DNA from: Thalassotalea ponticola
Lineage (GTDB): Bacteria > Pseudomonadota > Gammaproteobacteria > Enterobacterales > Alteromonadaceae
NCBI RefSeq assembly: GCF_041379045.1
Contig: NZ_CP166871.1
Location: 1,054,001 to 1,118,000, forward strand
DNA length: 64,000 nt
Direction of reading: 5' to 3'
The translations under genes were made by a program, and so were the position numbers. Below are positions 1-64,000 of the stretch, piece after piece; the stretch's first letter is position 1; each line of letters starts with the position of its first letter. The notes beneath the pieces are model-generated. The model saw nothing but the letters and a program-made list of their open reading frames with translations, was not told where the DNA came from and did not search any database.

Positions 1-209
1 TGTTGAGCTGTATTTTATGCGATGATCTATCGGTTAAACGGGTTAAGTTTCACGACAGCGTATTTGAACAAAACGATGATATAAACAATGACGACATCTT
101 GGTTAAAATCGATGCCGACTTTACCTTGATGACAGGCGAACTAAACAAGTTTATCGAAGATATGTTAGCCCAATTTGAGCTTACAACCGATGCTTATATA
201 GAATCGTAA
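1..209 (+). CDS. 3' end of an unidentified protein, cut by the left window edge
   Basis: The reading frame is open to the left edge and ends at a TAA at 207-209, so at most 69 codons are visible. The visible part is acidic and Asn/Asp rich (an EQNDDINNDDI stretch) and ends in a predicted helix. I recognise no family. A TTG at position 3 could serve as a start for a tiny protein, but a truncated longer gene is more likely. It is followed by a weak hairpin (212-227) and a good terminator (237-289), so it belongs to a unit separate from trhP. Confidence 0.5.
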   Translation, partial: LSCILCDDLSVKRVKFHDSVFEQNDDINNDDILVKIDADFTLMTGELNKFIEDMLAQFELTTDAYIES

Positions 210-236
210 AAACCGCTGCACAGCGGTATTTTATCG

Positions 237-289
237 GGCGCAATTACACTTAGTTACAGCTGTTAACTCAATGTGTATTGCGCCTTTTT
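237..289 (+). terminator. Rho-independent terminator upstream of trhP
   Basis: A 12-bp stem (GGCGCAAT-ACAC at 237-249 with one bulged T, pairing with 273-284) is followed by five T residues at 285-289. It ends the transcript of the truncated gene at the left edge. A weaker 7-bp hairpin, ACCGCTG/CAGCGGT, lies just before it at 212-227. Confidence 0.75.
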
Positions 290-350
290 GTTATCGGCAT
301 TAAAATAGCGCCCTTTTATATATCCAGACAATGTTTAGGGTTTTTAGATT

Positions 351-1772
351 ATGTTTGTTCCAGAGTTGTTATCTCCAGCCGGTAGCTTAAAAAATATGCG
401 TTATGCATTTGCCTATGGCGCCGATGCGGTATATGCCGGCCAGCCGCGTTACTCGTTGCGAGTGCGCAATAACGAATTTAACCTTGAAAACCTTAAAATC
501 GGTATCGATGAGGCGCACAGCTTAGGTAAAAAGCTGTATGTGGTTAGTAATATTTCACCGCATAACGCCAAATTAAAAACCTATTTACGCGATATCGAAC
601 CGGTTGTGGCGATGAAGCCAGACGCGCTGATTATGAGCGATCCTGGTCTTATTATGATGGTGCGCGAAGCGTATCCAGATATGCCAATTCACTTGTCGGT
701 TCAAGCCAATGCGGTTAACTGGGCAACGGTGAAGTTTTGGTATCAACAAGGTGTGGAGCGCGTTATTTTATCGCGCGAATTAAGCCTAGATGAAATCGAA
801 GAAATCCGTATGCAAGTACCGGAAATGGAAATCGAGGTTTTCGTCCACGGTGCGCTGTGTATGGCCTATTCAGGTCGTTGTTTGTTATCTGGATATATCA
901 ACAAGCGAGATCCGAACCAAGGGACCTGTACCAACGCCTGCCGTTGGTCGTACAACGCTCACGATGCCAAGGAAAATGAGCACGGTGATATTATTGCAAT
1001 AGAACCACAGCAACCTATCATTGGTAGCGAACAGCCTGAAATTTGGACGCCAAATGGCAATGCAGATCCAGAGTTTAAGCCAACCGATGAAGTGTTCTTG
1101 TTACAAGAGCAGGGGCGTCCTGGTGAATACATGCCGGCGTTTGAAGACGAGCACGGTACCTACATTATGAACTCAAAAGACTTACGCGCGATTGAGCACG
1201 TTGAGCGTTTGGTGAAAATGGGCGTACACTCGTTAAAAATTGAAGGTCGCACTAAGTCGTTCTACTACTGTGCTCGTACAGCGCAAATTTACAAGCAAGC
1301 GATTGTGGATGCGGTTGAAGGTCGCAGCTTCAACGAGCGCTTAAAGTTAGACTTAGAGCACTTGGCAAGTCGCGGTTATACCGAAGGGTTCTTATCGCGT
1401 CACCGCCACGATGGCTTGCAAAACTTTGAATACGGTTACTCAAAATCCGACTCACAACAATTTGTTGGTGAAGTGTTGGGACGCACTGACGATGGTTTGC
1501 TGGAAATCGAGGTGAAGAATAAGTTCTTAACGGGTGATGAAATCGAACTGATGACGCCAAAAGGCAATAAGAGCTTTGTACTAGAGTATATGCAAACCCG
1601 TAAAGGCGAAGAAATTCACGATGCCAAAGGCTCGGGTTACATTGTACAAATTAAGTGCGATACCGACCTTGATATCGAATATGGTATTATCATGCGCTAC
1701 TTAAATGACGGTGAAAACACGCGCCACCCATTTGCACAAAACCAAGACGGCGCCAAAGCGGCAAAAGTCTAG
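351..1772 (+). CDS. trhP: tRNA 5-hydroxyuridine synthesis protein TrhP (peptidase U32 family)
   Basis: This is a U32-family protein of 473 residues that matches E. coli TrhP (YegQ) from its first residues (MFVPELLSPAGSLKNM). In E. coli TrhP hydroxylates uridine 34 of tRNAs to give ho5U, using prephenate, before conversion to cmo5U or mcmo5U. A cysteine-rich core lies around residues 165-200 (HGALCMAYSGRCLLSGY followed by a GTCTNACRWSY motif), as expected for the family, and it is followed by the KIEGRTKSFYY segment. A C-terminal beta-barrel-like tail ends the protein. The gene stands just upstream of a YfhL ferredoxin gene, which could supply electrons (inference from position). The name U32 peptidase is historical; proteolysis is not expected. 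Confidence 0.93.
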   Translation: MFVPELLSPAGSLKNMRYAFAYGADAVYAGQPRYSLRVRNNEFNLENLKIGIDEAHSLGKKLYVVSNISPHNAKLKTYLRDIEPVVAMKPDALIMSDPGLIMMVREAYPDMPIHLSVQANAVNWATVKFWYQQGVERVILSRELSLDEIEEIRMQVPEMEIEVFVHGALCMAYSGRCLLSGYINKRDPNQGTCTNACRWSYNAHDAKENEHGDIIAIEPQQPIIGSEQPEIWTPNGNADPEFKPTDEVFLLQEQGRPGEYMPAFEDEHGTYIMNSKDLRAIEHVERLVKMGVHSLKIEGRTKSFYYCARTAQIYKQAIVDAVEGRSFNERLKLDLEHLASRGYTEGFLSRHRHDGLQNFEYGYSKSDSQQFVGEVLGRTDDGLLEIEVKNKFLTGDEIELMTPKGNKSFVLEYMQTRKGEEIHDAKGSGYIVQIKCDTDLDIEYGIIMRYLNDGENTRHPFAQNQDGAKAAKV

Positions 1773-1872
1773 TAACAAAAGAGTTTGTTACGCTTTACGT
1801 CGTAAGCGAATAGGGCGGTAAATTACTGCCCTAATGTGCTAGCTAATAATGTCAGTAATTTAGGTACCAATA

Positions 1873-2127
1873 ATGGCTTTAAAGATTCTTGATAGCTGTA
1901 TCAACTGTGATATGTGCGATCCTGAGTGTCCAAATACAGCGATATACATGGGGGAGGAGATCTATGAGATCGACCCTAACCGATGCACTGAGTGCGTCGG
2001 TCACTATGACACGCCGCAGTGTGTTGCCGCTTGCCCAATCGATTGTATAAAGCCAGATCCAGAGCACAAAGAAAGTGAACAAGAGCTTTTAGTTAAATGC
2101 TTTGAATTACACGGTATCGACAACTAA
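1873..2127 (+). CDS. yfhL: YfhL-type [4Fe-4S] ferredoxin
   Basis: This is an 84-residue ferredoxin with two cluster-binding sets. The first is CINCDMCDPECP near residues 9-20. The second contains CTEC, then a short insertion (VGHYDTPQ), then CVAACP near residues 37-56. The insertion in the second motif and the C-terminal extension are typical of the YfhL/Allochromatium-type 2[4Fe-4S] ferredoxins. The gene is 100 bp downstream of trhP on the same strand and ends in a strong terminator, so the two probably form one unit. A role as electron donor for the tRNA hydroxylation step is an inference from this pairing. Confidence 0.92.
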   Translation: MALKILDSCINCDMCDPECPNTAIYMGEEIYEIDPNRCTECVGHYDTPQCVAACPIDCIKPDPEHKESEQELLVKCFELHGIDN

Positions 2128-2137
2128 TCATCAATGC

Positions 2138-2168
2138 AACACCTCGCTTTATGCGAGGTGTTTTGTTT
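2138..2168 (+). terminator. Rho-independent terminator after yfhL
   Basis: A perfect 10-bp stem (AACACCTCGC at 2138-2147 with GCGAGGTGTT at 2153-2162) has a 5-nt loop and a T-rich tail (TTGTTTT). Confidence 0.9.
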
Positions 2169-2230
2169 TCATCAATTTTGTTTTGACAGAAAAATTTAAA
2201 GTCGCCAACGTTTAAATAAGATTCTAAGTT

Positions 2231-2818
2231 ATGGATTTCGCAACTACGGTTAGCCCACTTATTAACGGTCTTAGCACCTTCGCTTTAATTTTTATCGCTG
2301 AACTCGGCGATAAGTCGCAACTGGTCTGTATGGCATTAGCGGCGCAATATCGCGCACGGTCTGTTCTACTTGGGGCAATTAGTGCGTTTATGTTACTCAA
2401 TGCATTGGCGGTGGTGGTCGGTATGAGCTTCAGTCAGTTCATACCTGAGGTAGCATTAAAGTTATGCGCCGCTGGTTTATTGTTGTTGTTCGCTTGGAAA
2501 ACGTGGCAAGGTGATGAGCAAGATCAAGATGATTCGCCCAGTAAACTAACTAAAGGGGTGGCTCTTTCGACATTTTTATTGATTATCGTTGCTGAAATGG
2601 GCGATAAAACTCAACTGGCTGTGGCGACGATTAGCATGACGCAAACACCTGTTTTGGTATGGCTAAGTGCCACCTTAGCATTAACCGTTAGTTGTGTGCT
2701 TGGCGTCTATGCCGGTAAACGCTGGCTATCTCGTCTTGATGAAGACAAATTAAAACGCGTAACAACATTACTGTTTATCGCCTTTTCGTTGATGATTTTA
2801 TCATCGTTAGTGTTTTAG
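2231..2818 (+). CDS. GDT1/TMEM165 (UPF0016) family cation exporter, probably Mn2+
   Basis: This inner-membrane protein of 195 residues has about six helices arranged as two homologous halves. Each half carries the family signature E-x-G-D-K-(S/T)-Q: ELGDKSQ near residue 25 and EMGDKTQ near residue 125. These acidic motifs form the cation path. Bacterial members such as Vibrio cholerae MneA export manganese, and relatives in eukaryotes move Ca2+ or Mn2+. The loop between the halves is acidic (GDEQDQDD). The leader is short and I see no yybP-ykoY manganese riboswitch in it. The gene stands alone between two terminators together with the small gene downstream. Confidence 0.88.
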   Translation: MDFATTVSPLINGLSTFALIFIAELGDKSQLVCMALAAQYRARSVLLGAISAFMLLNALAVVVGMSFSQFIPEVALKLCAAGLLLLFAWKTWQGDEQDQDDSPSKLTKGVALSTFLLIIVAEMGDKTQLAVATISMTQTPVLVWLSATLALTVSCVLGVYAGKRWLSRLDEDKLKRVTTLLFIAFSLMILSSLVF

Positions 2819-2906
2819 TACCTTATTACCATTGGCGATTGGAGAATTGTCAAAATAATCAGTATTGGTATACTGGGCAGTCTTGTCGTTAGCTTTACAA
2901 AAACTT

Positions 2907-3302
2907 ATGAGTGGTCAAAAGTCGAGCCGAAATACAGCCAAAGTACGGCATATTATGCTGCCGTCATTTTTGCGAAGAGCAATGCGAGCATTCGAATTAA
3001 AGGCGATTATCCGTCAATCAGGATGTGAGCTAACGCGTATTGGTCGCTCTCGGAATTGGCGTTTGAGTGCTAGCCGTGAGCAGTTATTGCAGATAAGTGA
3101 GTCGTTGCGCCAGCATGAAGAACCTAGCTGGCAATGGGTGCTGGCATTACTTGAAAGTAAAATAGGGACCTACACAGAGGCCGATATTCTGGAATTTGTA
3201 AAGCGCAACCCAAATATCAGTGTTAATGAATTGGTGACGTTAGCTAACTGCACGGTAGCCCAAGCACGTCAAGCATTGGATTCTTATGAGTTTTTAGAAT
3301 AG
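2907..3302 (+). CDS. Small protein of the ribosome-recycling-factor-like family (function unknown)
   Basis: This basic protein of about 131 residues has the segment GCELTRIGRSRNWRLS, which resembles proteins of Vibrio and relatives annotated as ribosome recycling factor family. The C-terminal half (ILEFVKRNPNISVNELVTLANCTVAQARQAL) looks like a winged-helix or helical domain. The start is uncertain. ATG 2907 is used here, but TTG 2865 and ATG 2955 are in frame, and the last fits the homologues' N-terminus (MLPSFLRRAM) best. No start has a clear Shine-Dalgarno sequence. The gene lies 88 bp after the GDT1 gene and ends at a bidirectional terminator shared with ettA. Confidence 0.65.
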   Translation: MSGQKSSRNTAKVRHIMLPSFLRRAMRAFELKAIIRQSGCELTRIGRSRNWRLSASREQLLQISESLRQHEEPSWQWVLALLESKIGTYTEADILEFVKRNPNISVNELVTLANCTVAQARQALDSYEFLE

Positions 3303-3333
3303 TTATTGTAGTAATAATAGCTAGATAGAGGTA

Positions 3334-3376
3334 AAAAACGCCTGCGCTTTGTAAGTAAGATAGCGCAGGCGTTTTT
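3334..3376. terminator. Bidirectional terminator between the RRF-like gene and ettA
   Basis: A 15-bp perfect inverted repeat (3334-3348 with 3362-3376) is flanked by A5 on the left and T5 on the right, so it can stop transcription from both convergent genes. The stem core is CGCCTGCGCT. Confidence 0.92.
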
Positions 3377-3413
3377 GTATTTATCGCATATTGTTGCTGT
3401 TGGCTATAAACGA

Positions 3414-5090
3414 TTACTTGCTAATACGCTTGTACTTAATACGGTGTGGCTCGTTGGCTTGTGGACCAAGAGTTTTCTTCAACCACGCATCGTATTCGGT
3501 GTAGTTACCTTCGAAGAAGTTCACTTGTCCTTCATCGCGATAATCGATGATATGAGTGGCAATGCGGTCTAAGAACCAACGGTCATGGGAGATAACCATG
3601 GCACAGCCTGGGAACTCCAGTAACGCTTCTTCCAGTGCACGCAAAGTCTCTACGTCTAGGTCGTTGGTTGGCTCATCCAACAGCAATAAGTTACCACCGG
3701 TTTTTACCAATTTCGCTAAGTGGACACGATTGCGCTCACCACCTGATAGATCGCCGATGAACTTTTGTTGATCGTTACCTTTAAAGTTAAAGCGCGATAC
3801 GTAGGCACGTGCTGGGATTTCGTAATTGCCGATGCGAATGATATCGGCACCTTCTGAAATTTCTTGGTATACGGTGTTAGTATCAACCATGTCATCACGA
3901 AACTGATCAACAGATGCCAACTGTACGGTCTCACCTAGGCTCACACTGCCCGAGTCGGGGTGTTCAACACCCGATAGCATTTTAAATAAGGTTGACTTAC
4001 CGGCACCGTTAGGACCGATAATGCCGACGATTGCGCCTTTGGGAATTGAGAAGCTCAAATCGTCAATCAGTACGCGATCACCGTATGATTTGGTCACGTG
4101 CTCAACGTCTAATACTTTGTCACCAAGACGAGGCCCAGGTGGAATGTATAACTCGTTAGTTTCATTGCGCTTTTGATTTTCTTGGCTTTGTAGCTCTTCA
4201 AAACGGGCCATACGCGCTTTTGATTTCGCTTGGCGACCTTTGGGGTTTTGACGAACCCATTCAAGCTCTTGTTTGATGGTCTTGGCCATGGCGTTTTCTT
4301 GGCGTTTTTCCATTTCTAGACGGGCGTCTTTTTGCTCTAGCCATGACGAGTAGTTACCTTCCCATGGAATGCCTTCACCGCGGTCAAGCTCTAAGATCCA
4401 ACCGGCAACGTTATCTAAGAAGTAACGGTCATGGGTAATCGCCACCACAGTGCCTGAATAGTCGTGTAAGAAGCGCTCTAACCAAGCAACAGATTCGGCA
4501 TCCAAGTGGTTGGTTGGCTCGTCCAGTAACAACATGTCGGGTTTTTCAAGTAACAAACGACACAAGGCCACACGACGGCGTTCACCACCGGATAACACGC
4601 CAATTTTTTGCTCCCACTCTGGTAAGCGAAGCGCATCGGCTGCGCGCTCAAGGGCGTTGTCAATATTGTGTCCGTCGTGAGCGGCAATGATCGCCTCTAG
4701 TTCGCCTTGTTCTTTGGCAAGGGCATCAAAATCAGCGCCTTCTTCGGCGTATTCCATATACACTTGATCTAACCTTGCTAGTGCGTCTTTAACTTCAGAC
4801 ACTGCTTGCTCGACGATTTCGCGTACGGTCGCATTTTCATCGAGCTCCGGCTCTTGTGGAAGGTAACCCACTTTAGTACCCGACAATAACTTTGCTTCAC
4901 CGTCAAAGTCTTTGTCCACACCCGCCATAATACGCAGTAGGGTTGACTTACCGGCACCGTTAAGACCGAGCACACCAATTTTGGCGCCAGGGAAAAACGA
5001 AATAGAAATATCTTTTAAAATGGTTTTCTTTGGAGGCACCACTTTAGAAACGCGGTGCATTGAGTAAATAAACTTGTCAGGCAGAGCCAT
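3414..5090 (-). CDS. ettA: Energy-dependent translational throttle protein EttA (ABC-F ATPase)
   Basis: This ABC-F protein of 558 residues (E. coli EttA is 555) binds the ribosomal E site and gates entry into the elongation cycle according to the ATP/ADP ratio. Two ATP-binding cassettes are present. The first has Walker A GLNGAGKSTLL near residue 42, signature LSGGERRR and Walker B LLLDEPTNHLD. The second has Walker A GPNGAGKSTLF, signature LSGGERNR and LLLDEPTNDLD. Between them is the charged interdomain linker (QNPKGRQAKSKARMARFEEL) that contacts tRNA in this family. There are no membrane segments. The gene is monocistronic, convergent with the RRF-like gene, and has a 282-bp upstream region. 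Confidence 0.95.
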   Translation of the reverse strand: MALPDKFIYSMHRVSKVVPPKKTILKDISISFFPGAKIGVLGLNGAGKSTLLRIMAGVDKDFDGEAKLLSGTKVGYLPQEPELDENATVREIVEQAVSEVKDALARLDQVYMEYAEEGADFDALAKEQGELEAIIAAHDGHNIDNALERAADALRLPEWEQKIGVLSGGERRRVALCRLLLEKPDMLLLDEPTNHLDAESVAWLERFLHDYSGTVVAITHDRYFLDNVAGWILELDRGEGIPWEGNYSSWLEQKDARLEMEKRQENAMAKTIKQELEWVRQNPKGRQAKSKARMARFEELQSQENQKRNETNELYIPPGPRLGDKVLDVEHVTKSYGDRVLIDDLSFSIPKGAIVGIIGPNGAGKSTLFKMLSGVEHPDSGSVSLGETVQLASVDQFRDDMVDTNTVYQEISEGADIIRIGNYEIPARAYVSRFNFKGNDQQKFIGDLSGGERNRVHLAKLVKTGGNLLLLDEPTNDLDVETLRALEEALLEFPGCAMVISHDRWFLDRIATHIIDYRDEGQVNFFEGNYTEYDAWLKKTLGPQANEPHRIKYKRISK

Positions 5091-5372
5091 GAGTTAACCT
5101 TAATCAAAGTTGAAATGTAAATAATTATGGGCGTTATTTTAGTTTATAGCCGTCGCCTGTGACAACTAATTTACCGCAATAAAAGCGCCAACAGTCAAGG
5201 CTGTCAATCTGCTAGCTAATAGCGTTAGCGTATTAACTGTACAGAGTTAGATAGTGAGCCATTTACCATTATCACCATTCTACGGGGTTCAATATCGAGC
5301 CGAATGTGATATAACCTAAAGTATCCATTTCAATCGCTCAACGTTGAGCATTAACTAACCTAAGTAATCGAT

Positions 5373-8300
5373 TTGAAAGCGTTAATTTCTCCAGTGTTAT
5401 CCACTGTTATGTTGGCTTGGTTGATCCTTTTTACGAGCTCAATCACGCTTAAATCGCATCGCGTAAACGCCAATGAGTTCGTGCCTTCGAGCGAACTGCA
5501 ATCCAAGTTAGAGCAGGTCAGTGCCATGGCGGATATCGCGGTGGTTGAGCAGCAGATGCTTGAGCTTATCGCTTTATTTGAGCAAGACAGTAACGCAGTC
5601 GAACAAATATATCGAGCTTGGGTAATGACCTTGTTTCAGCGTGGTGAGTTAGAAAAGGCTGCCCAAACCGCTATTCTTGGCCGTCAGTATGGTGAGCGCA
5701 AACAAACCTTGGAAACGGTGGCTAAATTTCATAAATTGACCGGGGTGATTTATTACTATCAAGGCAATTATTCTCAAGCACTGAGCCAGTATCAGGCGGC
5801 TATTGATTACTATATCGAGGCCGACAAACCAATAGAGTTAGCGCATTTATACAATAATATGGGCCTGGTACTCGATGCGAAAGGGGAGCCGACCCTAGCG
5901 CTCTCAATATTTAAAAAAGCCAAGGTGCTTTATGATCAAGTAGGCACTGAAGACGATCAGTTGGATATCAACTTTAATATCTCAGGCTTGTATCTTAGCT
6001 TGAATCGCTACGATAAAGCGCTGCAAATTTTACCGTCCATTATCAATACCAGAGAACAACGAGGCAATCTGTACGATGCGGCGCAAGCCTATGTTTATAT
6101 TTCCCTTGCGCACAAGCAAGCGGGTAATTACCAACAGGCCGAGCAGTATTCGTACAAGGCGTTGAGATATTATCAAGATAACAATAAAGAGTACGACGTC
6201 ATTGGTCAGTACAATAACTTAGCTGAGTTGTATTCGGTGATGGGAGCCTATGAAAAAGCAGCCGATTACGCACACAAGTGCTTAGTTAACGCCGAAAAGA
6301 ACAATTATTCTAAGATGTATTCAAACTGTTCATACATCAATGCTCAGATACAGTACCAACGGGGTAATATTGACATGGCACTCAAGCATGTCAATGACTC
6401 ACTCGAATTAAGCCAGCAGCGCGAAGATCAGATGCTTGTGCTTGATAATCAGCGGCTACTGTCACTTATTCTGGCCGCCAAAGGTGAGTTTAAGCAGGCT
6501 ATGGCCTGGTATCGTCAAAGCGATGCAGACTACACCGAGCTAAGTAACCGTCAACTTTCTCAGCAACTCGATCAGTTTGAATCAGAACAACTAGCACAGC
6601 AGTTAAAATTGACTCAAAAGCAGCGTCAATTAGACAGTGAAACCCACCAAAAGAAACAACAGATGAGCGATTTTGTCTTTGTTATTACGATCATGTTGGC
6701 CTTATTGGTGTTTCTTATCTATCGCAAATACAAGGACCAAAGATACAATCAAAATTTGGCAAAGCAAGTGCACCAACGCACCCAACAATTTGAACTTGCC
6801 AGCGCCAAGTTGGCGAAGGCAAACCGCATTAAAAGTCAATTTCTGGCTAATATGAGTCATGAAATTCGCACGCCTCTTACCGCCATAATTGGCTTGTCTG
6901 AGGCCATTGTTCACGGTGAGTTTAAAGCGCAAGACGTTGCCAAAGAAGTCGACGTTATTCACGCCAATAGCAAACATCTATTATTGCTGGTTAACGATAT
7001 TTTGGATCTCAGTAAAATGGAGGAGAACAAGCTGAGCTTGTCTCCATCACTAAACGACATATCATTGCTCAGTAACGACTTAGCCAATTTATTTGGCGAG
7101 CAGGCCAAACAAAAGGGGGTCGACTTTGTCATTGACAATCAGCTTCCTCAGCCATGCTCGGTTTATGTTGATCATTTGCGCATCAGACAAATTATCATCA
7201 ATTTGTGTGCCAATGCGATAAAGTTTACCGAGCAAGGCTCGGTCTTGGTAACGCTAGGGGTAGAGCACGAGCAGCTTGTGGTAACTGTAAAAGACACTGG
7301 CATCGGCATGGATGAAAGTCAATTGTCCTCAATTTTTGACAGTTTTGCTCAAGCTGACGCGAGTATTCACCAACGCTTTGGTGGTTCAGGGCTTGGCTTA
7401 CATTTGTCAAGCCAGTTGGCCAAACTGATGTCGGCAAAAATATCGGTAACCAGTACCTTAAACAAAGGTAGTTGTTTTAGTTTTTCGATGCCCGTGCAGC
7501 GAATTTTTAATGACCAATTATCGGTTAAACAGCTACCAGCTAATGCACTTTCATCGACTAAATTAACCGGTCGGGTGTTACTCGCCGATGACAATACAAC
7601 GAATCGACGTTATATCGCTCAATTGTTAACGGGGTTAGGTATCGAGGTCTTACTCGCCAGTGACGGCTTAGAGGTGTTAGATACGGTAATAGGCAGTCAT
7701 CGAGCTACGAGCGATCACACTGAAGATCACAGCGCCATTGATATGATCCTGCTCGATATTCAAATGCCCCGCTTGGATGGCATTGAGACCTTTAAGCAGT
7801 TAAGGGCGGCAGGGTATAAGAAGCCGATAATTGCGGTTACTGCTAACGCGATGACCCATGAGGTACAGGGTTATCTCGAGCTTGGTTTTAACGCCCATAT
7901 TCAAAAGCCGATTGAGCGAGAGCACTTCGTCGCGACATTGGCGCGCTATTTGTCTGAGCGCTCCGATTCACAAACAAAGTCAAATAAACAAGAGAGCTCA
8001 GCCAACAGGTGTATCGCCGCGGATATGACCGATTTGATTGAGCAATTCGAGCAAAGCCTACCACATGTAGAACAGCAAGTTATCGACTTTCATCAACGTC
8101 AAAACTGGTCAAAATTGCAAGCGGTAGTGCATCAAATTGCGGGCTCGGCATCGCTGTTTGGTTATTCAACACTATCAGAACTTGCCATCCGTTTAGATGA
8201 AAAACTGCGCCAATACCTCGCCTCTGACGATGCTATCTTAACGACGCCTGATGATGTTGGCCTTGTAAATCACAACAATGCGTCAACGACACTCAATATT

Positions 8301-8384
8301 GCACAACGCTGTGTTTTAGACGAGATAAGCGGACTCACAAAGCAACTGCGTGTACAGCTCAAGACCCGCAATATGGCATCGTAA
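5373..8384 (+). CDS. TPR-sensor hybrid histidine kinase with receiver and Hpt domains
   Basis: This membrane hybrid kinase has 1003 residues. An N-terminal signal or membrane segment is followed by periplasmic tetratricopeptide repeats (about residues 70-400), a coiled coil, and one membrane helix near residues 430-452 (FVFVITIMLALLVFLIY). HisKA follows with His496 in FLANMSHEIRTPL, then HATPase (N box NAIKF, G1 DTGIGM, G2 GGSGLGLHL). A receiver has Asp795 (LLDIQMP), and the C-terminal Hpt has His920 (HQIAGSA). It can thus run a full His-Asp-His relay and pass phosphate to an unlinked regulator. No partner regulator is adjacent. The TTG start keeps a basic n-region; ATG 5409 is the alternative. 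It abuts the convergent XRE gene with a 10-bp gap. Confidence 0.9.
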   Translation: MKALISPVLSTVMLAWLILFTSSITLKSHRVNANEFVPSSELQSKLEQVSAMADIAVVEQQMLELIALFEQDSNAVEQIYRAWVMTLFQRGELEKAAQTAILGRQYGERKQTLETVAKFHKLTGVIYYYQGNYSQALSQYQAAIDYYIEADKPIELAHLYNNMGLVLDAKGEPTLALSIFKKAKVLYDQVGTEDDQLDINFNISGLYLSLNRYDKALQILPSIINTREQRGNLYDAAQAYVYISLAHKQAGNYQQAEQYSYKALRYYQDNNKEYDVIGQYNNLAELYSVMGAYEKAADYAHKCLVNAEKNNYSKMYSNCSYINAQIQYQRGNIDMALKHVNDSLELSQQREDQMLVLDNQRLLSLILAAKGEFKQAMAWYRQSDADYTELSNRQLSQQLDQFESEQLAQQLKLTQKQRQLDSETHQKKQQMSDFVFVITIMLALLVFLIYRKYKDQRYNQNLAKQVHQRTQQFELASAKLAKANRIKSQFLANMSHEIRTPLTAIIGLSEAIVHGEFKAQDVAKEVDVIHANSKHLLLLVNDILDLSKMEENKLSLSPSLNDISLLSNDLANLFGEQAKQKGVDFVIDNQLPQPCSVYVDHLRIRQIIINLCANAIKFTEQGSVLVTLGVEHEQLVVTVKDTGIGMDESQLSSIFDSFAQADASIHQRFGGSGLGLHLSSQLAKLMSAKISVTSTLNKGSCFSFSMPVQRIFNDQLSVKQLPANALSSTKLTGRVLLADDNTTNRRYIAQLLTGLGIEVLLASDGLEVLDTVIGSHRATSDHTEDHSAIDMILLDIQMPRLDGIETFKQLRAAGYKKPIIAVTANAMTHEVQGYLELGFNAHIQKPIEREHFVATLARYLSERSDSQTKSNKQESSANRCIAADMTDLIEQFEQSLPHVEQQVIDFHQRQNWSKLQAVVHQIAGSASLFGYSTLSELAIRLDEKLRQYLASDDAILTTPDDVGLVNHNNASTTLNIAQRCVLDEISGLTKQLRVQLKTRNMAS

Positions 8385-8394
8385 TCCGCGGCGC

Positions 8395-9177
8395 TTAGTC
8401 ATACTCATTTGGGGTCGGCTTTGATGGGGAAATCGCCGGTGCGCCACAGTTTACCAATTGTTGAGATAATCCAGTTCGCCAATTGCGCAACGCAAGTACC
8501 GCCGTTGTACCGTGACGCTTAGGCAGGGGTAATCGGCTATCTTCGTCATTTAACTGATTAAACTCTGCCACCAAACGCTGCAATTTTTGTTGAAAATGAT
8601 GATTGCTGTGTTGACTGAGCATGCCGTTTAAGACGATCAAACACTCATCGTCGCGTGAAAAGCTACTATCGAGAAAGGCTTGTGCAACAGTACGCTGAAA
8701 AAACTGTTGAATAGGTCCGTTTTTTCGCCAGTGGAAATGACTATCAACGAGCAACTTTATGCGATTGTTCGGTTGTAATTCGATGATTTTAAGTTTGTCG
8801 AGGGCGATTAATTTTTGCAAGCATTCGGTTTCAGAGAGCTCATAGTAATCAACAATCTCTTGCATCGTCCACTTATTGATAACACATAGGGTGACCAGCA
8901 ATAGTGTTATATCAGCGACAATGTCTTGTTCTTGTTGCACGCTTAGTTCGGTGAGTGTGGTGCGTTGGCGTTCAATCTGTTTGAGTAAGTCAGTTAACGA
9001 CATATCCATCATCAACGCCACCATCTCAAGCCGGTGTAATGAAAAATTACCTTCTGAAAACAAACGTTTAATGCTAGCCTGAGAAAGGCCTAGTTGCTTG
9101 GCAACATGAGCATAAGTTAATCCGTGACTCTTTAGTAATTTTTTGACGCCATCGAGTAGTACTGAAGTTTGTGACAT
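8395..9177 (-). CDS. XRE-family transcriptional regulator
   Basis: This DNA-binding regulator of 260 residues has a Cro/C1-type helix-turn-helix near residues 12-65 (LTYAHVAKQLGLSQASIKRLFSEGNFSL in outline). A long C-terminal domain of unknown fold follows and probably senses a ligand or dimerises. The open frame extends back to 9330, but homologous proteins begin at the MSQTSVLLDG used here, and the extension would overlap the divergent gene. The gene diverges from the lipid-remodelling gene at 9322. Their shared region holds a perfect inverted repeat (9201-9225) that is the obvious candidate operator, so regulation of that gene and of itself is likely (inference). Confidence 0.82.
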   Translation of the reverse strand: MSQTSVLLDGVKKLLKSHGLTYAHVAKQLGLSQASIKRLFSEGNFSLHRLEMVALMMDMSLTDLLKQIERQRTTLTELSVQQEQDIVADITLLLVTLCVINKWTMQEIVDYYELSETECLQKLIALDKLKIIELQPNNRIKLLVDSHFHWRKNGPIQQFFQRTVAQAFLDSSFSRDDECLIVLNGMLSQHSNHHFQQKLQRLVAEFNQLNDEDSRLPLPKRHGTTAVLALRNWRTGLSQQLVNCGAPAISPSKPTPNEYD

Positions 9178-9200
9178 ACGGTAAGGTGAGTAATATCTAA

Positions 9201-9225
9201 AAAGGTATTGTATATTAATACCTTT
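9201..9225. promoter_or_regulatory. Candidate operator of the XRE regulator
   Basis: A perfect 9-bp inverted repeat, AAAGGTATT (9201-9209) and AATACCTTT (9217-9225), is separated by 7 bp in the 144-bp region between two divergent genes. The two half-sites are 16 bp apart centre to centre, about 1.5 helical turns. The size and symmetry suit a dimeric HTH regulator. It lies 24 bp from the start of the XRE gene, so binding would probably cover that gene's promoter. Confidence 0.6.
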
Positions 9226-9321
9226 GGTAGTGAATATTGCAACAAAAATAATTTTAGTAGCATTTTTTGTGGTGTTGCCGCAGGCTAAGCCCATGACTAA
9301 TCTCGATAGGATTTCGACTAG

Positions 9322-12300
9322 ATGAAACAATTACTGCGCATAACAGGTTATTTGCCGTACATGGTAATGGTTTTTATTAACGCATTTGTTGATCTTGGCC
9401 ACAAAATAGTGGTCCAAAACAGTGTGTTCAAGCTGTATGATGGCAATACGCAAATCGTGCTTACAGCTATATTGAATGCATTGATACTGCTGCCATTTAT
9501 CTTGTTATTTACCGTCTCAGGACATTTGGGCGATAAGTATCCTAAACCACACATTATGCGTATTAGTGCCATCGTTGCAGTTGTTGCAACTAGTGTTATC
9601 ACCCTGTGTTACTATCAAGGTTGGTTCGAGGCTGCGTTTGTTATGACCTTAGCCATGGGAATTCAATCGGCAATTTATTCGCCGGCAAAATACGGCTATT
9701 TAAAAGAGCTCATCGGCATTGAAAACTTAGCCAAAGGCAACGCCAGCGTTCAAGCTGTAACCATTGTTGCCATCCTTGGCGGGACATTTGTCTTTTCTGC
9801 ATTTTTTGAAATGCTGGTACCAGAAATACGCCCGTTAACGCCACAGACAATCTTGCCATCAATGGTTGTTATCGGTTGGGTGTTTGTCGCGTTGTCATTG
9901 ATTGAGTGGTATTACGCTAGTAAATTACCCCATACCAAAGACAAAGATCCGTCCAAACAGTTGGTCTTTTCCCGCTATATCCGTGCCAGCTATTTAAAAC
10001 AAAACCTTAAAAGTATTTGGTCCAATCGGGTTATTTGGTTAGCCATTGTTGGTTTATCCATGTTTTGGTCGGTGTCGCAAGTGATGTTGGCTACATTCCC
10101 CTCGTTTGCAAAAGAGGTACTCGCTTCGGACAATGCGCTGATAGTACAAGGCATTATGGCATGTACGGGTATTGGTATTATTATTGGCTCAATCATTGCT
10201 GCTAAAGCGTCAGAACACCACATTGAATTAGGCTTAATACCTCTATCTGCGATAACCTTTAGTGGCTGTTTAATTACCATCGCTCAATTGGACTCGGCGT
10301 ACGCCATGGCTGTGTTATTCTTAATTGCCGGTATTAGCGGAGGGGTGTTCATCGTCCCGTTAAACTCGCTGATTCAATATCACGCCAAAGACGATCAATT
10401 GTCTACCGTACTGGCAGGCAATAACTGGATCCAGAATGTGTGCATGTTAACGGCGCTTATCATTACCATTTTATTAGTTAATTGGGGGATTCAAGCCGTT
10501 GGTGTATTTAAAGCGCTGTTTGTTATTGCTCTGATTGGCAGTCTATACACTATTTGGCAACTTCCTCATTCGTTGGTACGGATTATCGCCAGCTTTATTA
10601 TGCGCCGCCGATATAAGCTTGACGTGGTTGGTTTTGACCATCTACCGACGCAAGGCGGTGTACTGTTGTTGGGCAATCATATCAGCTGGATCGATGGCCT
10701 ATTGGTACAAATGGCCTGTCCGCGCAAAGTGCGCTTTGTGATGTTGCGCAGTATTTATCAACGCTGGTATTTGCGCCCGTTAATGGATTTGTTTGGCGTG
10801 ATCCCGATCAGTCGTGGCAACTCAAAGGACTCGCTTGCCGCCGTTAACAAAGCCCTTAAAGCGGGACATGTCGTGTGTTTATTTCCCGAAGGGGCTATTT
10901 CGCGCACGGGGCATCTAGGTGTGTTTCGCACCGGCTTTGAACGCGTTGTTGATGGTGTTGAAGGCTGTATTGTGCCATTTTATTTACACGGCCTTTGGGG
11001 CTCTCGTTTATCGCGTTCATACAGCGAAAGATTGCGTGAAAACACGGCATCAAGTTGGCGACGAGAGGTGGTCATTGCCTTTGGCAAACCATTGCCAATG
11101 GAGACTGATGCCCAACAACTTAAGCAATATATCTTTGCCTTGGCCGATGATGCCATTGATCACCAAAGCCAGACTAGCGAACCGTTGATCTCCAGTCTGA
11201 TTAATAATGCCAAACGCCGGTTGACATCAGCGGCGATGATAGATCAGCAAACGACGATAAGCTACAGTCAAATGATCAGCTCAGCTTGTGTGTTGGCAAG
11301 GCAACTGCCTGAGCCAAAAACGGAGCAGCACATCGCCATCCTGTTGGAGTTAAACGCCGATAGCATATTGGCTAATCTCGCGGTCTTAGCCAACGGACAA
11401 GCGGTGGTTAACTTAGATCAGCATCAGAGTAGTGAAACACTTTTGGCGCAGTGTAAGGCGGCGAGTGTTGATACGGTGATCACCAGTAAAGCGCTTGCCC
11501 ACAAGCTAGTTAGCGAGACCCAGCCAATACGTAGCGACAATGATATTAGGGTGTTATACATCGAACAGTTACACTCTGGTGTCTCTGCCTGGCGCGTTTG
11601 GCTGTCGACAATGGCTTTGCGCGTTTTGCCTTCAAGTTTGTGTAATAGACTTCTGACTCATCAGGTGAGTATCGACAGCGCCGCGTGCATAGTGTTCCCC
11701 TCATCTACCGCTAACAGCCAACAGGGCGTTGCGAACAGCAACTTAACTGGGGTAGTGCTCAGTCATCGCAATATTGGCCGCAATATCCGTCAAATCAGTG
11801 ATGTTGTATGCGTTCGCGATGGCGATGCGATGATGGCATCAGTGCCGATGTCGCAAGCGCTGGGATTCATCGCTACCAATATGTTAGCACTAATTGAAGG
11901 CATCCCTTTGGTGTTTACTCCAGATGGTGATGATGTGTTGAGCTTAGCAAACGCGATTGCTCGTAATCGAGTGACTATGTTGTATTGCAATTTAGAGCAG
12001 CTTCGCGCGTTAACCACCAACGAAGAAGTAAAGCCGTTGATGTTACAGTCATTGAGGTTCATTGCAACGGGTAGTGCAGGCTTGACACAAGCACAATGGC
12101 AACAGTTGCGCCAGCAGTTTAGCGATAAGTTTAAACTCGATATTTATCAAGGCTACGGGGTTAGTGAAGTGACGCCGGTAGCCAGTTTAAACATTGCCGA
12201 TAAAATTGATTTATCCGACATGCAAGTACAAGTAGGCAGTAAACCAGGCAGTGTTGGTATGCCATTACCTGGTTGTGCTTTTCGCATTGTCGATCCTCAG

Positions 12301-12489
12301 ACGATGGCGCCATTAGCAACGGGTGATATCGGTCGAGTGTTACTGGCATCGGGTAAAATGATGCTAGGCTATGTCAATGCACCGCAACAAACTGCTGATG
12401 CCTTTGTTGAACTTGACGGGCGTCGCTGGTTTAAAACGGGTGATACGGGTTCACTTGATGCGGATGGCTTTTTAACACTGAGTGAGTAA
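9322..12489 (+). CDS. MFS-PlsC-AMP ligase fusion (LplT/Aas-like), ligase part degenerate and short
   Basis: This 1055-residue fusion resembles LplT joined to Aas, which import lyso-phosphatidylethanolamine and re-acylate it at the inner membrane. Residues 1-415 are an MFS transporter with about 12 helices. A PlsC acyltransferase follows with the H-X4-D motif at His453-Asp458 (NHISWID) and FPEGAISRTG. From about residue 640 there is an acyl-ACP/CoA synthetase-like domain. This last domain is odd. Its phosphate-binding loop, normally S-G-S-x-G-x-P-K-G, reads as a Ser/Asn-rich stretch (PSSTANSQQGVANSNLTGV) without the lysine. The protein also stops right after KTGDTGSLDADGFLTL, so the C-terminal subdomain with the catalytic lysine is missing. 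Transport and acyl transfer look intact; adenylation probably is not. Confidence 0.88.
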   Translation: MKQLLRITGYLPYMVMVFINAFVDLGHKIVVQNSVFKLYDGNTQIVLTAILNALILLPFILLFTVSGHLGDKYPKPHIMRISAIVAVVATSVITLCYYQGWFEAAFVMTLAMGIQSAIYSPAKYGYLKELIGIENLAKGNASVQAVTIVAILGGTFVFSAFFEMLVPEIRPLTPQTILPSMVVIGWVFVALSLIEWYYASKLPHTKDKDPSKQLVFSRYIRASYLKQNLKSIWSNRVIWLAIVGLSMFWSVSQVMLATFPSFAKEVLASDNALIVQGIMACTGIGIIIGSIIAAKASEHHIELGLIPLSAITFSGCLITIAQLDSAYAMAVLFLIAGISGGVFIVPLNSLIQYHAKDDQLSTVLAGNNWIQNVCMLTALIITILLVNWGIQAVGVFKALFVIALIGSLYTIWQLPHSLVRIIASFIMRRRYKLDVVGFDHLPTQGGVLLLGNHISWIDGLLVQMACPRKVRFVMLRSIYQRWYLRPLMDLFGVIPISRGNSKDSLAAVNKALKAGHVVCLFPEGAISRTGHLGVFRTGFERVVDGVEGCIVPFYLHGLWGSRLSRSYSERLRENTASSWRREVVIAFGKPLPMETDAQQLKQYIFALADDAIDHQSQTSEPLISSLINNAKRRLTSAAMIDQQTTISYSQMISSACVLARQLPEPKTEQHIAILLELNADSILANLAVLANGQAVVNLDQHQSSETLLAQCKAASVDTVITSKALAHKLVSETQPIRSDNDIRVLYIEQLHSGVSAWRVWLSTMALRVLPSSLCNRLLTHQVSIDSAACIVFPSSTANSQQGVANSNLTGVVLSHRNIGRNIRQISDVVCVRDGDAMMASVPMSQALGFIATNMLALIEGIPLVFTPDGDDVLSLANAIARNRVTMLYCNLEQLRALTTNEEVKPLMLQSLRFIATGSAGLTQAQWQQLRQQFSDKFKLDIYQGYGVSEVTPVASLNIADKIDLSDMQVQVGSKPGSVGMPLPGCAFRIVDPQTMAPLATGDIGRVLLASGKMMLGYVNAPQQTADAFVELDGRRWFKTGDTGSLDADGFLTLSE

Positions 12490-12541
12490 GCCAGAGCTTC
12501 TGGTGTTGCGCTGCGAGAGCGAATGTCTGATGTGGACACAA

Positions 12542-12569
12542 AAAAACGCCTGCAAAAGCAGGCGTTTTT
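12542..12569. terminator. Bidirectional terminator between the Aas-like gene and the M3 peptidase gene
   Basis: A 12-bp perfect stem (AAAAACGCCTGC at 12542-12553, GCAGGCGTTTTT at 12558-12569) has a 4-nt AAAA loop. A- and T-runs on both sides serve the two convergent genes. Confidence 0.92.
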
Positions 12570-12590
12570 GTTCATCGATAGTACGCGTTG

Positions 12591-14750
12591 TTATTTAGCT
12601 AATAAACCGCGACGCTCGAGTAAGTGATCCGGATTTGGTTCTTGACCGCGGAAGCGTTTATACATTTCCATCGGATCTTCGGTTCCGCCACTTTCTAGTA
12701 CGTTTTCTCGGTAACTTGTCGCCACGTCTTGGTTAAAGATACCTTTGTCTTTAAATACTTCCCATGTATCGGCATCAAAGATATTTGACCAAATGTAGCC
12801 GTAGTAACCCGACGAATAACCGCCTGAGAAAATATGGGCAAAATAGGTTGAGCGGTAGCGCGGTGCAATTTGCTCAATTAAGCCAATTTCTTCCATCGCT
12901 GCTTGTTCAAACGCGTCCGCATCTTGTAACTCAGCCGTTTCAAGAGTGTGCCACTTAAGATCGAGAAGTGCTGCTGCCATGTATTCCGTGGTCGCAAAAC
13001 CTTGATTAAACTTACCGGAGTCTTGGATCTTTTTAACAAGTTCTGCTGGGATCACTTCACCGGTTTTGTAGTGTTTAGCAAATTGTTTCAACACTTGTGG
13101 CTCGGTCATCCAGTTTTCCATAACTTGCGACGGGTACTCTACGTAGTCGCGAGGTAGTGAAGTACCGGTTAATGAGCGGTAGTAACCGTCAGATAGCAAG
13201 CCTTGAATAGCGTGACCAAATTCGTGGAACAAGGTTGATGCTTGGTCGAAGGTAAGCAGTACTGGCTCATCACCAACTGGAGCAGGGTAGTTTAATACGT
13301 TGTAGATCACCGGCTTTTCATTCTCGCCGTACATTTTGTATTGCTTTTGGAATGAGCTCATCCACGCACCGCCGCGTTTTGACGGACGCACGTAAAAGTC
13401 AGTCATGTAAACACCAATGCTTGAACCGTCTTTGTCGAACACTTCATAGGTGGTCACATCTGGGTGATATTTTGGTAAGTCATCGCGTTGTTTGAAGGTA
13501 ACGCCCCAAAGTTGCTCTGCGGTGTAGAACACGCCCTGCATGGTGTTATTTAGTTCAAAATACGGCTTAGTGATTGACTCATCAAGGTCGTATTTTGCTT
13601 TGCGTACTTTCTCTGAGTAGTACCACCAATCCCACGCTTTAATTTCGCCTTTAAACCCTTCGCTTTCAGCGTAGGCTTGCATATCGGCAACTTCTTGTTT
13701 GGCGCGTTCTAACGACGGACCCCAAACGCGGTTTAATAACTGGTATGCGTTTTCCGGCGTTTTTGCCATGTTGTTTTCTAACACGTAATGGGCGTGGGTT
13801 TTGTACCCTAGCAATTGTGCACGTTGGTAGCGAAGCGAGGCCATTTCAGAGGCGATAGCTTTGTTGTCATTGGCGTTGTCATTATCACCGCGGTGTGTGT
13901 AGGCGTGAAACATCTGCTTGCGCAATTCGCGGTTGGTTGAGTAGGTTAAAAACGGGTAAAAGCTCGGGCGATGAGTGGTAAATACCCACTTGCCGTCATG
14001 GCCGCGCTCTTTAGCCGTAGCCGCTGCCGCCGCAATGATTGACTCTGGTAAACCATCTAGATCGTTTTTGTCATCAATAACCAATTCAAACGCATTGGTT
14101 TCCGCTAATAAGTTTTCGCCAAACTCAATAGACAGCTTGGAAATTTTCTTATTCAATTCACGAAGCTTAGTTTTGTCTTGTTCATTTAAGTTGGCACCGG
14201 CGCGAACAAACCCCTTGTATGCGTTTTCAAGTAGTGTGTTTTGTTCGGTATTCAAGTTTAACGCGTCTTTTTGCTCATATACCGCTTTTACGCGCTTGAA
14301 CAGTTTTTCATTTAAGTAAACATCGTCAGCCATCGCCGATAATTTTGGCGAATACTCTTTCGAAATGGCTTGCATTTCAGGCGTAGACATAGAGCCGATC
14401 AAACCGTAAAAGGTATTAGTTACCTTGGTTAGTAAGTCGCCTGACATTTCCATTGCTTCAATGGTGTTCTCAAACGTTGGCTTCGCCTTGTTGTTAGCAA
14501 TCGCTTCAATGGCCGCAATTTGCTCTTCCATCGCGCGGTCAAATGCTGGACGATAGTGAGCGATTTTGATTTTTTCGAACGGTGGAACTTTGTATGGAGT
14601 TGTGTAGTCGCTAAAAAATGGATTTTGCATGGTAGCGTCGGCGTCGCTTACTACTGTGGCGACTTGATTTGAATTTACGTCGTTGTTATTGGCATTACAG
14701 CCTGCTAAAGCAACAGCCAGAGCGATAGGCGTCAAGATACGTGCTTTCAT
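12591..14750 (-). CDS. M3-family lipoprotein peptidase (Dcp-like peptidyl-dipeptidase/oligopeptidase)
   Basis: This zinc metallopeptidase has 719 residues. It begins with a lipoprotein signal peptide ending in LAGC (Cys18), so it should be membrane-anchored and face the periplasm, unlike cytoplasmic E. coli Dcp. The catalytic motif HEFGHAIQGLL lies near residue 508, followed by the family's downstream glutamate region and substrate-binding Tyr/Gly-rich motifs (SGGYSSGYYGYIWS) near residue 645. The length is usual for Dcp/OpdA relatives. The likely role is breakdown of short peptides for nutrition or periplasmic turnover. The gene is alone on its strand; a 374-bp region lies upstream. Confidence 0.9.
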   Translation of the reverse strand: MKARILTPIALAVALAGCNANNNDVNSNQVATVVSDADATMQNPFFSDYTTPYKVPPFEKIKIAHYRPAFDRAMEEQIAAIEAIANNKAKPTFENTIEAMEMSGDLLTKVTNTFYGLIGSMSTPEMQAISKEYSPKLSAMADDVYLNEKLFKRVKAVYEQKDALNLNTEQNTLLENAYKGFVRAGANLNEQDKTKLRELNKKISKLSIEFGENLLAETNAFELVIDDKNDLDGLPESIIAAAAATAKERGHDGKWVFTTHRPSFYPFLTYSTNRELRKQMFHAYTHRGDNDNANDNKAIASEMASLRYQRAQLLGYKTHAHYVLENNMAKTPENAYQLLNRVWGPSLERAKQEVADMQAYAESEGFKGEIKAWDWWYYSEKVRKAKYDLDESITKPYFELNNTMQGVFYTAEQLWGVTFKQRDDLPKYHPDVTTYEVFDKDGSSIGVYMTDFYVRPSKRGGAWMSSFQKQYKMYGENEKPVIYNVLNYPAPVGDEPVLLTFDQASTLFHEFGHAIQGLLSDGYYRSLTGTSLPRDYVEYPSQVMENWMTEPQVLKQFAKHYKTGEVIPAELVKKIQDSGKFNQGFATTEYMAAALLDLKWHTLETAELQDADAFEQAAMEEIGLIEQIAPRYRSTYFAHIFSGGYSSGYYGYIWSNIFDADTWEVFKDKGIFNQDVATSYRENVLESGGTEDPMEMYKRFRGQEPNPDHLLERRGLLAK

Positions 14751-15124
14751 TTAAACTCCCCTATTAGGTTTTTGATTTCAGCGCAATAAATTTATGATAA
14801 ACGTCTTATTTATTATATGGTTATCGTAAAGGTTTGCCACTTTATAAGCGTTGGTCACCCCATTTATACGCGGATAAATAATTTTAAGCGCACTCGTTTT
14901 ATAACAAAGTAGGCGATAAGTAAATGATTTTCGTTGAATTAGCTAAGCTAAATTGTTAGCAAATGCGACACAACTAACAGACCCGAAGCAGATGTGTTGC
15001 TTATTGTTCAGGTAAACTTTAGCTCAAACTCGAGCTTGCCCTAGTGATCGTGGTAACAGATAATTAGGTACACGCCTGTTGGCGTCAGCGCCTAATTCAA
15101 AATGGTATCCACAGAGGCTTATGT
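14751..15124. other. 374-bp intergenic region between divergent genes, no gene seen
   Basis: The region separates the M3 peptidase gene (minus) from the cupin gene (plus) and must hold both promoters. It is AT-rich near the peptidase start. I see no convincing open frame, hairpin terminator or strong inverted repeat in it. Confidence 0.5.
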
Positions 15125-15778
15125 ATGTCGCTTAACTTAGATAGAACACAACGCTTGGTGATTAACACCGAGCACATGGATTGGCAACACTCACCCAGCC
15201 CTGGGGTGTGGCGCAAAAAATTAGAGCGAGAAGAGCAAGAATCGGGTTTGACCACCAGTATTGTTCGCTACGATGCACATGCTAGTTTTAGTCAACATCA
15301 TCACCCTGGTGGTGAAGAGATTTTAGTACTCGACGGTGTGTTTGAAGACGAGCACGGCCAGTATCCCGCGGGAAGTTACTTTCGCAACCCGCCAGGTACT
15401 AAGCACAGCCCTGCGAGCCAGCAAGGCTGTCAGCTATTTGTTAAATTAAATCAGTTTCAATCGGGCGATGATATACCGGTCAATATCAATACAAGAACAC
15501 AGCCCTGGTTACCGGGACGCGTACCAGGCCTAACGGTTATGCTTTTGCATTCATTTGCAACCGAGCACACCGCATTGGTACGCTGGCAACCCGGAACCTA
15601 TTTCCTTGAACACGTGCACCCTGGTGGGGAAGAAATCTTGGTGTTAGATGGCGTGTTTGAGGATGAATACGGTCAATATCCCAAGGGCACTTGGATACGC
15701 TCACCTCATTTTTCAAAGCACACGCCGTTCAGTGAGCAAGGTTGTACTTTGTTTGTTAAAACCGGCTATATGCGCTAA
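15125..15778 (+). CDS. Tandem cupin protein (ChrR-like cupin, two copies)
   Basis: This soluble protein of 217 residues is built from two near-duplicate cupin domains. Each carries the metal-binding core H-P-G-G-E-E-I-L-V-L-D-G-V-F-E-D-E, near residues 60-76 and 164-180, followed by GQYP and a second histidine motif (KHSP, then KHTP). The match between the halves is close in DNA as well, which points to a fairly recent internal duplication. Single cupins of this type form the C-terminal domain of ChrR anti-sigma factors, but the zinc-binding N-terminal anti-sigma part is absent and no sigma gene is adjacent. A metal-dependent role in oxidative stress is plausible but unproven. Confidence 0.82.
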   Translation: MSLNLDRTQRLVINTEHMDWQHSPSPGVWRKKLEREEQESGLTTSIVRYDAHASFSQHHHPGGEEILVLDGVFEDEHGQYPAGSYFRNPPGTKHSPASQQGCQLFVKLNQFQSGDDIPVNINTRTQPWLPGRVPGLTVMLLHSFATEHTALVRWQPGTYFLEHVHPGGEEILVLDGVFEDEYGQYPKGTWIRSPHFSKHTPFSEQGCTLFVKTGYMR

Positions 15779-15859
15779 TCACTCAGCGAGGTGAAGCGGC
15801 GAATTGACATCGGCCAAGCCAAAGGGTAGGGCTGAGCCCTAGCAATAGCCGGCAAAGCA

Positions 15860-16126
15860 CTATTTATTGACATTGCTCTGCTTGGCCTCGCTCTGCGCGG
15901 CGTTAGACCTGTTCTCTTTGGTGACTAATAAAAACGTTAAATACATCTTTGTTGGCAGGGAAAAGATAAGTCCTGCTGCCATGCAAGCACCGCCTAGAAT
16001 CAGACCGTTAATGCCCAAGCGCGTCGGCAAGTCACTATAGCTCAATATATAGTGACCGACGAGTAGCAATAGTAAGCCAATGACAATGCTAATTTTCAAA
16101 TATCGAATTTGCGTTTTCTCATCCAT
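15860..16126 (-). CDS. Small membrane protein, function unknown
   Basis: About 88 residues are predicted, starting at MDEKTQIRYL; an in-frame ATG at 16147 would add seven. Two hydrophobic helices (ISIVIGLLLLLVGHYIL and LILGGACMAAGLIFSL) are joined by a short loop, and the C-terminal tail is polar, rich in Asn, Ser, Ala and Lys. I recognise no family. A GGTG about 5 nt before ATG 16126 is the only ribosome-binding hint. It is transcribed away from the pst operon, and its upstream side faces the distal Pho box. Confidence 0.6.
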   Translation of the reverse strand: MDEKTQIRYLKISIVIGLLLLLVGHYILSYSDLPTRLGINGLILGGACMAAGLIFSLPTKMYLTFLLVTKENRSNAAQSEAKQSNVNK

Positions 16127-16248
16127 AACACCGTTATCATAACGCATTACAGACTGCGATGAAATCTAGTCATGGTAGATTTCAATCAGGTGTTTCCTGG
16201 CGTGACTTTTTCAGCACATAACATCAGAGCCCTGTAAAATTCATAAAA

Positions 16249-16281
16249 GTGTCAATAAACTGTCATATAACCACGTTATCT
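16249..16281 (+). promoter_or_regulatory. Distal Pho box with possible -10 element
   Basis: Two 7-bp direct repeats, GTGTCAA (16249-16255) and CTGTCAT (16260-16266), are separated by a 4-bp A/T spacer. This gives the 11-bp period of the PhoB-binding consensus CTGTCAT-A(A/T)A(A/T)-CTGTCAT. A TTATCT at 16276-16281, 9 bp further on, could be the -10 of a PhoB-dependent promoter. It sits about 317 bp before pstC, far from the main promoter. Confidence 0.6.
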
Positions 16282-16506
16282 TTGTGTGTTAATGGCTTGT
16301 AAATTGAGCGCAAGCAGTTTTTTGTTGGGTTAGGTCATGCACAGTCAGTGTAACCATGCTATCTACAGCATTGCAGTGCAAGTTCGTTCCGTGAATCCAT
16401 ATGCTCGCTGAAATAAGTTTAAGGCATTGTTTATAAGCTGTTTTTGTAAAAGTAAATACTCTAATGGGTAGGGTCTGACGCGCTTTTTTTTTCGAATATT
16501 TCGGAT

Positions 16507-16540
16507 GTGTAACAAAACTGTCATATTTCTTACTTATAAT
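16507..16540 (+). promoter_or_regulatory. PhoB-dependent promoter of the pst operon (Pho box plus -10)
   Basis: The repeats GTGTAAC (16507-16513) and CTGTCAT (16518-16524), spaced by AAAA, form a Pho box. A perfect TATAAT follows at 16535-16540, 10 bp after the box. In E. coli the Pho box replaces the -35 element at this distance. Transcription should start near 16547, leaving a leader of about 36 nt before pstC. The promoter implies induction at phosphate limitation; phoB and phoR are not in the window. Confidence 0.88.
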
Positions 16541-16582
16541 CGCCACAGCTAATAATTTTACTCAGCATTAAAAGGTTGTTCT

Positions 16583-18811
16583 GTGTCGATAACAGCAAAA
16601 ACAATGAAGTCTAGGCAAGTTAAAAATAATCTTGCCCGATGGATGATTTCCGCAGGAGGGGTCAGTGTCCTGTTCACCCTCGTTCTGATCTTCTTATATC
16701 TTGTTTACGTGATAAAGCCAGTATTTGAATCAGCAACGGTTGAACCTTCGCAGCAAATACAATCGCTAGCTAAAACTACTTTGGCAACGGGCGTCGATGA
16801 ATTAAAGGAAATTGCCTTTGATATCGATAATCAAGGTATTATTCGTTTTTATCAAATCCAGGCCGATAACAACCGCCAAAAGAGTCAGTTGTTACTCGAG
16901 CGTGACTTAGTTCGCAACGATGAGCAATTAGTCTCGGTATACAGCTCAAATGACGGTCAGTATATTTTGTTGCTCGACGGCGGTTTGGTGCGAATTGTAC
17001 GACCGACCTTTAAGGCGGAATTTATTGGCGACACGCGTATTATTCATCCAGGCCTTGATTTTCCGCTTGGTGAAGAGGCGATTTTGGTGGATGAACAGCA
17101 ACAGGCCATTCGTCGTCTGTCGTTTGCGATGAGCACAGAGCGCGCTACTTTTATCGCGGTCACCGCAGATCAACGTTTAATTAAAACATCCTTAGTTGCC
17201 GAAGACGACTTCGATTATGACCCTGAGTACTCTGCTGAGTATCAGGTGGTGAAAGAAAATGTTGATGTCATTAATTTTGTAGGCATTACGCCAGATATGA
17301 GCACTGCGTTTGTTGCCGTCGGAGATCGCGTTGATGTCTATGACTTTGCCGATGAGTGGGACGTTCCTAAACGCGCCGAATTTATTCCGGTCACCGAGCC
17401 TAATCAACACATAACCTCAATGGCTTTGTTATCCGGCTCGAGTTCGGTTTTGTTGGGCACAAGCGACGGCCAAGTTCATCAATACTTTGAAGTGGCGGCG
17501 GAAGATGGTCGACACTTCAAACGCATTCGCTCGTTTGCGGTAAGCGATAGTGAAGCGGTTGTTGAACTTTATCCTGAGCGGTATCGCAAAAGCTTTTATG
17601 CTGTTACCGAGTCAGGTCTGGTTGGTATTTACTACACCACCTCAGAATCCGAGTTGTGGAAAGGGAAACTATTAAATCGCGGCCAACAAGTTATGGCTAT
17701 TACGCCTCGAGCGAATGGCCTGGTTATCGCTGTGGATAGCGGTATAGAGCTACTGAAGGTTGATAACGAGCACCCAGAGGTGACTTGGTCTGCGTTATGG
17801 CAAGAAGTCTGGTACGAAGGTTATCCAGAGCCAGATTACATTTGGCAATCAACCTCGGGTTCGGATGACTTTGAGGCCAAGTTCTCGTTGATGCCAATCT
17901 CGTTTGGTACGATGAAAGCGGCGATGTATGCAATGTTGTTTGCTGTACCGATTGCTATTTCTGCAGCCATTTATACGGCCTACTTTATGCCACCAGTTAT
18001 GCGTCGTAGCGTTAAGCCTACCATCGAGTTAATGGAAGCGTTGCCGACGGTTATTCTCGGATTTTTGGCTGGCTTGTGGTTGGCGCCGTTAATAGAAAAG
18101 AATTTGCCTGCGGTATTTATGCTGTTAATCGTTTTACCATTGACAACGGTTCTCGTGGCATTTGTTTGGTATAACTTACCGAAACAATACAAAGTGTTAT
18201 TACCAGAAGCGTACTCGCCATTGATATTGTTGCCGTTTTTAGTGTTGGCGTCATGGTTGGCATTTGCTTTGTCAGGTACGGTTGAAGACGCTTTGTTTGC
18301 CGGTAATATGCGTCAATATTTAACCAATGACTTAGGTATTGACTTTGATCAGCGCAACTCGTTAGTTGTTGGTATCGCCATGGGCTTTGCGGTTATTCCA
18401 ACCATCTTCTCAATGGCCGAAGATGCGATATTTTCTGTGCCAAAACACCTCACTTCCGGCTCCCTTGCGTTAGGGGCTACACAATGGCAAACCTTAGTTA
18501 AAGTCGTGCTATTAACCGCAAGTCCCGGTATTTTCTCTGCCGTTATGATGGGCTTAGGTCGCGCTGTTGGTGAAACCATGATCGTACTGATGGCAACGGG
18601 TAATACGCCGGTAATCGATTGGTCAATCTTCCAAGGTATGCGCACCTTATCAGCCAATATCGCGGTGGAAATGCCTGAATCAGAAGTTGGTAGTTCGCAT
18701 TATCGCATCTTGTTCTTAGCCGCGTTCGTACTGTTCGTATTTACATTTTTCTTTAACACGTTAGCTGAGTTTGTGCGCCAGCGCCTACGTGAAAAATACA
18801 GTTCTCTTTAG
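16583..18811 (+). CDS. pstC: Phosphate ABC transporter permease PstC, long form
   Basis: PstC is an inner-membrane permease of the high-affinity phosphate importer PstSCAB. This copy has 742 residues, more than twice E. coli PstC (319). One N-terminal membrane helix is followed by a large extracytoplasmic region (about residues 50-430, with beta-propeller-like repeats), then the usual six-helix core from about residue 450. The permease signature lies in the second half (TSGSLALGATQWQTLVKV, then GRAVGETMIVLMATG). Long forms like this are known from Vibrio, Shewanella and relatives. The GTG start follows AAAGG. It is the first gene after the Pho-box promoter, 13 bp before pstA. No pstS is in the window. 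Confidence 0.93.
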   Translation: MSITAKTMKSRQVKNNLARWMISAGGVSVLFTLVLIFLYLVYVIKPVFESATVEPSQQIQSLAKTTLATGVDELKEIAFDIDNQGIIRFYQIQADNNRQKSQLLLERDLVRNDEQLVSVYSSNDGQYILLLDGGLVRIVRPTFKAEFIGDTRIIHPGLDFPLGEEAILVDEQQQAIRRLSFAMSTERATFIAVTADQRLIKTSLVAEDDFDYDPEYSAEYQVVKENVDVINFVGITPDMSTAFVAVGDRVDVYDFADEWDVPKRAEFIPVTEPNQHITSMALLSGSSSVLLGTSDGQVHQYFEVAAEDGRHFKRIRSFAVSDSEAVVELYPERYRKSFYAVTESGLVGIYYTTSESELWKGKLLNRGQQVMAITPRANGLVIAVDSGIELLKVDNEHPEVTWSALWQEVWYEGYPEPDYIWQSTSGSDDFEAKFSLMPISFGTMKAAMYAMLFAVPIAISAAIYTAYFMPPVMRRSVKPTIELMEALPTVILGFLAGLWLAPLIEKNLPAVFMLLIVLPLTTVLVAFVWYNLPKQYKVLLPEAYSPLILLPFLVLASWLAFALSGTVEDALFAGNMRQYLTNDLGIDFDQRNSLVVGIAMGFAVIPTIFSMAEDAIFSVPKHLTSGSLALGATQWQTLVKVVLLTASPGIFSAVMMGLGRAVGETMIVLMATGNTPVIDWSIFQGMRTLSANIAVEMPESEVGSSHYRILFLAAFVLFVFTFFFNTLAEFVRQRLREKYSSL

Positions 18812-18824
18812 GGGTTAATGAACA

Positions 18825-20459
18825 ATGAATAATTGGTTTAAATCAGGTTCTCCTTGGGTGTGGCTAAGCGCCGCCGGTGTGACTATTAGCTTGATTTCTG
18901 TTGTTGGCTTATTGTTTTTGATTGCCTCTCGAGGGTTGTCGTACTTTTGGCCATCAGATATCCATCAGTTTCAATTACAAGATCCAAGTGGCGTACGCTC
19001 AACGGTTATTGGTGAAATTTATGACACTGAACAAGTCCCTGCCTCGCAGCTAGAGCATATCGAACTCGACCTAGGCGACGCTGAGTATGTCACTCGTTAC
19101 TTAGTTAAAACCGGTAACCGAGAGTTGGTACCGCTAGATTTTCGTTGGGTGTTGGGGCCGATGATCGTCGAGCGTTCACTGCCGCAAAACGTTGCGGTGA
19201 TAGAACGTCGCACCAATGGTAACTTTTACGGTTTTATCGAACAGGTATACATGGATGGCAAGCCTGTCGAGGCGGCGCAACTCGACTCGTTTATTGAGCG
19301 CGTTAATGACTTGCAGGACGATATTAACGAGTTGCAAAAAGTTGATATCGGCGCCATTAACTACGAGCTAGAACGAATTCGCTTACAAGAGCGAAAAGCG
19401 CAACTTGATGGCGAGCTTGATGATAATCTGCAAGCTGAGTTTGACAGTCGCAGACAAGCTCTTAATGCTGAATATTTGCAACTGGAGAGTCGTTTAGCCA
19501 CCCTCAGAGAGGAGGTGCAGCGCGATAAAATCGTCGTTCGCGCAATGGACGGTACATCGGTCGACATCCCGTTAGACATGGTCATTCAAATTAACTTTAA
19601 CAATGACATGGGCTTTTTTGCTAAGTTAGGTATGTTCTTTGCGCAAATTGGTGCATTTATTGGTGATGACCCGCGCGAAGCAAACACCGAAGGCGGCGTT
19701 TTTCCTGCTATCTTTGGTACCGTGTTAATGGTGTTGTTGATGACCGTGATTGTTGCCCCTCTCGGTGTGGTTGCGGCAATTTATCTACACGAATACGCTG
19801 GTAACAACGCGTTTACCAAGTTACTGCGCATTGCCGTTATTAACTTGGCGGGTGTCCCATCAATTGTGTATGGTGTGTTTGGTTTAGGCTTCTTCGTGTA
19901 TATGGTCGGTGGCTCGCTTGACCAACTCTTTTATCCTGAGTCTTTACCAAGCCCAACATTTGGCTCGCCTGGCGTACTTTGGTCAGCGTTAACACTGGCG
20001 ATATTAACATTACCGGTGGTTATCGTTTCAACCGAAGAGGGCTTGTCGCGCATTCCCGCGAATATGCGTCATGGCTCATTGGCATTGGGGGCGACGAAAG
20101 CGGAAACTCTTTGGCGTATTATTATTCCGATTGCCAGCCCTGCAATCATGACCGGTATCATTTTGGCAATTGCCCGAGCAGCTGGAGAAGTCGCGCCATT
20201 GATGTTAGTTGGTGTGGTGAAAATGGCACCGACCTTGCCACTTGACGGTAACTTCCCGTTTTTACATCTAGAACGCAAGTTTATGCACTTAGGCTTTCAC
20301 ATATACGATGTCGGTTTTCAAAGCCCCAATGTTGAAGCTGCGCGCCCATTGGTTTACGCCACGGCACTGTTGCTGGTAACCATCATTGTTACCCTAAATA
20401 TGACTGCAGTCAGCATTCGTAACCGTTTACGTGAAAAGTATAAGGCGTTAGAGCACTAA
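18825..20459 (+). CDS. pstA: Phosphate ABC transporter permease PstA, long form
   Basis: This second permease subunit of the phosphate importer has 544 residues, compared with 296 in E. coli. The extra length is an insertion between the first helix and the permease core, about residues 45-285, including a long coiled coil (residues 155-225, rich in Leu, Glu, Arg and Gln). The core has the permease motif MRHGSLALGATKAETLWRI and then ARAAGEVAPLMLVG. Both permeases in this operon therefore carry large periplasmic domains that could interact with each other or with the binding protein. A strong AGGGG lies before the ATG. Confidence 0.93.
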   Translation: MNNWFKSGSPWVWLSAAGVTISLISVVGLLFLIASRGLSYFWPSDIHQFQLQDPSGVRSTVIGEIYDTEQVPASQLEHIELDLGDAEYVTRYLVKTGNRELVPLDFRWVLGPMIVERSLPQNVAVIERRTNGNFYGFIEQVYMDGKPVEAAQLDSFIERVNDLQDDINELQKVDIGAINYELERIRLQERKAQLDGELDDNLQAEFDSRRQALNAEYLQLESRLATLREEVQRDKIVVRAMDGTSVDIPLDMVIQINFNNDMGFFAKLGMFFAQIGAFIGDDPREANTEGGVFPAIFGTVLMVLLMTVIVAPLGVVAAIYLHEYAGNNAFTKLLRIAVINLAGVPSIVYGVFGLGFFVYMVGGSLDQLFYPESLPSPTFGSPGVLWSALTLAILTLPVVIVSTEEGLSRIPANMRHGSLALGATKAETLWRIIIPIASPAIMTGIILAIARAAGEVAPLMLVGVVKMAPTLPLDGNFPFLHLERKFMHLGFHIYDVGFQSPNVEAARPLVYATALLLVTIIVTLNMTAVSIRNRLREKYKALEH

Positions 20460-20512
20460 CGAGATTGTGCTCTAACCACCCATTAAAGATTTAAAACAGA
20501 GTATGTATAACC

Positions 20513-21337
20513 ATGATTAATGTGAAACCTGAAATTGCAATGCCAAGCAGTGAGATCATCGATATTAATAACTTATCACCAGAGCAAGTAGCACTGGAAA
20601 TAAAGGGATTAAATTTATACTACGGTGACAAGCAAGCGTTAAATGACATTTCGATGAAGATACCCAAGGGCCAAGTAACCGCGTTTATTGGACCAAGTGG
20701 TTGCGGTAAATCAACTTTACTGCGCTGTATTAACCGCATGAATGACTTAGTCGACAGTTGCCGTATTGAAGGTCAGATAGAGCTTCACGGCGAAAACATT
20801 TATGGCAAGCACGTTGATGTTGCTCAGCTGCGTCGCAAAGTCGGTATGGTATTTCAACGTCCGAACCCATTTCCGAAAACCATTTACGAAAACGTCGTAT
20901 ACGGGTTGCGTTTGGTTGGCGAGAACAATCGACGCGTGTTAGATGAAGTATGTGAGCGCTCATTGCGAGCCGCCGCACTGTGGAATGAGGTTAAAGACCG
21001 ACTGCACGACAGTGCCTTGGGCTTATCAGGTGGACAACAACAACGTTTGGTTATTGCGCGCGCGATAGCCATTGAACCTGAAGTGCTACTATTAGATGAA
21101 CCTACATCGGCACTGGATCCCATTTCAACACTGACCATTGAAGAACTAATCAATGATCTAAAACAAAAATACACGGTGGTTATAGTAACTCATAACATGC
21201 AACAAGCGGCTCGTGTATCCGATCAAACCGCCTTTATGTACATGGGCGATTTAATTGAATACGCAGACACCAACACCTTGTTCACTACACCAAGTAAACA
21301 AAAAACAGAAGATTACATTACCGGTCGTTACGGTTAA
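20513..21337 (+). CDS. pstB: Phosphate ABC transporter ATP-binding protein PstB
   Basis: This is the ATPase subunit of the phosphate importer, 274 residues and cytoplasmic. Walker A is [11 protein letters not shown] near residue 62, the Q-loop [10 protein letters not shown], the signature LSGGQQQR and Walker [14 protein letters not shown], followed by the switch histidine in VTHNM. These are the standard PstB motifs. A short N-terminal extension of about 25 residues precedes the ABC domain. It is the third gene of the pst operon. With PhoU and PhoR, PstB also reports phosphate sufficiency in the known Pho systems. Confidence 0.96.
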
Positions 21338-21352
21338 TCAAGGAGTCGTATT

Positions 21353-22063
21353 ATGGATACATTAGATACTGGCCGACACATATCAGGCCAATTTAACCAA
21401 GAGCTCGATGCTGTTCGAAATGACGTGATGATCATGGGTGGCTTGGTTGAACAACAGCTCAAAGACGCGTTGCGTTCAGTACATGAAGACAATGAAGAAC
21501 TCGCACAAAAAGTACTATCAAGTGATTACAAAATTAATCGCATGGAAGTGTCAATTGACGAGGTATGTACGCGTATCATTGCAAAGCGTCAACCAGCTGC
21601 CAGTGATTTGCGCTTGATTATGGCTATCATCAAAACAATCGCAGACTTAGAGCGCATTGCCGATGAAGCGGAAAAAATCGCCAAGGTTACATTAGAAGAT
21701 TTCAGTGCGAAGCAAAAAGAGTTGGTCCTAAGTTTAGAAAACTTAGGACAATTAACCTTGAAAACATTAAATGCATCGCTTGATGCGTTTACTCGTATGG
21801 ATTTTGATGCTGCGTTAAAAGTACATCAAAGCGATGAGCGAATTGATCGCGAATACGAAGCATTAATGCGTCAGTTAATGACCTACATGATGCAAGACCC
21901 TCGTTCAATACCGTCGATTATGTCGGTGATTTGGTCGGCTCGTGCACTAGAGCGCATTGGTGACCGATGTCAAAATATCTGTGAATACGTGATTTACTTT
22001 GTTAAAGGCAAGGTGATTCGCCATATTTCGGCCGATGCGGCGCATCAATTATTAGAGCAGTGA
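21353..22063 (+). CDS. phoU: Phosphate signalling protein PhoU
   Basis: This peripheral membrane protein of 236 residues couples Pst transport to PhoR signalling. It is all-helical with two repeats of the PhoU fold. The metal-binding E/D-x-x-x-D type motifs are visible as DLERIADEAEKIAK near residue 103 and ALERIGDRCQNICEY near residue 200. The length matches E. coli PhoU (241). The ribosome-binding site AAGGAG is strong. It is the last gene of the Pho-box operon and is followed by a terminator. Confidence 0.95.
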   Translation: MDTLDTGRHISGQFNQELDAVRNDVMIMGGLVEQQLKDALRSVHEDNEELAQKVLSSDYKINRMEVSIDEVCTRIIAKRQPAASDLRLIMAIIKTIADLERIADEAEKIAKVTLEDFSAKQKELVLSLENLGQLTLKTLNASLDAFTRMDFDAALKVHQSDERIDREYEALMRQLMTYMMQDPRSIPSIMSVIWSARALERIGDRCQNICEYVIYFVKGKVIRHISADAAHQLLEQ

Positions 22064-22095
22064 AATTCGTCTTTTGACAACAAATTTTGAGAAAT

Positions 22096-22136
22096 AAGCT
22101 AGAATTGCTACAGCAAGCCTAGCTTTTAATTTTAAT
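22096..22136 (+). terminator. Terminator after the pst-phoU operon
   Basis: The outer stem is AAGCTAG (22096-22102) with CTAGCTT (22119-22125), and the inner stem TTGCT/AGCAA (22105-22116). A TTTTAATTTTAAT tail follows. It separates phoU from the DUF47-PiT unit. Confidence 0.7.
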
Positions 22137-22264
22137 AGGTAAAAATTTAACTTTTTTGTGTGAAAATGGTTGATATTTATACGCTATTTTTTTTAATTTG
22201 TAGCGAAATAGTGTATATTGGCAGCGATTTTTAATCACGCAGTTAAGCCTGCAGGATAATAAAT

Positions 22265-22942
22265 ATGAGTGGAAATAATATACTGGGTGTGTTTGCAAAG
22301 TCACCCATCAAACCTTTGGAAAAACACATTCGTAAAGTACATGAGTGTACGTCGCATTTACCTGACTTTTTTAAAGCTTGTGCTGAAGAAAATTGGGAAA
22401 AAGCCGAGGATATTCGCAAAACGATTTCATCACTTGAAAAAGAAGCTGATAAGTTGAAACGTGAAATTCGCAACGAATTACCCAGTGGCATTTTTATGCC
22501 AGTGCAACGTACCGATGTACTTGAGTTGGTTAGTCAACAAGACAAAATTGCCAACAAAGCCAAAGACATAGCGGGTCGCTTTTTAGGTCGAAAAATGGAA
22601 GCGCCAGCGTCTCTGTTAGCCGACTTTGACGCCTATGTAAGCCGCTGTTTAGACGCAGTAAAACAAGCGGCAAAAGCGATTAATGAACTTGATGATCTAC
22701 TTGAAGCAGGTTTTCGTGGCCGAGAGGTTGATTTGGTTGAAAATATGATCGAAAAACTGGCCAAAATCGAAGATGATACCGACCGCATGCAGGTTGAGTT
22801 GCGTCGCAACTTATTGGCGATTGAAGATCAACTCAACCCAGTTGATGTGATCTTTTTATATCAAATTATTGAGTGGGTTGGCGATTTGGCCGATCTTGCC
22901 GAGCGTGTTGGTGCGCGTTTAGAAATTATGCTCGCACGCTAA
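22265..22942 (+). CDS. DUF47 (TIGR00153) PhoU-like phosphate transport regulator
   Basis: This 225-residue helical protein of the DUF47 family, distantly related to PhoU, is typically encoded beside PiT transporters and is thought to modulate them. It opens with the usual NNILGVFAKSPIKPLEKH. Charged heptad-like helices follow, with the conserved MQVELRRNLLAIEDQLNPVD and a C-terminal WVGDLADLAERVGARLE segment. The gene lies 10 bp before the PiT gene, so the two form an operon. A TATATT at 22214-22219 is a possible -10 for this unit, which appears independent of the Pho box. Confidence 0.92.
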   Translation: MSGNNILGVFAKSPIKPLEKHIRKVHECTSHLPDFFKACAEENWEKAEDIRKTISSLEKEADKLKREIRNELPSGIFMPVQRTDVLELVSQQDKIANKAKDIAGRFLGRKMEAPASLLADFDAYVSRCLDAVKQAAKAINELDDLLEAGFRGREVDLVENMIEKLAKIEDDTDRMQVELRRNLLAIEDQLNPVDVIFLYQIIEWVGDLADLAERVGARLEIMLAR

Positions 22943-22952
22943 GGGGTAATTC

Positions 22953-24218
22953 ATGGAAATTTTAATCAATTACGGTAGTGAGCTGGTAATTTTTGCTGCT
23001 ATCGTAGGTTTCTTCATGGCTTGGGGTATTGGTGCAAACGACGTAGCCAATGCGATGGGAACCTCGGTAGGTTCTAAAGCACTAACCATAAAGCAAGCCA
23101 TTATTGTGGCGATGATTTTTGAATTCGCCGGTGCGTATTTGGCCGGTGGTGAGGTAACATCAACCATCCGCAAGGGTATCATTGATGCGTCCTACTTTGT
23201 CGATATTCCAGAGCAGTTAGTGTTCGGTATGATATCGGCACTATTGGCAGCCGGTACTTGGTTATTGGTTGCCTCGTATATGGGCTGGCCTGTATCAACA
23301 ACGCACTCAATTGTTGGTGCCATCATTGGTTTCGCCGCTGTTGGCGTCTCTGCTGATACCGTTGCTTGGGGCAAAGTTGGTGGCATTGTTGGTAGCTGGG
23401 TTATTACACCGTTAATTGCTGGTGTGTTCTCGTTTATCATTTTCAACAGTGCGCAAAAACTGATTTTCAATACTGAAAACCCGTTAGAAAAAGCCCGTAA
23501 ATGGGTACCTATGTACATGTTCTTGGCCGGTTTTGTCTTGTCGTTAGTGACCATTAAAAAGGGTCTAAAACACGTTGGTTTGGACTTGGGTACCGCGGAA
23601 GGTTATATGTACGCGATTGCAGTAGCGGTTATCGTTGCTATTGTCGGTAAAGTATTTATCGCTCGCCTAAACTTTAAAGATTCAAAGAACAAGAGTGCCG
23701 ATTACGTCAACGTTGAAAAAGTATTTGCGGTACTTATGGTTATCACCGCTTGTTGTATGGCATTTGCGCACGGCTCAAACGACGTAGCTAACGCTATTGG
23801 TCCATTAGCTGCAGTGGTATCAGTTGTTGCCAACGAAGGTGAAATCGTTGCTAAGTCGGCATTAGCGTGGTGGATTTTACCCCTTGGTGGTTTGGGTATT
23901 GTTGCCGGTTTAGCCATTTTTGGTCATCGCGTAATTGCCACCATCGGTCACGGTATTACCCATTTAACGCCTAGCCGTGGTTTTGCTGCCGAATTAGCAG
24001 CAGCGTGTACCGTTGTGGTTGCCTCAGGTACCGGTTTACCAATTTCGACCACGCAAACGTTAGTTGGTGCGGTACTTGGTGTTGGTATGGCGCGCGGTAT
24101 CGCCGCTATCGACTTAGGTGTTGTTCGCAACATCGTGGTATCTTGGGTTGTAACTCTGCCAGTTGGTGCTGGTTTATCAATTATCTTCTTCTGGATGATC
24201 AAAGGCGCATTCATGTAA
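22953..24218 (+). CDS. Inorganic phosphate transporter, PiT family
   Basis: This low-affinity phosphate permease of 421 residues has about 10-11 membrane helices and two homologous halves. Each half carries the PiT signature: GANDVANAMGTSVGSKALT near residue 28 and HGSNDVANAIGPLAAV near residue 272. Conserved GWPVSTTHSIVGA and GLPISTTQTLVGA motifs follow at equivalent positions. PiT proteins move metal-phosphate complexes using the proton or sodium gradient. The AAGGGG ribosome-binding site lies just before the ATG. Together with the DUF47 gene it gives a second phosphate uptake route next to Pst. Confidence 0.95.
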   Translation: MEILINYGSELVIFAAIVGFFMAWGIGANDVANAMGTSVGSKALTIKQAIIVAMIFEFAGAYLAGGEVTSTIRKGIIDASYFVDIPEQLVFGMISALLAAGTWLLVASYMGWPVSTTHSIVGAIIGFAAVGVSADTVAWGKVGGIVGSWVITPLIAGVFSFIIFNSAQKLIFNTENPLEKARKWVPMYMFLAGFVLSLVTIKKGLKHVGLDLGTAEGYMYAIAVAVIVAIVGKVFIARLNFKDSKNKSADYVNVEKVFAVLMVITACCMAFAHGSNDVANAIGPLAAVVSVVANEGEIVAKSALAWWILPLGGLGIVAGLAIFGHRVIATIGHGITHLTPSRGFAAELAAACTVVVASGTGLPISTTQTLVGAVLGVGMARGIAAIDLGVVRNIVVSWVVTLPVGAGLSIIFFWMIKGAFM

Positions 24219-24248
24219 GCGCTGCGTTCAGTTGCAAACGCATACGGT

Positions 24249-24275
24249 AAAACCAGGCTTCGGCCTGGTTTTTTG
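24249..24275 (+). terminator. Terminator after the PiT gene
   Basis: AAAACCAGGC (24249-24258) pairs with GCCTGGTTTT (24263-24272) around a stable C(TTCG)G tetraloop, followed by further T residues. Confidence 0.93.
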
Positions 24276-24398
24276 TTGTTTAGCCAGTAATTTAGGTATC
24301 GCTAAGCCCTGACATATACACGATACACAAGTATTCAATTGGCATTTGTTAAGTTGATAGATTAGATTATAACTACCTATGCTTAATAGATTTTTTTA

Positions 24399-25313
24399 AT
24401 GAATAATCATTTGCCCAACCTTAAACATCTGCAGTATTTGGTGGCGCTGTACAAACACCAACACTTTCATCACGCAGCAGACGCGTGCTTTGTCTCGCAG
24501 TCGACATTGAGCAGCGCGATAATTAAGCTAGAACAATTGTTAGACTGTTCGTTAATAGAGCGTCAGCACAAGCATTTTGTGTTTACACCGCACGGCAAGG
24601 TGTTGGTTAGAATGGCAGAGCAAATACTGTATCAAGCGGATCAACTGGTCGACTTTGCCAGCGCTCAGGGGAACATTGATGCCGGCCGAATCTACATAGG
24701 CAGTATCCCGACCGTCGCGCCGTTTTTGCTGACTGATGTTGTCGATGTTGTCAAACAGCGTTATCCAAAATTGGAACTGTACATCACCGAGGCGCCAACC
24801 GCCGAATTACTGGCTCAATTACGAAGCGGAGATATTGACGTGGCGGTACTGGCGACGCCGGTTGATTTACACGGTCGAGATGACCTCAAAATGACAGAGC
24901 TTGGCAATGACCCGTTTTACATCGCTGGTGATAAAAAGCTCGTAGAACAAGTGATTAACGAGTCTTCCTATCAACACCTTCCAGCGCAATCGATCTTTTT
25001 ACTCTCCGATCAGCACTGCTTAACAGAGCATGCGATGAGTGCCTGTAAATTGATTGATAAAAGCAAACTACACCCCTTCTCAGCAACGTCATTGGCGACG
25101 CTATTACAAATGACGATCCATCATTCTGGCATTACCTTTTTACCCGAAATGGCGGTAAAAAAGGGCATCGCTAACTTACCAAAACTGTGTGTATTACCGC
25201 TACCTGAGCAACCCCTGCGCACGATCACCATGTTAGAGCGAGTAGACAGTCAACGATCAGCGAGTTTTGCACTACTTGCTAACGTGATTAAGCGTTTATT
25301 CGAAAAAAATTAA
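24399..25313 (+). CDS. oxyR: Hydrogen-peroxide-responsive LysR regulator OxyR
   Basis: This LysR-type regulator of 304 residues has an N-terminal winged HTH (residues 8-65; FHHAADACFVSQSTLSSAI in outline). The effector domain contains two cysteines, Cys207 and Cys216, in HCLTEHAMSAC. These match the redox pair Cys199/Cys208 of E. coli OxyR with identical spacing, so disulfide switching by peroxide is expected. The start lacks a clear Shine-Dalgarno sequence. No catalase or peroxidase gene is nearby, so its targets are elsewhere. The gene stands alone, upstream of an ECF sigma operon. Confidence 0.9.
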   Translation: MNNHLPNLKHLQYLVALYKHQHFHHAADACFVSQSTLSSAIIKLEQLLDCSLIERQHKHFVFTPHGKVLVRMAEQILYQADQLVDFASAQGNIDAGRIYIGSIPTVAPFLLTDVVDVVKQRYPKLELYITEAPTAELLAQLRSGDIDVAVLATPVDLHGRDDLKMTELGNDPFYIAGDKKLVEQVINESSYQHLPAQSIFLLSDQHCLTEHAMSACKLIDKSKLHPFSATSLATLLQMTIHHSGITFLPEMAVKKGIANLPKLCVLPLPEQPLRTITMLERVDSQRSASFALLANVIKRLFEKN

Positions 25314-25322
25314 ACGCAGTTA

Positions 25323-25353
25323 AAACTTTTTTCAAACTTGTCGCGACTATAGC
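25323..25353 (+). promoter_or_regulatory. Candidate ECF-type promoter of the sigma/anti-sigma operon
   Basis: An AAACTTTTTTC block (25323-25333) and a GCGACTATAG block (25344-25353) lie upstream of the sigma gene. The spacing suits the AAC-type -35 and CG-containing -10 elements of autoregulated ECF sigma factors. This is a pattern guess only; no experimental or comparative evidence is available. Confidence 0.3.
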
Positions 25354-25383
25354 TAACAGAAATAACATGAATGGATTGGACCG

Positions 25384-25932
25384 TTGTTTGAACGCAGTGA
25401 AAAAAGCCTGATAAAACTCGCTCAGCGCGGTAATAAAAGCGCCTGGATGAAGCTCATAGGGCAATACGAAAAACAAGTGTATAACTACGCCTTGCGCATG
25501 GTTGGTAATCGCGATGACGCATTGGATTTAATGCAAGATATCTTCATCAGCGTGTTTCGAAATTTAACCACGTTTCGCGGTGACAGCCAATTTAAAACCT
25601 GGTTATATCGCATTGCCCACTATCGCTGTGTCGAATTTTATCGTCGTCACAAACCCACCTTGTCGCTTGATGAGTCACCGCCGATGGTTGACGACAGCAA
25701 TCAATTTTGTCCGTTAACCGATGCTGAGCAGCAGTCGCAAGCTAAGCGCTTGACCATTGCCATGCAGACGTTATCAGTGAATCAACGGGTGGTGATTGAA
25801 CTGAAGTTTTTTCATCACTTTACGTTTGAAGAAATCGCAACTCAAATCGGTGTTTCAAGTAACACCGTCAAATCGCGCTTATACGCGGCATTAGATAAAT
25901 TAAAACACGTGCTGGAGGTAGAGTATGTCTGA
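25384..25932 (+). CDS. ECF-type RNA polymerase sigma factor
   Basis: This group-4 sigma factor has 182 residues. Region 2 (NYALRMVGNRDDALDLMQDIF, then FKTWLYRIAHYRC) spans about residues 25-90. Region 4 carries the HTH (FTFEEIATQIGVSSNTVKSRL) at about residues 145-170. There is no region 1 or 3, as in all ECF factors. The start is TTG: the frame is closed upstream by a TAA at 25363, and the first ATG would remove most of region 2. The gene overlaps the next by 8 bp, so translation is coupled to the putative anti-sigma factor. The regulon cannot be told from the sequence. Confidence 0.9.
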   Translation: MFERSEKSLIKLAQRGNKSAWMKLIGQYEKQVYNYALRMVGNRDDALDLMQDIFISVFRNLTTFRGDSQFKTWLYRIAHYRCVEFYRRHKPTLSLDESPPMVDDSNQFCPLTDAEQQSQAKRLTIAMQTLSVNQRVVIELKFFHHFTFEEIATQIGVSSNTVKSRLYAALDKLKHVLEVEYV

Positions 25933-26611
25933 ACGCATCGAAGACGCTTTGTTTAGACGGTGGCTTGATAACACCATTACCGCCGACGAAGCGGAGCAAT
26001 TAGAACAACTTGCAGCAAAAGACGATGTGCTTGCCGAGCGCTTAGCTAGTGCGCGCTTACTCGAACAGCAAGCGCTGGCTTGGCCGTCTGAAGCTGTGCC
26101 CAAGTGGGATAAATCGGTCACTTATGAGTCGAGTCATAAGCCTTGGTGGCAATGGCAAGGGCTATCTGTTGCTTCAATGGCAATGAGTGTGTTAGCGATT
26201 GCGCTGGTTTTGTTTAATGTTCAATTTAGCAAGTCAGAGCAAGGGTTTACGGTTCAATTCGGTCAATCTGAGCAGTTACCCAAGGATATAGAAGCACTGA
26301 TCAATCAACGTTTACTCGCGTTTGCCGAAGAGCAACAGGATGTGCTTGCTGACTTTAATGACGAGCTGTTATCAAGACAACAAGATAACAACCTGAAGTT
26401 AGCGACATATGTACTTAGTGCATCGCGCACCGAGCGACAACAAGATATCGCCAGTGTTGTCAATTTCGTCAATGAAACACGCCAAGAAGACAACTTAACA
26501 CAGTCTATTCAGTGGCAACAATTAAACTATCAATTACAAAACCAATCGTTAGAAGCGCATCTTAATACGCCTCTGCCAACGAACAGTTCTGACCCACAAT
26601 TTGCACAGTAA
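25925..26611 (+). CDS. Probable membrane-bound anti-sigma factor
   Basis: This protein of 228 residues has a cytoplasmic acidic helical N-terminus (residues 1-60, no zinc-binding HxxxCxxC motif), one membrane helix near residues 80-102 (LSVASMAMSVLAIALVLFNV) and a periplasmic C-terminal part that is Gln-rich and probably coiled coil. The position directly after, and overlapping, an ECF sigma gene and the single-helix topology suggest an anti-sigma factor. I do not recognise the anti-sigma domain itself, so the role is inferred from context. A good AGGAG precedes the third gene of the operon, 13 bp further on. Confidence 0.72.
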   Translation: MSERIEDALFRRWLDNTITADEAEQLEQLAAKDDVLAERLASARLLEQQALAWPSEAVPKWDKSVTYESSHKPWWQWQGLSVASMAMSVLAIALVLFNVQFSKSEQGFTVQFGQSEQLPKDIEALINQRLLAFAEEQQDVLADFNDELLSRQQDNNLKLATYVLSASRTERQQDIASVVNFVNETRQEDNLTQSIQWQQLNYQLQNQSLEAHLNTPLPTNSSDPQFAQ

Positions 26612-26624
26612 CAGGAGTAAATAC

Positions 26625-27557
26625 ATGAAAATTATAAAATCTTTAATCACTAGCGCGATTACCGCGTCGTGTATAGCGAGCTCTGCTGTTGCGGCGTCTG
26701 ATTATAAAAATTTACACGAGCAAATCGCCATTATGGAAGATATTTTGACTCGCTCGGCTGTCGAGGGCGATGACAGTAATAGCGCGCGTCGTATGGTCTC
26801 GGTAAGTGGCTATTATCTGGCTGAGCAAGGCGCAGTGTTTACAGTTGACCTGAGCCATCGAAGTGCGTTTCACGCGCCCAGAGTTCAGCGTGTATTTAGA
26901 ACAGCTAAAGCACCCAAAGTCGCGCCAAAGGATGTCACCATAGTGACTGAAAACGGCACGCAGGAGATTGATGAGGAGAGCTTATTTGGCGGCGACTTTG
27001 AACTGATCATAGAAGATGCAATAGAAACCGCTAATGTGGCCGTTGAAGTCGCCCGAGTAGATGTTGAAGAGCGACGTCAACTGATGGAGAAGCAGCGTGC
27101 GCTAGCGTATCAGTTGCGTGACTTGGCTCGTGAAGAAAGGGACTTAAACTACCAACGCTTACACGTTGAACAAGAACAACAGGACGATGTTAAAAAGCAA
27201 CTTGAGCAGATAGAACAACGCCGCAAAGAAGTTATGGCGTCAAAGCAGCAAGTACAGCAACAAGTAAGTGCGTATAAACAAGAAGTCAAAGCAATAAGAG
27301 AACAGCGTCAAGCAGAACACAAACGCTTTTTAGAGTCACTGGAGACGCAAGTAAGTAAAGCGCTTTGTCTATATGGCAATGGTTTACGCGACTTACCTGA
27401 TGACGAGCATATTAATGTGGTAGTAAAACCTGGTCGCCATCATGAGCAAGCGCAACAACGGGTGTTGGTATTTAACAAAGAGGATGTTAAACGCTGTGTG
27501 CAAGAAAAAATTGATGCTAAAGCGCTGTTAAGCAAAGCCAAGCGCTATAAATTTTAA
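26625..27557 (+). CDS. Secreted coiled-coil protein of the ECF operon, function unknown
   Basis: This protein of 310 residues has a clear signal peptide (MKIIKSLITSAITASCIASSAVAA), so it should be periplasmic. An N-terminal globular part (residues 25-150) includes a beta-rich stretch with the sequence SGYYLAEQGAVFTVDLS. A long charged coiled coil (about residues 155-245, rich in Glu, Gln, Arg, Lys) follows, then a small C-terminal domain with two cysteines. The start with AGGAG at ATG 26625 is preferred over the in-frame codon at 26601. As the third gene of a sigma/anti-sigma operon it may be the signal sensor or the effector of that pathway. No named family recognised. Confidence 0.75.
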   Translation: MKIIKSLITSAITASCIASSAVAASDYKNLHEQIAIMEDILTRSAVEGDDSNSARRMVSVSGYYLAEQGAVFTVDLSHRSAFHAPRVQRVFRTAKAPKVAPKDVTIVTENGTQEIDEESLFGGDFELIIEDAIETANVAVEVARVDVEERRQLMEKQRALAYQLRDLAREERDLNYQRLHVEQEQQDDVKKQLEQIEQRRKEVMASKQQVQQQVSAYKQEVKAIREQRQAEHKRFLESLETQVSKALCLYGNGLRDLPDDEHINVVVKPGRHHEQAQQRVLVFNKEDVKRCVQEKIDAKALLSKAKRYKF

Positions 27558-27620
27558 CAACAGACGACAGAGGGACGTGCTTGGCATCATTGAGACAGCT
27601 TAACAAGACGTCATCAACGG

Positions 27621-27660
27621 CTATAAAAAAAACCTCAGCGCGCTGAGGTTTTTTTTATAG
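27621..27660. terminator. Bidirectional terminator, perfect 40-bp palindrome
   Basis: The 40 bp from 27621 to 27660 form a perfect palindrome whose core is CCTCAGCG/CGCTGAGG flanked by A8 and T8. It terminates the ECF operon on the plus strand and bamE on the minus strand. Confidence 0.95.
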
Positions 27661-27701
27661 CATTAACTCAGTGGGACAATATGGCGGTCAGTAAAACCAG
27701 C

Positions 27702-28040
27702 CTACTGTTCCATTGGTACATAAAAACTGTCTTTAAGCTCGAAGTCACCTTCAGCTTTAACCAATTTGTCGTTTTCAAAGTAAACCGTGAACTTGCGACT
27801 TTTGTCTAGTGCGGCCTCTTTACCTGATAAAAATTGATATACGTAGTACCAAGTGTCGTCGTCAAATGTACTGGCTACGACAGGGTTGCCAAGGACAAAT
27901 TTCACCTGCTCTTTGGTCATTCCCACTTGCAATTTATCTATTTGTTTTTGTTCAATGTAATTGCCCTGTGGTATATCAATTCGATAAGCACACGCTGATG
28001 TTAAGCAGACTGCAATACCGATTATCAAAGCTCGTATCAT
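27702..28040 (-). CDS. bamE: Outer-membrane assembly lipoprotein BamE
   Basis: This lipoprotein of 112 residues has a signal peptide ending in TSAC (Cys17). The SmpA/OmlA domain is typical: KLQVGMTKEQVKFVLGNPVV near residues 35-55, then TWYYVYQF and FTVYFENDKLVKAEGD. BamE belongs to the BAM complex that inserts beta-barrel proteins into the outer membrane. The length equals that of E. coli BamE (113). The order nadK-recN-bamE on one strand is the same as in E. coli. A 228-bp gap separates it from recN, so it probably has its own promoter. Confidence 0.94.
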   Translation of the reverse strand: MIRALIIGIAVCLTSACAYRIDIPQGNYIEQKQIDKLQVGMTKEQVKFVLGNPVVASTFDDDTWYYVYQFLSGKEAALDKSRKFTVYFENDKLVKAEGDFELKDSFYVPMEQ

Positions 28041-28268
28041 ATTCTTACTACCCTAAAAAGTGATGTTGGCATAATAACCAAGCAGACGACCATATGAAAG
28101 CTTTTTATCGCCTAAAGTTAACTTGTGGTTAGCATTTGCTGTCTATTTGTTCAAAGCGCGTGTTTTACCTAAACACCGACCTATCACGACTCCAGCAAAG
28201 TGGTAACGTTACTCAAAATATACTTCAATACGACATAAAAGAGCCAATACTAAGGTCGTGGTTATTTG

Positions 28269-29933
28269 CTACGCCGTTAATAGCTCTCTTGCGTTAGCGA
28301 TACTGTGCTCGGTGATCACATCACCGGCTAACAAGCGAGCGATTTCTCGTTCTCGTTGACCGCGGTCTAATTGGTTTACCTTGGTTTCGGTATGCTTACC
28401 ATCACTGAGTTTGGCAACAAACAACTGTTGGTGTCCGCGTGAGGCGACTTGCGGTAAATGGGTAACACAAATCACTTGTGTTGACGCGCCTAATGCTTGC
28501 AGCTGTTTACCAACCATAGCAGCAGTCGGGCCACTGATACCAACGTCTACTTCATCAAAGATCAGTGTTGGTGTGATAACCTTGGACGATAAAATAACTT
28601 GAATAGCTAAACTAATGCGCGAAAGTTCACCACCAGAGGCAACTTTGTGAATGGGCTCTAACGGTTGGCCTGGGTTCATACTGGCAACAAATTCGATTTG
28701 CTCGTTGCCATAGGGTTGTACTTTATCATCATCAACAGGGCGAATAGCGACATCAAATCGAGCGTTTTCCATATTCAGTTGTTGCATCGATTTACTGATT
28801 TGCAGTGCCAGTTGTTTTCCAGCCTTAATGCGCTTTTGGCTCAAGGCGCGGCATGCTTGTTGATATTGCTCGTGGCACTGCGTTAACTCATTGTCGATAA
28901 ATTCAAGCCGAGAATCGTCGCTATTGATACTGTTCAATTCGTGCTTGAGCTGGCAGTGGTGCTCAAATAAGTTTTCTGGCATTACTTGATGTTTTCTCGC
29001 CAGTTGCATTGCCGTGTTGTAACGCGTTTCGATTAAGGCGTATGTTTCAGGGTCAATATCAATGTTTTGTTGATAGTAACTCAAGTCGTTTTTAGCTTCT
29101 TCCAAGGCGATTCGCGCGTCGTTGAGTAGCTCGGCAATCGCAGCGGCTTGACTGTCTAAAGCACTGAGTTGGCTCATCTGTTCGGCGCATTGCTGAGTGA
29201 GTGACAAGGCGCTAAATTGTTCGTTCTCGGCCAGTTGTTGCAAACAGCTAGACGATAATTGTAACAGCTGCTGGGTGTTAGCGTGGCGTTTAAAGTCGTT
29301 TTCTAGTTGCTCAAATTCATCGGCTTGTAAGCCAAATTCATCTAATTCGTTTACCTGGTATTGCAGTAGCTGTAATTGCGCTTGACGCTGTTCAACACTG
29401 GCCAATAACTGCTGCTTCTCTTGAGTTAAGCTGCGGTATTGATGGTAATAGTTTTGTACTTTCTCTAGCTGAGGCTGGTTAGAGGCAAATGCGTCCAGTA
29501 ACTGACGTTGCTCACTTGCCTTTAACAATAATTGGTGGTCGTGTTGACCGTGAATATTAATCAGCTTTTCGCCAAGCTGTTTTAATTGCGCTAGAGGCAC
29601 TGGGTTGCCATTAATAAATCCTTTTGAGCGTCCTTCTTTACTGATCACTCGGCGAATAATACACTCGCCATCTTGCTCTAATTCGCAGTGTTTGAGCCAT
29701 TTTTGTACAGCCGTTAATTTGCCTATATCAAAGCTTGCGCTGATTTCTGTTTTATCGCAGCCAGCACGCACCGTATTGGTTGTTGCTCGATCGCCTAAAC
29801 ACAGCCCCAATGCATCGATGGCAATGGATTTACCCGCCCCTGTTTCACCGGTAATGGTTGTCATACCGCGGTGCCAGTCGATTTCAACAAAGCTGACAAT
29901 GGCAAAGTTTTTAATAGCAAGATTGGTAAGCAT
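28269..29933 (-). CDS. recN: DNA repair protein RecN (SMC-like ATPase)
   Basis: This protein of about 554 residues (E. coli 553) belongs to the SMC-like family and helps repair double-strand breaks by joining DNA during recombination. The N-terminal Walker A is GETGAGKSIAIDALG near residue 30. A long coiled coil (about 150-350) is interrupted by a hinge-like segment. The C-terminal ABC signature ASGGELSRISLA and Walker B LIFDEVDVGISG complete the ATPase. ATG 29933 (MLTNLAIKNF) matches the family; GTG 29942 would add three residues. A LexA box lies 77 bp upstream. Confidence 0.95.
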   Translation of the reverse strand: MLTNLAIKNFAIVSFVEIDWHRGMTTITGETGAGKSIAIDALGLCLGDRATTNTVRAGCDKTEISASFDIGKLTAVQKWLKHCELEQDGECIIRRVISKEGRSKGFINGNPVPLAQLKQLGEKLINIHGQHDHQLLLKASEQRQLLDAFASNQPQLEKVQNYYHQYRSLTQEKQQLLASVEQRQAQLQLLQYQVNELDEFGLQADEFEQLENDFKRHANTQQLLQLSSSCLQQLAENEQFSALSLTQQCAEQMSQLSALDSQAAAIAELLNDARIALEEAKNDLSYYQQNIDIDPETYALIETRYNTAMQLARKHQVMPENLFEHHCQLKHELNSINSDDSRLEFIDNELTQCHEQYQQACRALSQKRIKAGKQLALQISKSMQQLNMENARFDVAIRPVDDDKVQPYGNEQIEFVASMNPGQPLEPIHKVASGGELSRISLAIQVILSSKVITPTLIFDEVDVGISGPTAAMVGKQLQALGASTQVICVTHLPQVASRGHQQLFVAKLSDGKHTETKVNQLDRGQREREIARLLAGDVITEHSIANARELLTA

Positions 29934-30005
29934 AAACGACACTCATTTATCGACATGTTTCACTGTGTATCGGTATTTTTTTGAGCTTTAGATACACAAA
30001 AATAA

Positions 30006-30046
30006 AACACTGTTAATTTATACAGTAAAATTAACAGTGTTTTTTC
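30006..30046. terminator. Hairpin terminator between nadK and recN, overlapping the SOS box
   Basis: A perfect 14-bp inverted repeat, AACACTGTTAATTT (30006-30019) with AAATTAACAGTGTT (30028-30041), has an 8-nt loop. T-rich runs follow in both directions. For minus-strand transcripts it would stop read-through from nadK into recN. The left arm and loop contain the LexA box. Confidence 0.6.
30010..30025. promoter_or_regulatory. LexA (SOS) box upstream of recN
   Basis: The sequence CTGTTAATTTATACAG is an exact CTGT-N8-ACAG LexA site with an AT-only centre. It lies 77 bp before the recN ATG. On the minus strand it contains a TATAAA that could be part of the -10 of the recN promoter. recN is a known strongly LexA-regulated gene in E. 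coli, so this is where such a box is expected. Confidence 0.8.
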
Positions 30047-30120
30047 AATAATGCAAGTGTGTTTTTTCAACAGATATCAAGGTGAGATCTCGACGGGCTT
30101 ACCGCAACGTTCAACAGTCC

Positions 30121-31002
30121 CTAGTACACTTTGTTGCCCCAACCGAGCTTAGTGCGCAATACGTTAAAGTAATCGTGATCTAGGGGGTGAACTAGGCGCA
30201 ATGTGTACTTGCTTTTTTTAATGTGAATTTCATCACCCGGCATGGCGGCCAAGATTACGTGTCCATCACAACTGACTTGCAGTTCTTCGTGATTTTTTTC
30301 GCCAATGACAATTTTTATATGACTGTCGCCATCTACCACTATAGGGCGGGATGACAGGGTGTGGGGAAACATAGGCACCAAACTTAATGCGTTCAATGTT
30401 GGGGTCATAATGGGGCCACCTGCTGACATCGAATAGGCTGTTGATCCGGTTGGCGTAGAAATAATAATACCGTCGCTGCGCTGTGAAAACATAAAGGTGT
30501 CATCGAGATACACCGCGAACTCCATCATGCTAGCTACTTTGCCGGGGTGCAAAACCGCCTCATTCATCGCGGCGTTGGCGCTTTTTAACTGGCCGTGGCG
30601 ATACACTTCGGCAAACAGTAGACTGCGGTGTTCGGTATTGGAGTTTCCGGCTAAAATCTGATTTAGCGGCTCGATCACGTTATCGGGGGATAAGTCGGTT
30701 AAAAAACCGAGGTTACCGCGGTTGACGCCGATAACGGCAATGTCGTGGTTTGCCAATACCCGGGCTGCACCTAACATGTAGCCGTCACCGCCAACTACAA
30801 TGGCCAACTGCGCTTGCTTACCGATATCGACAATATCAAAGGTAATGGATTTATCGAAATTGAGCTGTTCACTCACTTTGGTCTCAACCATTACCTGATA
30901 CCCAAGATCAGTTAAGTGCTCATGCAGTGTATTAATGGTGGCTAGAGCGCCGTCGTGATTGGGTTTTCCAATTAACCCTATTGTTTTATATAACCTGCTC
31001 AT
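30121..31002 (-). CDS. nadK: NAD kinase
   Basis: This enzyme of 294 residues (E. coli 292) phosphorylates NAD+ to NADP+ with ATP. The catalytic GGDG motif ([14 protein letters not shown]) lies near residue 70, followed by [11 protein letters not shown] and the NAD-binding loop [16 protein letters not shown] near residue 175. The frame runs back to 31038, but the family begins at about [12 protein letters not shown], so ATG 31002 is chosen. It is divergent from grpE, as in E. coli. Downstream recN has its own SOS-controlled promoter. Confidence 0.95.
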
Positions 31003-31109
31003 CAAGTGGCTCGTATAATGGGGAGCTAAATTTAGCAATCGATAATGGCAGTTTTACCAAGAAATTATTGAAAGTAAAGCTTAGCGGCTAATTTTAGTTA
31101 AAATTTAGG

Positions 31110-31137
31110 CTTGAAAGCGTATATAATGCCCCCATAA
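31110..31137 (+). promoter_or_regulatory. Sigma-32 (heat-shock) promoter of grpE
   Basis: CTTGAAA at 31110-31116 and CCCCATAA at 31130-31137, separated by 13 bp, match the RpoH consensus (CTTGAAA-N13-15-CCCCATNT). An embedded TATAAT at 31122-31127 may provide a second, housekeeping start. The leader to the grpE ATG is about 65 nt. Confidence 0.87.
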
Positions 31138-31207
31138 ACAGTTACGTTAAAGTCGGTAACGTCTGGGGAAACTGATCACCTCAGGCTAAGATATTGTGGA
31201 GTTATCT

Positions 31208-31843
31208 ATGACCAATGAGTCACATAAACCTGAACAGCAAGAACATATTGAAGAGCCAGTAGTAGCGCAAGAAACCGAGCAAGTGGTAGAAGAGGTTACT
31301 GCTCAACAAGGCAACGATGAGACAGATTCAGTTGATGATCAAGCCGACGTTGAATCTTTAACCGAAGAACAACAGCGCATTATTGAGTTAGAGCAAAAGC
31401 TGGCCACGGCATTGGCGACTGTCGACGACCAAAAAGACAGTGTTATTCGCGCTAAAGCAGAGATGGATAATATTCGTCGTCGCAGTGCACAAGAAGTGGA
31501 TAAAGCGAAAAAATTCGCTTTAGAAAAGTTTGCCGCTGAGATGTTGACTGTTGTTGATAATCTTGAGCGCGGTTTAGCAACCATTAACGCGGACGATGAA
31601 AACCAAAAAGCAACCTACGAAGGCGTTAACCTGACCTTGCAAGGTTTGTTGTCAGGCTTAGACAAGTTTGGTGTTAAGGCGATTGATCCGCAAGACCAAC
31701 CGTTTAACCCTGAGCAACATCAAGCAATGTCGATGCAGCCAGTTGAAGGCGTTGAAGCCAACACGGTTGTAGCGGTGATGCAGAAGGGTTATGAGCTAAA
31801 CGGTCGTTTAATTCGTCCTGCCATGGTTATGGTCTCTAAATAA
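31208..31843 (+). CDS. grpE: Nucleotide exchange factor GrpE
   Basis: This protein of 211 residues exchanges ADP on the DnaK chaperone. An acidic Gln/Glu-rich N-terminal tail (residues 1-55) is followed by a long dimerising coiled coil (residues 60-115, with [17 protein letters not shown]), a four-helix bundle and the C-terminal beta wing ([18 protein letters not shown], then [18 protein letters not shown]). ATG 31208 is preferred because TGGAG lies at the right distance; GTG 31196 is in frame upstream. The heat-shock promoter fits the function. The gene order with divergent nadK is conserved. Confidence 0.95.
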
Positions 31844-31962
31844 AACCAGTTGGTTTAAGGTACAAAGCGCGGCGTTATCGCTATCAAACGCGACTCTGAG
31901 CAGTAACAAGCTTTTCCCATAAGCTTTTACACTGACGCTTTTACCTAGTGCTATTTTCAATG

Positions 31963-31994
31963 AAAACGCTCGCAGCTATGCGGGCGTTTTTTTG
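31963..31994 (+). terminator. Terminator after grpE
   Basis: AAAACGCTCGCA (31963-31974) pairs with TGCGGGCGTTTT (31979-31990) with one G-T pair, and the T-run continues to 31993. The gap from 31844 to 32194 holds this and the next terminator but no gene; dnaK is not adjacent. Confidence 0.88.
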
Positions 31995-32116
31995 TGTGTT
32001 TTTTATTTTATAGGGATAGGAGATGAGCCGGTCTGACTCGTTTTGAGCAGAGTAACCTTTCTGACAAATGTTATAAATACGCGTACAGAGTGAATAACGG
32101 CGTTTCGAGCTAATAA

Positions 32117-32143
32117 AAAAGCCTGCTTTTAAGGCAGGCTTTT
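32117..32143. terminator. Terminator after the DUF6702/M1 peptidase operon
   Basis: AAAAGCCTGC (32117-32126) and GCAGGCTTTT (32134-32143) form a 10-bp stem with a 7-nt loop. With A6 upstream it works best for the minus-strand operon ending at 32195. Confidence 0.85.
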
Positions 32144-32194
32144 ACTTTTACTAGTGACGCTATAACGTCATTTATTTAGCGTTTAGGGTCACGT

Positions 32195-32734
32195 TTATCG
32201 TTCAATATCAATCCGCTGCCAATCATCATCACTGGTAAGGCGAACCGATCTCACCTTGGCACCTTGCGTTGGTACATTGGTATACTCAACATTGACTTGA
32301 TTAATTTGTCCAGGCCATACATCTTGCAGTGCACGCATACTGATGTAAATTGCGGTTAAGTCTTCGGGTTGGGCGATTTCTTGATACACCCAAAAAAACT
32401 TGCCTTCAACTTCAAAGCCGACTTCGCCTAACGCCAGCATTTGCTGGTGTTGATTTAACAAGCGAAACTGCTTTTGAATGTAGTTGGCAAACCGTTGTTG
32501 GCTCTCTTTGTCGGCAACTAAATCAGCAGGCGAGCCAAGGATATCGGCAATCGCATGCTCGGCGTCGTGCAGATAAAAGCGATGCGACACTTCAATATGG
32601 TGGTTTCTGTCGTTAAACAAAATACTGGTATAAGCCTGCTTTTGCTGATGTGCACGGGTGGTTGTGCATATCAAACAGAATACAAGCGCCAGCAGAGTTA
32701 ACAGCGATGTTGGCAAAGGCGATTGTTTGAACAT
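32195..32734 (-). CDS. Secreted DUF6702-like protein
   Basis: This exported protein of 179 residues has a signal peptide (cleavage near TTTRAH). The segment HQQKQAYTSILFNDRNHHIEVSHRFYLHDAEHA, in outline, resembles DUF6702 proteins of marine gammaproteobacteria. The remainder is a beta-rich domain ending in a DDDWQRIDIE tail. The function is unknown. It starts 3 bp after the stop of the M1 peptidase gene, so the pair is cotranscribed, and this pairing is common in related bacteria as far as I recall. Confidence 0.7.
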   Translation of the reverse strand: MFKQSPLPTSLLTLLALVFCLICTTTRAHQQKQAYTSILFNDRNHHIEVSHRFYLHDAEHAIADILGSPADLVADKESQQRFANYIQKQFRLLNQHQQMLALGEVGFEVEGKFFWVYQEIAQPEDLTAIYISMRALQDVWPGQINQVNVEYTNVPTQGAKVRSVRLTSDDDWQRIDIER

Positions 32735-32737
32735 GGT

Positions 32738-35194
32738 TTACTTTTTAAATACCTTAGTTTCGGGCTCTGTCAGCTCTGTTTTGCTGTCGTGCATGATGTC
32801 ACGGTATTCCATTTTCTTCGACTTTTCTTTCTTGAATGCTTCAACGCGCGATTCAATAATGCGACGAGGGAAGTGGTTGTTATGTACATCAACATCAGCA
32901 GTTTCCCAGTGTGGGTCAACGGTTACAGACGCTAACTGTTTGCCTTTTTCAGTGACAATTAACTTGCTCACCGATTTCGGCGAACGACGCCAAATTTCAG
33001 CTGGAATGTGCATCGATTCAACGCTGCCATCTTGGTATGTTAGCTCAAGTAAAATTGGCATAACCAAACCGCCTAGGTTAGAGAAGTTAATCACGTAATA
33101 GTTCTTATCTTCTTTTACGGCACGAGCAAAGGCTTCGCGCTCCCACGGCTCAAGGCTGTTTAACATTTCCTTGTATTCGTTGCGCTCTTTGTTGGTTACC
33201 GTCCAGCGATCGTTGTCATCGTGGAAATCGCGCACGTCAGGGTTTAACTCTAACCATGTTTTGATGCCTTCTTGCTCGTTGCGATCAACGTGCAATGAAC
33301 TCGGCTTGTTCAGCTCTTCTTGACGACGACGGTCAAAGTCGATATCTGGATTTTTAGTATCTAAACGCAGCTTGTATACGTTGTCTACAGAGATATCAAC
33401 GTGATCTGTGGTGTAGAACCAACCATACCAGAACCAATCTAAGTCAACACCAGATGCTTCTTCCATGGTACGGAAAAAGTCAGATGGGGTAGGGCGTTTG
33501 TTTTTCCAACGCTGTGAGTATTCGCGAAAGGCAAAATCGAATAAATCACGACCTAAGATAACTTCGCGCAAAATGTTTAACGCAGCTGCTGGCTTAGTGT
33601 AGGCATTAGGGCCTAAGCGCAACACGCTATCTGACTGGGTCATAACCGGTACTTGTACGTCAGATTTCATGTAGTCAACGATATCGCGAGGTTCAACGCC
33701 CCATGGAATTGTAGGATCCCACTCACGACCAGCCACACCGTCTAAAAAGCTGTTCAAGCCTTCGTCCATCCATGTCCACTGACGCTCGTCAGAATTAACG
33801 ATCATCGGGAAGTAGTTGTGACCGACTTCGTGAATAACCACACCAATTAAATAGCGTTTTTCAGCCAAGGTATAGGTTCGACTGCCGTCTTCGTGCCACT
33901 TAGTACGCGGTCCGTTAAAGCTGATCATTGGGTATTCCATACCGCCAACTGGACCGTTTACGCTGATCGCCGTTGGGTATGGGTAATCGAAGGTATAGCG
34001 CGAATAAACGTCCATGGTGTGAATAACCGACTCAGTCGAATACTTCTTCCATAAATCGCCGCCTTCTTTTGGAAAGAAAGACATCGCCATGACCAGCTCT
34101 TGCTCATCGCCACCCTGGTGGTATCCTTTGGCATCCCACATAAATTTGCGCGATGACGCCCACGCAAAATCGCGCACATTTTCAGCGCTAAAGTGCCAGG
34201 TTTTGGTTTTGTTGGTACCCGCTTTTTCGTTTTCGAGCGCTTCTTCTGCGGTTACAACAAACACCGGACGTTTGGCATTTTCAGCTTTTTTAAGGCGTTG
34301 ACGTTGCTCTTTGGTGAGTACCGAAGACGCGTTTTCTAAAACACCGGTAGAGGCGACAATGTGATCGGCAGGCACCGTCATTTTTACATCGTAATCACCA
34401 AACTCGAGGGTGAACTCACCGCGACCTAAAAACTCTTTGTTGTGCCATGCTTCGTAATCAGAAAACGCTGATACGCGTGGAAACCACTGAGCAAGTAAAA
34501 AGATGTCGTTGCCACCTTCGTTGGCATCATCTGGAAAGTGCTCGTAACCGGCACGTGCCGAAATCGCATTTTCTTCAACAATGTTGAAGGCAAAATCAAT
34601 GTTAAAGGCGACATCTTCTCCAGGCTCTAAGGCGTTGGGTAAGTCGATACGCGCTTGGGCACCTACCATAGTGACCTTCATTTCTTTGCCGCGTTGATCA
34701 GTAACCGTAAACACATCGTAACCGTAGCTATTATCGGCGTACGCGTGTTGTTTGCGAAGTTCGCCAAAACTGATCTTGCCTGGCTTATCGGCCGTTGGTT
34801 TTTCGGTGGCTGGACCGCGACGACCAATGCCGCCAAAATCGGCGCTCAGCTCAGACATTGAATCGCGTTTAAAGCGGTTTTGTTCAAGCTGCAACCAAAT
34901 GTATTTTAAACGATACGGCGAGTTGTTGTGATAAGTAACCGTTTGCTTCGCTGTTAAACGGCGAGCTTTTTCGTTAAGGGTAACGTCAATATCGTAGTCA
35001 ACTTGTTGTTGCCAGTATTGTTTACCCGGTTCACCAGCAGCGTTTCGGTAGTCATTTGGCGTAGGAAGAATTTCTTCCATCTGCCGAAACTTGTCTTCAA
35101 AATCGCCTTTGGTTTGTTTTACTGCCATGCTAGACGCAGAGCTAGTAAAGGCTGCGCACGCGGTGATGGCAGCCAATATATATTTGAACTTCAT
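32738..35194 (-). CDS. M1-family metallopeptidase, exported
   Basis: This zinc peptidase of 818 residues has an N-terminal signal peptide (KYILAAITACAAFTSSASS). An N-terminal beta domain (residues 60-300) precedes the M1 catalytic domain. The zinc motif HEVGHNYFPMIVNSDERQW followed by TWMDEG gives the H-E-x-x-H-x18-E pattern near residue 455. The aminopeptidase GxMEN motif is replaced by GGMEYP, as in many non-classical bacterial M1 proteins. The likely role is periplasmic or surface peptide digestion. It is the first gene of a two-gene operon with the DUF6702 gene. Confidence 0.88.
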   Translation of the reverse strand: MKFKYILAAITACAAFTSSASSMAVKQTKGDFEDKFRQMEEILPTPNDYRNAAGEPGKQYWQQQVDYDIDVTLNEKARRLTAKQTVTYHNNSPYRLKYIWLQLEQNRFKRDSMSELSADFGGIGRRGPATEKPTADKPGKISFGELRKQHAYADNSYGYDVFTVTDQRGKEMKVTMVGAQARIDLPNALEPGEDVAFNIDFAFNIVEENAISARAGYEHFPDDANEGGNDIFLLAQWFPRVSAFSDYEAWHNKEFLGRGEFTLEFGDYDVKMTVPADHIVASTGVLENASSVLTKEQRQRLKKAENAKRPVFVVTAEEALENEKAGTNKTKTWHFSAENVRDFAWASSRKFMWDAKGYHQGGDEQELVMAMSFFPKEGGDLWKKYSTESVIHTMDVYSRYTFDYPYPTAISVNGPVGGMEYPMISFNGPRTKWHEDGSRTYTLAEKRYLIGVVIHEVGHNYFPMIVNSDERQWTWMDEGLNSFLDGVAGREWDPTIPWGVEPRDIVDYMKSDVQVPVMTQSDSVLRLGPNAYTKPAAALNILREVILGRDLFDFAFREYSQRWKNKRPTPSDFFRTMEEASGVDLDWFWYGWFYTTDHVDISVDNVYKLRLDTKNPDIDFDRRRQEELNKPSSLHVDRNEQEGIKTWLELNPDVRDFHDDNDRWTVTNKERNEYKEMLNSLEPWEREAFARAVKEDKNYYVINFSNLGGLVMPILLELTYQDGSVESMHIPAEIWRRSPKSVSKLIVTEKGKQLASVTVDPHWETADVDVHNNHFPRRIIESRVEAFKKEKSKKMEYRDIMHDSKTELTEPETKVFKK

Positions 35195-35497
35195 TTGAGC
35201 CCCTGAAATATAACAATGAAATTAGCGCTAGGGCCGGTATGATATCGCGATAAGTGAGAAGGGCAACAGCAATACGTCAAAATGCAAAATTTTGCGACAA
35301 GAGGATGTTGTTAATAGTTTACATCTTTAGCCAATGGGGCGATTTAGAGCCATAAATTCAGTATTTAATGATTGCCACACACCCTATTGGTGGATGCTAA
35401 AGCGCAATAAGTTCAGTAAGCTCAGTAATAGGCTCAAGCAACAAAGCACATAACCAGCCAATAACCAACAAAAAACACACCAAGCAAACTTACGCGG
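35195..35497. other. 303-bp region upstream of the M1 peptidase gene, no gene seen
   Basis: The region lies between the end of the DUF1461-like gene and the start of the M1 gene, both minus strand. It must hold the M1 promoter. The only structure noted is the short palindrome TATCGCGATA near 35243-35252. The stretch next to the DUF1461-like stop is A- and C-rich without a clear terminator. Confidence 0.45.
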
Positions 35498-36241
35498 TTA
35501 ATGCGATGTTGAAAATCGACGTTGAATGGCAAACACCAAGGCGCAATACACACTGAAAACTGCTATTGCAACAACAACCAAGTTAACGGCAATGGAGGCA
35601 AATAAATCAGGCGCTTTCATAAAGGTACTCATTAGCGAGTCTTGATAATAAAAAAACCAGGGATAACCATCGGCAAAAACAACGTCGTGCATCAACTTAA
35701 ATAGGCGTTTAAAACCCACCAGTACAAACGTCATCACTACAGCTATGACAACCGTTGCCAGACAAATAATTTTTAACTTCGTACTGGGCACTGGCAGGCG
35801 TTTGCTAATATAAAGCATAGCTAGCAGGACGCTGATTGCGCTGGCGATAAGCGCCGTTTGCAAAAACGCGTTAACCACGTTAGCTACATCGTTTAAATGT
35901 CCTACTTCATCGTGAGTAAACAGCCGAGTAATTTTTCCTTGGCTGGTAAAACGGATATTTTCTAAGCCCTTGCCGTCGTTGTTTATTGCCCTAACGACTT
36001 GTTGAAAAAGAGCCACGTGTTGTTTTTTGTCGGTACTGGCAAAATGCTGCTTGTTAAACCGGTTTTGTGGGGCAAAGGTTAAGATGTGCTCTTTTATATC
36101 AAGGCGATCGTACCAACTGCTGTATGCAAAATTAAATTGACTGTTTATCTGCCAACTCGCGCCGAGCGAAGCGATAAACGCACTGCTACAAAACAGCAAC
36201 CACATAAATGTATTGGTGAGTTTTTTAATGTTATGGTTCAT
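35498..36241 (-). CDS. DUF1461-like integral membrane protein
   Basis: This membrane protein of about 247 residues has four hydrophobic helices: one near the N-terminus, two in the middle (ALIASAISVLLAMLYIS and ICLATVVIAVVMTFVLVGF) and one at the end (LVVVAIAVFSVYCALVF). The extracytoplasmic loop between helices 1 and 2 has FNFAYSSWYDRLDIKEHI and later FTHDEVGHLNDVANVVN, which resembles the DUF1461 (TIGR01906) pattern. The function of that family is unknown. ATG 36241 is used; GTG 36259 is in frame. A shortened relative lies immediately upstream. Confidence 0.6.
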   Translation of the reverse strand: MNHNIKKLTNTFMWLLFCSSAFIASLGASWQINSQFNFAYSSWYDRLDIKEHILTFAPQNRFNKQHFASTDKKQHVALFQQVVRAINNDGKGLENIRFTSQGKITRLFTHDEVGHLNDVANVVNAFLQTALIASAISVLLAMLYISKRLPVPSTKLKIICLATVVIAVVMTFVLVGFKRLFKLMHDVVFADGYPWFFYYQDSLMSTFMKAPDLFASIAVNLVVVAIAVFSVYCALVFAIQRRFSTSH

Positions 36242-36277
36242 TGGGTATGCAATATTCACCGTACTTACACTACCAGC

Positions 36278-36526
36278 TTAGTGATATGTTTGTAGACCGT
36301 TACTTATCGAATTTTGTTTCATATTGTTTGTGTCGTTTAAGGTGTTTTGCACGGCATAGGTAGCAATATGTTGTTCAATTTCCAGAACATCGTACCAAAC
36401 CGCGTAGGTGAAGTTTATTTTGCTATTAAGAACCCAACTTAAACCAAAACATACTGCGAGTAAACATATCGATTTAGCTACCCAAGCGGTTGCATAATAA
36501 AGTTGAGTTTTTGAACTGTTAGTCAC
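36278..36526 (-). CDS. Truncated paralogue of the DUF1461-like gene
   Basis: This frame of 82 codons with a GTG start encodes one membrane helix followed by SWVLNSKINFTYAVWYD and EIEQHIATYAVQN. Over 35 residues it matches the N-terminal loop of the next gene at 19 positions. The similarity then stops, and the frame ends after a short unrelated tail, so the rest of the protein is missing. It looks like the remnant of a tandem duplication, although a short functional protein cannot be excluded. Confidence 0.5.
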   Translation of the reverse strand: MTNSSKTQLYYATAWVAKSICLLAVCFGLSWVLNSKINFTYAVWYDVLEIEQHIATYAVQNTLNDTNNMKQNSISNGLQTYH

Positions 36527-36569
36527 TTGTGTTATTCGATGCAGTAGCTTGTTTGTCGAAAAGATAATA

Positions 36570-36583
36570 ATCGATATATCGAT
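36570..36583. promoter_or_regulatory. 14-bp palindrome upstream of the AraC-type gene
   Basis: ATCGATATATCGAT is perfectly self-complementary and lies between the two divergent units (DUF1461 fragment and AraC-type regulator), 142 bp before the regulator's ATG. It may be an operator, but it is AT-rich and could be fortuitous. Confidence 0.3.
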
Positions 36584-36725
36584 AGCTCAGGATTTCTGAC
36601 ATGTATCTTTACATTTTTCTGTAGTTAACGTGTCAGGAAAATTTACAACTAATTATGATATTTTCTCAGCAATTTGACAAATCGGTATTCCACTCCTAGT
36701 TTTTTGTAAGAGCACGGAGTTTGCG

Positions 36726-37640
36726 ATGTTTGGGGATGTCGCTTGTGCAAGGATGAAAAGGGAACGACAAAAAGTGAATAATGATAATGCAAGCGGGCTG
36801 TTGCTGGTAGGGTTTGATCTGACGTTAACGTCAAAATGTAGTGAAGTGATATCACAAATGTGCAACTTTGATACGGTGCATTCTATGGACCGTTTGGAAG
36901 CTGTGGCGACGTATCTAGAGCCGGAGGCCATTGTATATGTTATGGATTATACGACTTCAACCCACCTCTATAATCTCCAATATTTAAGACAGTCATTTCC
37001 AGATGCTTTGCTTTATATTGCAACTACGTCAGTATCGATTCCATTGTTGAAACAAGCTATTCAAATTGGCATTGCCAATGTATACATGTTTCCATTTTCA
37101 CCAAAAGATGAATTGGAATTTGTCGAGACATTAATGAGTAAGACCTCCTTGCGCTGTGATATAACGGACAACTATTTCAACGTTGTTTCTGATTTGAAGT
37201 TTAATCGAGATAACCCTGTTGAGTCATTACTTGATATTATCGAAAGGGATTTTGTAAAGGGGCCAACGTTACAAGATTTATCAGATGGCTTTCACTTAAG
37301 TCCAAGTCGTTTATGTCATATGTTTAAAGATTACTGTGGTCTGACTTATAGTCACTATTTGCTTTGTCGACGCTTAGAAGAAAGTGAACGATTATTATCG
37401 GATAGTGACAAGTCTGTAACAACTATCGCTTACAGCTTAGGTTTTGCTAACCCGTCTCATTTTAGTCGAAACTTTAAAGAGCACTTCAATATAACGCCAA
37501 ATGCGTTTTCCCAAGGCGACAGAACCGTAACCTTGAGTAACACTTACATTAGGTATCAGCGATTAAGAGCTAAGTTATTACCATTAGACTCATATGAAGA
37601 CACCAAGTCTATGCCAACAAAGCAATATGCAGCTCAATAA
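36726..37640 (+). CDS. AraC-family regulator with receiver-like N-terminal domain
   Basis: This transcription factor of 304 residues has a C-terminal double HTH of the AraC/XylS type (residues about 175-275: LQDLSDGFHLSPSRLCHMFK, then VTTIAYSLGFANPSHFSRNF). The N-terminal 130 residues have the order of a response-regulator receiver. Asp74 in YVMDY sits where the phosphorylated aspartate would be, but the N-terminal acid pair is reduced to VGFD and the Lys-Pro motif reads FPFSP, so phosphorylation is doubtful. GGAG lies 6 bp before the ATG. The gene overlaps the L,D-transpeptidase gene, suggesting shared expression. No partner kinase is adjacent. Confidence 0.83.
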   Translation: MFGDVACARMKRERQKVNNDNASGLLLVGFDLTLTSKCSEVISQMCNFDTVHSMDRLEAVATYLEPEAIVYVMDYTTSTHLYNLQYLRQSFPDALLYIATTSVSIPLLKQAIQIGIANVYMFPFSPKDELEFVETLMSKTSLRCDITDNYFNVVSDLKFNRDNPVESLLDIIERDFVKGPTLQDLSDGFHLSPSRLCHMFKDYCGLTYSHYLLCRRLEESERLLSDSDKSVTTIAYSLGFANPSHFSRNFKEHFNITPNAFSQGDRTVTLSNTYIRYQRLRAKLLPLDSYEDTKSMPTKQYAAQ

Positions 37641-39198
37641 ATTATTAGCTAAGATAGGGAGCACTCTGCTTTATGTGTGTTTCGTATTTACCTCTAGCGC
37701 TAATTCTATCGATATTACTATTTCCAACTCCAATAGCGATGCGGTGTTCAGTAACCGCGCCGTCGTTAACTGGTTACCTGACAATCAGCATACTCATTTT
37801 TTAGAAAAGTTAGGGCGCCAATATGTGTGGTTTGAAAACGTCACACCGACGGTAACGGGAATGGAACTGTACAAACTGCTGTTTGATCTAGGGTGGCTAG
37901 ACTACATAGACATTAAAACATCATCGGCAAAACACCTTCTCGAATTAGATGCGAAGCTAACACTTGGCATGTTTAAACTCATCGAGCTGTCGGCTCATTC
38001 AGATGGAACCAAAGTTGATTCTGAACAATTGCTGATTAGTGCAGTAGAACAAAATAAAGAAGACGAGCTGTTGTGGTCAATAATTCCCGACTATGTACAG
38101 GTAGGGTTACTGAGAGATTATATAGAGCGTTTTCGTCAGTTAGATAAAAAACAATGGCCACAGGTTGACGATAACTTTTATCCTAAGTTAGGCCAAAGTC
38201 ATGGCAAAGTAAAAGCAATACGACAAATATTACTGTATCTAGGGGACTTACCGAAAGAGGCGCAAACGAGACAACGACAAGACATATTTGACTCAGTCGT
38301 GATTGCAGCTTTAAAGAAATTTCAACAACGCCATGGGTTGACCATTGATGGTCGCTTGGGACCTAAAACCTATGAGCAATTGCAGATCACTCCTGGCCAG
38401 CGATTAAAGCAATTGCAGATGAATTTATGGCGGTGGTTCACTTATCCTAAGTCTGAGCCTGAACGGTACATCTTAGTTAATATTCCGAGTTATACCTTAT
38501 TTATGATGGAATCCGGTAACCACGAGTTTGATATGAAAGTGGTTGTAGGTAAGCGAGATAACCAAACTCCTTTGATGATAACGGAAATTAACCGGTTAAC
38601 AGTTAACCCAACCTGGACACCAACTTGGAATATAATAAAAACTCAGTTGATTCCAGAATATGAAAAAGACTATTTGTCATTACACAGACAAAACTTTCAG
38701 TTGCTGACTGGGCCTATCAAAGCACCACAAGTGAAACAAATAGACAAACCTGATATCGATATAGCGCAAATGCTTCAACAGTATCGCTTGGTGCAATCAC
38801 CCGGTGATAACAACGCCCTTGGGTATTATCGATTCAATATTCCCAATGAATACGCAATATATTTACATGATACGCCAGCCAAATACGCGTTTAATCAGCA
38901 AAATAGAGCCTTAAGTTACGGTTGTGTTCGATTAGAAAATGCTTCTTTTCTGGCGCAAAGAATCAGTCAATATGACGACAATATCACTGACGACAACATT
39001 TTTAACGCTCTACAATCGGGTAACACGTCGCATTTTAGGTTACATACGCCAATCCCCGTCTTTATTACCTATAAGACGGCTTGGGTAAATGAAAAAGGGG
39101 AATTGCAATTTTTTCCAGACGTGTATCGCAAAGATAGAAATTTTGAGGTTCATATTCCAAGGTTCGTTTATCGTGACGACACATTGTCAAAGTTATAG
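37627..39198 (+). CDS. L,D-transpeptidase of the YcbB/LdtD type
   Basis: This exported enzyme of 523 residues makes 3-3 cross-links in peptidoglycan, or attaches proteins to it. The signal peptide is MQLNKLLAKIGSTLLYVCF with TSSANS after it. A peptidoglycan-binding repeat (LKKFQQRHGLTIDGRLGPKT) lies near residue 240. The YkuD catalytic domain has YLHDTP and the catalytic SYGCVRL with Cys433. ATG 37627 fits the signal peptide; ATG 37594 is in frame and would extend it by 11 residues. It overlaps the AraC gene by 14 bp or more, which is unusual for a cell-wall enzyme and suggests dedicated regulation. Confidence 0.88.
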   Translation: MQLNKLLAKIGSTLLYVCFVFTSSANSIDITISNSNSDAVFSNRAVVNWLPDNQHTHFLEKLGRQYVWFENVTPTVTGMELYKLLFDLGWLDYIDIKTSSAKHLLELDAKLTLGMFKLIELSAHSDGTKVDSEQLLISAVEQNKEDELLWSIIPDYVQVGLLRDYIERFRQLDKKQWPQVDDNFYPKLGQSHGKVKAIRQILLYLGDLPKEAQTRQRQDIFDSVVIAALKKFQQRHGLTIDGRLGPKTYEQLQITPGQRLKQLQMNLWRWFTYPKSEPERYILVNIPSYTLFMMESGNHEFDMKVVVGKRDNQTPLMITEINRLTVNPTWTPTWNIIKTQLIPEYEKDYLSLHRQNFQLLTGPIKAPQVKQIDKPDIDIAQMLQQYRLVQSPGDNNALGYYRFNIPNEYAIYLHDTPAKYAFNQQNRALSYGCVRLENASFLAQRISQYDDNITDDNIFNALQSGNTSHFRLHTPIPVFITYKTAWVNEKGELQFFPDVYRKDRNFEVHIPRFVYRDDTLSKL

Positions 39199-39334
39199 AA
39201 AAGTAACTTTATTAAGCCGGAAGGTTCTTAATTTTAAAATATCGAACGTGATAGTAATTACTCATAAATAAGTTTTGAGCGCTGCTTGATTCAATGCTTA
39301 TTTGGACGCTTTTGTTTAACAACTTTTTATATAT

Positions 39335-40756
39335 TTAGTAATTTATTTGATATATGGAAAGTAATTCATTTTGGATGATCAATTGCATGTTAAATTGCTG
39401 CGTTAAATCTGAGGTTAGTTTGTCAATAATCTGATTATCTTTTGTAGATGTGTATGATGAACTAACCAAATACTTTATTTTTTTATTGTTCATTTCTGAG
39501 ATAATTGCTTCTTTATAAATGTTATAGTTACTATTTTTTTTATCGCTAAAAAATTGACAAATTGGCCAAGAGTAATAGTAGTAGAATGTATTTTTTAAAT
39601 TTGAATAAGCATCAATTGTAATGGGGGGGCGAGTGGAACAACCTATATACACAAAAGAGCCATAAGCTTCCGTTGGTAATGAACCAATGGTTCGAATAAT
39701 CTCTGTGTGTTGTGGTGAAAAGTAATTCATTGCTAGCTCAGTTCGTTTAAATCCAAAAGCTAATACAATAGATAAGCAAAGTAGTTGAACAAATTTTGAA
39801 ATTGATTCTTGTTGAATTAAAATTGCGATAAGAGTAATTAGAACAAGAATTACGGGAGCATAATGGTACTGAATAAACTTCCCCTGTATCAGAACAATAA
39901 AAAAACCCAAGATTGCTAAACCAGCTAATCGATTACATAAAATCACGTGCTCAGATTTCTTTTTAGTTATGAAAATAATAAAGAGAGATAAAGCTATAAA
40001 AAGAAAAATGCCGGTATATATCAAGCTTGTTGATATAAATAAGTCCCAACTATTTCGTTTTGAATAAAGATTCGTCAATTCAGATAAATATAAAAAGTAC
40101 TCGGGAGAATAGACGTAGCACCCTAAAATATATATTGCTCCTCCTAGGACAAAAAATGTTAAATTTTTTAATTCTGTGCTGCGTTTTTTATTTTTTCGGT
40201 TCCAAAAATAAGTTAATACAGGGACAAGGTAAAAATAGGGTTTTCCGAGTAAGCCTATTAATGCTAATACTAACTCTAATTTTCTGGGCGTATAATTTAT
40301 GACTACTGACTTTAGTAGCCATGGAGTCAGCAGTAGAAACGATATATAGTCTTTGGCGTAAATTATATTTGGAGAATGAATGAACAAAGTAAACAGAATA
40401 ATAAAACCAATGAACTGGTAGTGCTCTAATTCAATATCTTTGCATGTTTTTGCTAATAAGATATAAAAAGTTATAGTTAATAAGCAATAGTAAATGGTTA
40501 ACGCTGTTATTGGTGGTACTCCCAAATTATTCGAGATAATTATCGGGGGAGAGTAATATAGCAGTCCTATAAGTGGAGATATTTCAACAAAATCAATGTA
40601 ATACTTTTTACCTTCAAAAAAGTTATTTGCAAGCTGACTCAAATAATAGTTATCTGGATGAATCACAAAATTATTGGATAGCAAAAGAATAAAACTACAT
40701 AAAACAACCAAATGTAGTAATTGGGATTGAAGCATATGACGTCTTACGTTAAGCAT
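39335..40756 (-). CDS. GT-C-like membrane glycosyltransferase, last gene of the glycan operon
   Basis: This protein of 473 residues has about ten membrane helices. The first periplasmic loop contains an aspartate (HPDNYYL) and, further on, a YIDFVEISPLIGLLYY motif. The product of 42800 has a matching layout, typical of GT-C enzymes that use a polyprenyl-phosphate sugar. A small C-terminal soluble domain follows. It overlaps gtrA by 8 bp. The DNA is strongly AT-rich, in contrast to the housekeeping genes. The substrate is unknown, and the enzyme class is inferred from topology and motifs, not from a recognised family match. Confidence 0.62.
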   Translation of the reverse strand: MLNVRRHMLQSQLLHLVVLCSFILLLSNNFVIHPDNYYLSQLANNFFEGKKYYIDFVEISPLIGLLYYSPPIIISNNLGVPPITALTIYYCLLTITFYILLAKTCKDIELEHYQFIGFIILFTLFIHSPNIIYAKDYISFLLLTPWLLKSVVINYTPRKLELVLALIGLLGKPYFYLVPVLTYFWNRKNKKRSTELKNLTFFVLGGAIYILGCYVYSPEYFLYLSELTNLYSKRNSWDLFISTSLIYTGIFLFIALSLFIIFITKKKSEHVILCNRLAGLAILGFFIVLIQGKFIQYHYAPVILVLITLIAILIQQESISKFVQLLCLSIVLAFGFKRTELAMNYFSPQHTEIIRTIGSLPTEAYGSFVYIGCSTRPPITIDAYSNLKNTFYYYYSWPICQFFSDKKNSNYNIYKEAIISEMNNKKIKYLVSSSYTSTKDNQIIDKLTSDLTQQFNMQLIIQNELLSIYQINY

Positions 40757-41126
40757 TCACATAGACCCAATATTTTAAAACAATATAGCCAATCCATGGC
40801 ATCGATGCGGCAACTAAGAGTATACAAAGTTCATCAGGGATAGTGAGTTGTTGACAAATTTCAGTAGTAACATAAATTATCAAGCAGTTTAGTAATGCTA
40901 ATATAAAGTATTTTTTTAAGCTACTTAAAGAAAGTTTATGAGAGAAACTCCATTTTGTATTTAGTGTATAAGCTATTATAAAAGAAAGTAAAAATGCAAA
41001 TGTGTTTGCTACGAATATGTCAAATAACAATAGCTTAACGCACATATATGCGATAAATATATGCGTTAGTGTATTAGCTATACCTACACAGCAAAATTTA
41101 ATAAATTCCTTCCTAATAGTTATCAT
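40749..41126 (-). CDS. gtrA: GtrA-family membrane protein (lipid-linked sugar flippase candidate)
   Basis: This small protein of 125 residues has four membrane helices. The opening FIKFCCVGIANTLTHIFIAY and the middle NTKWSF motif are typical of GtrA/DPMS-like proteins, which are thought to flip polyprenyl-phosphate-glucose across the membrane. It overlaps the methyltransferase gene by 4 bp (ATGA), so it is translationally coupled. With the GtrB-type transferase two genes upstream it completes a classic donor-supply pair. Confidence 0.85.
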   Translation of the reverse strand: MITIRKEFIKFCCVGIANTLTHIFIAYMCVKLLLFDIFVANTFAFLLSFIIAYTLNTKWSFSHKLSLSSLKKYFILALLNCLIIYVTTEICQQLTIPDELCILLVAASMPWIGYIVLKYWVYVNA

Positions 41127-41905
41127 CTATTTAACTCTTTTTTTTCGTCATTACTCGTTTTTTTAGCTATTAAACTTATGGATAAACCTAAAGGGGCGGG
41201 GACAAATTTTAATAGCCAAGTTTCAAATCGAAATATATGAAACAAAAAGCTATTCAATAGTTCGTTGGGGGGCGAGGAGCCTGTAGGGGTAACCCTCCTC
41301 GTAACTTTGTCGAAAAAACGAGTTAGAACAGCTAAGGGTAACAATAAAAAGTTGAAATACTGTTTATGAACTACTTTAAATCCAGAACTTTCAACTTTTT
41401 TAACTAAATCATCTATTTTATAGCGGCGAAAATGATGTAGTTTAATATCGTGAGGACCAAACAATTGCGGAATAGATGGAACAGTAATAAGAATCTTTCC
41501 ATTATTCTTTAAGCTATCATATAAAACTTTTAATGCATCAACATCTTCTTCTATATGTTCTAAAACATCAAAAAGGCAGACAACGTCAAATGCGTCGTTT
41601 GAAAACGGGTACTCGTAGGGGAGTGATCCTTTTATTATTTTTATATCTGTAACCGTCCTCGCAAGTTTGACCGCCTCATCATTCATTTCAATCGCGGTAA
41701 CAGTGCCATAGTTTCCTAATAGCTCTAAATTACCTCCGACACCACAACCTACTTCAATAATAGATGAGTTGGTATCGGATAAAGTTTCATCTAATAATTT
41801 TTTAATAACTAAACGACGTCCTCTAAACCACCAATGGTTTTGCTGTTGTTTAAACATTTCGGTATAGCATGATAGTTCCATATCGGGGTTAATACTCCTT
41901 TTCAA
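41123..41905 (-). CDS. Class I SAM-dependent methyltransferase
   Basis: This protein of 260 residues has a Rossmann methyltransferase fold. Motif I is IIEVGCGVGGNLELLGNYG near residue 50, then AIEMNDEAVKLA and the post-I acid loop FDVVCLFDVLEHIEEDVDAL. A C-terminal hydrophobic part (residues 185-250) may rest on the membrane. The opening (MFKQQQNHWWFRGRR) is typical of methyltransferases in polysaccharide clusters. It probably methylates a glycan or its lipid carrier. It overlaps the GT2 gene by 17 bp. Confidence 0.82.
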   Translation of the reverse strand: MKRSINPDMELSCYTEMFKQQQNHWWFRGRRLVIKKLLDETLSDTNSSIIEVGCGVGGNLELLGNYGTVTAIEMNDEAVKLARTVTDIKIIKGSLPYEYPFSNDAFDVVCLFDVLEHIEEDVDALKVLYDSLKNNGKILITVPSIPQLFGPHDIKLHHFRRYKIDDLVKKVESSGFKVVHKQYFNFLLLPLAVLTRFFDKVTRRVTPTGSSPPNELLNSFLFHIFRFETWLLKFVPAPLGLSISLIAKKTSNDEKKELNR

Positions 41906-42803
41906 TTATATAAAGAGGTCTTTGCTTAGCTTCCATATATATTCGGCCAATGTACTCACCTAATATCCCAATTCCAATTAATTGAATTCCACCTAAAAAT
42001 AAAATAATGACTATTAGTGAAGAGTAGCCAGGTACATCGATTCCAGAAAGCAAAGCTAGTGCTATGATAAACACTCCATAACAGAAAGATAGCAACGCAA
42101 CTATTACGCCAATATATGTCCAGATTTTAAGTGGGATCGTGGAAAAACTGGTTATGCCCTCTATGGCTAAATTCCATAACTTCCAAAATGTAAATTTACT
42201 TTCACCATTTTCTCTACAAGGGCGCGCATAATTGATCGTTGACGATTTAAATCCAACCCAGGAGAATAAACCTTTCATGAATCGTTGAGTTTCTGGTAAC
42301 TCATTAATATGATCGACAACCACTCGCCCCATCAAACGAAAATCACCAACGTTTTCTGGTATTTTATGGTCAGCCATTTTGTTATGAAAATAATAAAAAC
42401 CTTTTGCAGTTAGACGTTTTAAATAGCTATCACTGTTTCTGTCTACTCTTTTAGCTAAAACAATTTGATACCCTTTTTGCCATTCATCGAGTAACTTTAA
42501 AACTAATTCTGGAGGATCTTGCATATCGACGTCTATCGGAATGACAGCGTCACCTTTGGCATATTTTAATCCTGCGGTTAACGCAGCCTCTTTGCCAAAG
42601 TTTCTAGAAAATGAAATAATTCGAATTTGTGGAGTATTACGTTTCTCTTCTCGTAACGTTCGCAAGGTTTCGTCATCTGAGCCGTCATCGATAAATAAAA
42701 ATTCAAAGCCGACATTTTTGCATTGCATGACCTCTTTCATCTTTTTGATAAAAAGGCCTACACTTTGTTGTTCATTATAAACCGGACATACTATTGATAT
42801 CAT
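41889..42803 (-). CDS. GT2 glycosyltransferase, GtrB/DPM1 type
   Basis: This protein of 304 residues loads a sugar onto polyprenyl phosphate. The GT2 domain has VCPVYNEQQSV at the start, IDDGSDDETL near residue 40 and the catalytic DVDMQDPPEL near residue 96. Two C-terminal membrane helices (IWTYIGVIVALLSFCYGVF and LIVIILFLGGIQLIGIGIL) anchor it, followed by YIGRIYMEAKQRPLYI as in the GtrB/ArnC/PglD-like group. It overlaps the next gene upstream by 4 bp. Together with GtrA it supplies the lipid-linked donor for the GT-C-type enzymes of this operon. Confidence 0.88.
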   Translation of the reverse strand: MISIVCPVYNEQQSVGLFIKKMKEVMQCKNVGFEFLFIDDGSDDETLRTLREEKRNTPQIRIISFSRNFGKEAALTAGLKYAKGDAVIPIDVDMQDPPELVLKLLDEWQKGYQIVLAKRVDRNSDSYLKRLTAKGFYYFHNKMADHKIPENVGDFRLMGRVVVDHINELPETQRFMKGLFSWVGFKSSTINYARPCRENGESKFTFWKLWNLAIEGITSFSTIPLKIWTYIGVIVALLSFCYGVFIIALALLSGIDVPGYSSLIVIILFLGGIQLIGIGILGEYIGRIYMEAKQRPLYIIEKEY

Positions 42804-44419
42804 TTATCACTTCCTATGGGTAAATAAACATCGTAGGTTTTGCCACTGATGAAAGAAATTTGGTCACCACTATTGAAGTAGTGTCCTAATATTTTCTTAA
42901 GTTGTGGGTTTTTTTTAATAAAGCTTTCATATTTGAAGTTTTCAGTAAAGTAGGATGGCGATTCTGAGCTTTCAATAAATATAGCTTTTGGTTGATAATC
43001 CGAAATTTCTTTATAGATTTTATCCATTACTGGTAAAGTTATGTCGTTAATTTTTTGTATTTGGTCTTTAGTTAATTTTTCGGGGGCTCTTTGCATAGTA
43101 TCAATGGCTGGGAGAGGCCAAAGTGCCGGGAATCCTGATACCCAATTGGCCTTTGTATAGTGTCTTATAAAGGTTGATGGCCAAACATTTGTTGAAAAAA
43201 CGTAAACGTTCTGATTTGCGAAGTTTCGATTTATGTAATCAGCAGTATCTCGAAAAGAGTCAATTCCCAAAGACTGAAATGATGGTGCCTTTTCTTGTAG
43301 TAATTTAGCGACTACGTAACTTTTATTTATTAGGTGATAAGAAGAAAAAAGAATGAGAAAAGTAGCCAGGGTCATTAATGTTTTAGGTGAATTTAAAAAT
43401 GATGAAATCTGTTTTAAATAAACAATCGTTGTAATGCCAAAACTGAATGTCAATAAAACAGAATGTGGAAGTAACTGATATGAATAGTGTGACTGCAATA
43501 AAAATACAAGGAGGCCGATAAAACTTAAATATAAAAAGTAGTGAATTAAATTACGCTCAATTTTATTCTTTATTGTAAAACTTACGGCTATCAAAAATAG
43601 CAATAGCAGTAGGTTTACTTCTAAATTGAAAAGTTCAATAGGAATTCCATAAGCCCAATACGTTGCAACGGCCAAGGGAACCATCTTAGGAATATAATTA
43701 GGTTCGAGTACAATCAGATAGAGATAAAAAAAACAGCTACAAATTGCAATTAAAGACGATTCTAAGGTGAGTAAATTTTTAACCACTGGTTTTTGAATAA
43801 ACCTCCAAAGTTCTGCACCTATAAAAAACAAGATAAAATAAGGTTTTATGCAGATACCTATAGTTGCTGAAAATGCCACTATAGTTTTACTTTTAAAAGG
43901 TAAGGGGGGGGGATTTAACCCTTGAAAAAAAGTCGAAATAAAATACGGTAAAAGTAATATTATAGCTAGATGGTCTCGCTGACCGAAGTCGTATTGGGCA
44001 CTTCCATAACAGCTAACAATAACAGCTATAAATAAGTAATACCTTTCGGTCGAGCTAAAATGACTTTGCTTAAAATAACTTACAAAATTAATGATAAAAG
44101 GTAGCGTCACGATAAATGCATATAGCTTTAGAGACAATACGCTTGAAAACTCGAACGCCTGATTTATAGCAACGACAGGTACCAACAAGTAAAAAATAAT
44201 GGGAGGGTTTAACTCCATTATTTCCGAATAAAGTAATTTTCCTGCTAACCACTGTTCTGTTGCAGTGTAAAGCCAGCCAATATCATGATTTAAGTGTAGG
44301 GCTAGATTCGAAAATACATAATACAGGATAAGGCTAGCAAGACTTACTAACCTTATCCAATATATGAAACGTTTTATATCGAATGCGTTTGATTTTACAA
44401 ATAATGCTTTACTAATCAT
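42800..44419 (-). CDS. GT-C-like membrane glycosyltransferase
   Basis: This protein of 539 residues has about eleven membrane helices. The first loop has NHDIGWLYTATEQWLAGK and IMELNPPIIFY, the acid-bearing arrangement seen in GT39/GT83-like enzymes. A C-terminal soluble part (residues 390-539) follows. ATG 44419 is chosen because AAGG lies 5 bp upstream; the in-frame codon at 44452 would overlap the preceding gene. The same layout recurs in the last gene of the operon (39335), so the operon carries two transferases that could add sugars to different positions. Confidence 0.65.
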   Translation of the reverse strand: MISKALFVKSNAFDIKRFIYWIRLVSLASLILYYVFSNLALHLNHDIGWLYTATEQWLAGKLLYSEIMELNPPIIFYLLVPVVAINQAFEFSSVLSLKLYAFIVTLPFIINFVSYFKQSHFSSTERYYLFIAVIVSCYGSAQYDFGQRDHLAIILLLPYFISTFFQGLNPPPLPFKSKTIVAFSATIGICIKPYFILFFIGAELWRFIQKPVVKNLLTLESSLIAICSCFFYLYLIVLEPNYIPKMVPLAVATYWAYGIPIELFNLEVNLLLLLFLIAVSFTIKNKIERNLIHYFLYLSFIGLLVFLLQSHYSYQLLPHSVLLTFSFGITTIVYLKQISSFLNSPKTLMTLATFLILFSSYHLINKSYVVAKLLQEKAPSFQSLGIDSFRDTADYINRNFANQNVYVFSTNVWPSTFIRHYTKANWVSGFPALWPLPAIDTMQRAPEKLTKDQIQKINDITLPVMDKIYKEISDYQPKAIFIESSESPSYFTENFKYESFIKKNPQLKKILGHYFNSGDQISFISGKTYDVYLPIGSDK

Positions 44420-44439
44420 TTTACCTTCATGATGTTCTT

Positions 44440-46404
44440 TTAAGGTGAGCAAATTGCCGGAAAATATTTGTCAATATCAGGTTTATAATGACTGCAGAGC
44501 TTTTCTTTCATGAAATGTTTAGGAGCCTTTCCGTCATAGTCATCAAATACAGAAATATGTCGCTCTGTTATATCAACTATAACAAATTGATTTAACTCGG
44601 GTATTAAGGCCAGTTGCCAGTTCTTGTATAAAATAGAACGGTGTATTTTTCCAAGTATCTCTTGGTAAGATTCTTCTTTAACAACAGAGTGTCCTTGCTC
44701 GTTTACAGTATAGTGGCCAATAGAGTTATAAATGACACTTTTAACATCGATATCACTATTGTTGAGTGACTTCATCGGTAAAGAAGACTCGACATAAATA
44801 TAATTTTCTTCTGAGTCTATTGAAGAGACTATTGGTAGTAATCGACCTTCGGTTTGTTCGATTTCTATATCCACTTGTTTGGCGATGGTGGGAATAATAT
44901 CGAGATTCGAAAATAAGCCATTATGAATTTTGCTCTTACTGACGCTTTGTCCTTTTTCATATTTAGCAAAAGCTAGCAAAATCTGTGATTGGCTATGGTC
45001 GAGGACGTTAGTTCCATGGCCATGAGAAGTTGATTTTATATATTCTACATTTGTCGTCATCTTATCTTTATCTAGAGCAAAACTCTCTCCATGGTCAGAC
45101 ACGACATAAACGAGCGCATTGTCCAAGTAGCCCTTGCTATTTAATTTATTCATTAAGTCAGCAAATTGATTATCTACTTGAGGTAGTAAAGATTGATACA
45201 TAAAGTGTGTGTGATTGCCTTGCCATAGATCTTCGTTAACCTCGATAAAATTTTGAGATGTATATGGCCAATGCAACATACAAAAATGAATAGCTAAAAA
45301 GTTTGCTTGAGTCGGAGATAATTGCTCTAGAGCTGCGTCATTAAAGCTGTCGGGTTCAAAAGTCCTACCAACAGCGCGATTCATGTTGATAAATGGCAGG
45401 AAGTAATATCCAAATCGAGTATTGGTGAGAATGTTTAAAATTGGAAGATCGGAAGCGCTGTTTATTAAATTGTCTGTTATACCAAGTTTGGGGCCAACTA
45501 TATTGTCGAAACCATAGCTTGTATCTATGCTGTTAAACCGTCTTTCATCTAATGCCCAAGTGGTGTTATACCCCTCATTTTTAATAGTATTTATGAAAGG
45601 TATATTTTTATTTACTAAATTATCTGGAGTTAGATTGAACCGCCCTCCATGTGAAATTGGATATTGGCTTTTCAGCAAGCTTAACCAAGAAACATAAGTT
45701 CTTGGGAATACGGTATAAGTTTTGTCAAAGACTTCAGCACTTGTGAGAAACTTATTTAGGTTAGGTAATAAATTGTGTTTGAACCCTTTGTGAGCTAGGT
45801 GATCCGGCCTTAATGCATCTACACCTATGATGATGATATTGGGTGTTTTATCTGATTTGAATTTGTTTTCTGGCGTATAAAAAAATGGAGGGGTCAAAAA
45901 CAAACAGAGTAACGCACACCAAATAATAGCTTGTCTTTTAGTGTGATATTTATAAACGTTATAAACGAATAAAACGAGAATTGTTGTTGTTAAAAATGTA
46001 ATAAGCGGAATAGAAGATAGCCAAGAAGTGCGCAGTATACCCAAAAGTGACGTGGGACTAACGTAAGCGTTAACGGCCAATACAGTCAGAAAATGAAGAG
46101 AACAAATATTAAACCAAACGAGTGTTTTAGCCGAATCATCAGAAAGTTTATTGAAAAAACACTTACAAGAAACCGTAATGACATATGCCCAAACTACATT
46201 AATGACTATAAATAGTGTAACAAAAATAATGACTTCTATGATAACTGCAAAATTAATGAGGTTCAGCACTTTTTCATTCGACAAAAGAGTCAGTATGGAA
46301 AAGTTTGATATGGGCTGTAATGAGCTTCTAAATGCTAAACAGCACACACTAAACAAGGCTATAAGAGCCAAGGTACGGAAAAATGTTCTTTTAATTGTTA
46401 TCAT
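44440..46404 (-). CDS. Membrane-anchored sulfatase-fold enzyme (phosphoglycerol/phosphoethanolamine transferase-like)
   Basis: This protein of 654 residues has five N-terminal membrane helices (residues 1-175) and a periplasmic alkaline-phosphatase/sulfatase domain. Metal-site motifs are NIIIIGVDALRPDHL near residue 190 and VVSDHGESFAL near residue 405. The expected nucleophile position holds threonine (FPRTYVSWLSLL), as in LtaS/EptA-type transferases, rather than the Cys/Ser of true sulfatases. It therefore probably transfers a phospho-substituent to a surface glycan or lipid; sulfatase activity is unlikely. It overlaps the small gene upstream by 14 bp. Confidence 0.78.
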   Translation of the reverse strand: MITIKRTFFRTLALIALFSVCCLAFRSSLQPISNFSILTLLSNEKVLNLINFAVIIEVIIFVTLFIVINVVWAYVITVSCKCFFNKLSDDSAKTLVWFNICSLHFLTVLAVNAYVSPTSLLGILRTSWLSSIPLITFLTTTILVLFVYNVYKYHTKRQAIIWCALLCLFLTPPFFYTPENKFKSDKTPNIIIIGVDALRPDHLAHKGFKHNLLPNLNKFLTSAEVFDKTYTVFPRTYVSWLSLLKSQYPISHGGRFNLTPDNLVNKNIPFINTIKNEGYNTTWALDERRFNSIDTSYGFDNIVGPKLGITDNLINSASDLPILNILTNTRFGYYFLPFINMNRAVGRTFEPDSFNDAALEQLSPTQANFLAIHFCMLHWPYTSQNFIEVNEDLWQGNHTHFMYQSLLPQVDNQFADLMNKLNSKGYLDNALVYVVSDHGESFALDKDKMTTNVEYIKSTSHGHGTNVLDHSQSQILLAFAKYEKGQSVSKSKIHNGLFSNLDIIPTIAKQVDIEIEQTEGRLLPIVSSIDSEENYIYVESSLPMKSLNNSDIDVKSVIYNSIGHYTVNEQGHSVVKEESYQEILGKIHRSILYKNWQLALIPELNQFVIVDITERHISVFDDYDGKAPKHFMKEKLCSHYKPDIDKYFPAICSP

Positions 46405-46684
46405 TTTTACTCACTACTGATTTACTATTTGTAGACGATTCTTTGTTATCTTTATCTTTAGGTATTACAAACTTTTCAAATTCCGAAATCAGCTTACTCT
46501 CCTCTCGTGATGAAGGCCATTGACCTGATTTTATATATCGTTGTGCTGCAATATTTAATTCATCTTCGTCCTGAAAAATGGTCTCTTTAAAGGCGTAGTC
46601 CTGATAACCCAAATAAATTATCGGTCCCCAGATAATTGCCAATAGCGCAGTCAACAACGCTTTGTGAAAGTTTTTTTGACTCAT
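46391..46684 (-). CDS. Small single-helix membrane protein, first gene of the glycan operon
   Basis: This protein of 97 residues has one membrane helix near the N-terminus (ALLTALLAIIWGPIIYLGY) and a polar Ser/Lys/Asn-rich tail ending in SKNDNN. No family recognised. The ribosome-binding site AAGGAG is strong, and this is the first gene of the seven-gene minus-strand operon. It faces the flp gene across 322 bp, so the two operons share an upstream region. Confidence 0.65.
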   Translation of the reverse strand: MSQKNFHKALLTALLAIIWGPIIYLGYQDYAFKETIFQDEDELNIAAQRYIKSGQWPSSREESKLISEFEKFVIPKDKDNKESSTNSKSVVSKNDNN

Positions 46685-46855
46685 TACCGTATCTCCTTAC
46701 TTAGTAATACTCCGCCTAGCTTTAATCACATTGATAACGAATCTTAAAAAATAAGTTCAAGAAATTTTGGCTAGGTCATTATTCTTTTAGTGATCCTAGA
46801 TTAGTTATGGATGGGCATTTTTGGCAATTACAGGGACGTATTTGTTCTAAACTTC

Positions 46856-46890
46856 GCAATTTCGTGTCAAACAATGCAATTTCGTGTTAA
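46856..46890. promoter_or_regulatory. 20-bp-period direct repeat between the glycan and Tad operons
   Basis: GCAATTTCGTGT occurs at 46856-46867 and again at 46876-46887, and both copies continue with YAA (CAA, then TAA). The period of 20 bp is about two helical turns, so both copies face the same side of the DNA. This is the usual look of a tandem activator-binding site. It lies 117 bp before flp and 172 bp from the start of the glycan operon. The rest of the 322-bp region (46685-47006) holds no gene. Confidence 0.6.
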
Positions 46891-46948
46891 GCGAAACCCA
46901 AATTAGCCTCTAGTCTTAATCTGTCACTGTGCAAAAACAGTAACATTT

Positions 46949-46976
46949 GAACAGCAAGGATTGGTGCTTGCTGTTC
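46949..46976 (+). promoter_or_regulatory. Perfect hairpin in the flp leader
   Basis: GAACAGCAAG (46949-46958) pairs with CTTGCTGTTC (46967-46976) around an 8-nt loop, 30 bp before the flp ATG. The following tail (TTATTTG) is too poor in T for a firm terminator. It may protect the abundant pilin mRNA, bind a protein or act as an attenuator. Confidence 0.5.
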
Positions 46977-47006
46977 TTATTTGAATTAATTTCAGGAGAT
47001 GAATAG

Positions 47007-47198
47007 ATGAATACTTTCAAAAAGTTAATGAAGGACTTTATTGAAGATGAGAGCGGTTTAACAACAGTTGAGTACGCAATAGCTGGAGCGCTAGTTGCAG
47101 GATCATTGGTTGTTGCATTTACTCAATTGGGGCAGGCAGTAGGCTCAACAATTAGTTGTTTAACAAGTGCTGTAGGTGGCGGTTCTACAAACTGTTAA
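47007..47198 (+). CDS. flp: Flp/Fap-type pilin (type IVb)
   Basis: This is the major pilin subunit, 63 residues. The short leader ends at Gly17, followed by LTTVEY with Glu at +5 and Tyr at +6, the G-x4-E-Y cleavage motif of Flp pilins. A hydrophobic helix (AIAGALVAGSLVVAFTQLG) then drives assembly. The mature C-terminus is small and has two cysteines (SCLTSAVGGGSTNC) that could form a disulfide, which is unusual for a Flp pilin. A strong GGAG site is present. It is the first gene of the Tad locus. Confidence 0.95.
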   Translation: MNTFKKLMKDFIEDESGLTTVEYAIAGALVAGSLVVAFTQLGQAVGSTISCLTSAVGGGSTNC

Positions 47199-47232
47199 TC
47201 AGTGTATAGCTTACTAACTACGGTGCGTGGTG

Positions 47233-47799
47233 ATGCTCGATTACGTAAAGTTAGCGATGATGTCAGTCATATTGCTAGTGTTTTTAATATCGTTTTATAC
47301 GGATTTACGTTTTCGACGCATCCCAAACATCTTATGCATCGCTGCACTTTTTGTGGGGCTTGTGTTGCAATTCGTCTATAACGGTATATCTGGACTGGTA
47401 GACGGATTACTTTGCGTTGGGCTGGCTTTTCTAATCCTTTTTCCGTTTTTTGCATTACGGGTTCTCGGCGCAGGAGATGTCAAATTGATGATCGCTGTTG
47501 CCAGTATGATGAACACCGAATTCTTCTTATTGACGCTTGGTTATGGCATGGTCGTTGGTTTTTTTACCAGCGTACTGTTCGCTCTGTATAAACTGGGGTT
47601 CAAAAAATTGATAGCGATAATTCGTCATTACTTACGCTGTTTGTATTTGAGACAGTTTATTTTGAGTAACGATAATGGCCTTATGAAGCTTAAGGTGCCT
47701 TATGCACCCGCGTTGGCTCTTGGTTGGGTAATTGCTTGTAGTCAAAACGAAGAAGTATTGTTTTTAGTATCCGCATTTCGTTATCAGGTGGGAATTTAA
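47233..47799 (+). CDS. tadV: Flp prepilin peptidase (TadV/CpaA)
   Basis: This membrane aspartic protease of 188 residues cleaves the Flp leader. The two catalytic aspartates are in YTDLRFRRIPN near residue 25 and in the GAGDVKLM (GxGD) motif near residue 80. About five membrane helices are present. As in other TadV/CpaA proteins, the methyltransferase domain of PilD is absent. GTG codons at 47227 and 47230 precede the ATG chosen. It lies between flp and the AAA+ ATPase gene. Confidence 0.92.
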   Translation: MLDYVKLAMMSVILLVFLISFYTDLRFRRIPNILCIAALFVGLVLQFVYNGISGLVDGLLCVGLAFLILFPFFALRVLGAGDVKLMIAVASMMNTEFFLLTLGYGMVVGFFTSVLFALYKLGFKKLIAIIRHYLRCLYLRQFILSNDNGLMKLKVPYAPALALGWVIACSQNEEVLFLVSAFRYQVGI

Positions 47800-47801
47800 T
47801 T

Positions 47802-49343
47802 ATGGGGCTGTTTAATTTCGGTAGGAAAAAGGAACTAAAAATTGAGGAGCCTAAGGCTATGACTCATGCCGCCGAAAATCAGTCTGATGTTCAGGTGGAG
47901 ACAATGCCTGAAAGCTCTGAATCTGAAAGTAAAGGAACTGAATCTGAACCTAATGCAGATATTTCGTTATTTCAACACATCAGTAGCAGTGAAGTTCAGC
48001 AAGAAACGTCGCCATTATTTGAAAGCTTTCAAGAAACTAAAATCGTAGATAATTCGAACAGTAAATTAGTTCATTTAGCGCACTTAGCTCCTCGCCCAAA
48101 AGACATCAGTGATACCGGTTTATCCGAAAAAGTATTACTTGAAATATTAATAAAGGCTCTTTATAGCAATGGCGTTTGTACAATTCGAGAACTGGCAAAG
48201 TTTACCTGTCTTGCTGGCGGTATTCTGCAAACATTGATTGATATAGCTAAGCAAAAAAAATTAGTAGAGAATCATCAGGTTCAAAATAACCAAATGCGTT
48301 TCGGCTTAAGTCATATTGGTGAATTATCCGCTGAAAAAATGCTGGCCAAAGCAGGTTATCAGGGACCCGCACCCGTACCGTTGAATCAGTATGCGCAAAT
48401 CGCGGTTAAGCAATCGAGCCGTAATCACCTAGTAACGAAAGAGTTGCTGATGAAGGTGTTTTCTAATTTAACCTTTTCTGATGAGTTATTGGAAAAAGTT
48501 GGCCCCTCACTAAATTCATTTAAACCCGTACTTATATACGGTGCTCCGGGTACAGGTAAAAGTTATTTCTGTCGTCACCTAAATTTGGTTTTTGGAGATA
48601 CGGTACTAATTCCTTATTCGATCGAAGTCAATGGTGAAATCATCAGGATTTATGATCCTGAAATTCATCAGAAAGTGCCTGTCGAGCCTGCTGAGCCTGA
48701 AAACGGCGTATTGAGTTTAACCCAAGGATTTGACCCTCGCTGGGTATTGTGTCAGCGACCGTTAATTGTTACCGGTGGTGAACTTGATGCAGAAATGCTC
48801 GAAGTGCGATTTGATCCGCAAAATAAAACCTATAAAGCGCCACTGCAGTTAAAAGCTAATAACGGCATTTTGCTACTTGACGACCTTGGTCGTCAAAGAA
48901 TAACGCCTAAACAACTGTTTAACAGATGGATAGTACCATTAGAGGAAAGAAGAGACTTCTTATCTTTGCAATCGGGGGCTCACTTTGAAATTCCATTTGA
49001 ACTGATTATGTTGTTTTCTACCAACCTTTCTCCAACCGATTTGGTTGATGATGCCTTTTTGCGCCGTCTGGGCTACAAAATTCAATTCGAAGAACTTGCT
49101 GAATCTCATTATCGACAAATTTGGGAGCAAGAGTGTGAAAAGTTTGGATTGGTGGGTAATAGCGATGTTTTTGAATACCTTGTTAATCAATTACACAAAA
49201 CCCACGGTAAGCCTTATCTACCATGTTATCCAAGAGATTTACTATCCATTATAAGTGATCAGGTCAAATACAAGGGGCTCAAAAATGACGTTAATTGCGA
49301 ACTGTTAAATTTTGCCTGGACAAGCTATTTCGTTAGCGAATAA
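47802..49343 (+). CDS. AAA+ (MoxR-like) ATPase of the Tad locus
   Basis: This protein of 513 residues has an acidic low-complexity N-terminus (residues 15-75, SESESKGTESEP-type), a winged-helix-like segment (residues 105-175, with LLEILIKALYSNGVCTIREL) and a C-terminal AAA+ domain. Walker A is YGAPGTGKSYF near residue 248, Walker B GILLLDDLGRQ near residue 355, then a sensor region (LIMLFSTNLSPTDLVDDAFLRRLGYKI) with an arginine finger candidate. No such ATPase is part of the standard Tad set (TadA is the assembly motor). It starts 2 bp after tadV and lies before rcpC, so it is firmly inside the operon. Its role is unknown; remodelling of the pilus machine or control of expression are options. 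Confidence 0.8.
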   Translation: MGLFNFGRKKELKIEEPKAMTHAAENQSDVQVETMPESSESESKGTESEPNADISLFQHISSSEVQQETSPLFESFQETKIVDNSNSKLVHLAHLAPRPKDISDTGLSEKVLLEILIKALYSNGVCTIRELAKFTCLAGGILQTLIDIAKQKKLVENHQVQNNQMRFGLSHIGELSAEKMLAKAGYQGPAPVPLNQYAQIAVKQSSRNHLVTKELLMKVFSNLTFSDELLEKVGPSLNSFKPVLIYGAPGTGKSYFCRHLNLVFGDTVLIPYSIEVNGEIIRIYDPEIHQKVPVEPAEPENGVLSLTQGFDPRWVLCQRPLIVTGGELDAEMLEVRFDPQNKTYKAPLQLKANNGILLLDDLGRQRITPKQLFNRWIVPLEERRDFLSLQSGAHFEIPFELIMLFSTNLSPTDLVDDAFLRRLGYKIQFEELAESHYRQIWEQECEKFGLVGNSDVFEYLVNQLHKTHGKPYLPCYPRDLLSIISDQVKYKGLKNDVNCELLNFAWTSYFVSE

Positions 49344-49366
49344 CGATAATAATTGGGAGCAAACAA

Positions 49367-50170
49367 ATGAACAAGAATGTATTGATATTTATATTACTAT
49401 CCCTAGCTTTTGGAATTGCTGCGGTGTTTATTGCCCAAGATTGGTTGGATGCGAACAAAGTAGGAAATAGTGAAGAGGGTAAGAAGGCGGCAGTCGTCGT
49501 TACTTCAGCGTTGCCTGTGGGAACCATTATTGAAGCGAAGCACGTAAAAACTATGCAAGTGTCGGAAAAACTCCTGTCGGAAAAAAGCTTTACTAAAACT
49601 GAAGACGTCATTGGCTTAGTTGTTAAGAGTCAGCTTTATCCTAATGACATAGTTCGCAATGAGCGTGTTGCCGAGAAAGGGGCAGGTAGTGCATTAGCAA
49701 GCCTTATTGCCCCAAATATGCGTGCGATTAGTATTCGTGTAAATGATGTGGTTGGTGTTTCGGGCTTTATTCTGCCCGGAAATCGCGTTGATGTTTTGAT
49801 GACTTCGAACCGCACTGGAACAGTACAAACAGAAGTTGTTTTGGAAAATATTAAGATTTTAGCGATTGACCAGCGAGCTTCATCAGATGAAAACAAACCA
49901 ACGATAGTCAGAGCCGTTACTGTCGAAGTTGACTTAATGCAGGCAGAAGTTTTACTGAGCTCAAGAAACCAAGGGAGTTTGCAATTGGCATTGCGTAATC
50001 CAAATGATGAATCGCGCACTATTATCGCGAGTGATCCAGAGCCCGTTAAAGCTGAAGCAGAGATAGAGCAACCAGTAGAAACAGAAAAAGTTATAGCTGC
50101 AGTAGATTCTCGTAGAAAAGTCGAGGTGATAAAGGGAGTTAAACGAGAAACGGTGCAAACCACCAATTAA
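49367..50170 (+). CDS. cpaB: Tad pilus assembly protein RcpC/CpaB
   Basis: This periplasmic protein of 267 residues has an N-terminal membrane helix or signal (NVLIFILLSLAFGIAAVFI). A SAF-type domain (residues 40-105, ALPVGTIIEAKHVKTM) is followed by the RcpC/CpaB core with MRAISIRVNDVVGVSGFILPGNRVDVLMT near residues 120-150. The family stabilises the outer-membrane secretin of Tad systems. The C-terminus is acidic then basic. A GGAG site precedes the ATG, and the secretin gene follows at 19 bp. Confidence 0.93.
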   Translation: MNKNVLIFILLSLAFGIAAVFIAQDWLDANKVGNSEEGKKAAVVVTSALPVGTIIEAKHVKTMQVSEKLLSEKSFTKTEDVIGLVVKSQLYPNDIVRNERVAEKGAGSALASLIAPNMRAISIRVNDVVGVSGFILPGNRVDVLMTSNRTGTVQTEVVLENIKILAIDQRASSDENKPTIVRAVTVEVDLMQAEVLLSSRNQGSLQLALRNPNDESRTIIASDPEPVKAEAEIEQPVETEKVIAAVDSRRKVEVIKGVKRETVQTTN

Positions 50171-50189
50171 TTAAGTTAGGACTATAACA

Positions 50190-51662
50190 ATGAATATAAA
50201 ACTAATCGTAGTGCCGTTTATTATGCTGACATTAAGTGTTTTTCTAGCAGAACAAGCGTATGCTGGCGGACCATTTAAGAAAGACGGTGATGTCGTCACT
50301 GTGCCCATTTTTAAATCAGATAGCCTGAGAGTCAAAGGTGATATTCAACGTATTTCAATTGGCAATCCAAATGTTGCCGATATTTTGATTTTGCGAAGTG
50401 ATGAATTGTATATCTTGGGTAAAGCATTGGGTACCACAAATGTCATGCTTTGGGACGAAAACGACAAGCTTATAGATGTTATCAATTTACAAGTTACACA
50501 TGATCTCAATAGCTTAAGAAAAAAATTCCATTACTACCTGCCAAGTGAAGAAATAGGCGTTGAAAGCTCGCAGGGGCAACTTGTGTTAAGTGGACAGTCT
50601 TCGTCTCTTGCAAAGATGGATCAAGCGGTGGAATTGGCCCGAGCATACGCTGAATCAGCAAAAAGTATTGGTGGTAAAAAAAGTGAAGTCCTCAACATGT
50701 TGAGCGTCGGTGGTGGTCACCAAGTGATGTTGGAAGTCACCGTAGCCGAAGTGCAAAGCGAAATTGCGAGAAAATTAGATTCAAAAATGTTGCTGACCTT
50801 TGACGGTTCAGATGGCTATGGCGGTGTGATCAGTGGTGGTGACTTTTGGGATGCCTTAAACGTGGGGCCTGCTCTGAGCAAAGGCTTCTTTGGTACTTAC
50901 CTTGATGGTGACATGTTATTTCAATTTGCTTTTGATGTTGCCAAGCAACATGGCCTTGCGAAGATTCTTGCCGAACCAAACATTACCGCACTAAGTGGGC
51001 AAAAGGCTGAATTTTTATCAGGTGGAGAATTTCCCATTCCTGTTCCGGGGGGAAGTAATAACGGCACAACAATTCAATATCGTGATTTTGGTGTCGGGGT
51101 AAGCTTTGTACCAACCGTGTTAGATTCAGGAAAAATTAATTTAAACCTAAATGTGTTAGTGAGTGAATTAAGTACCGCAGCCGCAGTACAACTCGTTCCT
51201 GATGGCACAAGCTCACGCTTTAATATTCCCTCTATCGTCAAACGTTCAACGTCTACAACCGTTGAACTAGGCGACGGACAAACTATTGCTATTGGCGGTT
51301 TGATCAGCGACACCTTAAGAGAAACCGTCGATAAGATTCCCGGGCTTGGTGATATTCCGATTCTTGGTCAGTTGTTTAAAAGTCAACAGTTCCAAAAATC
51401 ACAAACCGAGTTGGTCATTATGGTAACACCTCGTCTAGTTCGCCCGTTTAATAAGAAGAGGGTTGTACTGCCCACGGACGGTTTTGTTCCAGCTAACGAT
51501 TTGGAGTTTTACTTATTAGGTAAAATGACAGACAAGAAACAGCCCGAAAGCTTAGATGTAGCGCCAAATGAAATGGAATATAGCAGTAATGATGTGTTGC
51601 CAGATAACGGTGGTACACAATCATCTTATGGTCATGAAATTCAAACAGAGGAAGGAAAATAA
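50190..51662 (+). CDS. cpaC: Tad secretin RcpA/CpaC
   Basis: This protein of 490 residues forms the outer-membrane pore for the Flp pilus. A signal peptide (cleavage near AYAGG) is followed by the N-terminal BON/secretin-N region (VKGDIQRISIGNPNVADI near residue 50). The secretin core is residues 190-430, with EVTVAEV, the VPGG-containing loop (SGGEFPIPVPGG) and the terminal GLGDIPILGQLFKS plus ELVIMVTPRLVRP. The C-terminal tail is Ser/Asn rich. Its stop overlaps the start of the lipoprotein gene by 1 bp. Confidence 0.95.
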   Translation: MNIKLIVVPFIMLTLSVFLAEQAYAGGPFKKDGDVVTVPIFKSDSLRVKGDIQRISIGNPNVADILILRSDELYILGKALGTTNVMLWDENDKLIDVINLQVTHDLNSLRKKFHYYLPSEEIGVESSQGQLVLSGQSSSLAKMDQAVELARAYAESAKSIGGKKSEVLNMLSVGGGHQVMLEVTVAEVQSEIARKLDSKMLLTFDGSDGYGGVISGGDFWDALNVGPALSKGFFGTYLDGDMLFQFAFDVAKQHGLAKILAEPNITALSGQKAEFLSGGEFPIPVPGGSNNGTTIQYRDFGVGVSFVPTVLDSGKINLNLNVLVSELSTAAAVQLVPDGTSSRFNIPSIVKRSTSTTVELGDGQTIAIGGLISDTLRETVDKIPGLGDIPILGQLFKSQQFQKSQTELVIMVTPRLVRPFNKKRVVLPTDGFVPANDLEFYLLGKMTDKKQPESLDVAPNEMEYSSNDVLPDNGGTQSSYGHEIQTEEGK

Positions 51663-51922
51663 TGAAAAATATCCTTATCTTGTTGTTAAGCGCAACCCTA
51701 TTTAGTGGCTGCAGCACCGTACCTGAATATCCTATTTCCGGTACCTACGCAAAAATTAATGAAATGCAAATTCTTGACCCAATGGCGCCTGATAATAACA
51801 ACGGTATCGTCAATGAGCTAGATGGAAATTATGGTAAGAAAGCAATGAATGCTTATAAAGAATCAACCTACACATCCAAAGAAGGGCGGACCAATACTAG
51901 TGCAAAAGAGGTTGGCAACTAG
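51662..51922 (+). CDS. Small lipoprotein of the Tad locus
   Basis: This lipoprotein of 86 residues has a signal peptide ending in FSGC (Cys17). The mature part is short, polar and without a recognised domain. The second residue after the cysteine is Thr, not Asp, so sorting to the outer membrane is expected. The ATG overlaps the secretin stop by 1 bp, indicating translational coupling. It may act as a pilotin or partner of the secretin, in the place of RcpB in other Tad loci (inference). Confidence 0.75.
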   Translation: MKNILILLLSATLFSGCSTVPEYPISGTYAKINEMQILDPMAPDNNNGIVNELDGNYGKKAMNAYKESTYTSKEGRTNTSAKEVGN

Positions 51923-51954
51923 TTGATAATGAGAGAAATATTTGATCGAGGTGA

Positions 51955-53304
51955 ATGATGTTAGAGAGAGGTCAGTCGATTTTTAAACAGAGGGGTAACA
52001 TCTTGGTGTTGTTCACCTTAGGTATTTTCGTCATTTTAGGTATGGCCGCGTTAGCCCTTGATGGCGGGCATATCATGCTTAACAAAAACCGACTGCAAAA
52101 CTATGTTGATGCGGCCGCTTTGCATGCGGCAAAAACATTAGATACTGGCGGAAGTCATGCAGAAGCTCGATCTGCAGTGGTCGAAATGTTGACGACTAAT
52201 CTGGCCCATGGTGACGCATTTGAAATTGCTAACGGTGTCTCGCCGTTGCCGGCACCCGGCACCGTACTAACTAGCAATACAATAACCGCACAGGTGAGCG
52301 TCGATTTCTCTTTACGCCCAGATCCTTTTACCAGCAGTACAGATACCGCAGCTCGTTATGTCATGGTTCGCGTTATTGATGTGGAGTTGAATGGTTTCTT
52401 TGCTGGTTTATTTGGTTTAGATAAAGAAGTTTCAGCTTCAGCAGTAGCTGGTCCGAGTACCGCAATTACATTCTGCTCTAATGACTTAGTGCCGATGATG
52501 ATTTGTGGAGATTCATCGCAAACAGCCGAAACTAACTTTGGCTTGGGCGCAGGTGAGCTATTGGCACTTAAAATTGACGCTGATCCTAATTCCCCCATAG
52601 GACCAGGTAATTTTCAATTAATCGAACTAGATGGGTTAAGTGGCGCTAACGATTTACGCTATGCCATGGCTGGAGCAGACGCGAGTGAGTACTCATGTTT
52701 TTCGCCTGGTGTTGGCAATGCAAGCGTACCGACCCAGCCGGGTAATGTAGTTGGTCCTGTTGCCGACGGCCTCAATACTCGGTTTGGTGATTACCACGGT
52801 ACGATGAAGGGGGAAGAAACTAGCTACCCAAGAGATCAAAATAATTGTGAAGGTAACCTGATTGATTTTGATGAGGATGGCAATGTTGTTATACCTCAGA
52901 AAGATAATGACGACGGTACGACATCAGATGACTACTATACCTATCAAAATTATTTGGATGATATTAGCGCACAAGCCTGTAATACCTCTTCAACGTATAT
53001 TCGGCAAGGAGACTATATCGATCCGGATAGTAACAATACCGTAAAACCTCATCGCCGTGAAATACGGGTTGTTATAGGTGACTGTGGTGACGGTTCCATC
53101 AATGGTTCAAATAATGTCGACTTTTTAGGCTTTGGTTGTTTTTTCCTTACTCAACAAGTTGCACACACTGGAAACGAAGCCTATGTGGTTGGAGAGTTCA
53201 ATGAAGTCTGCTCTGGCACTGGCACGCCATCAGGTGTCGCGGAAGATAATCCAGGCCCATACACGATAGTTCTTTACCACGTACCAGGAAGTACTACATC
53301 ATGA
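51955..53304 (+). CDS. TadG-like pseudopilin/pilus-associated protein
   Basis: This protein of 449 residues has an N-terminal TadG-type helix (QRGNILVLFTLGIFVILGMAALALDGGHIMLNKNRLQ in outline), followed by YVDAAALHAAKTLD. This is the classic Tad_N region. A large extracellular region (residues 150-449) has many Asp, Asn and several Cys and could be an adhesive or tip domain; a DEDGN motif near residue 305 suggests calcium binding. GAGGTGA precedes the ATG pair at 51955/51958. It overlaps tadE by 4 bp. Confidence 0.85.
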   Translation: MMLERGQSIFKQRGNILVLFTLGIFVILGMAALALDGGHIMLNKNRLQNYVDAAALHAAKTLDTGGSHAEARSAVVEMLTTNLAHGDAFEIANGVSPLPAPGTVLTSNTITAQVSVDFSLRPDPFTSSTDTAARYVMVRVIDVELNGFFAGLFGLDKEVSASAVAGPSTAITFCSNDLVPMMICGDSSQTAETNFGLGAGELLALKIDADPNSPIGPGNFQLIELDGLSGANDLRYAMAGADASEYSCFSPGVGNASVPTQPGNVVGPVADGLNTRFGDYHGTMKGEETSYPRDQNNCEGNLIDFDEDGNVVIPQKDNDDGTTSDDYYTYQNYLDDISAQACNTSSTYIRQGDYIDPDSNNTVKPHRREIRVVIGDCGDGSINGSNNVDFLGFGCFFLTQQVAHTGNEAYVVGEFNEVCSGTGTPSGVAEDNPGPYTIVLYHVPGSTTS

Positions 53305-53777
53305 TACGTCAGAGGAGCTTCGCCAAAAATATTGAAAGGCAGCAAGGTTTGGCCGCAATAGAGTTTACTTTAATTTTACCTTTGCTGCTGTTTTTCACCT
53401 TTGTGGTCGCTGAGTTTTCACGTTTGTTGTATCAGTATAATGCCTTAAATCACATTGCCCGAGATGCTTTGCGTTATGCCATAAATGATGCAAGAGATGG
53501 CTCGACGGGAAATGTATCAACAACGAATATTGCTGCCGAATCAAGAAATATTGCTATGTATGGAGGGCTTACTGCTAGCGGTATCTTATTACCTAATTTA
53601 GCGGCTACTGATTTTGTTTTTACAGATGCGGTGGGTACGGATGGGGAGTTTATTACCTTAACGGTAACCTATGATTGGCAGCCGTTGATTTTTAGCCAGT
53701 TGCCTTTGTTTGTCTCTGCTAACCGTATCGACATGACATTTCCTCTCGTTGTGCGTTATACCATGAGAGCGTTATAA
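53301..53777 (+). CDS. tadE: TadE-like minor pseudopilin
   Basis: This protein of 158 residues has the TadE pattern: a basic leader, then GLAAIEFTLILPLLLFFTFVVAEFSRLL, in which the conserved Glu is 5 residues after the Gly. A globular beta-rich extracellular part follows. TadE proteins are processed by TadV and are needed for pilus assembly. The gene overlaps the previous one by 4 bp and the next starts 1 bp after its stop. Confidence 0.9.
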   Translation: MIRQRSFAKNIERQQGLAAIEFTLILPLLLFFTFVVAEFSRLLYQYNALNHIARDALRYAINDARDGSTGNVSTTNIAAESRNIAMYGGLTASGILLPNLAATDFVFTDAVGTDGEFITLTVTYDWQPLIFSQLPLFVSANRIDMTFPLVVRYTMRAL

Positions 53778-53778
53778 G

Positions 53779-54270
53779 ATGAATGTACGCAACAAAGTTA
53801 AAGGTTTGTATACGGTAGAATTTGCCATTGTTGGTAGCGTATTTTTACTTTTGTTTTTTGCGGCAATAGAAATTTCTCGTTTGATGTTTACATGGAATGT
53901 TTTAACCGAAGTATCAAGACGCGCAGCCAGAGTCGCAACAGTGTGTAATTTACTCACCGACAATACAGATATCACGTCAATACCGGTAGCCACGTCACCA
54001 CCTTCAGGTGTCACCAGTGCAGCGATTGCAGGCGTGGAGAACATTATCCCAAACTTGAGTGCAGCTAATATCAGAATTTCATATTTAACGCGGACGGGCG
54101 CCAATGCATCTTCGTTGTCTACGCTGAATTTGGTTCGAGCCGAAATCATTAATTATCAACATGACCTGCTGATCCCTGGTCTGTTTATCACTCTGAACTC
54201 ACCAACGTTTAGTACAACGTTACCAGCTGAGAGTTTAGGGGCAACCCGATGGGGATATACAACGTGTTAA
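53779..54270 (+). CDS. tadF: TadF/TadE-like minor pseudopilin
   Basis: This protein of 163 residues has a short leader ending in KGLYTVEFAIVGSVFLLLFFAAIEISRLMF, in outline, so it is a second TadE-type pseudopilin. The mature part has a pair of cysteines (CNLL and the last residue, TTC). TadE and TadF proteins usually come as such a pair. The assignment to TadF rather than TadE rests on gene order. It is followed by tadZ at 60 bp. Confidence 0.88.
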   Translation: MNVRNKVKGLYTVEFAIVGSVFLLLFFAAIEISRLMFTWNVLTEVSRRAARVATVCNLLTDNTDITSIPVATSPPSGVTSAAIAGVENIIPNLSAANIRISYLTRTGANASSLSTLNLVRAEIINYQHDLLIPGLFITLNSPTFSTTLPAESLGATRWGYTTC

Positions 54271-54330
54271 CAGAAAACATTATTTATTGTGAGGGTCTCA
54301 TTAGCACAGAATTTTAATACCGAGGATGCG

Positions 54331-55590
54331 ATGAAAAATAAAGTACGTAAATTGTCTGATTGGCAAGAAAATAATAAAGGCTTGAGTCAACCAAAAGTGA
54401 TAAAGGAAAAATCAATAATGTCTTTACCTGTATTAATCGAATCACTATTTGTTTGCGCTGACCCGAATTTACGAGTGACTGCAGAAACCTTTTTACAGCA
54501 AATTAAAAACCTAAAGGTAAGCTATGACAGCCAGCTAAATACTACTAATAAAGACTATCAAGTGGTCTTTATCGCCCATATAGGGAATGAAAATGAGACT
54601 AGACGTAATCTAGAACGTGCTAGCAATGCAGGCTATCCAATTGTATTAATTGCTGAAAATATTTCTCAAGAAATTATGAAGCAGGCGATTTCTCTTAAAG
54701 TGCAAGATGTATTATCGGTGACTGAATTTGAGAAGGAAGCCTTTAACTCACTCAAAAAAATAAGCGATGAGATCTTAAGTCAAGTTGAATTAGCGCCGGT
54801 CATTTCAATTATCAATGGCAAGTCTGGCAGTGGTGCTAGTTTTATTGCCAACTGTATGGCACAACTCGTCGCAGAAGGCAGTAGTAATAATAAAAATATT
54901 GCAGTTTTAGATGGTGATTTACAATTTGGCACCTTGGCGGATAGTATGGGGTTTAGCCCCGATTACTATTTAGACCAGGCGCTACAAGATGCGGATGAGC
55001 TAGATTCTACTGCGGTTAAAGCCATGATGTGCCATCGTGATAACCTTAGTCTTCTACCGGTAAAATCCTTTTCTCAGTTAAACGAGTTGAGTCATATCGA
55101 TCAGCTGCAGCTATCCCAACTAATACACAAAATTCGCTCTTGCTACTCTTATTTGTTATGTGACTTATCTCGAGGGTTAGAGCGTTTTTCATTCAATGTT
55201 TTGGATGTATCCGATTCAATTTTTATTGTTGTGCAGCAGAATATTGTCAGTATTAGACAAGCCAAGGCGCTTGTTAAACAATTGACCGAACGATTAGGTA
55301 TTCCTAAACACAAGATTTCGATTCTGCTTAATCGCTACTCTAGCAAGTATAGCACAATCGGCGCTAAAGACGTCGCAGAGGCAACCGGCGTAGAGTCGGT
55401 TTTCATTATCGAAAACGACCACCAGTTTGCCAATGCCTGCACCGATTTAGCCAAAACCGTCAAAGACATCGCCAACTCAAAAGTCATTAGACAAAATATT
55501 CGCACGGTTATTGCAGAAGCAACACCTGTTGCATGTGCAGAGCAACAAGCCACAGGCAGTTTTTGGTCATTCTTTAAGAGGGATAGGTAA
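54331..55590 (+). CDS. tadZ: Tad pilus localisation ATPase-like protein TadZ/CpaE
   Basis: This protein of 419 residues combines an N-terminal receiver-like domain (residues 28-140, with VLIAENISQEIMKQAISLKVQDVLSV in outline) and a MinD/ParA-like ATPase domain. The deviant Walker A reads INGKSGSGASFIAN; the usual GK(T/S) lysine is replaced by alanine, as known for several TadZ proteins that localise the pilus machine at the pole. Walker B-like VLDGDLQFGTLAD and DLSRGLERF follow. ATG 54331 with GAGG upstream is preferred over GTG 54289. It abuts tadA with no gap. Confidence 0.9.
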   Translation: MKNKVRKLSDWQENNKGLSQPKVIKEKSIMSLPVLIESLFVCADPNLRVTAETFLQQIKNLKVSYDSQLNTTNKDYQVVFIAHIGNENETRRNLERASNAGYPIVLIAENISQEIMKQAISLKVQDVLSVTEFEKEAFNSLKKISDEILSQVELAPVISIINGKSGSGASFIANCMAQLVAEGSSNNKNIAVLDGDLQFGTLADSMGFSPDYYLDQALQDADELDSTAVKAMMCHRDNLSLLPVKSFSQLNELSHIDQLQLSQLIHKIRSCYSYLLCDLSRGLERFSFNVLDVSDSIFIVVQQNIVSIRQAKALVKQLTERLGIPKHKISILLNRYSSKYSTIGAKDVAEATGVESVFIIENDHQFANACTDLAKTVKDIANSKVIRQNIRTVIAEATPVACAEQQATGSFWSFFKRDR

Positions 55591-56907
55591 ATGGAAATGG
55601 TCTCAGAAAATTACTTTGAGTCATTAAGTGTACAAGACTTACAAGTAAAACAAGAACTATATAATCAACTATTAAAAATGATGGATTTGTCGGTATTAGA
55701 AACAATGGATTCTGCCAATGCCAAAGAACAAATTACCGAAGCTTGTAACCAGTTACTTAACGAAACATCTCGACCATTAAACTTGTCGGTACGCCAGAAA
55801 ATTATCAAGCTTATTATCGATGAAATATTAGGTCTTGGTCCATTAGAAACCTTGTTTGCTGATCCGACAATCTCCGATATCTTGGTGAATAATTACGACA
55901 ACATCTTTGTTGAAAGGCACGGCAAACTCGAACGAGTACCAGTGCAATTCTACGACAATAATCACTTGCTCAATATCATTGATCGCATCGTATCCGGCGT
56001 TGGTCGTCGTATCGATGAGTCGTCTCCTATGGTCGATGCTCGCTTAAAAGATGGCTCTCGTGTTAACGCAATTATTCCGCCACTGGCATTAGATGGCCCT
56101 TCACTTTCTATTCGCCGTTTCACCGTTGAAAAACTTAAAGCGCGTCAATTAATTGAATATCGCTCTATGAGTGAAGAGATAGGCAAATTGATCCAAGCTG
56201 CTGTGCACGGCAAATTGAATGTATTAATTTCTGGTGGTACCGGCAGTGGCAAAACAACACTCCTAAATATTTTATCCGGCTATATACCATCAGATGAGCG
56301 CATCATTACCATTGAAGACTCTGCTGAGTTACAACTGCAACAACCACATGTTGTCAGACTGGAAACGCGTGTTGCCAATATAGAAGGTAAGGGGGAGGTG
56401 TTACAACGTGATTTGGTAAAAAACTGTTTGCGTATGAGACCGGATCGTATCGTTATTGGTGAGGTACGTGGTGCGGAGGCTATCGACATGTTAGCAGCTA
56501 TGAATACTGGTCACGAAGGTTCACTAACCACCTTACACGCTAACAGTCCGCGTGACGCACTAAGTCGATTAGAAAATATGGTTTGTATGAGCGGTCTTGA
56601 GATGCCTGTTCACAATATTCGTGCACAAATTGCGTCTGCGATCGACTTGGTCGTGCAACTGCAACGCCAAGAAGATGGTAAGCGCCGTATTACGAGTGTT
56701 TCAGAAATAAATGGGATGGAAGGAGATGTGATAACCATGTCGGAGATATTTACTTTTCAACGTCGCGGCAAATCAGAAGATGGGGAAATCTTAGGCGAAT
56801 TTAAAGCGACAGGTGTTGTTCCTAATTTCCACAAACAAATTCTGCTTAAGGGGATAGATTTGCCTCATTCTGTATTTGGTGTAGATATCGAAACCATCAA
56901 TTTCTAG
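55591..56907 (+). CDS. tadA: Tad pilus secretion ATPase TadA/CpaF
   Basis: This hexameric ATPase of 438 residues powers extension (and in Caulobacter also retraction) of Flp pili. Motifs: Walker [15 protein letters not shown] near residue 213, the Asp box IEDSAELQL, Walker [15 protein letters not shown] and the His box [15 protein letters not shown]. The N-terminal region carries the conserved [12 protein letters not shown] and GLGPLETL segments. The length and motifs agree with the TadA family. The gene follows tadZ directly (TAA then ATG). Confidence 0.96.
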
Positions 56908-56916
56908 GAGAAACGT

Positions 56917-57882
56917 ATGAGTACCGAATTAACCTTCCTGTTATTGATTTTTGGTGCGGTGATATTCATGTCACAAACCTTGCTAGTGTCAGTATACAGC
57001 CCGCAACGGGCTAAAACCAAAATGCTGAAAAACAAGTTAAAAGATTTGGCAGACTCTGGCGATACACAACTCGACTTGATAAAAGCGAAACGGTTGGAAA
57101 AGTTACCTCCAGCACTTCGCTACATTGAAGCTGAAACCTTTGTCGGTGAGATTACTTCCAAACTGGAAATGGGAGGTTCTAAACTATTTGGCTATCAATA
57201 TATTTTATTTACTCTACTTATTATCGCTGTTGTTTCACCGTTGGTGTGGACGTTTACTCGAGATTGGATATTTGTGGTAGCGGTTGCTGCCATTATTTGT
57301 TTTGGCGCATACGTTAAATTAAACCGTGATATCACAAAGCGTTTTGAAAAAATTGAAGAGCAATTTCCCGAAGCATTAGATGTTCTTAAACGTGGTTTAC
57401 AGGCAGGTTATGCATTTTCAGAGGCATTAAAACTTGTGTGTGAGGAATCTCAAGGTGAATTAGCCTACGAGTTCAATTTAATGTTTCATCAAATCAACTT
57501 TGGTAATGACATTAAAACCGCACTGTATAATTTTGTAAATCGCGTTCCTATTACTTCAGCGATGGCATTTGCCAGTGCAGTTAGTATCCAAAAAGAAACC
57601 GGTGGTAATCTCGCAGAGAAAATTGAAACGCTATCTCGGGTGATCCGACAGCGATTCAATTTTAAGAGAAAGGTTAAGACTTTGTCCGCCGAGGGGCGTT
57701 TATCGGCATGGATATTGGTTTTAACTCCGTTTTTTTTATTTGCCATGCTACATCTTGTTTCACCGGGATATTTAACTCAATTGGTGGCTTCTGAGGAAGG
57801 TATTGATCTATTGAAATTTGGTCTGATCAGCATGATGGTGGGTATTTATTGGATCAGCAAACTTATTCAGATCGAGGTTTAG
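56917..57882 (+). CDS. tadB: Tad platform protein TadB
   Basis: This inner-membrane platform protein of 321 residues has one N-terminal helix, two central helices (ILFTLLIIAVVSPLVW and IFVVAVAAIICFGAYV), the type II secretion F domain (residues 150-275, EEQFPEALDVLKRGLQAGYAFSEAL) and a C-terminal pair of helices. It pairs with TadC around the TadA motor. AGGAG lies before the ATG; the stop is 1 bp before tadC. Confidence 0.94.
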   Translation: MSTELTFLLLIFGAVIFMSQTLLVSVYSPQRAKTKMLKNKLKDLADSGDTQLDLIKAKRLEKLPPALRYIEAETFVGEITSKLEMGGSKLFGYQYILFTLLIIAVVSPLVWTFTRDWIFVVAVAAIICFGAYVKLNRDITKRFEKIEEQFPEALDVLKRGLQAGYAFSEALKLVCEESQGELAYEFNLMFHQINFGNDIKTALYNFVNRVPITSAMAFASAVSIQKETGGNLAEKIETLSRVIRQRFNFKRKVKTLSAEGRLSAWILVLTPFFLFAMLHLVSPGYLTQLVASEEGIDLLKFGLISMMVGIYWISKLIQIEV

Positions 57883-57883
57883 T

Positions 57884-58852
57884 ATGGACTATTTACTGTC
57901 ACTAATTCGTCAATACACAGATGATCAACAAACGGTGCAAATCATATTTTATACTGTTACGGGGCTGGCTGGAGTTACGTTAGCTGCAGCAATTAGTTTG
58001 CTAGTTTCCGGTGTCTATTCACCATTGAAAGTGCAATTGCAACGTCTTAAAAATGGTGAGAAAGAGCCGGTGTCAAGACATGAAGGTTTCACCAAGTCAT
58101 TGGAGCATACGCTTGATAAATCAAGTTGGTTACCGGCAAAAATGGGTGGTGATAGTGAAAGTAAAACGTTATTAATCCATGCCGGTTATCATAATGAAAA
58201 TGCTTTAAAAATTTATAATGCCATAAAGCTTTTCTTACTTTTAGCTGCAGGGATTGGCGCGTTAACTGTGTTACAATATCTACCAAACATGTCATCAACA
58301 GTACAATTTTATATTGTCCTGTTGATTGTCGGTTTAGGCTATATCTTACCTGGTCTTGTTCTTACCCATCTTGCCAACAAACGCATGAATGGTTTTCGGA
58401 AATTTTTCCCCGATGCGTTGGATTTGCTGGTGGTCTGTTGTGAGTCTGGTTTGGGGTTACTTGAAGCATTTCAGCGCGTCAGTAAAGAGATGGAATTTTC
58501 TCATCCAGAGCTATCTCATGAGTTAGCGTTAGTGTGTCGCAAAGTTCGTGTTGGTTATTCGATGCAGGAAGCATTGCATGAATTCTCTTATCGAACAGGC
58601 CTTGAGGACATACGTGGCTTAAACTCCGTGATCGTACAAAGTTTACGTTTAGGCACGGGGATTGCTGATACATTACGAGTATATGCGGATGAGTACCGTG
58701 ACAAACGGTTGCAAGCTTCTGAAGAAAAGGCGGCTAAGCTTGCTACTAAGATGTTGTTTCCTATGCTTTTTTGTATTTGGCCGTCATTTTTTATTGTTGC
58801 CGTAGGACCTGCTATATTAAAAGTGATGAGTGTTTGGGATAGAGCATTTTAA
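57884..58852 (+). CDS. tadC: Tad platform protein TadC
   Basis: This second platform protein of 322 residues is homologous to TadB. One N-terminal helix is followed by two helices in the middle and the T2SSF domain (FFPDALDLLVVCCESGLGLLEAF near residue 175, then RLGTGIADTLRVYADEYRDKR). A C-terminal helix (MLFCIWPSFFIVAVGPAIL) ends the protein. Near-zero spacing with tadB points to a fixed 1:1 expression of the two. Confidence 0.94.
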   Translation: MDYLLSLIRQYTDDQQTVQIIFYTVTGLAGVTLAAAISLLVSGVYSPLKVQLQRLKNGEKEPVSRHEGFTKSLEHTLDKSSWLPAKMGGDSESKTLLIHAGYHNENALKIYNAIKLFLLLAAGIGALTVLQYLPNMSSTVQFYIVLLIVGLGYILPGLVLTHLANKRMNGFRKFFPDALDLLVVCCESGLGLLEAFQRVSKEMEFSHPELSHELALVCRKVRVGYSMQEALHEFSYRTGLEDIRGLNSVIVQSLRLGTGIADTLRVYADEYRDKRLQASEEKAAKLATKMLFPMLFCIWPSFFIVAVGPAILKVMSVWDRAF

Positions 58853-58872
58853 TAAAGCATGGTGGAGTACAT

Positions 58873-59985
58873 ATGCATAAGTTTCAAAAAATACTAAAAA
58901 CAATGTTGGTGATATTTATAATGACAGGGTTATTTGCTTGTCAGTCGATTGAAGAGTCGCCAACCTCAATGCAACAGTATGCAAGACAAGATTTATTGGG
59001 TGACGAGAAAACTACTACTCACCTGACAGCTAAAACCTTTGAAAGTGCTTTTGAGCTTGCACAGAAATCCGAAAATTCTGATGACCTAGAACAAGCCCTG
59101 TATTACTACATTCAATGTCTAGAATTTCAGCCTGATAACGCTGAGGTGTTGTATCGAATAGCAAGAATCCACGATCGCGCAGGCAATCGTAAAATTGCCA
59201 CTCGAGCCTACAGAGAAGCTCTGCTAAATGATAATACAATGGTCATGGCGCATAAAGCGCTAGGGATTATTGAGGTTGCAAATGGCAATTTTGAACGTGG
59301 TAAGAGTCACTTGTTGCAAGCCATATTTCACGATCAAAAACGTCTAGAAAGCCTTGGTGCGACAAAGGAAATGGGGTCTTTTGTCCCTGACTTGGAATCT
59401 CCTATTGAAGCCTATAATGTAATAGGTGTTTTAGAAGACATGGAGAGAAACTTTGGATTAGCGAGAACCTATTATCAACTCGCTCTGAAGGCTAACCCAA
59501 GAACCGCTAACATTCTGTCAAATATCGGTTACTCCTACTATCTCTCTGGTGAATTAGTCCTAGCTGAAAGGTATTTCAAAAAAGCTATTAATATCAATAA
59601 TACATTTGAAAGAGCTTGGACTAACTTGGGGCTGGTCTATGCACGGAAAGGTCAATATGATAGGGCCATTAAAACGTTTAAACAGGTCATGCCTGAACAT
59701 GATGCTTATAACGATCTCGGATATTTTGTTCTACTCGAGGGGCGCGTAGAAGAGGCCGAATACTTTATTAAAAAGGCAATTAGCCTTTCACCTAAGTATT
59801 TTGAAAAGGCCAATGTAAATTTAGAAAAAGTAGAGATGAAAAAGCGCGAACTTAAACTGGATAAAGAGTCAGTTCCGGAAGTTACCACGGGAGCAATATC
59901 CTTGCAACAGAGTAATTCGAATGACATGTCTGAAACTGACATTGTTGTGTCTGCAGACACAACAATGGTAAATACGGGTCAATAA
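58873..59985 (+). CDS. tadD: TPR lipoprotein TadD
   Basis: This lipoprotein of 370 residues has a signal peptide ending in LFAC (Cys23) and about six tetratricopeptide repeats between residues 70 and 310 (for example TANILSNIGYSYYLSGELVL and RAWTNLGLVYARKGQYDRA). TadD acts at the outer membrane in secretin assembly. The C-terminal 50 residues are a Ser/Thr/Asp-rich tail without repeats. It is the last typical gene of the Tad locus. No tadG-like gene or terminator follows before the mutarotase gene at 22 bp. Confidence 0.92.
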   Translation: MHKFQKILKTMLVIFIMTGLFACQSIEESPTSMQQYARQDLLGDEKTTTHLTAKTFESAFELAQKSENSDDLEQALYYYIQCLEFQPDNAEVLYRIARIHDRAGNRKIATRAYREALLNDNTMVMAHKALGIIEVANGNFERGKSHLLQAIFHDQKRLESLGATKEMGSFVPDLESPIEAYNVIGVLEDMERNFGLARTYYQLALKANPRTANILSNIGYSYYLSGELVLAERYFKKAININNTFERAWTNLGLVYARKGQYDRAIKTFKQVMPEHDAYNDLGYFVLLEGRVEEAEYFIKKAISLSPKYFEKANVNLEKVEMKKRELKLDKESVPEVTTGAISLQQSNSNDMSETDIVVSADTTMVNTGQ

Positions 59986-60007
59986 AATAATTTAAAAGAG
60001 AGTAACT

Positions 60008-60904
60008 GTGATAGCTGTGAATAAAGGCGAGTTATTGATATCGGAACTAGAACGCAACGAGTTTGGTTCCATTGTGCAAAGAACCATAGCAACCGATATA
60101 CAAATTGTTGAATTAACGCATAAGAATTTTTCTGCGACTATATCTCTTTACGGCGGTCAGGTATTGAGTTGGAAGCCAAATAAACAACGAGATGTCTTTT
60201 GGCTTAGCAAGAGAACGTTTTACGAAAAAGGCAAGGCGATTCGTGGAGGTATTCCTTTATGTTGGCCTTGGTTTGGTGCTCATAAAGACGCTGGCAATCA
60301 CGGTTTTGCTCGTAATGTCAACTGGCAGTTGGATAACTTCTCTGTAGATTCAAGGGCAATTACCATAAAACTTAGTCTAGAGGGAGAACAGGCGTACAAC
60401 GTTTGGCCTTATAAGTACCGCGTGGTGCAAACTATAGTCATTTCAGACACATTTTCACAGTCTCTCGTCGTACAAAATTTGAGCGACAGGGTGTTTCAAT
60501 TTAATGGCGCATTGCATAGCTATTTTCAAGTAAGTGATCCAGCTAATGTTGCTGTACCAGGATTAAATAGTCATTTTTATGATGATAAAATTAGCTCATA
60601 TCTAAACTGCCCCCCGCGTGATGTACTTGATTGTACTGGGCCAATCGACAGAATTTATCACAGTGATGCATCGGTTACGCTGTTCGATAAAGTATGGAAG
60701 AGAGCAATCGAAATTAATAAGTCGAATTGTCCACAGTGGGTGTTATGGAATCCGGGCAAAGACATCGCTTTATCAATGGACGATATTCATCAACTAGGAG
60801 AAAACGAATTTGTTTGTCTTGAAGCTGCGAACACGAACGGTGTTACGGTGAATCCAGGAAAATCCGCGGAGCTTTTTCAAGAAATACAAGTTTATAACCT
60901 CTAA
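60008..60904 (+). CDS. yeaD: D-hexose-6-phosphate mutarotase (YeaD family aldose epimerase)
   Basis: This cytoplasmic enzyme of 298 residues interconverts alpha and beta anomers of glucose 6-phosphate and related sugars. Markers are VLSWKPNKQRDVFWLS near residue 55, GGIPLCWPWFG near residue 79 and the catalytic region (LHSYFQVSD, about residue 178) with the later FVCLEAAN glutamate near residue 275. The start is GTG after AGAGAG. It lies 22 bp downstream of tadD and so may be read through from the Tad operon, although it is a housekeeping function elsewhere. Confidence 0.92.
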   Translation: MIAVNKGELLISELERNEFGSIVQRTIATDIQIVELTHKNFSATISLYGGQVLSWKPNKQRDVFWLSKRTFYEKGKAIRGGIPLCWPWFGAHKDAGNHGFARNVNWQLDNFSVDSRAITIKLSLEGEQAYNVWPYKYRVVQTIVISDTFSQSLVVQNLSDRVFQFNGALHSYFQVSDPANVAVPGLNSHFYDDKISSYLNCPPRDVLDCTGPIDRIYHSDASVTLFDKVWKRAIEINKSNCPQWVLWNPGKDIALSMDDIHQLGENEFVCLEAANTNGVTVNPGKSAELFQEIQVYNL

Positions 60905-60949
60905 AAAACTATATGATTTAGTCGGTTAAGCTGGTTTGATTTGAACGGG

Positions 60950-61621
60950 CTAGTTTACCCGCAAATGATTTAACAAAATTTGATGAGTAAATGGAATTTT
61001 TAAGTAAAAACCGCGCGGCAAGGTCATAAACGGTTTGCCGTGCTTATCAAATGCTTGGGTTTTCGCTTTTGAGTTGGCGGCTTTGGGCCTCAGTTGCATG
61101 ACTTGACCGACTCTGGCGTTAATTTTTTCTACTTCGCCCATGGCAATCATATCGGTCAGTTCTTGCCAATCTTGTGACAACAACAGATCTTCCTCGGCAT
61201 TTGGTTGCCATAAAAACGGTGTACAGACAATGCGCTCTCGAATAGGAATGTGACGTTCCGATATTATTGGTACCCACAGCACTTTTTTTAATTTGTTGCA
61301 CACGTGGCTACTTTGCCAGGTTTCGCCAACAAAGCCGGTGAGAGGGGCGACGCAGACAAAAGTGGTTTCCAGTGGTTTTCCGCTAGCGTTAATGGGCAGG
61401 GTTTTTAATTCAATACCCAAATCGGGAAAGTCGGGTAATGGCAATGAACCGGCATGAGCGCCCAACACAGTTTCCAGTAATAACCCAATCCAGCCTTTTT
61501 CCCGGTTTAGATTATCAGGCACCGCAATGCCGTGTTGTTCAGCGAGTTCGCCCAAGCTACTACCGGCAATAGCATCGGCGTTTTTAAGTAATTGCTGCTC
61601 ACTAGTGGGAATACGAGTCAT
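60950..61621 (-). CDS. mutH: DNA mismatch repair endonuclease MutH
   Basis: This protein of 223 residues (E. coli 229) nicks the unmethylated strand at hemimethylated GATC sites after activation by MutL. The catalytic D-x6-E-x-K motif is present as [14 protein letters not shown] near residue 65. It is followed by the conserved [12 protein letters not shown] and [14 protein letters not shown] segments. MutH is confined to gammaproteobacteria with Dam methylation, so this organism should have dam. It is divergent from rppH, as in E. coli. Confidence 0.95.
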
Positions 61622-61766
61622 AAAGCCTGTTTTGTTATTTAAGCGAGTATTGTTCGCTATTATGTCGCGATTGACAAAAAATATAAATTCTTTGTGTGAT
61701 TATTTGCTCAAACGACAACTTTGTGGAACAATCAATTTTAACAGCAACGTTTGAACGGGAGTTCTT

Positions 61767-62333
61767 GTGATTGATGCCGACGGCTATCGCGCCAATGTTG
61801 GCATAGTAATTACAAATGGTAAAGGCCAGGTTTTTTGGGCCAGACGCTATAATCAGCACTCGTGGCAGTTTCCGCAAGGCGGTGTCGACGAGGGTGAAAC
61901 AGCTGAACAAACCATGTATCGGGAATTGTATGAAGAAGTAGGTTTAAAGCCTCACCAAGTCGAAGTGGTCGCTACCTCTAAACACTGGTTAAAATATCGA
62001 TTGCCCAAACGCTTGATCCGTCACGACAGCAACCCTGTTTGTATCGGACAAAAACAAAAATGGTTCTTGTTAAAGCTCACCTGCGCTGATGAGGATGTTA
62101 ACTTATTGCATTCATCACACCCTGAGTTTGATGATTGGCGATGGGTTAGTTACTGGTATCCAGTACGACAAGTGGTATCATTTAAACGCGATGTGTATCG
62201 TCGGGTGATGAAAGAGTTTATTCCCATGGCTTTGCCAAAAGGACAATTTACTGGGGTCGACGTACCCAACAGTAAAGTGAAAAAAACGAATCACTCACGC
62301 CGCAACCATCGACGTCGTAAAGCCAAAAGTTAA
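61767..62333 (+). CDS. rppH: RNA pyrophosphohydrolase RppH
   Basis: This Nudix enzyme of 188 residues removes pyrophosphate from the 5' end of mRNAs and so starts their decay by RNase E. The Nudix box [23 protein letters not shown] (in outline) lies at residues 37-60. The opening [14 protein letters not shown] is nearly that of E. coli RppH. The start is GTG after GGGAG. The C-terminal tail is strongly basic ([11 protein letters not shown]). It is followed by a terminator and then ptsP, the order known from E. coli. Confidence 0.95.
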
Positions 62334-62358
62334 AATGTAGTTACTTTGCCTTCACAAC

Positions 62359-62386
62359 AAAAACCACGCTTGTCGTGGTTTTTTCT
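62359..62386 (+). terminator. Terminator between rppH and ptsP
   Basis: AAAAACCACG (62359-62368) pairs with CGTGGTTTTT (62374-62383) around a CTTGT loop and is followed by T residues. Confidence 0.9.
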
Positions 62387-62537
62387 TTATCATTACTATA
62401 CAACTCATGCTCGATACAGTTAAGTTGCTGATTTTAAATAACAACTAAAATAGTTTATACTTAGTCGCAAAACGGATGAAAACAACTCGCTACGACCGTA
62501 CCGTATCGCTGTACGACACCAATCAACAAGAGATAGT

Positions 62538-64000
62538 ATGTTAACCACCTTACGCCGCATAGTTTTGTCATTTTCACAGCAGCCAGAGCTAGATGCGGCG
62601 TTAGATAATATGGTGAGTGACGTCAAGCGAGCAATGAACACTGACTGTTGTTCAATTTACTTAGTCGACTACCAGAAACAGCACTTTGTGTTAATGGCCT
62701 CAGACGGTTTAGCCAAAGCGTCTCTAGGGCGCACCACCATTGAATTTTCAGAGGGGCTGGTTGGCTTAGTGGGGCAACGCGAAGAACCGATAAACGTGGC
62801 CAATGCACGTTCTCATCCGCGTTTTAAGTACGCACCAGAAGTACAAGAAGACGACCTCAATGCCTTTTTGGGCACGCCCATCATTCATCAGCGCAAAGTG
62901 TTAGGGGTTATTTCTGTACAGCAACGCAAAGCACGTCAATTTAATGAAACCGAAGAAGCGTTTTTAGTGACATTGGCCGCTCAGCTCGCGGTCGTTATTG
63001 CCAATATTGAAAGTAAAGAAGTCTTAAGTCGCAACAAAAACCAACAAAACCGACAAATTATTCAAGGGGTTCCGGCATCACCTGGTTTGGTTATTGGGCC
63101 GTTATACGTAAGTTACCCTGAAGCATCTTTAGCGGGCGTTAACTTAGTAAAAACAGACAACGCCGGTAAACAAGCTAAGCTGCTGAGCCGAGCGGTGGCA
63201 AAAACCAAGCAAGATTTATTGCAAATGAGCGAGCGGATGCGCGGGGTCATTGCCGACGACACGCTTGATATATTTGAGATGTATCGACACTTGCTTGAAA
63301 GCGCCAGTTTAAGTGATGAGATTTTCGCCAAAATAGAGCAGGGCTGGTCAGCCCAAAGTGCGCTTAAGTTAGTGATTGAGCAGTACGTGCTGCAATTTGA
63401 GGCGGTAGAAGATGCTTATATCCAAGAGCGCGCTACCGATATTAAAGACTTAGGTAATCGGGTACTGTTTCATTTACAACAACAAAACCAAGTCACTGAA
63501 CCCGTTCCTACAGGCAGCATTCTTGTTGCTGACGAGGTAACCGTATCATTATTGGCGCAAACGCAAAACAAAGGCGTTAAAGCGATAATCTCCTTAAAAG
63601 GTTCAACGAACTCGCATGCGGTTATTCTCGCAAGGGCCTTAGGCATACCGGCGATTGTTGCCGTAGGTGATGTCCCGCTGTCGCTATTTATTGACAAACA
63701 AGCGATTATCGATGGTTATTCAGGACAAATTTATCTCTCACCCGATGTCGCAACACTCAAAGAATACCAACTGTTGGTCAAGGAAGAGTCCGAGCTACAG
63801 CAATTAATTGCCAAAGATGCGCATTTACCGGCAGTGACGTTAGACGGTCGGACGGTACAGGTATTGTTAAATGCGGGACTGAGTTCGCAATTTAACGAAT
63901 CAATCAAAAATGGTGCATCGGGTATTGGCTTGTATCGCACAGAAGTGCCGTTTATGGAACGCGCCTGTTTTCCCTCTGAGCACGAACAAATAGACTGGTA
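62538..64000 (+). CDS. ptsP: PtsP, enzyme I of the nitrogen phosphotransferase system (5' part)
   Basis: The frame is open from ATG 62538 to the right edge, 487 codons; E. coli PtsP has 748. An N-terminal GAF domain (residues 1-165, with NTDCCSIYLVD and GTPIIHQRKVLGVISVQ) is followed by the EI N-terminal domain. The phospho-accepting His360 is in GSTNSHAVILARALGIPAI. The start of the PEP-binding barrel (GIGLYRTEVPFM) is just reached. PtsP passes phosphate from PEP to NPr and then EIIA-Ntr, linking nitrogen and carbon status to regulation. AAGAGAT precedes the ATG. Confidence 0.95.
   Translation, partial: MLTTLRRIVLSFSQQPELDAALDNMVSDVKRAMNTDCCSIYLVDYQKQHFVLMASDGLAKASLGRTTIEFSEGLVGLVGQREEPINVANARSHPRFKYAPEVQEDDLNAFLGTPIIHQRKVLGVISVQQRKARQFNETEEAFLVTLAAQLAVVIANIESKEVLSRNKNQQNRQIIQGVPASPGLVIGPLYVSYPEASLAGVNLVKTDNAGKQAKLLSRAVAKTKQDLLQMSERMRGVIADDTLDIFEMYRHLLESASLSDEIFAKIEQGWSAQSALKLVIEQYVLQFEAVEDAYIQERATDIKDLGNRVLFHLQQQNQVTEPVPTGSILVADEVTVSLLAQTQNKGVKAIISLKGSTNSHAVILARALGIPAIVAVGDVPLSLFIDKQAIIDGYSGQIYLSPDVATLKEYQLLVKEESELQQLIAKDAHLPAVTLDGRTVQVLLNAGLSSQFNESIKNGASGIGLYRTEVPFMERACFPSEHEQIDW

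Follow-up and report, generated by a model that had tools for sequence, protein, structure and literature searches.

The window, that is, the whole stretch of DNA that was analysed, comprises 64 kb out of a 3.35-Mb genome on one contig. Its plus strand carries a Tad pilus operon of 14 genes, which starts with flp at 47007 and runs through 59985. The flp gene (47007..47198, plus strand) encodes the major Tad pilin, assigned from its pilin sequence together with a match to PF04964 that, at 24.5 bits, lies below the cut-off. The remaining 13 genes (47227..59985, plus strand) extend from a prepilin peptidase to a TPR lipoprotein. Genes for Flp, prepilin peptidase, RcpA, RcpC, TadZ, TadA, TadB, TadC, TadE/F and TadG were all found, TadZ being named by its position and an AAA_31 match. 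The Flp proteins of related loci are 43.9 to 81% identical to that of the window.

On the minus strand, seven genes lie between 39335 and 46684, each overlapping the next end to start, and a divergent intergenic region of 322 bp (46685..47006) separates the first of them from flp. The GC content of this cassette is 0.333, and all 210 other stretches of the same length in the window are higher (0.402–0.458). The anatomy described in the initial annotation, namely seven overlapping AT-rich minus-strand genes facing a 14-gene Tad operon across a 322-bp gap, was thus borne out.

The two genes nearest flp are s97 and sulf. The first (46391..46684, minus strand) encodes a protein of 97 amino acids that carries the motif RYxxxGxWP and is predicted to have a single membrane segment; it is the partner of sulf in Tad loci, and searches of Pfam and NCBIfam gave no match for it. 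The second (44440..46404, minus strand) encodes a membrane-anchored protein of the alkaline-phosphatase superfamily (PF00884; model pLDDT 83.7) with Thr236 at the place of the nucleophile. Five glycan genes follow on the same strand: GT-C550 (42800..44452), a membrane glycosyltransferase with a GT-C fold of the ArnT/PMT type; a GT2 protein of the GtrB/DPM type (41889..42803; PF00535), which reaches 303.9 bits against the NCBIfam model PgfS and stays below its equivalog cut-off of 500; a SAM methyltransferase (41123..41905; PF13489 and PF08241); a GtrA-type flippase-like protein (40749..41126; PF04138, 50 bits at a cut-off of 26.1); and GT-C473 (39335..40756), an orphan membrane protein related to GT-C550 (hhalign probability of 97% to the GT-C550 alignment). 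The GtrB protein likely makes an undecaprenyl-phosphate-linked sugar. No Pfam family matched GT-C550, and its profile gave no match among PDB sequences at E ≤ 10; the search with GT-C473 found no homologue except itself.

On the far side of the cassette, an AraC-type regulator and a YkuD L,D-transpeptidase (36726..39198, plus strand; PF12833 and PF03734) are part of this type of Tad locus. The L,D-transpeptidase was considered as a member of the sulf module and rejected, since it adjoins Tad genes both with and without sulf.

Active-site features of sulf

Thr236 is kept in all 58 rows of the sulf family, and D437/H438, residues of the metal-ligand type, in all 60. When sulf is aligned to the sulfatase motif VCSTAR, Thr236 stands opposite the cysteine and Trp240 opposite the arginine, and tryptophan occupies the latter position in 57 of 58 rows; the S1 formylglycine sulfatase signature C/S-x-P/A-x-R, with its cysteine or serine nucleophile that is converted to formylglycine, is therefore not found in sulf. 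Because threonine stands where sulfatases have cysteine, sulf is, on its sequence, a probable (putative) phospho-transferase.

A nucleophilic threonine is also a feature of PptA, and sulf appears to share with the EptA/PptA enzymes a threonine nucleophile and putative Asp/His metal ligands behind membrane helices. The EptA_B_N domain (PF08019), which we take to be the N-terminal domain of the EptA/PptA phosphoethanolamine-type transferases, was not among the Pfam matches of sulf at E ≤ 1. In a comparison of the sulf model with solved structures (VIA-align), the best matches by Z were sulfatases, not transferases; EptA, PptA and MCR structures were not among the 50 matches listed, which does not rule them out.

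Linkage of s97 and sulf to pilus genes

Scanning genomes with one sulf sequence as query found nothing; with alignment A1 as query, the scan of the named genomes yielded 37 sulf loci. Of these, 26 have flp in the available flank, and in one (L035) a broken sulf adjoins tadA-D. Three are situated on contigs that are short or cut (L016, which also has an L,D-transpeptidase, L018 and L024), two are from Ferrimonas (L033 and L040), and five have no Tad genes nearby (L036–L039 and L041). Both Ferrimonas genomes carry Tad genes on the sulf contig, with about 11 kb between sulf and flp in one and about 29 kb between sulf and RcpA in the other.

The linkage is closest in Shewanella. Among 117 genomes, with Tad called by RcpA at E ≤ 1e-60 and sulf at E ≤ 1e-20, Tad was found in 35 and sulf in 37; 34 have both, one has Tad only, three have sulf only, and 79 have neither. 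In 31 of the 34 genomes with both, the genes lie on one contig with 5.9 to 6.7 kb from sulf to RcpA, and in the other three (G512, G515 and G525) they lie on different contigs of draft assemblies. The lone Tad-only genome (G517) is uninformative, as its RcpA contig is just 4,964 bp long. In two of the sulf-only genomes (G463 and G478) sulf adjoins a type IVa pilin gene, and in the third (G491) a broken sulf adjoins tadA-D.

Within the window's genus (15 genomes), 10 genomes have Tad and five have sulf, all five being Tad-positive with a distance of 3.7 to 11.4 kb from sulf to RcpA; none of the five Tad-less genomes, two of which are less than 90% complete, has sulf. Order-wide (394 genomes), Tad was found in 54 genomes, sulf in nine, and both in six. 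Sulf characterizes a subset of Tad loci rather than Tad loci in general. On an RcpA tree, its presence requires at least seven changes with 49 rows (six after L065, which is G517, is dropped) and is interleaved inside the window's genus; sulf has therefore been gained or lost more than once.

The s97 motif lies just upstream of sulf in the window and in 31 of the 32 other Tad-linked loci, the 32nd having lysine for arginine. It was also found in both Ferrimonas loci and in L016 and L024. It was found in none of the 16 sulf loci linked to type IVa pilin genes, nor in L095, L097, L100 and L061, where it was also looked for. Since the motif is present in the Tad-linked loci and was not found in the distant Tad locus L095, s97, as judged by this motif, goes with the Alteromonadales-type Tad context and not with L095. 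The Tad-linked core is the two genes nearest flp, s97 and sulf, not the glycan genes, and this core recurs beside pilus genes in many marine bacteria.

The 16 type IVa-linked loci provide a second context for sulf. A type IVa pilin gene is close to sulf in L036, L037, L038, L041, L059, L060, L062 and L063, and lies about 3 kb from it in L039. A search of 390 genomes of Marinobacter's order gave 14 matches, four of them already known (L036, L037, L038 and L041). Seven of the ten new loci adjoin a type IVa pilin gene (L094, L096, L098, L099, L101, L102 and L103). In L095, sulf adjoins a Tad cluster in another gene order (flp 44%, RcpA 45%, RcpC and an AAA ATPase). The stretches available for L097 (a 4,913-bp contig) and L100 show no pilus gene beside sulf, and these two loci were counted against a role in pilus decoration. 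As one enzyme family stands beside two kinds of pilin gene, this shared placement points to the pilin or the pilus as the target of sulf.

The slot downstream of sulf and its glycan genes

The region downstream of sulf was compared among 33 distinct Tad-linked loci (the window, L005–L015, L017, L019–L023, L025–L032, L034, L052, L053, L054, L056, L057 and L058), with L055 and L066 left out as duplicates of L009 and L005. The slot was taken to extend up to 9 kb beyond sulf on its downstream side, or to the end of the available sequence where that came sooner, and its genes were grouped by BLAST clusters with Pfam run on representatives. Its content is exchanged between loci: six carry the GT-C550 set, six a PMT_2-type transferase, five a Wzy_C-type protein, three a second sulfatase-fold gene and one an arylsulfotransferase, and 12 carry none of the kinds counted. 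In total, 17 of the 33 loci carry GT-C550, PMT_2 or Wzy_C, three kinds of lipid-linked-sugar transferase. Among the type IVa-linked loci, a gene of the Wzy_C cluster follows sulf in L036 and L038 (Pfam was run on L036).

As a control, 124 ORFs flanking 17 sulf-less Tad loci were set against 124 ORFs lying within 4.6 kb downstream of sulf in the 32 Tad-linked loci other than the window, both sets being scanned in the same way (L069 was too short to be used); the two sets of stretches differ in geometry and in number of loci, and related loci are not independent. The ORFs downstream of sulf included ten GT2, five GtrA, five PMT_2, five GT1 and four Wzy_C proteins. None of these families was among the 25 listed for the flanks of the sulf-less loci, so that each of them has at most three members there, and BLASTP of the flank ORFs against the slot families gave just two GGDEF matches.

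GT-C550 itself is rare. It was found in four of 117 Shewanella genomes, with three strong matches 2.1 to 3.9 kb from sulf and a fourth that is weak, partial and on another contig than sulf, and in two of 146 genomes of relatives. The whole glycan operon was for this reason rejected as a conserved partner of Tad. The adjacency of the two operons proposed in the initial annotation holds for the set of GT-C550, GtrB, methyltransferase and GtrA in all six loci where it was found, every one beside sulf and Tad, so that this set does not occur mostly apart from Tad in relatives; nevertheless, it is s97 and sulf that travel with Tad. Likewise, the shared divergent region is present in the window but is not the rule, as four of the six loci have the glycan genes and sulf pointing towards each other.

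It could be argued that the pilus has nothing to do with the five glycan genes, which would be a transient AT-rich insert, and that the s97-sulf pair alone belongs to Tad. The nearest relative of the window (G009, locus L052) shares its layout without the glycan genes, GT-C473 has no homologue, the glycan genes are AT-rich, and 12 of the 33 loci lack such genes. However, six loci have GT-C550 with GtrB, the methyltransferase and GtrA next to sulf, the set occurring in either of two orientations, and no matching family was found in the flanks of the 17 sulf-less Tad loci. We therefore regard this alternative as unlikely, though it retains some weight; the cassette is real, repeatedly assembled and pilus-linked.

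Proposed function and comparison with known systems

The best reading of these data, to which we give a somewhat better than even chance, is that the locus decorates the Tad pilus; the conserved phospho-type enzyme and s97 would form the core of the system, to which the glycan genes would add an optional layer. The pilus decoration suggested in the initial annotation is in this form supported by genomic context; the part given to the glycan genes did not stand as proposed, as they are not the Tad-linked core and other loci differ there. In the inner membrane, where it is anchored, sulf would pair with s97 and act at the periplasmic face. With Thr236 and a bound metal, it would remove a phospho-headgroup from a phospholipid and transfer this group, before assembly, to a subunit of the Tad pilus, Flp being the most likely one. 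The sugar transferases of the downstream slot would be interchangeable. For the window, the proposal is that GtrB attaches a sugar to undecaprenyl phosphate, that GtrA helps the lipid-linked sugar to cross the membrane, that the methyltransferase alters the sugar, and that the GT-C proteins pass it on to the target of sulf or to another surface target nearby. Both enzyme classes are expected to work at the periplasmic face, with phospholipids or polyprenyl phosphates as donors, and Flp, TadE/F and TadG would await assembly at that face. Both modifications may meet on Flp, and the decoration may serve to evade pilus phages or to tune adhesion.

Flp is the likeliest candidate acceptor, as judged from its sequence. 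A C-terminal loop with C[LM]xxA and SxxC was found in Flp of 27 of 30 sulf-bearing loci of the RcpA tree compared to none of 18 sulf-less loci; this motif was chosen post hoc, and usually four independent pairs are informative, all in the same direction (p = 0.125). The copy number of flp was also considered as a correlate of sulf, as the genus has one copy in sulf-bearing loci and two or three in sulf-less loci. It was rejected: two to three of five independent pairs are informative, all in the same direction (p = 0.25–0.5), and single-flp sulf-less loci in other genera weaken it. Several observations were counted against decoration. First, sulf is absent from five of the 10 Tad genomes of the genus and from most of the 54 of the order. 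Second, 12 of the 33 Tad-sulf loci lack the slot enzymes counted, and four of the six set loci are convergent to sulf. Third, the structures most similar by Z are those of sulfatases, and related loci do not count as independent evidence.

An alternative target would be the cell surface, with sulf and the sugar genes acting on LPS, on a polymer made from phospholipids or on some other surface glycan that aids Tad-mediated adhesion, and the proximity to Tad reflecting shared regulation. Lipid A or polymers are the usual substrates of EptA- and LtaS-like enzymes, GtrA/GtrB sets are common modifiers of O-antigen, and the Wzy_C and GT1 families of the slot occur in polysaccharide pathways too. Yet an LPS enzyme would have no need to adjoin both type IVa pilin genes (16 loci) and Tad genes, and a frame-broken sulf (L061) sits by a Tad locus reduced to tadA-D; we consider this alternative rather unlikely. 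Sulf might also control Tad assembly instead of decorating the pilus, either as a hydrolase or, as has been proposed for YejM, as a regulator without catalytic activity; this is quite unlikely, as its active-site residues are kept in 58 to 60 rows, beyond what a regulator needs.

Tad-pilus decoration, our preferred reading, has parallels in several known systems. First, PptA of Neisseria, an EptA-like enzyme, attaches phospho-forms to pilin (PMC10434233). Sulf resembles it as a membrane-anchored enzyme of the alkaline-phosphatase superfamily for which the pilus is a likely rather than a known target; unlike PptA, sulf has no Pfam match to EptA_B_N (PF08019), and its gene adjoins Tad or type IVa pilin genes, with s97 as a further neighbour in Tad loci. 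Second, Flp1 of Aggregatibacter actinomycetemcomitans is a Tad pilin that bears phosphorylcholine and is said to be glycosylated (PMC6182317), a combination of phospho and glycan modification like that proposed for the window. However, the candidate enzymes there are PptA homologues (PMC6182317 and PMC10434233), and the available part of the report describes neither linkage to Tad nor a sulfatase-like partner (PMC6182317). No description of the s97-sulf pair was found in the titles and abstract beginnings covered on Tad pili and pilin modification, a scope outside which most subscription journals fall. Third, the window resembles GtrABC and Pgf systems in having GtrA, GtrB and a specific membrane transferase, with GtrB scoring 304 bits to PgfS; it differs in that this score is below the cut-off of 500 and in that the set is linked to Tad and includes a methyltransferase and a second GT-C-like protein. 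Fourth, a Wzy_C gene stands downstream of sulf in part of the Tad and type IVa loci, and Wzy_C is the family of the PglL/PilO-type O-oligosaccharyltransferases. Of 31 PglL homologues, 21 lay by pilin genes (PMC3643930). The window has no Wzy_C gene, and Pfam reported no PglL motifs for the Wzy_C members scanned.

The closest known systems are PptA and the TfpO/TfpW cassettes of Pseudomonas aeruginosa. In the latter, exchangeable modifying genes adjoin the pilin gene, and TfpO and TfpW glycosylate pilin as a defence against phages (PMC11841053). The cassette described here differs in lying beside Tad genes, in being headed by a sulfatase-fold enzyme, and in that GT-C550 has no Pfam family. Since s97-sulf accompanies Tad in 34 of 35 Shewanella genomes, has conserved active-site residues and is related to genes that adjoin type IVa pilin genes, it is a concrete candidate, of another family than PptA, for Tad pilin modification. 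We tentatively propose, at somewhat less than an even chance, that s97-sulf represents a pilus-dedicated family of phospho-form transferases, distinct from EptA/PptA, whose targets include both Tad and type IVa pili. In this view s97 would be the Tad-specific adaptor, and the pair would stand at the head of a decoration slot with exchangeable sugar, phospho or sulfo transferases, which would diversify the surface of the Tad pilus in marine Gammaproteobacteria, perhaps against pilus-specific phages. If true, this would bear on adhesion, biofilm formation and pilus phages, and would extend the idea of the pilin accessory cassette from type IVa to Tad pili.

Pilin copy number and genes in and beside the Tad operon

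Within the genus, Tad loci that carry sulf, the gene for a membrane enzyme of the alkaline-phosphatase superfamily and probable phospho-transferase, have a single copy of the major pilin gene flp (L052–L055 and the window), whereas those without sulf have two or three (L047–L051). An ATPase gene of 513 aa lies inside the Tad operon (window 47802–49343) and is also found in related Tad loci; its family matches are only weak (Sigma54_activat, 16.3 bits; IteA, 20.5 bits). A YkuD L,D-transpeptidase with a peptidoglycan-binding domain (window 37594–39198) adjoins Tad loci of the window's type both with and without sulf. In several Tad loci its gene neighbors one for an AraC-type regulator (window 36726–37640), the N-terminal part of which is non-Pfam, and a distant match to this regulator is placed between sulf and flp in the distant Tad locus L095.

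Glycan genes and genes downstream of sulf

In the congeneric genome G010 (L053 11156–19855), two sets of gtrB, methyltransferase, and gtrA genes surround sulf, its 97-aa partner s97, and the GT-C-fold glycosyltransferase GT-C550, in the order s97–sulf–GT-C550; the second gtrB copy is divided over two ORFs. Three loci have a second sulfatase-fold gene directly after sulf (L005 8528–10462, L006 12981–14867, and L054 11779–13674). In one Shewanella locus (L010 12051–13400) and one Ferrimonas locus (L033 12008–13369), sulf is followed by a gene whose product resembles arylsulfotransferases (PF14269).

Reading frames and gene decay in Shewanella

The Tad marker RcpA is read in two overlapping frames in Shewanella genome G465 (L057; G465:C1:2915887-2917331). 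In another Shewanella genome, G491 (one locus, L061/L035), tadA–D are present with no RcpA match and sulf is frame-broken, which is a case of joint decay.
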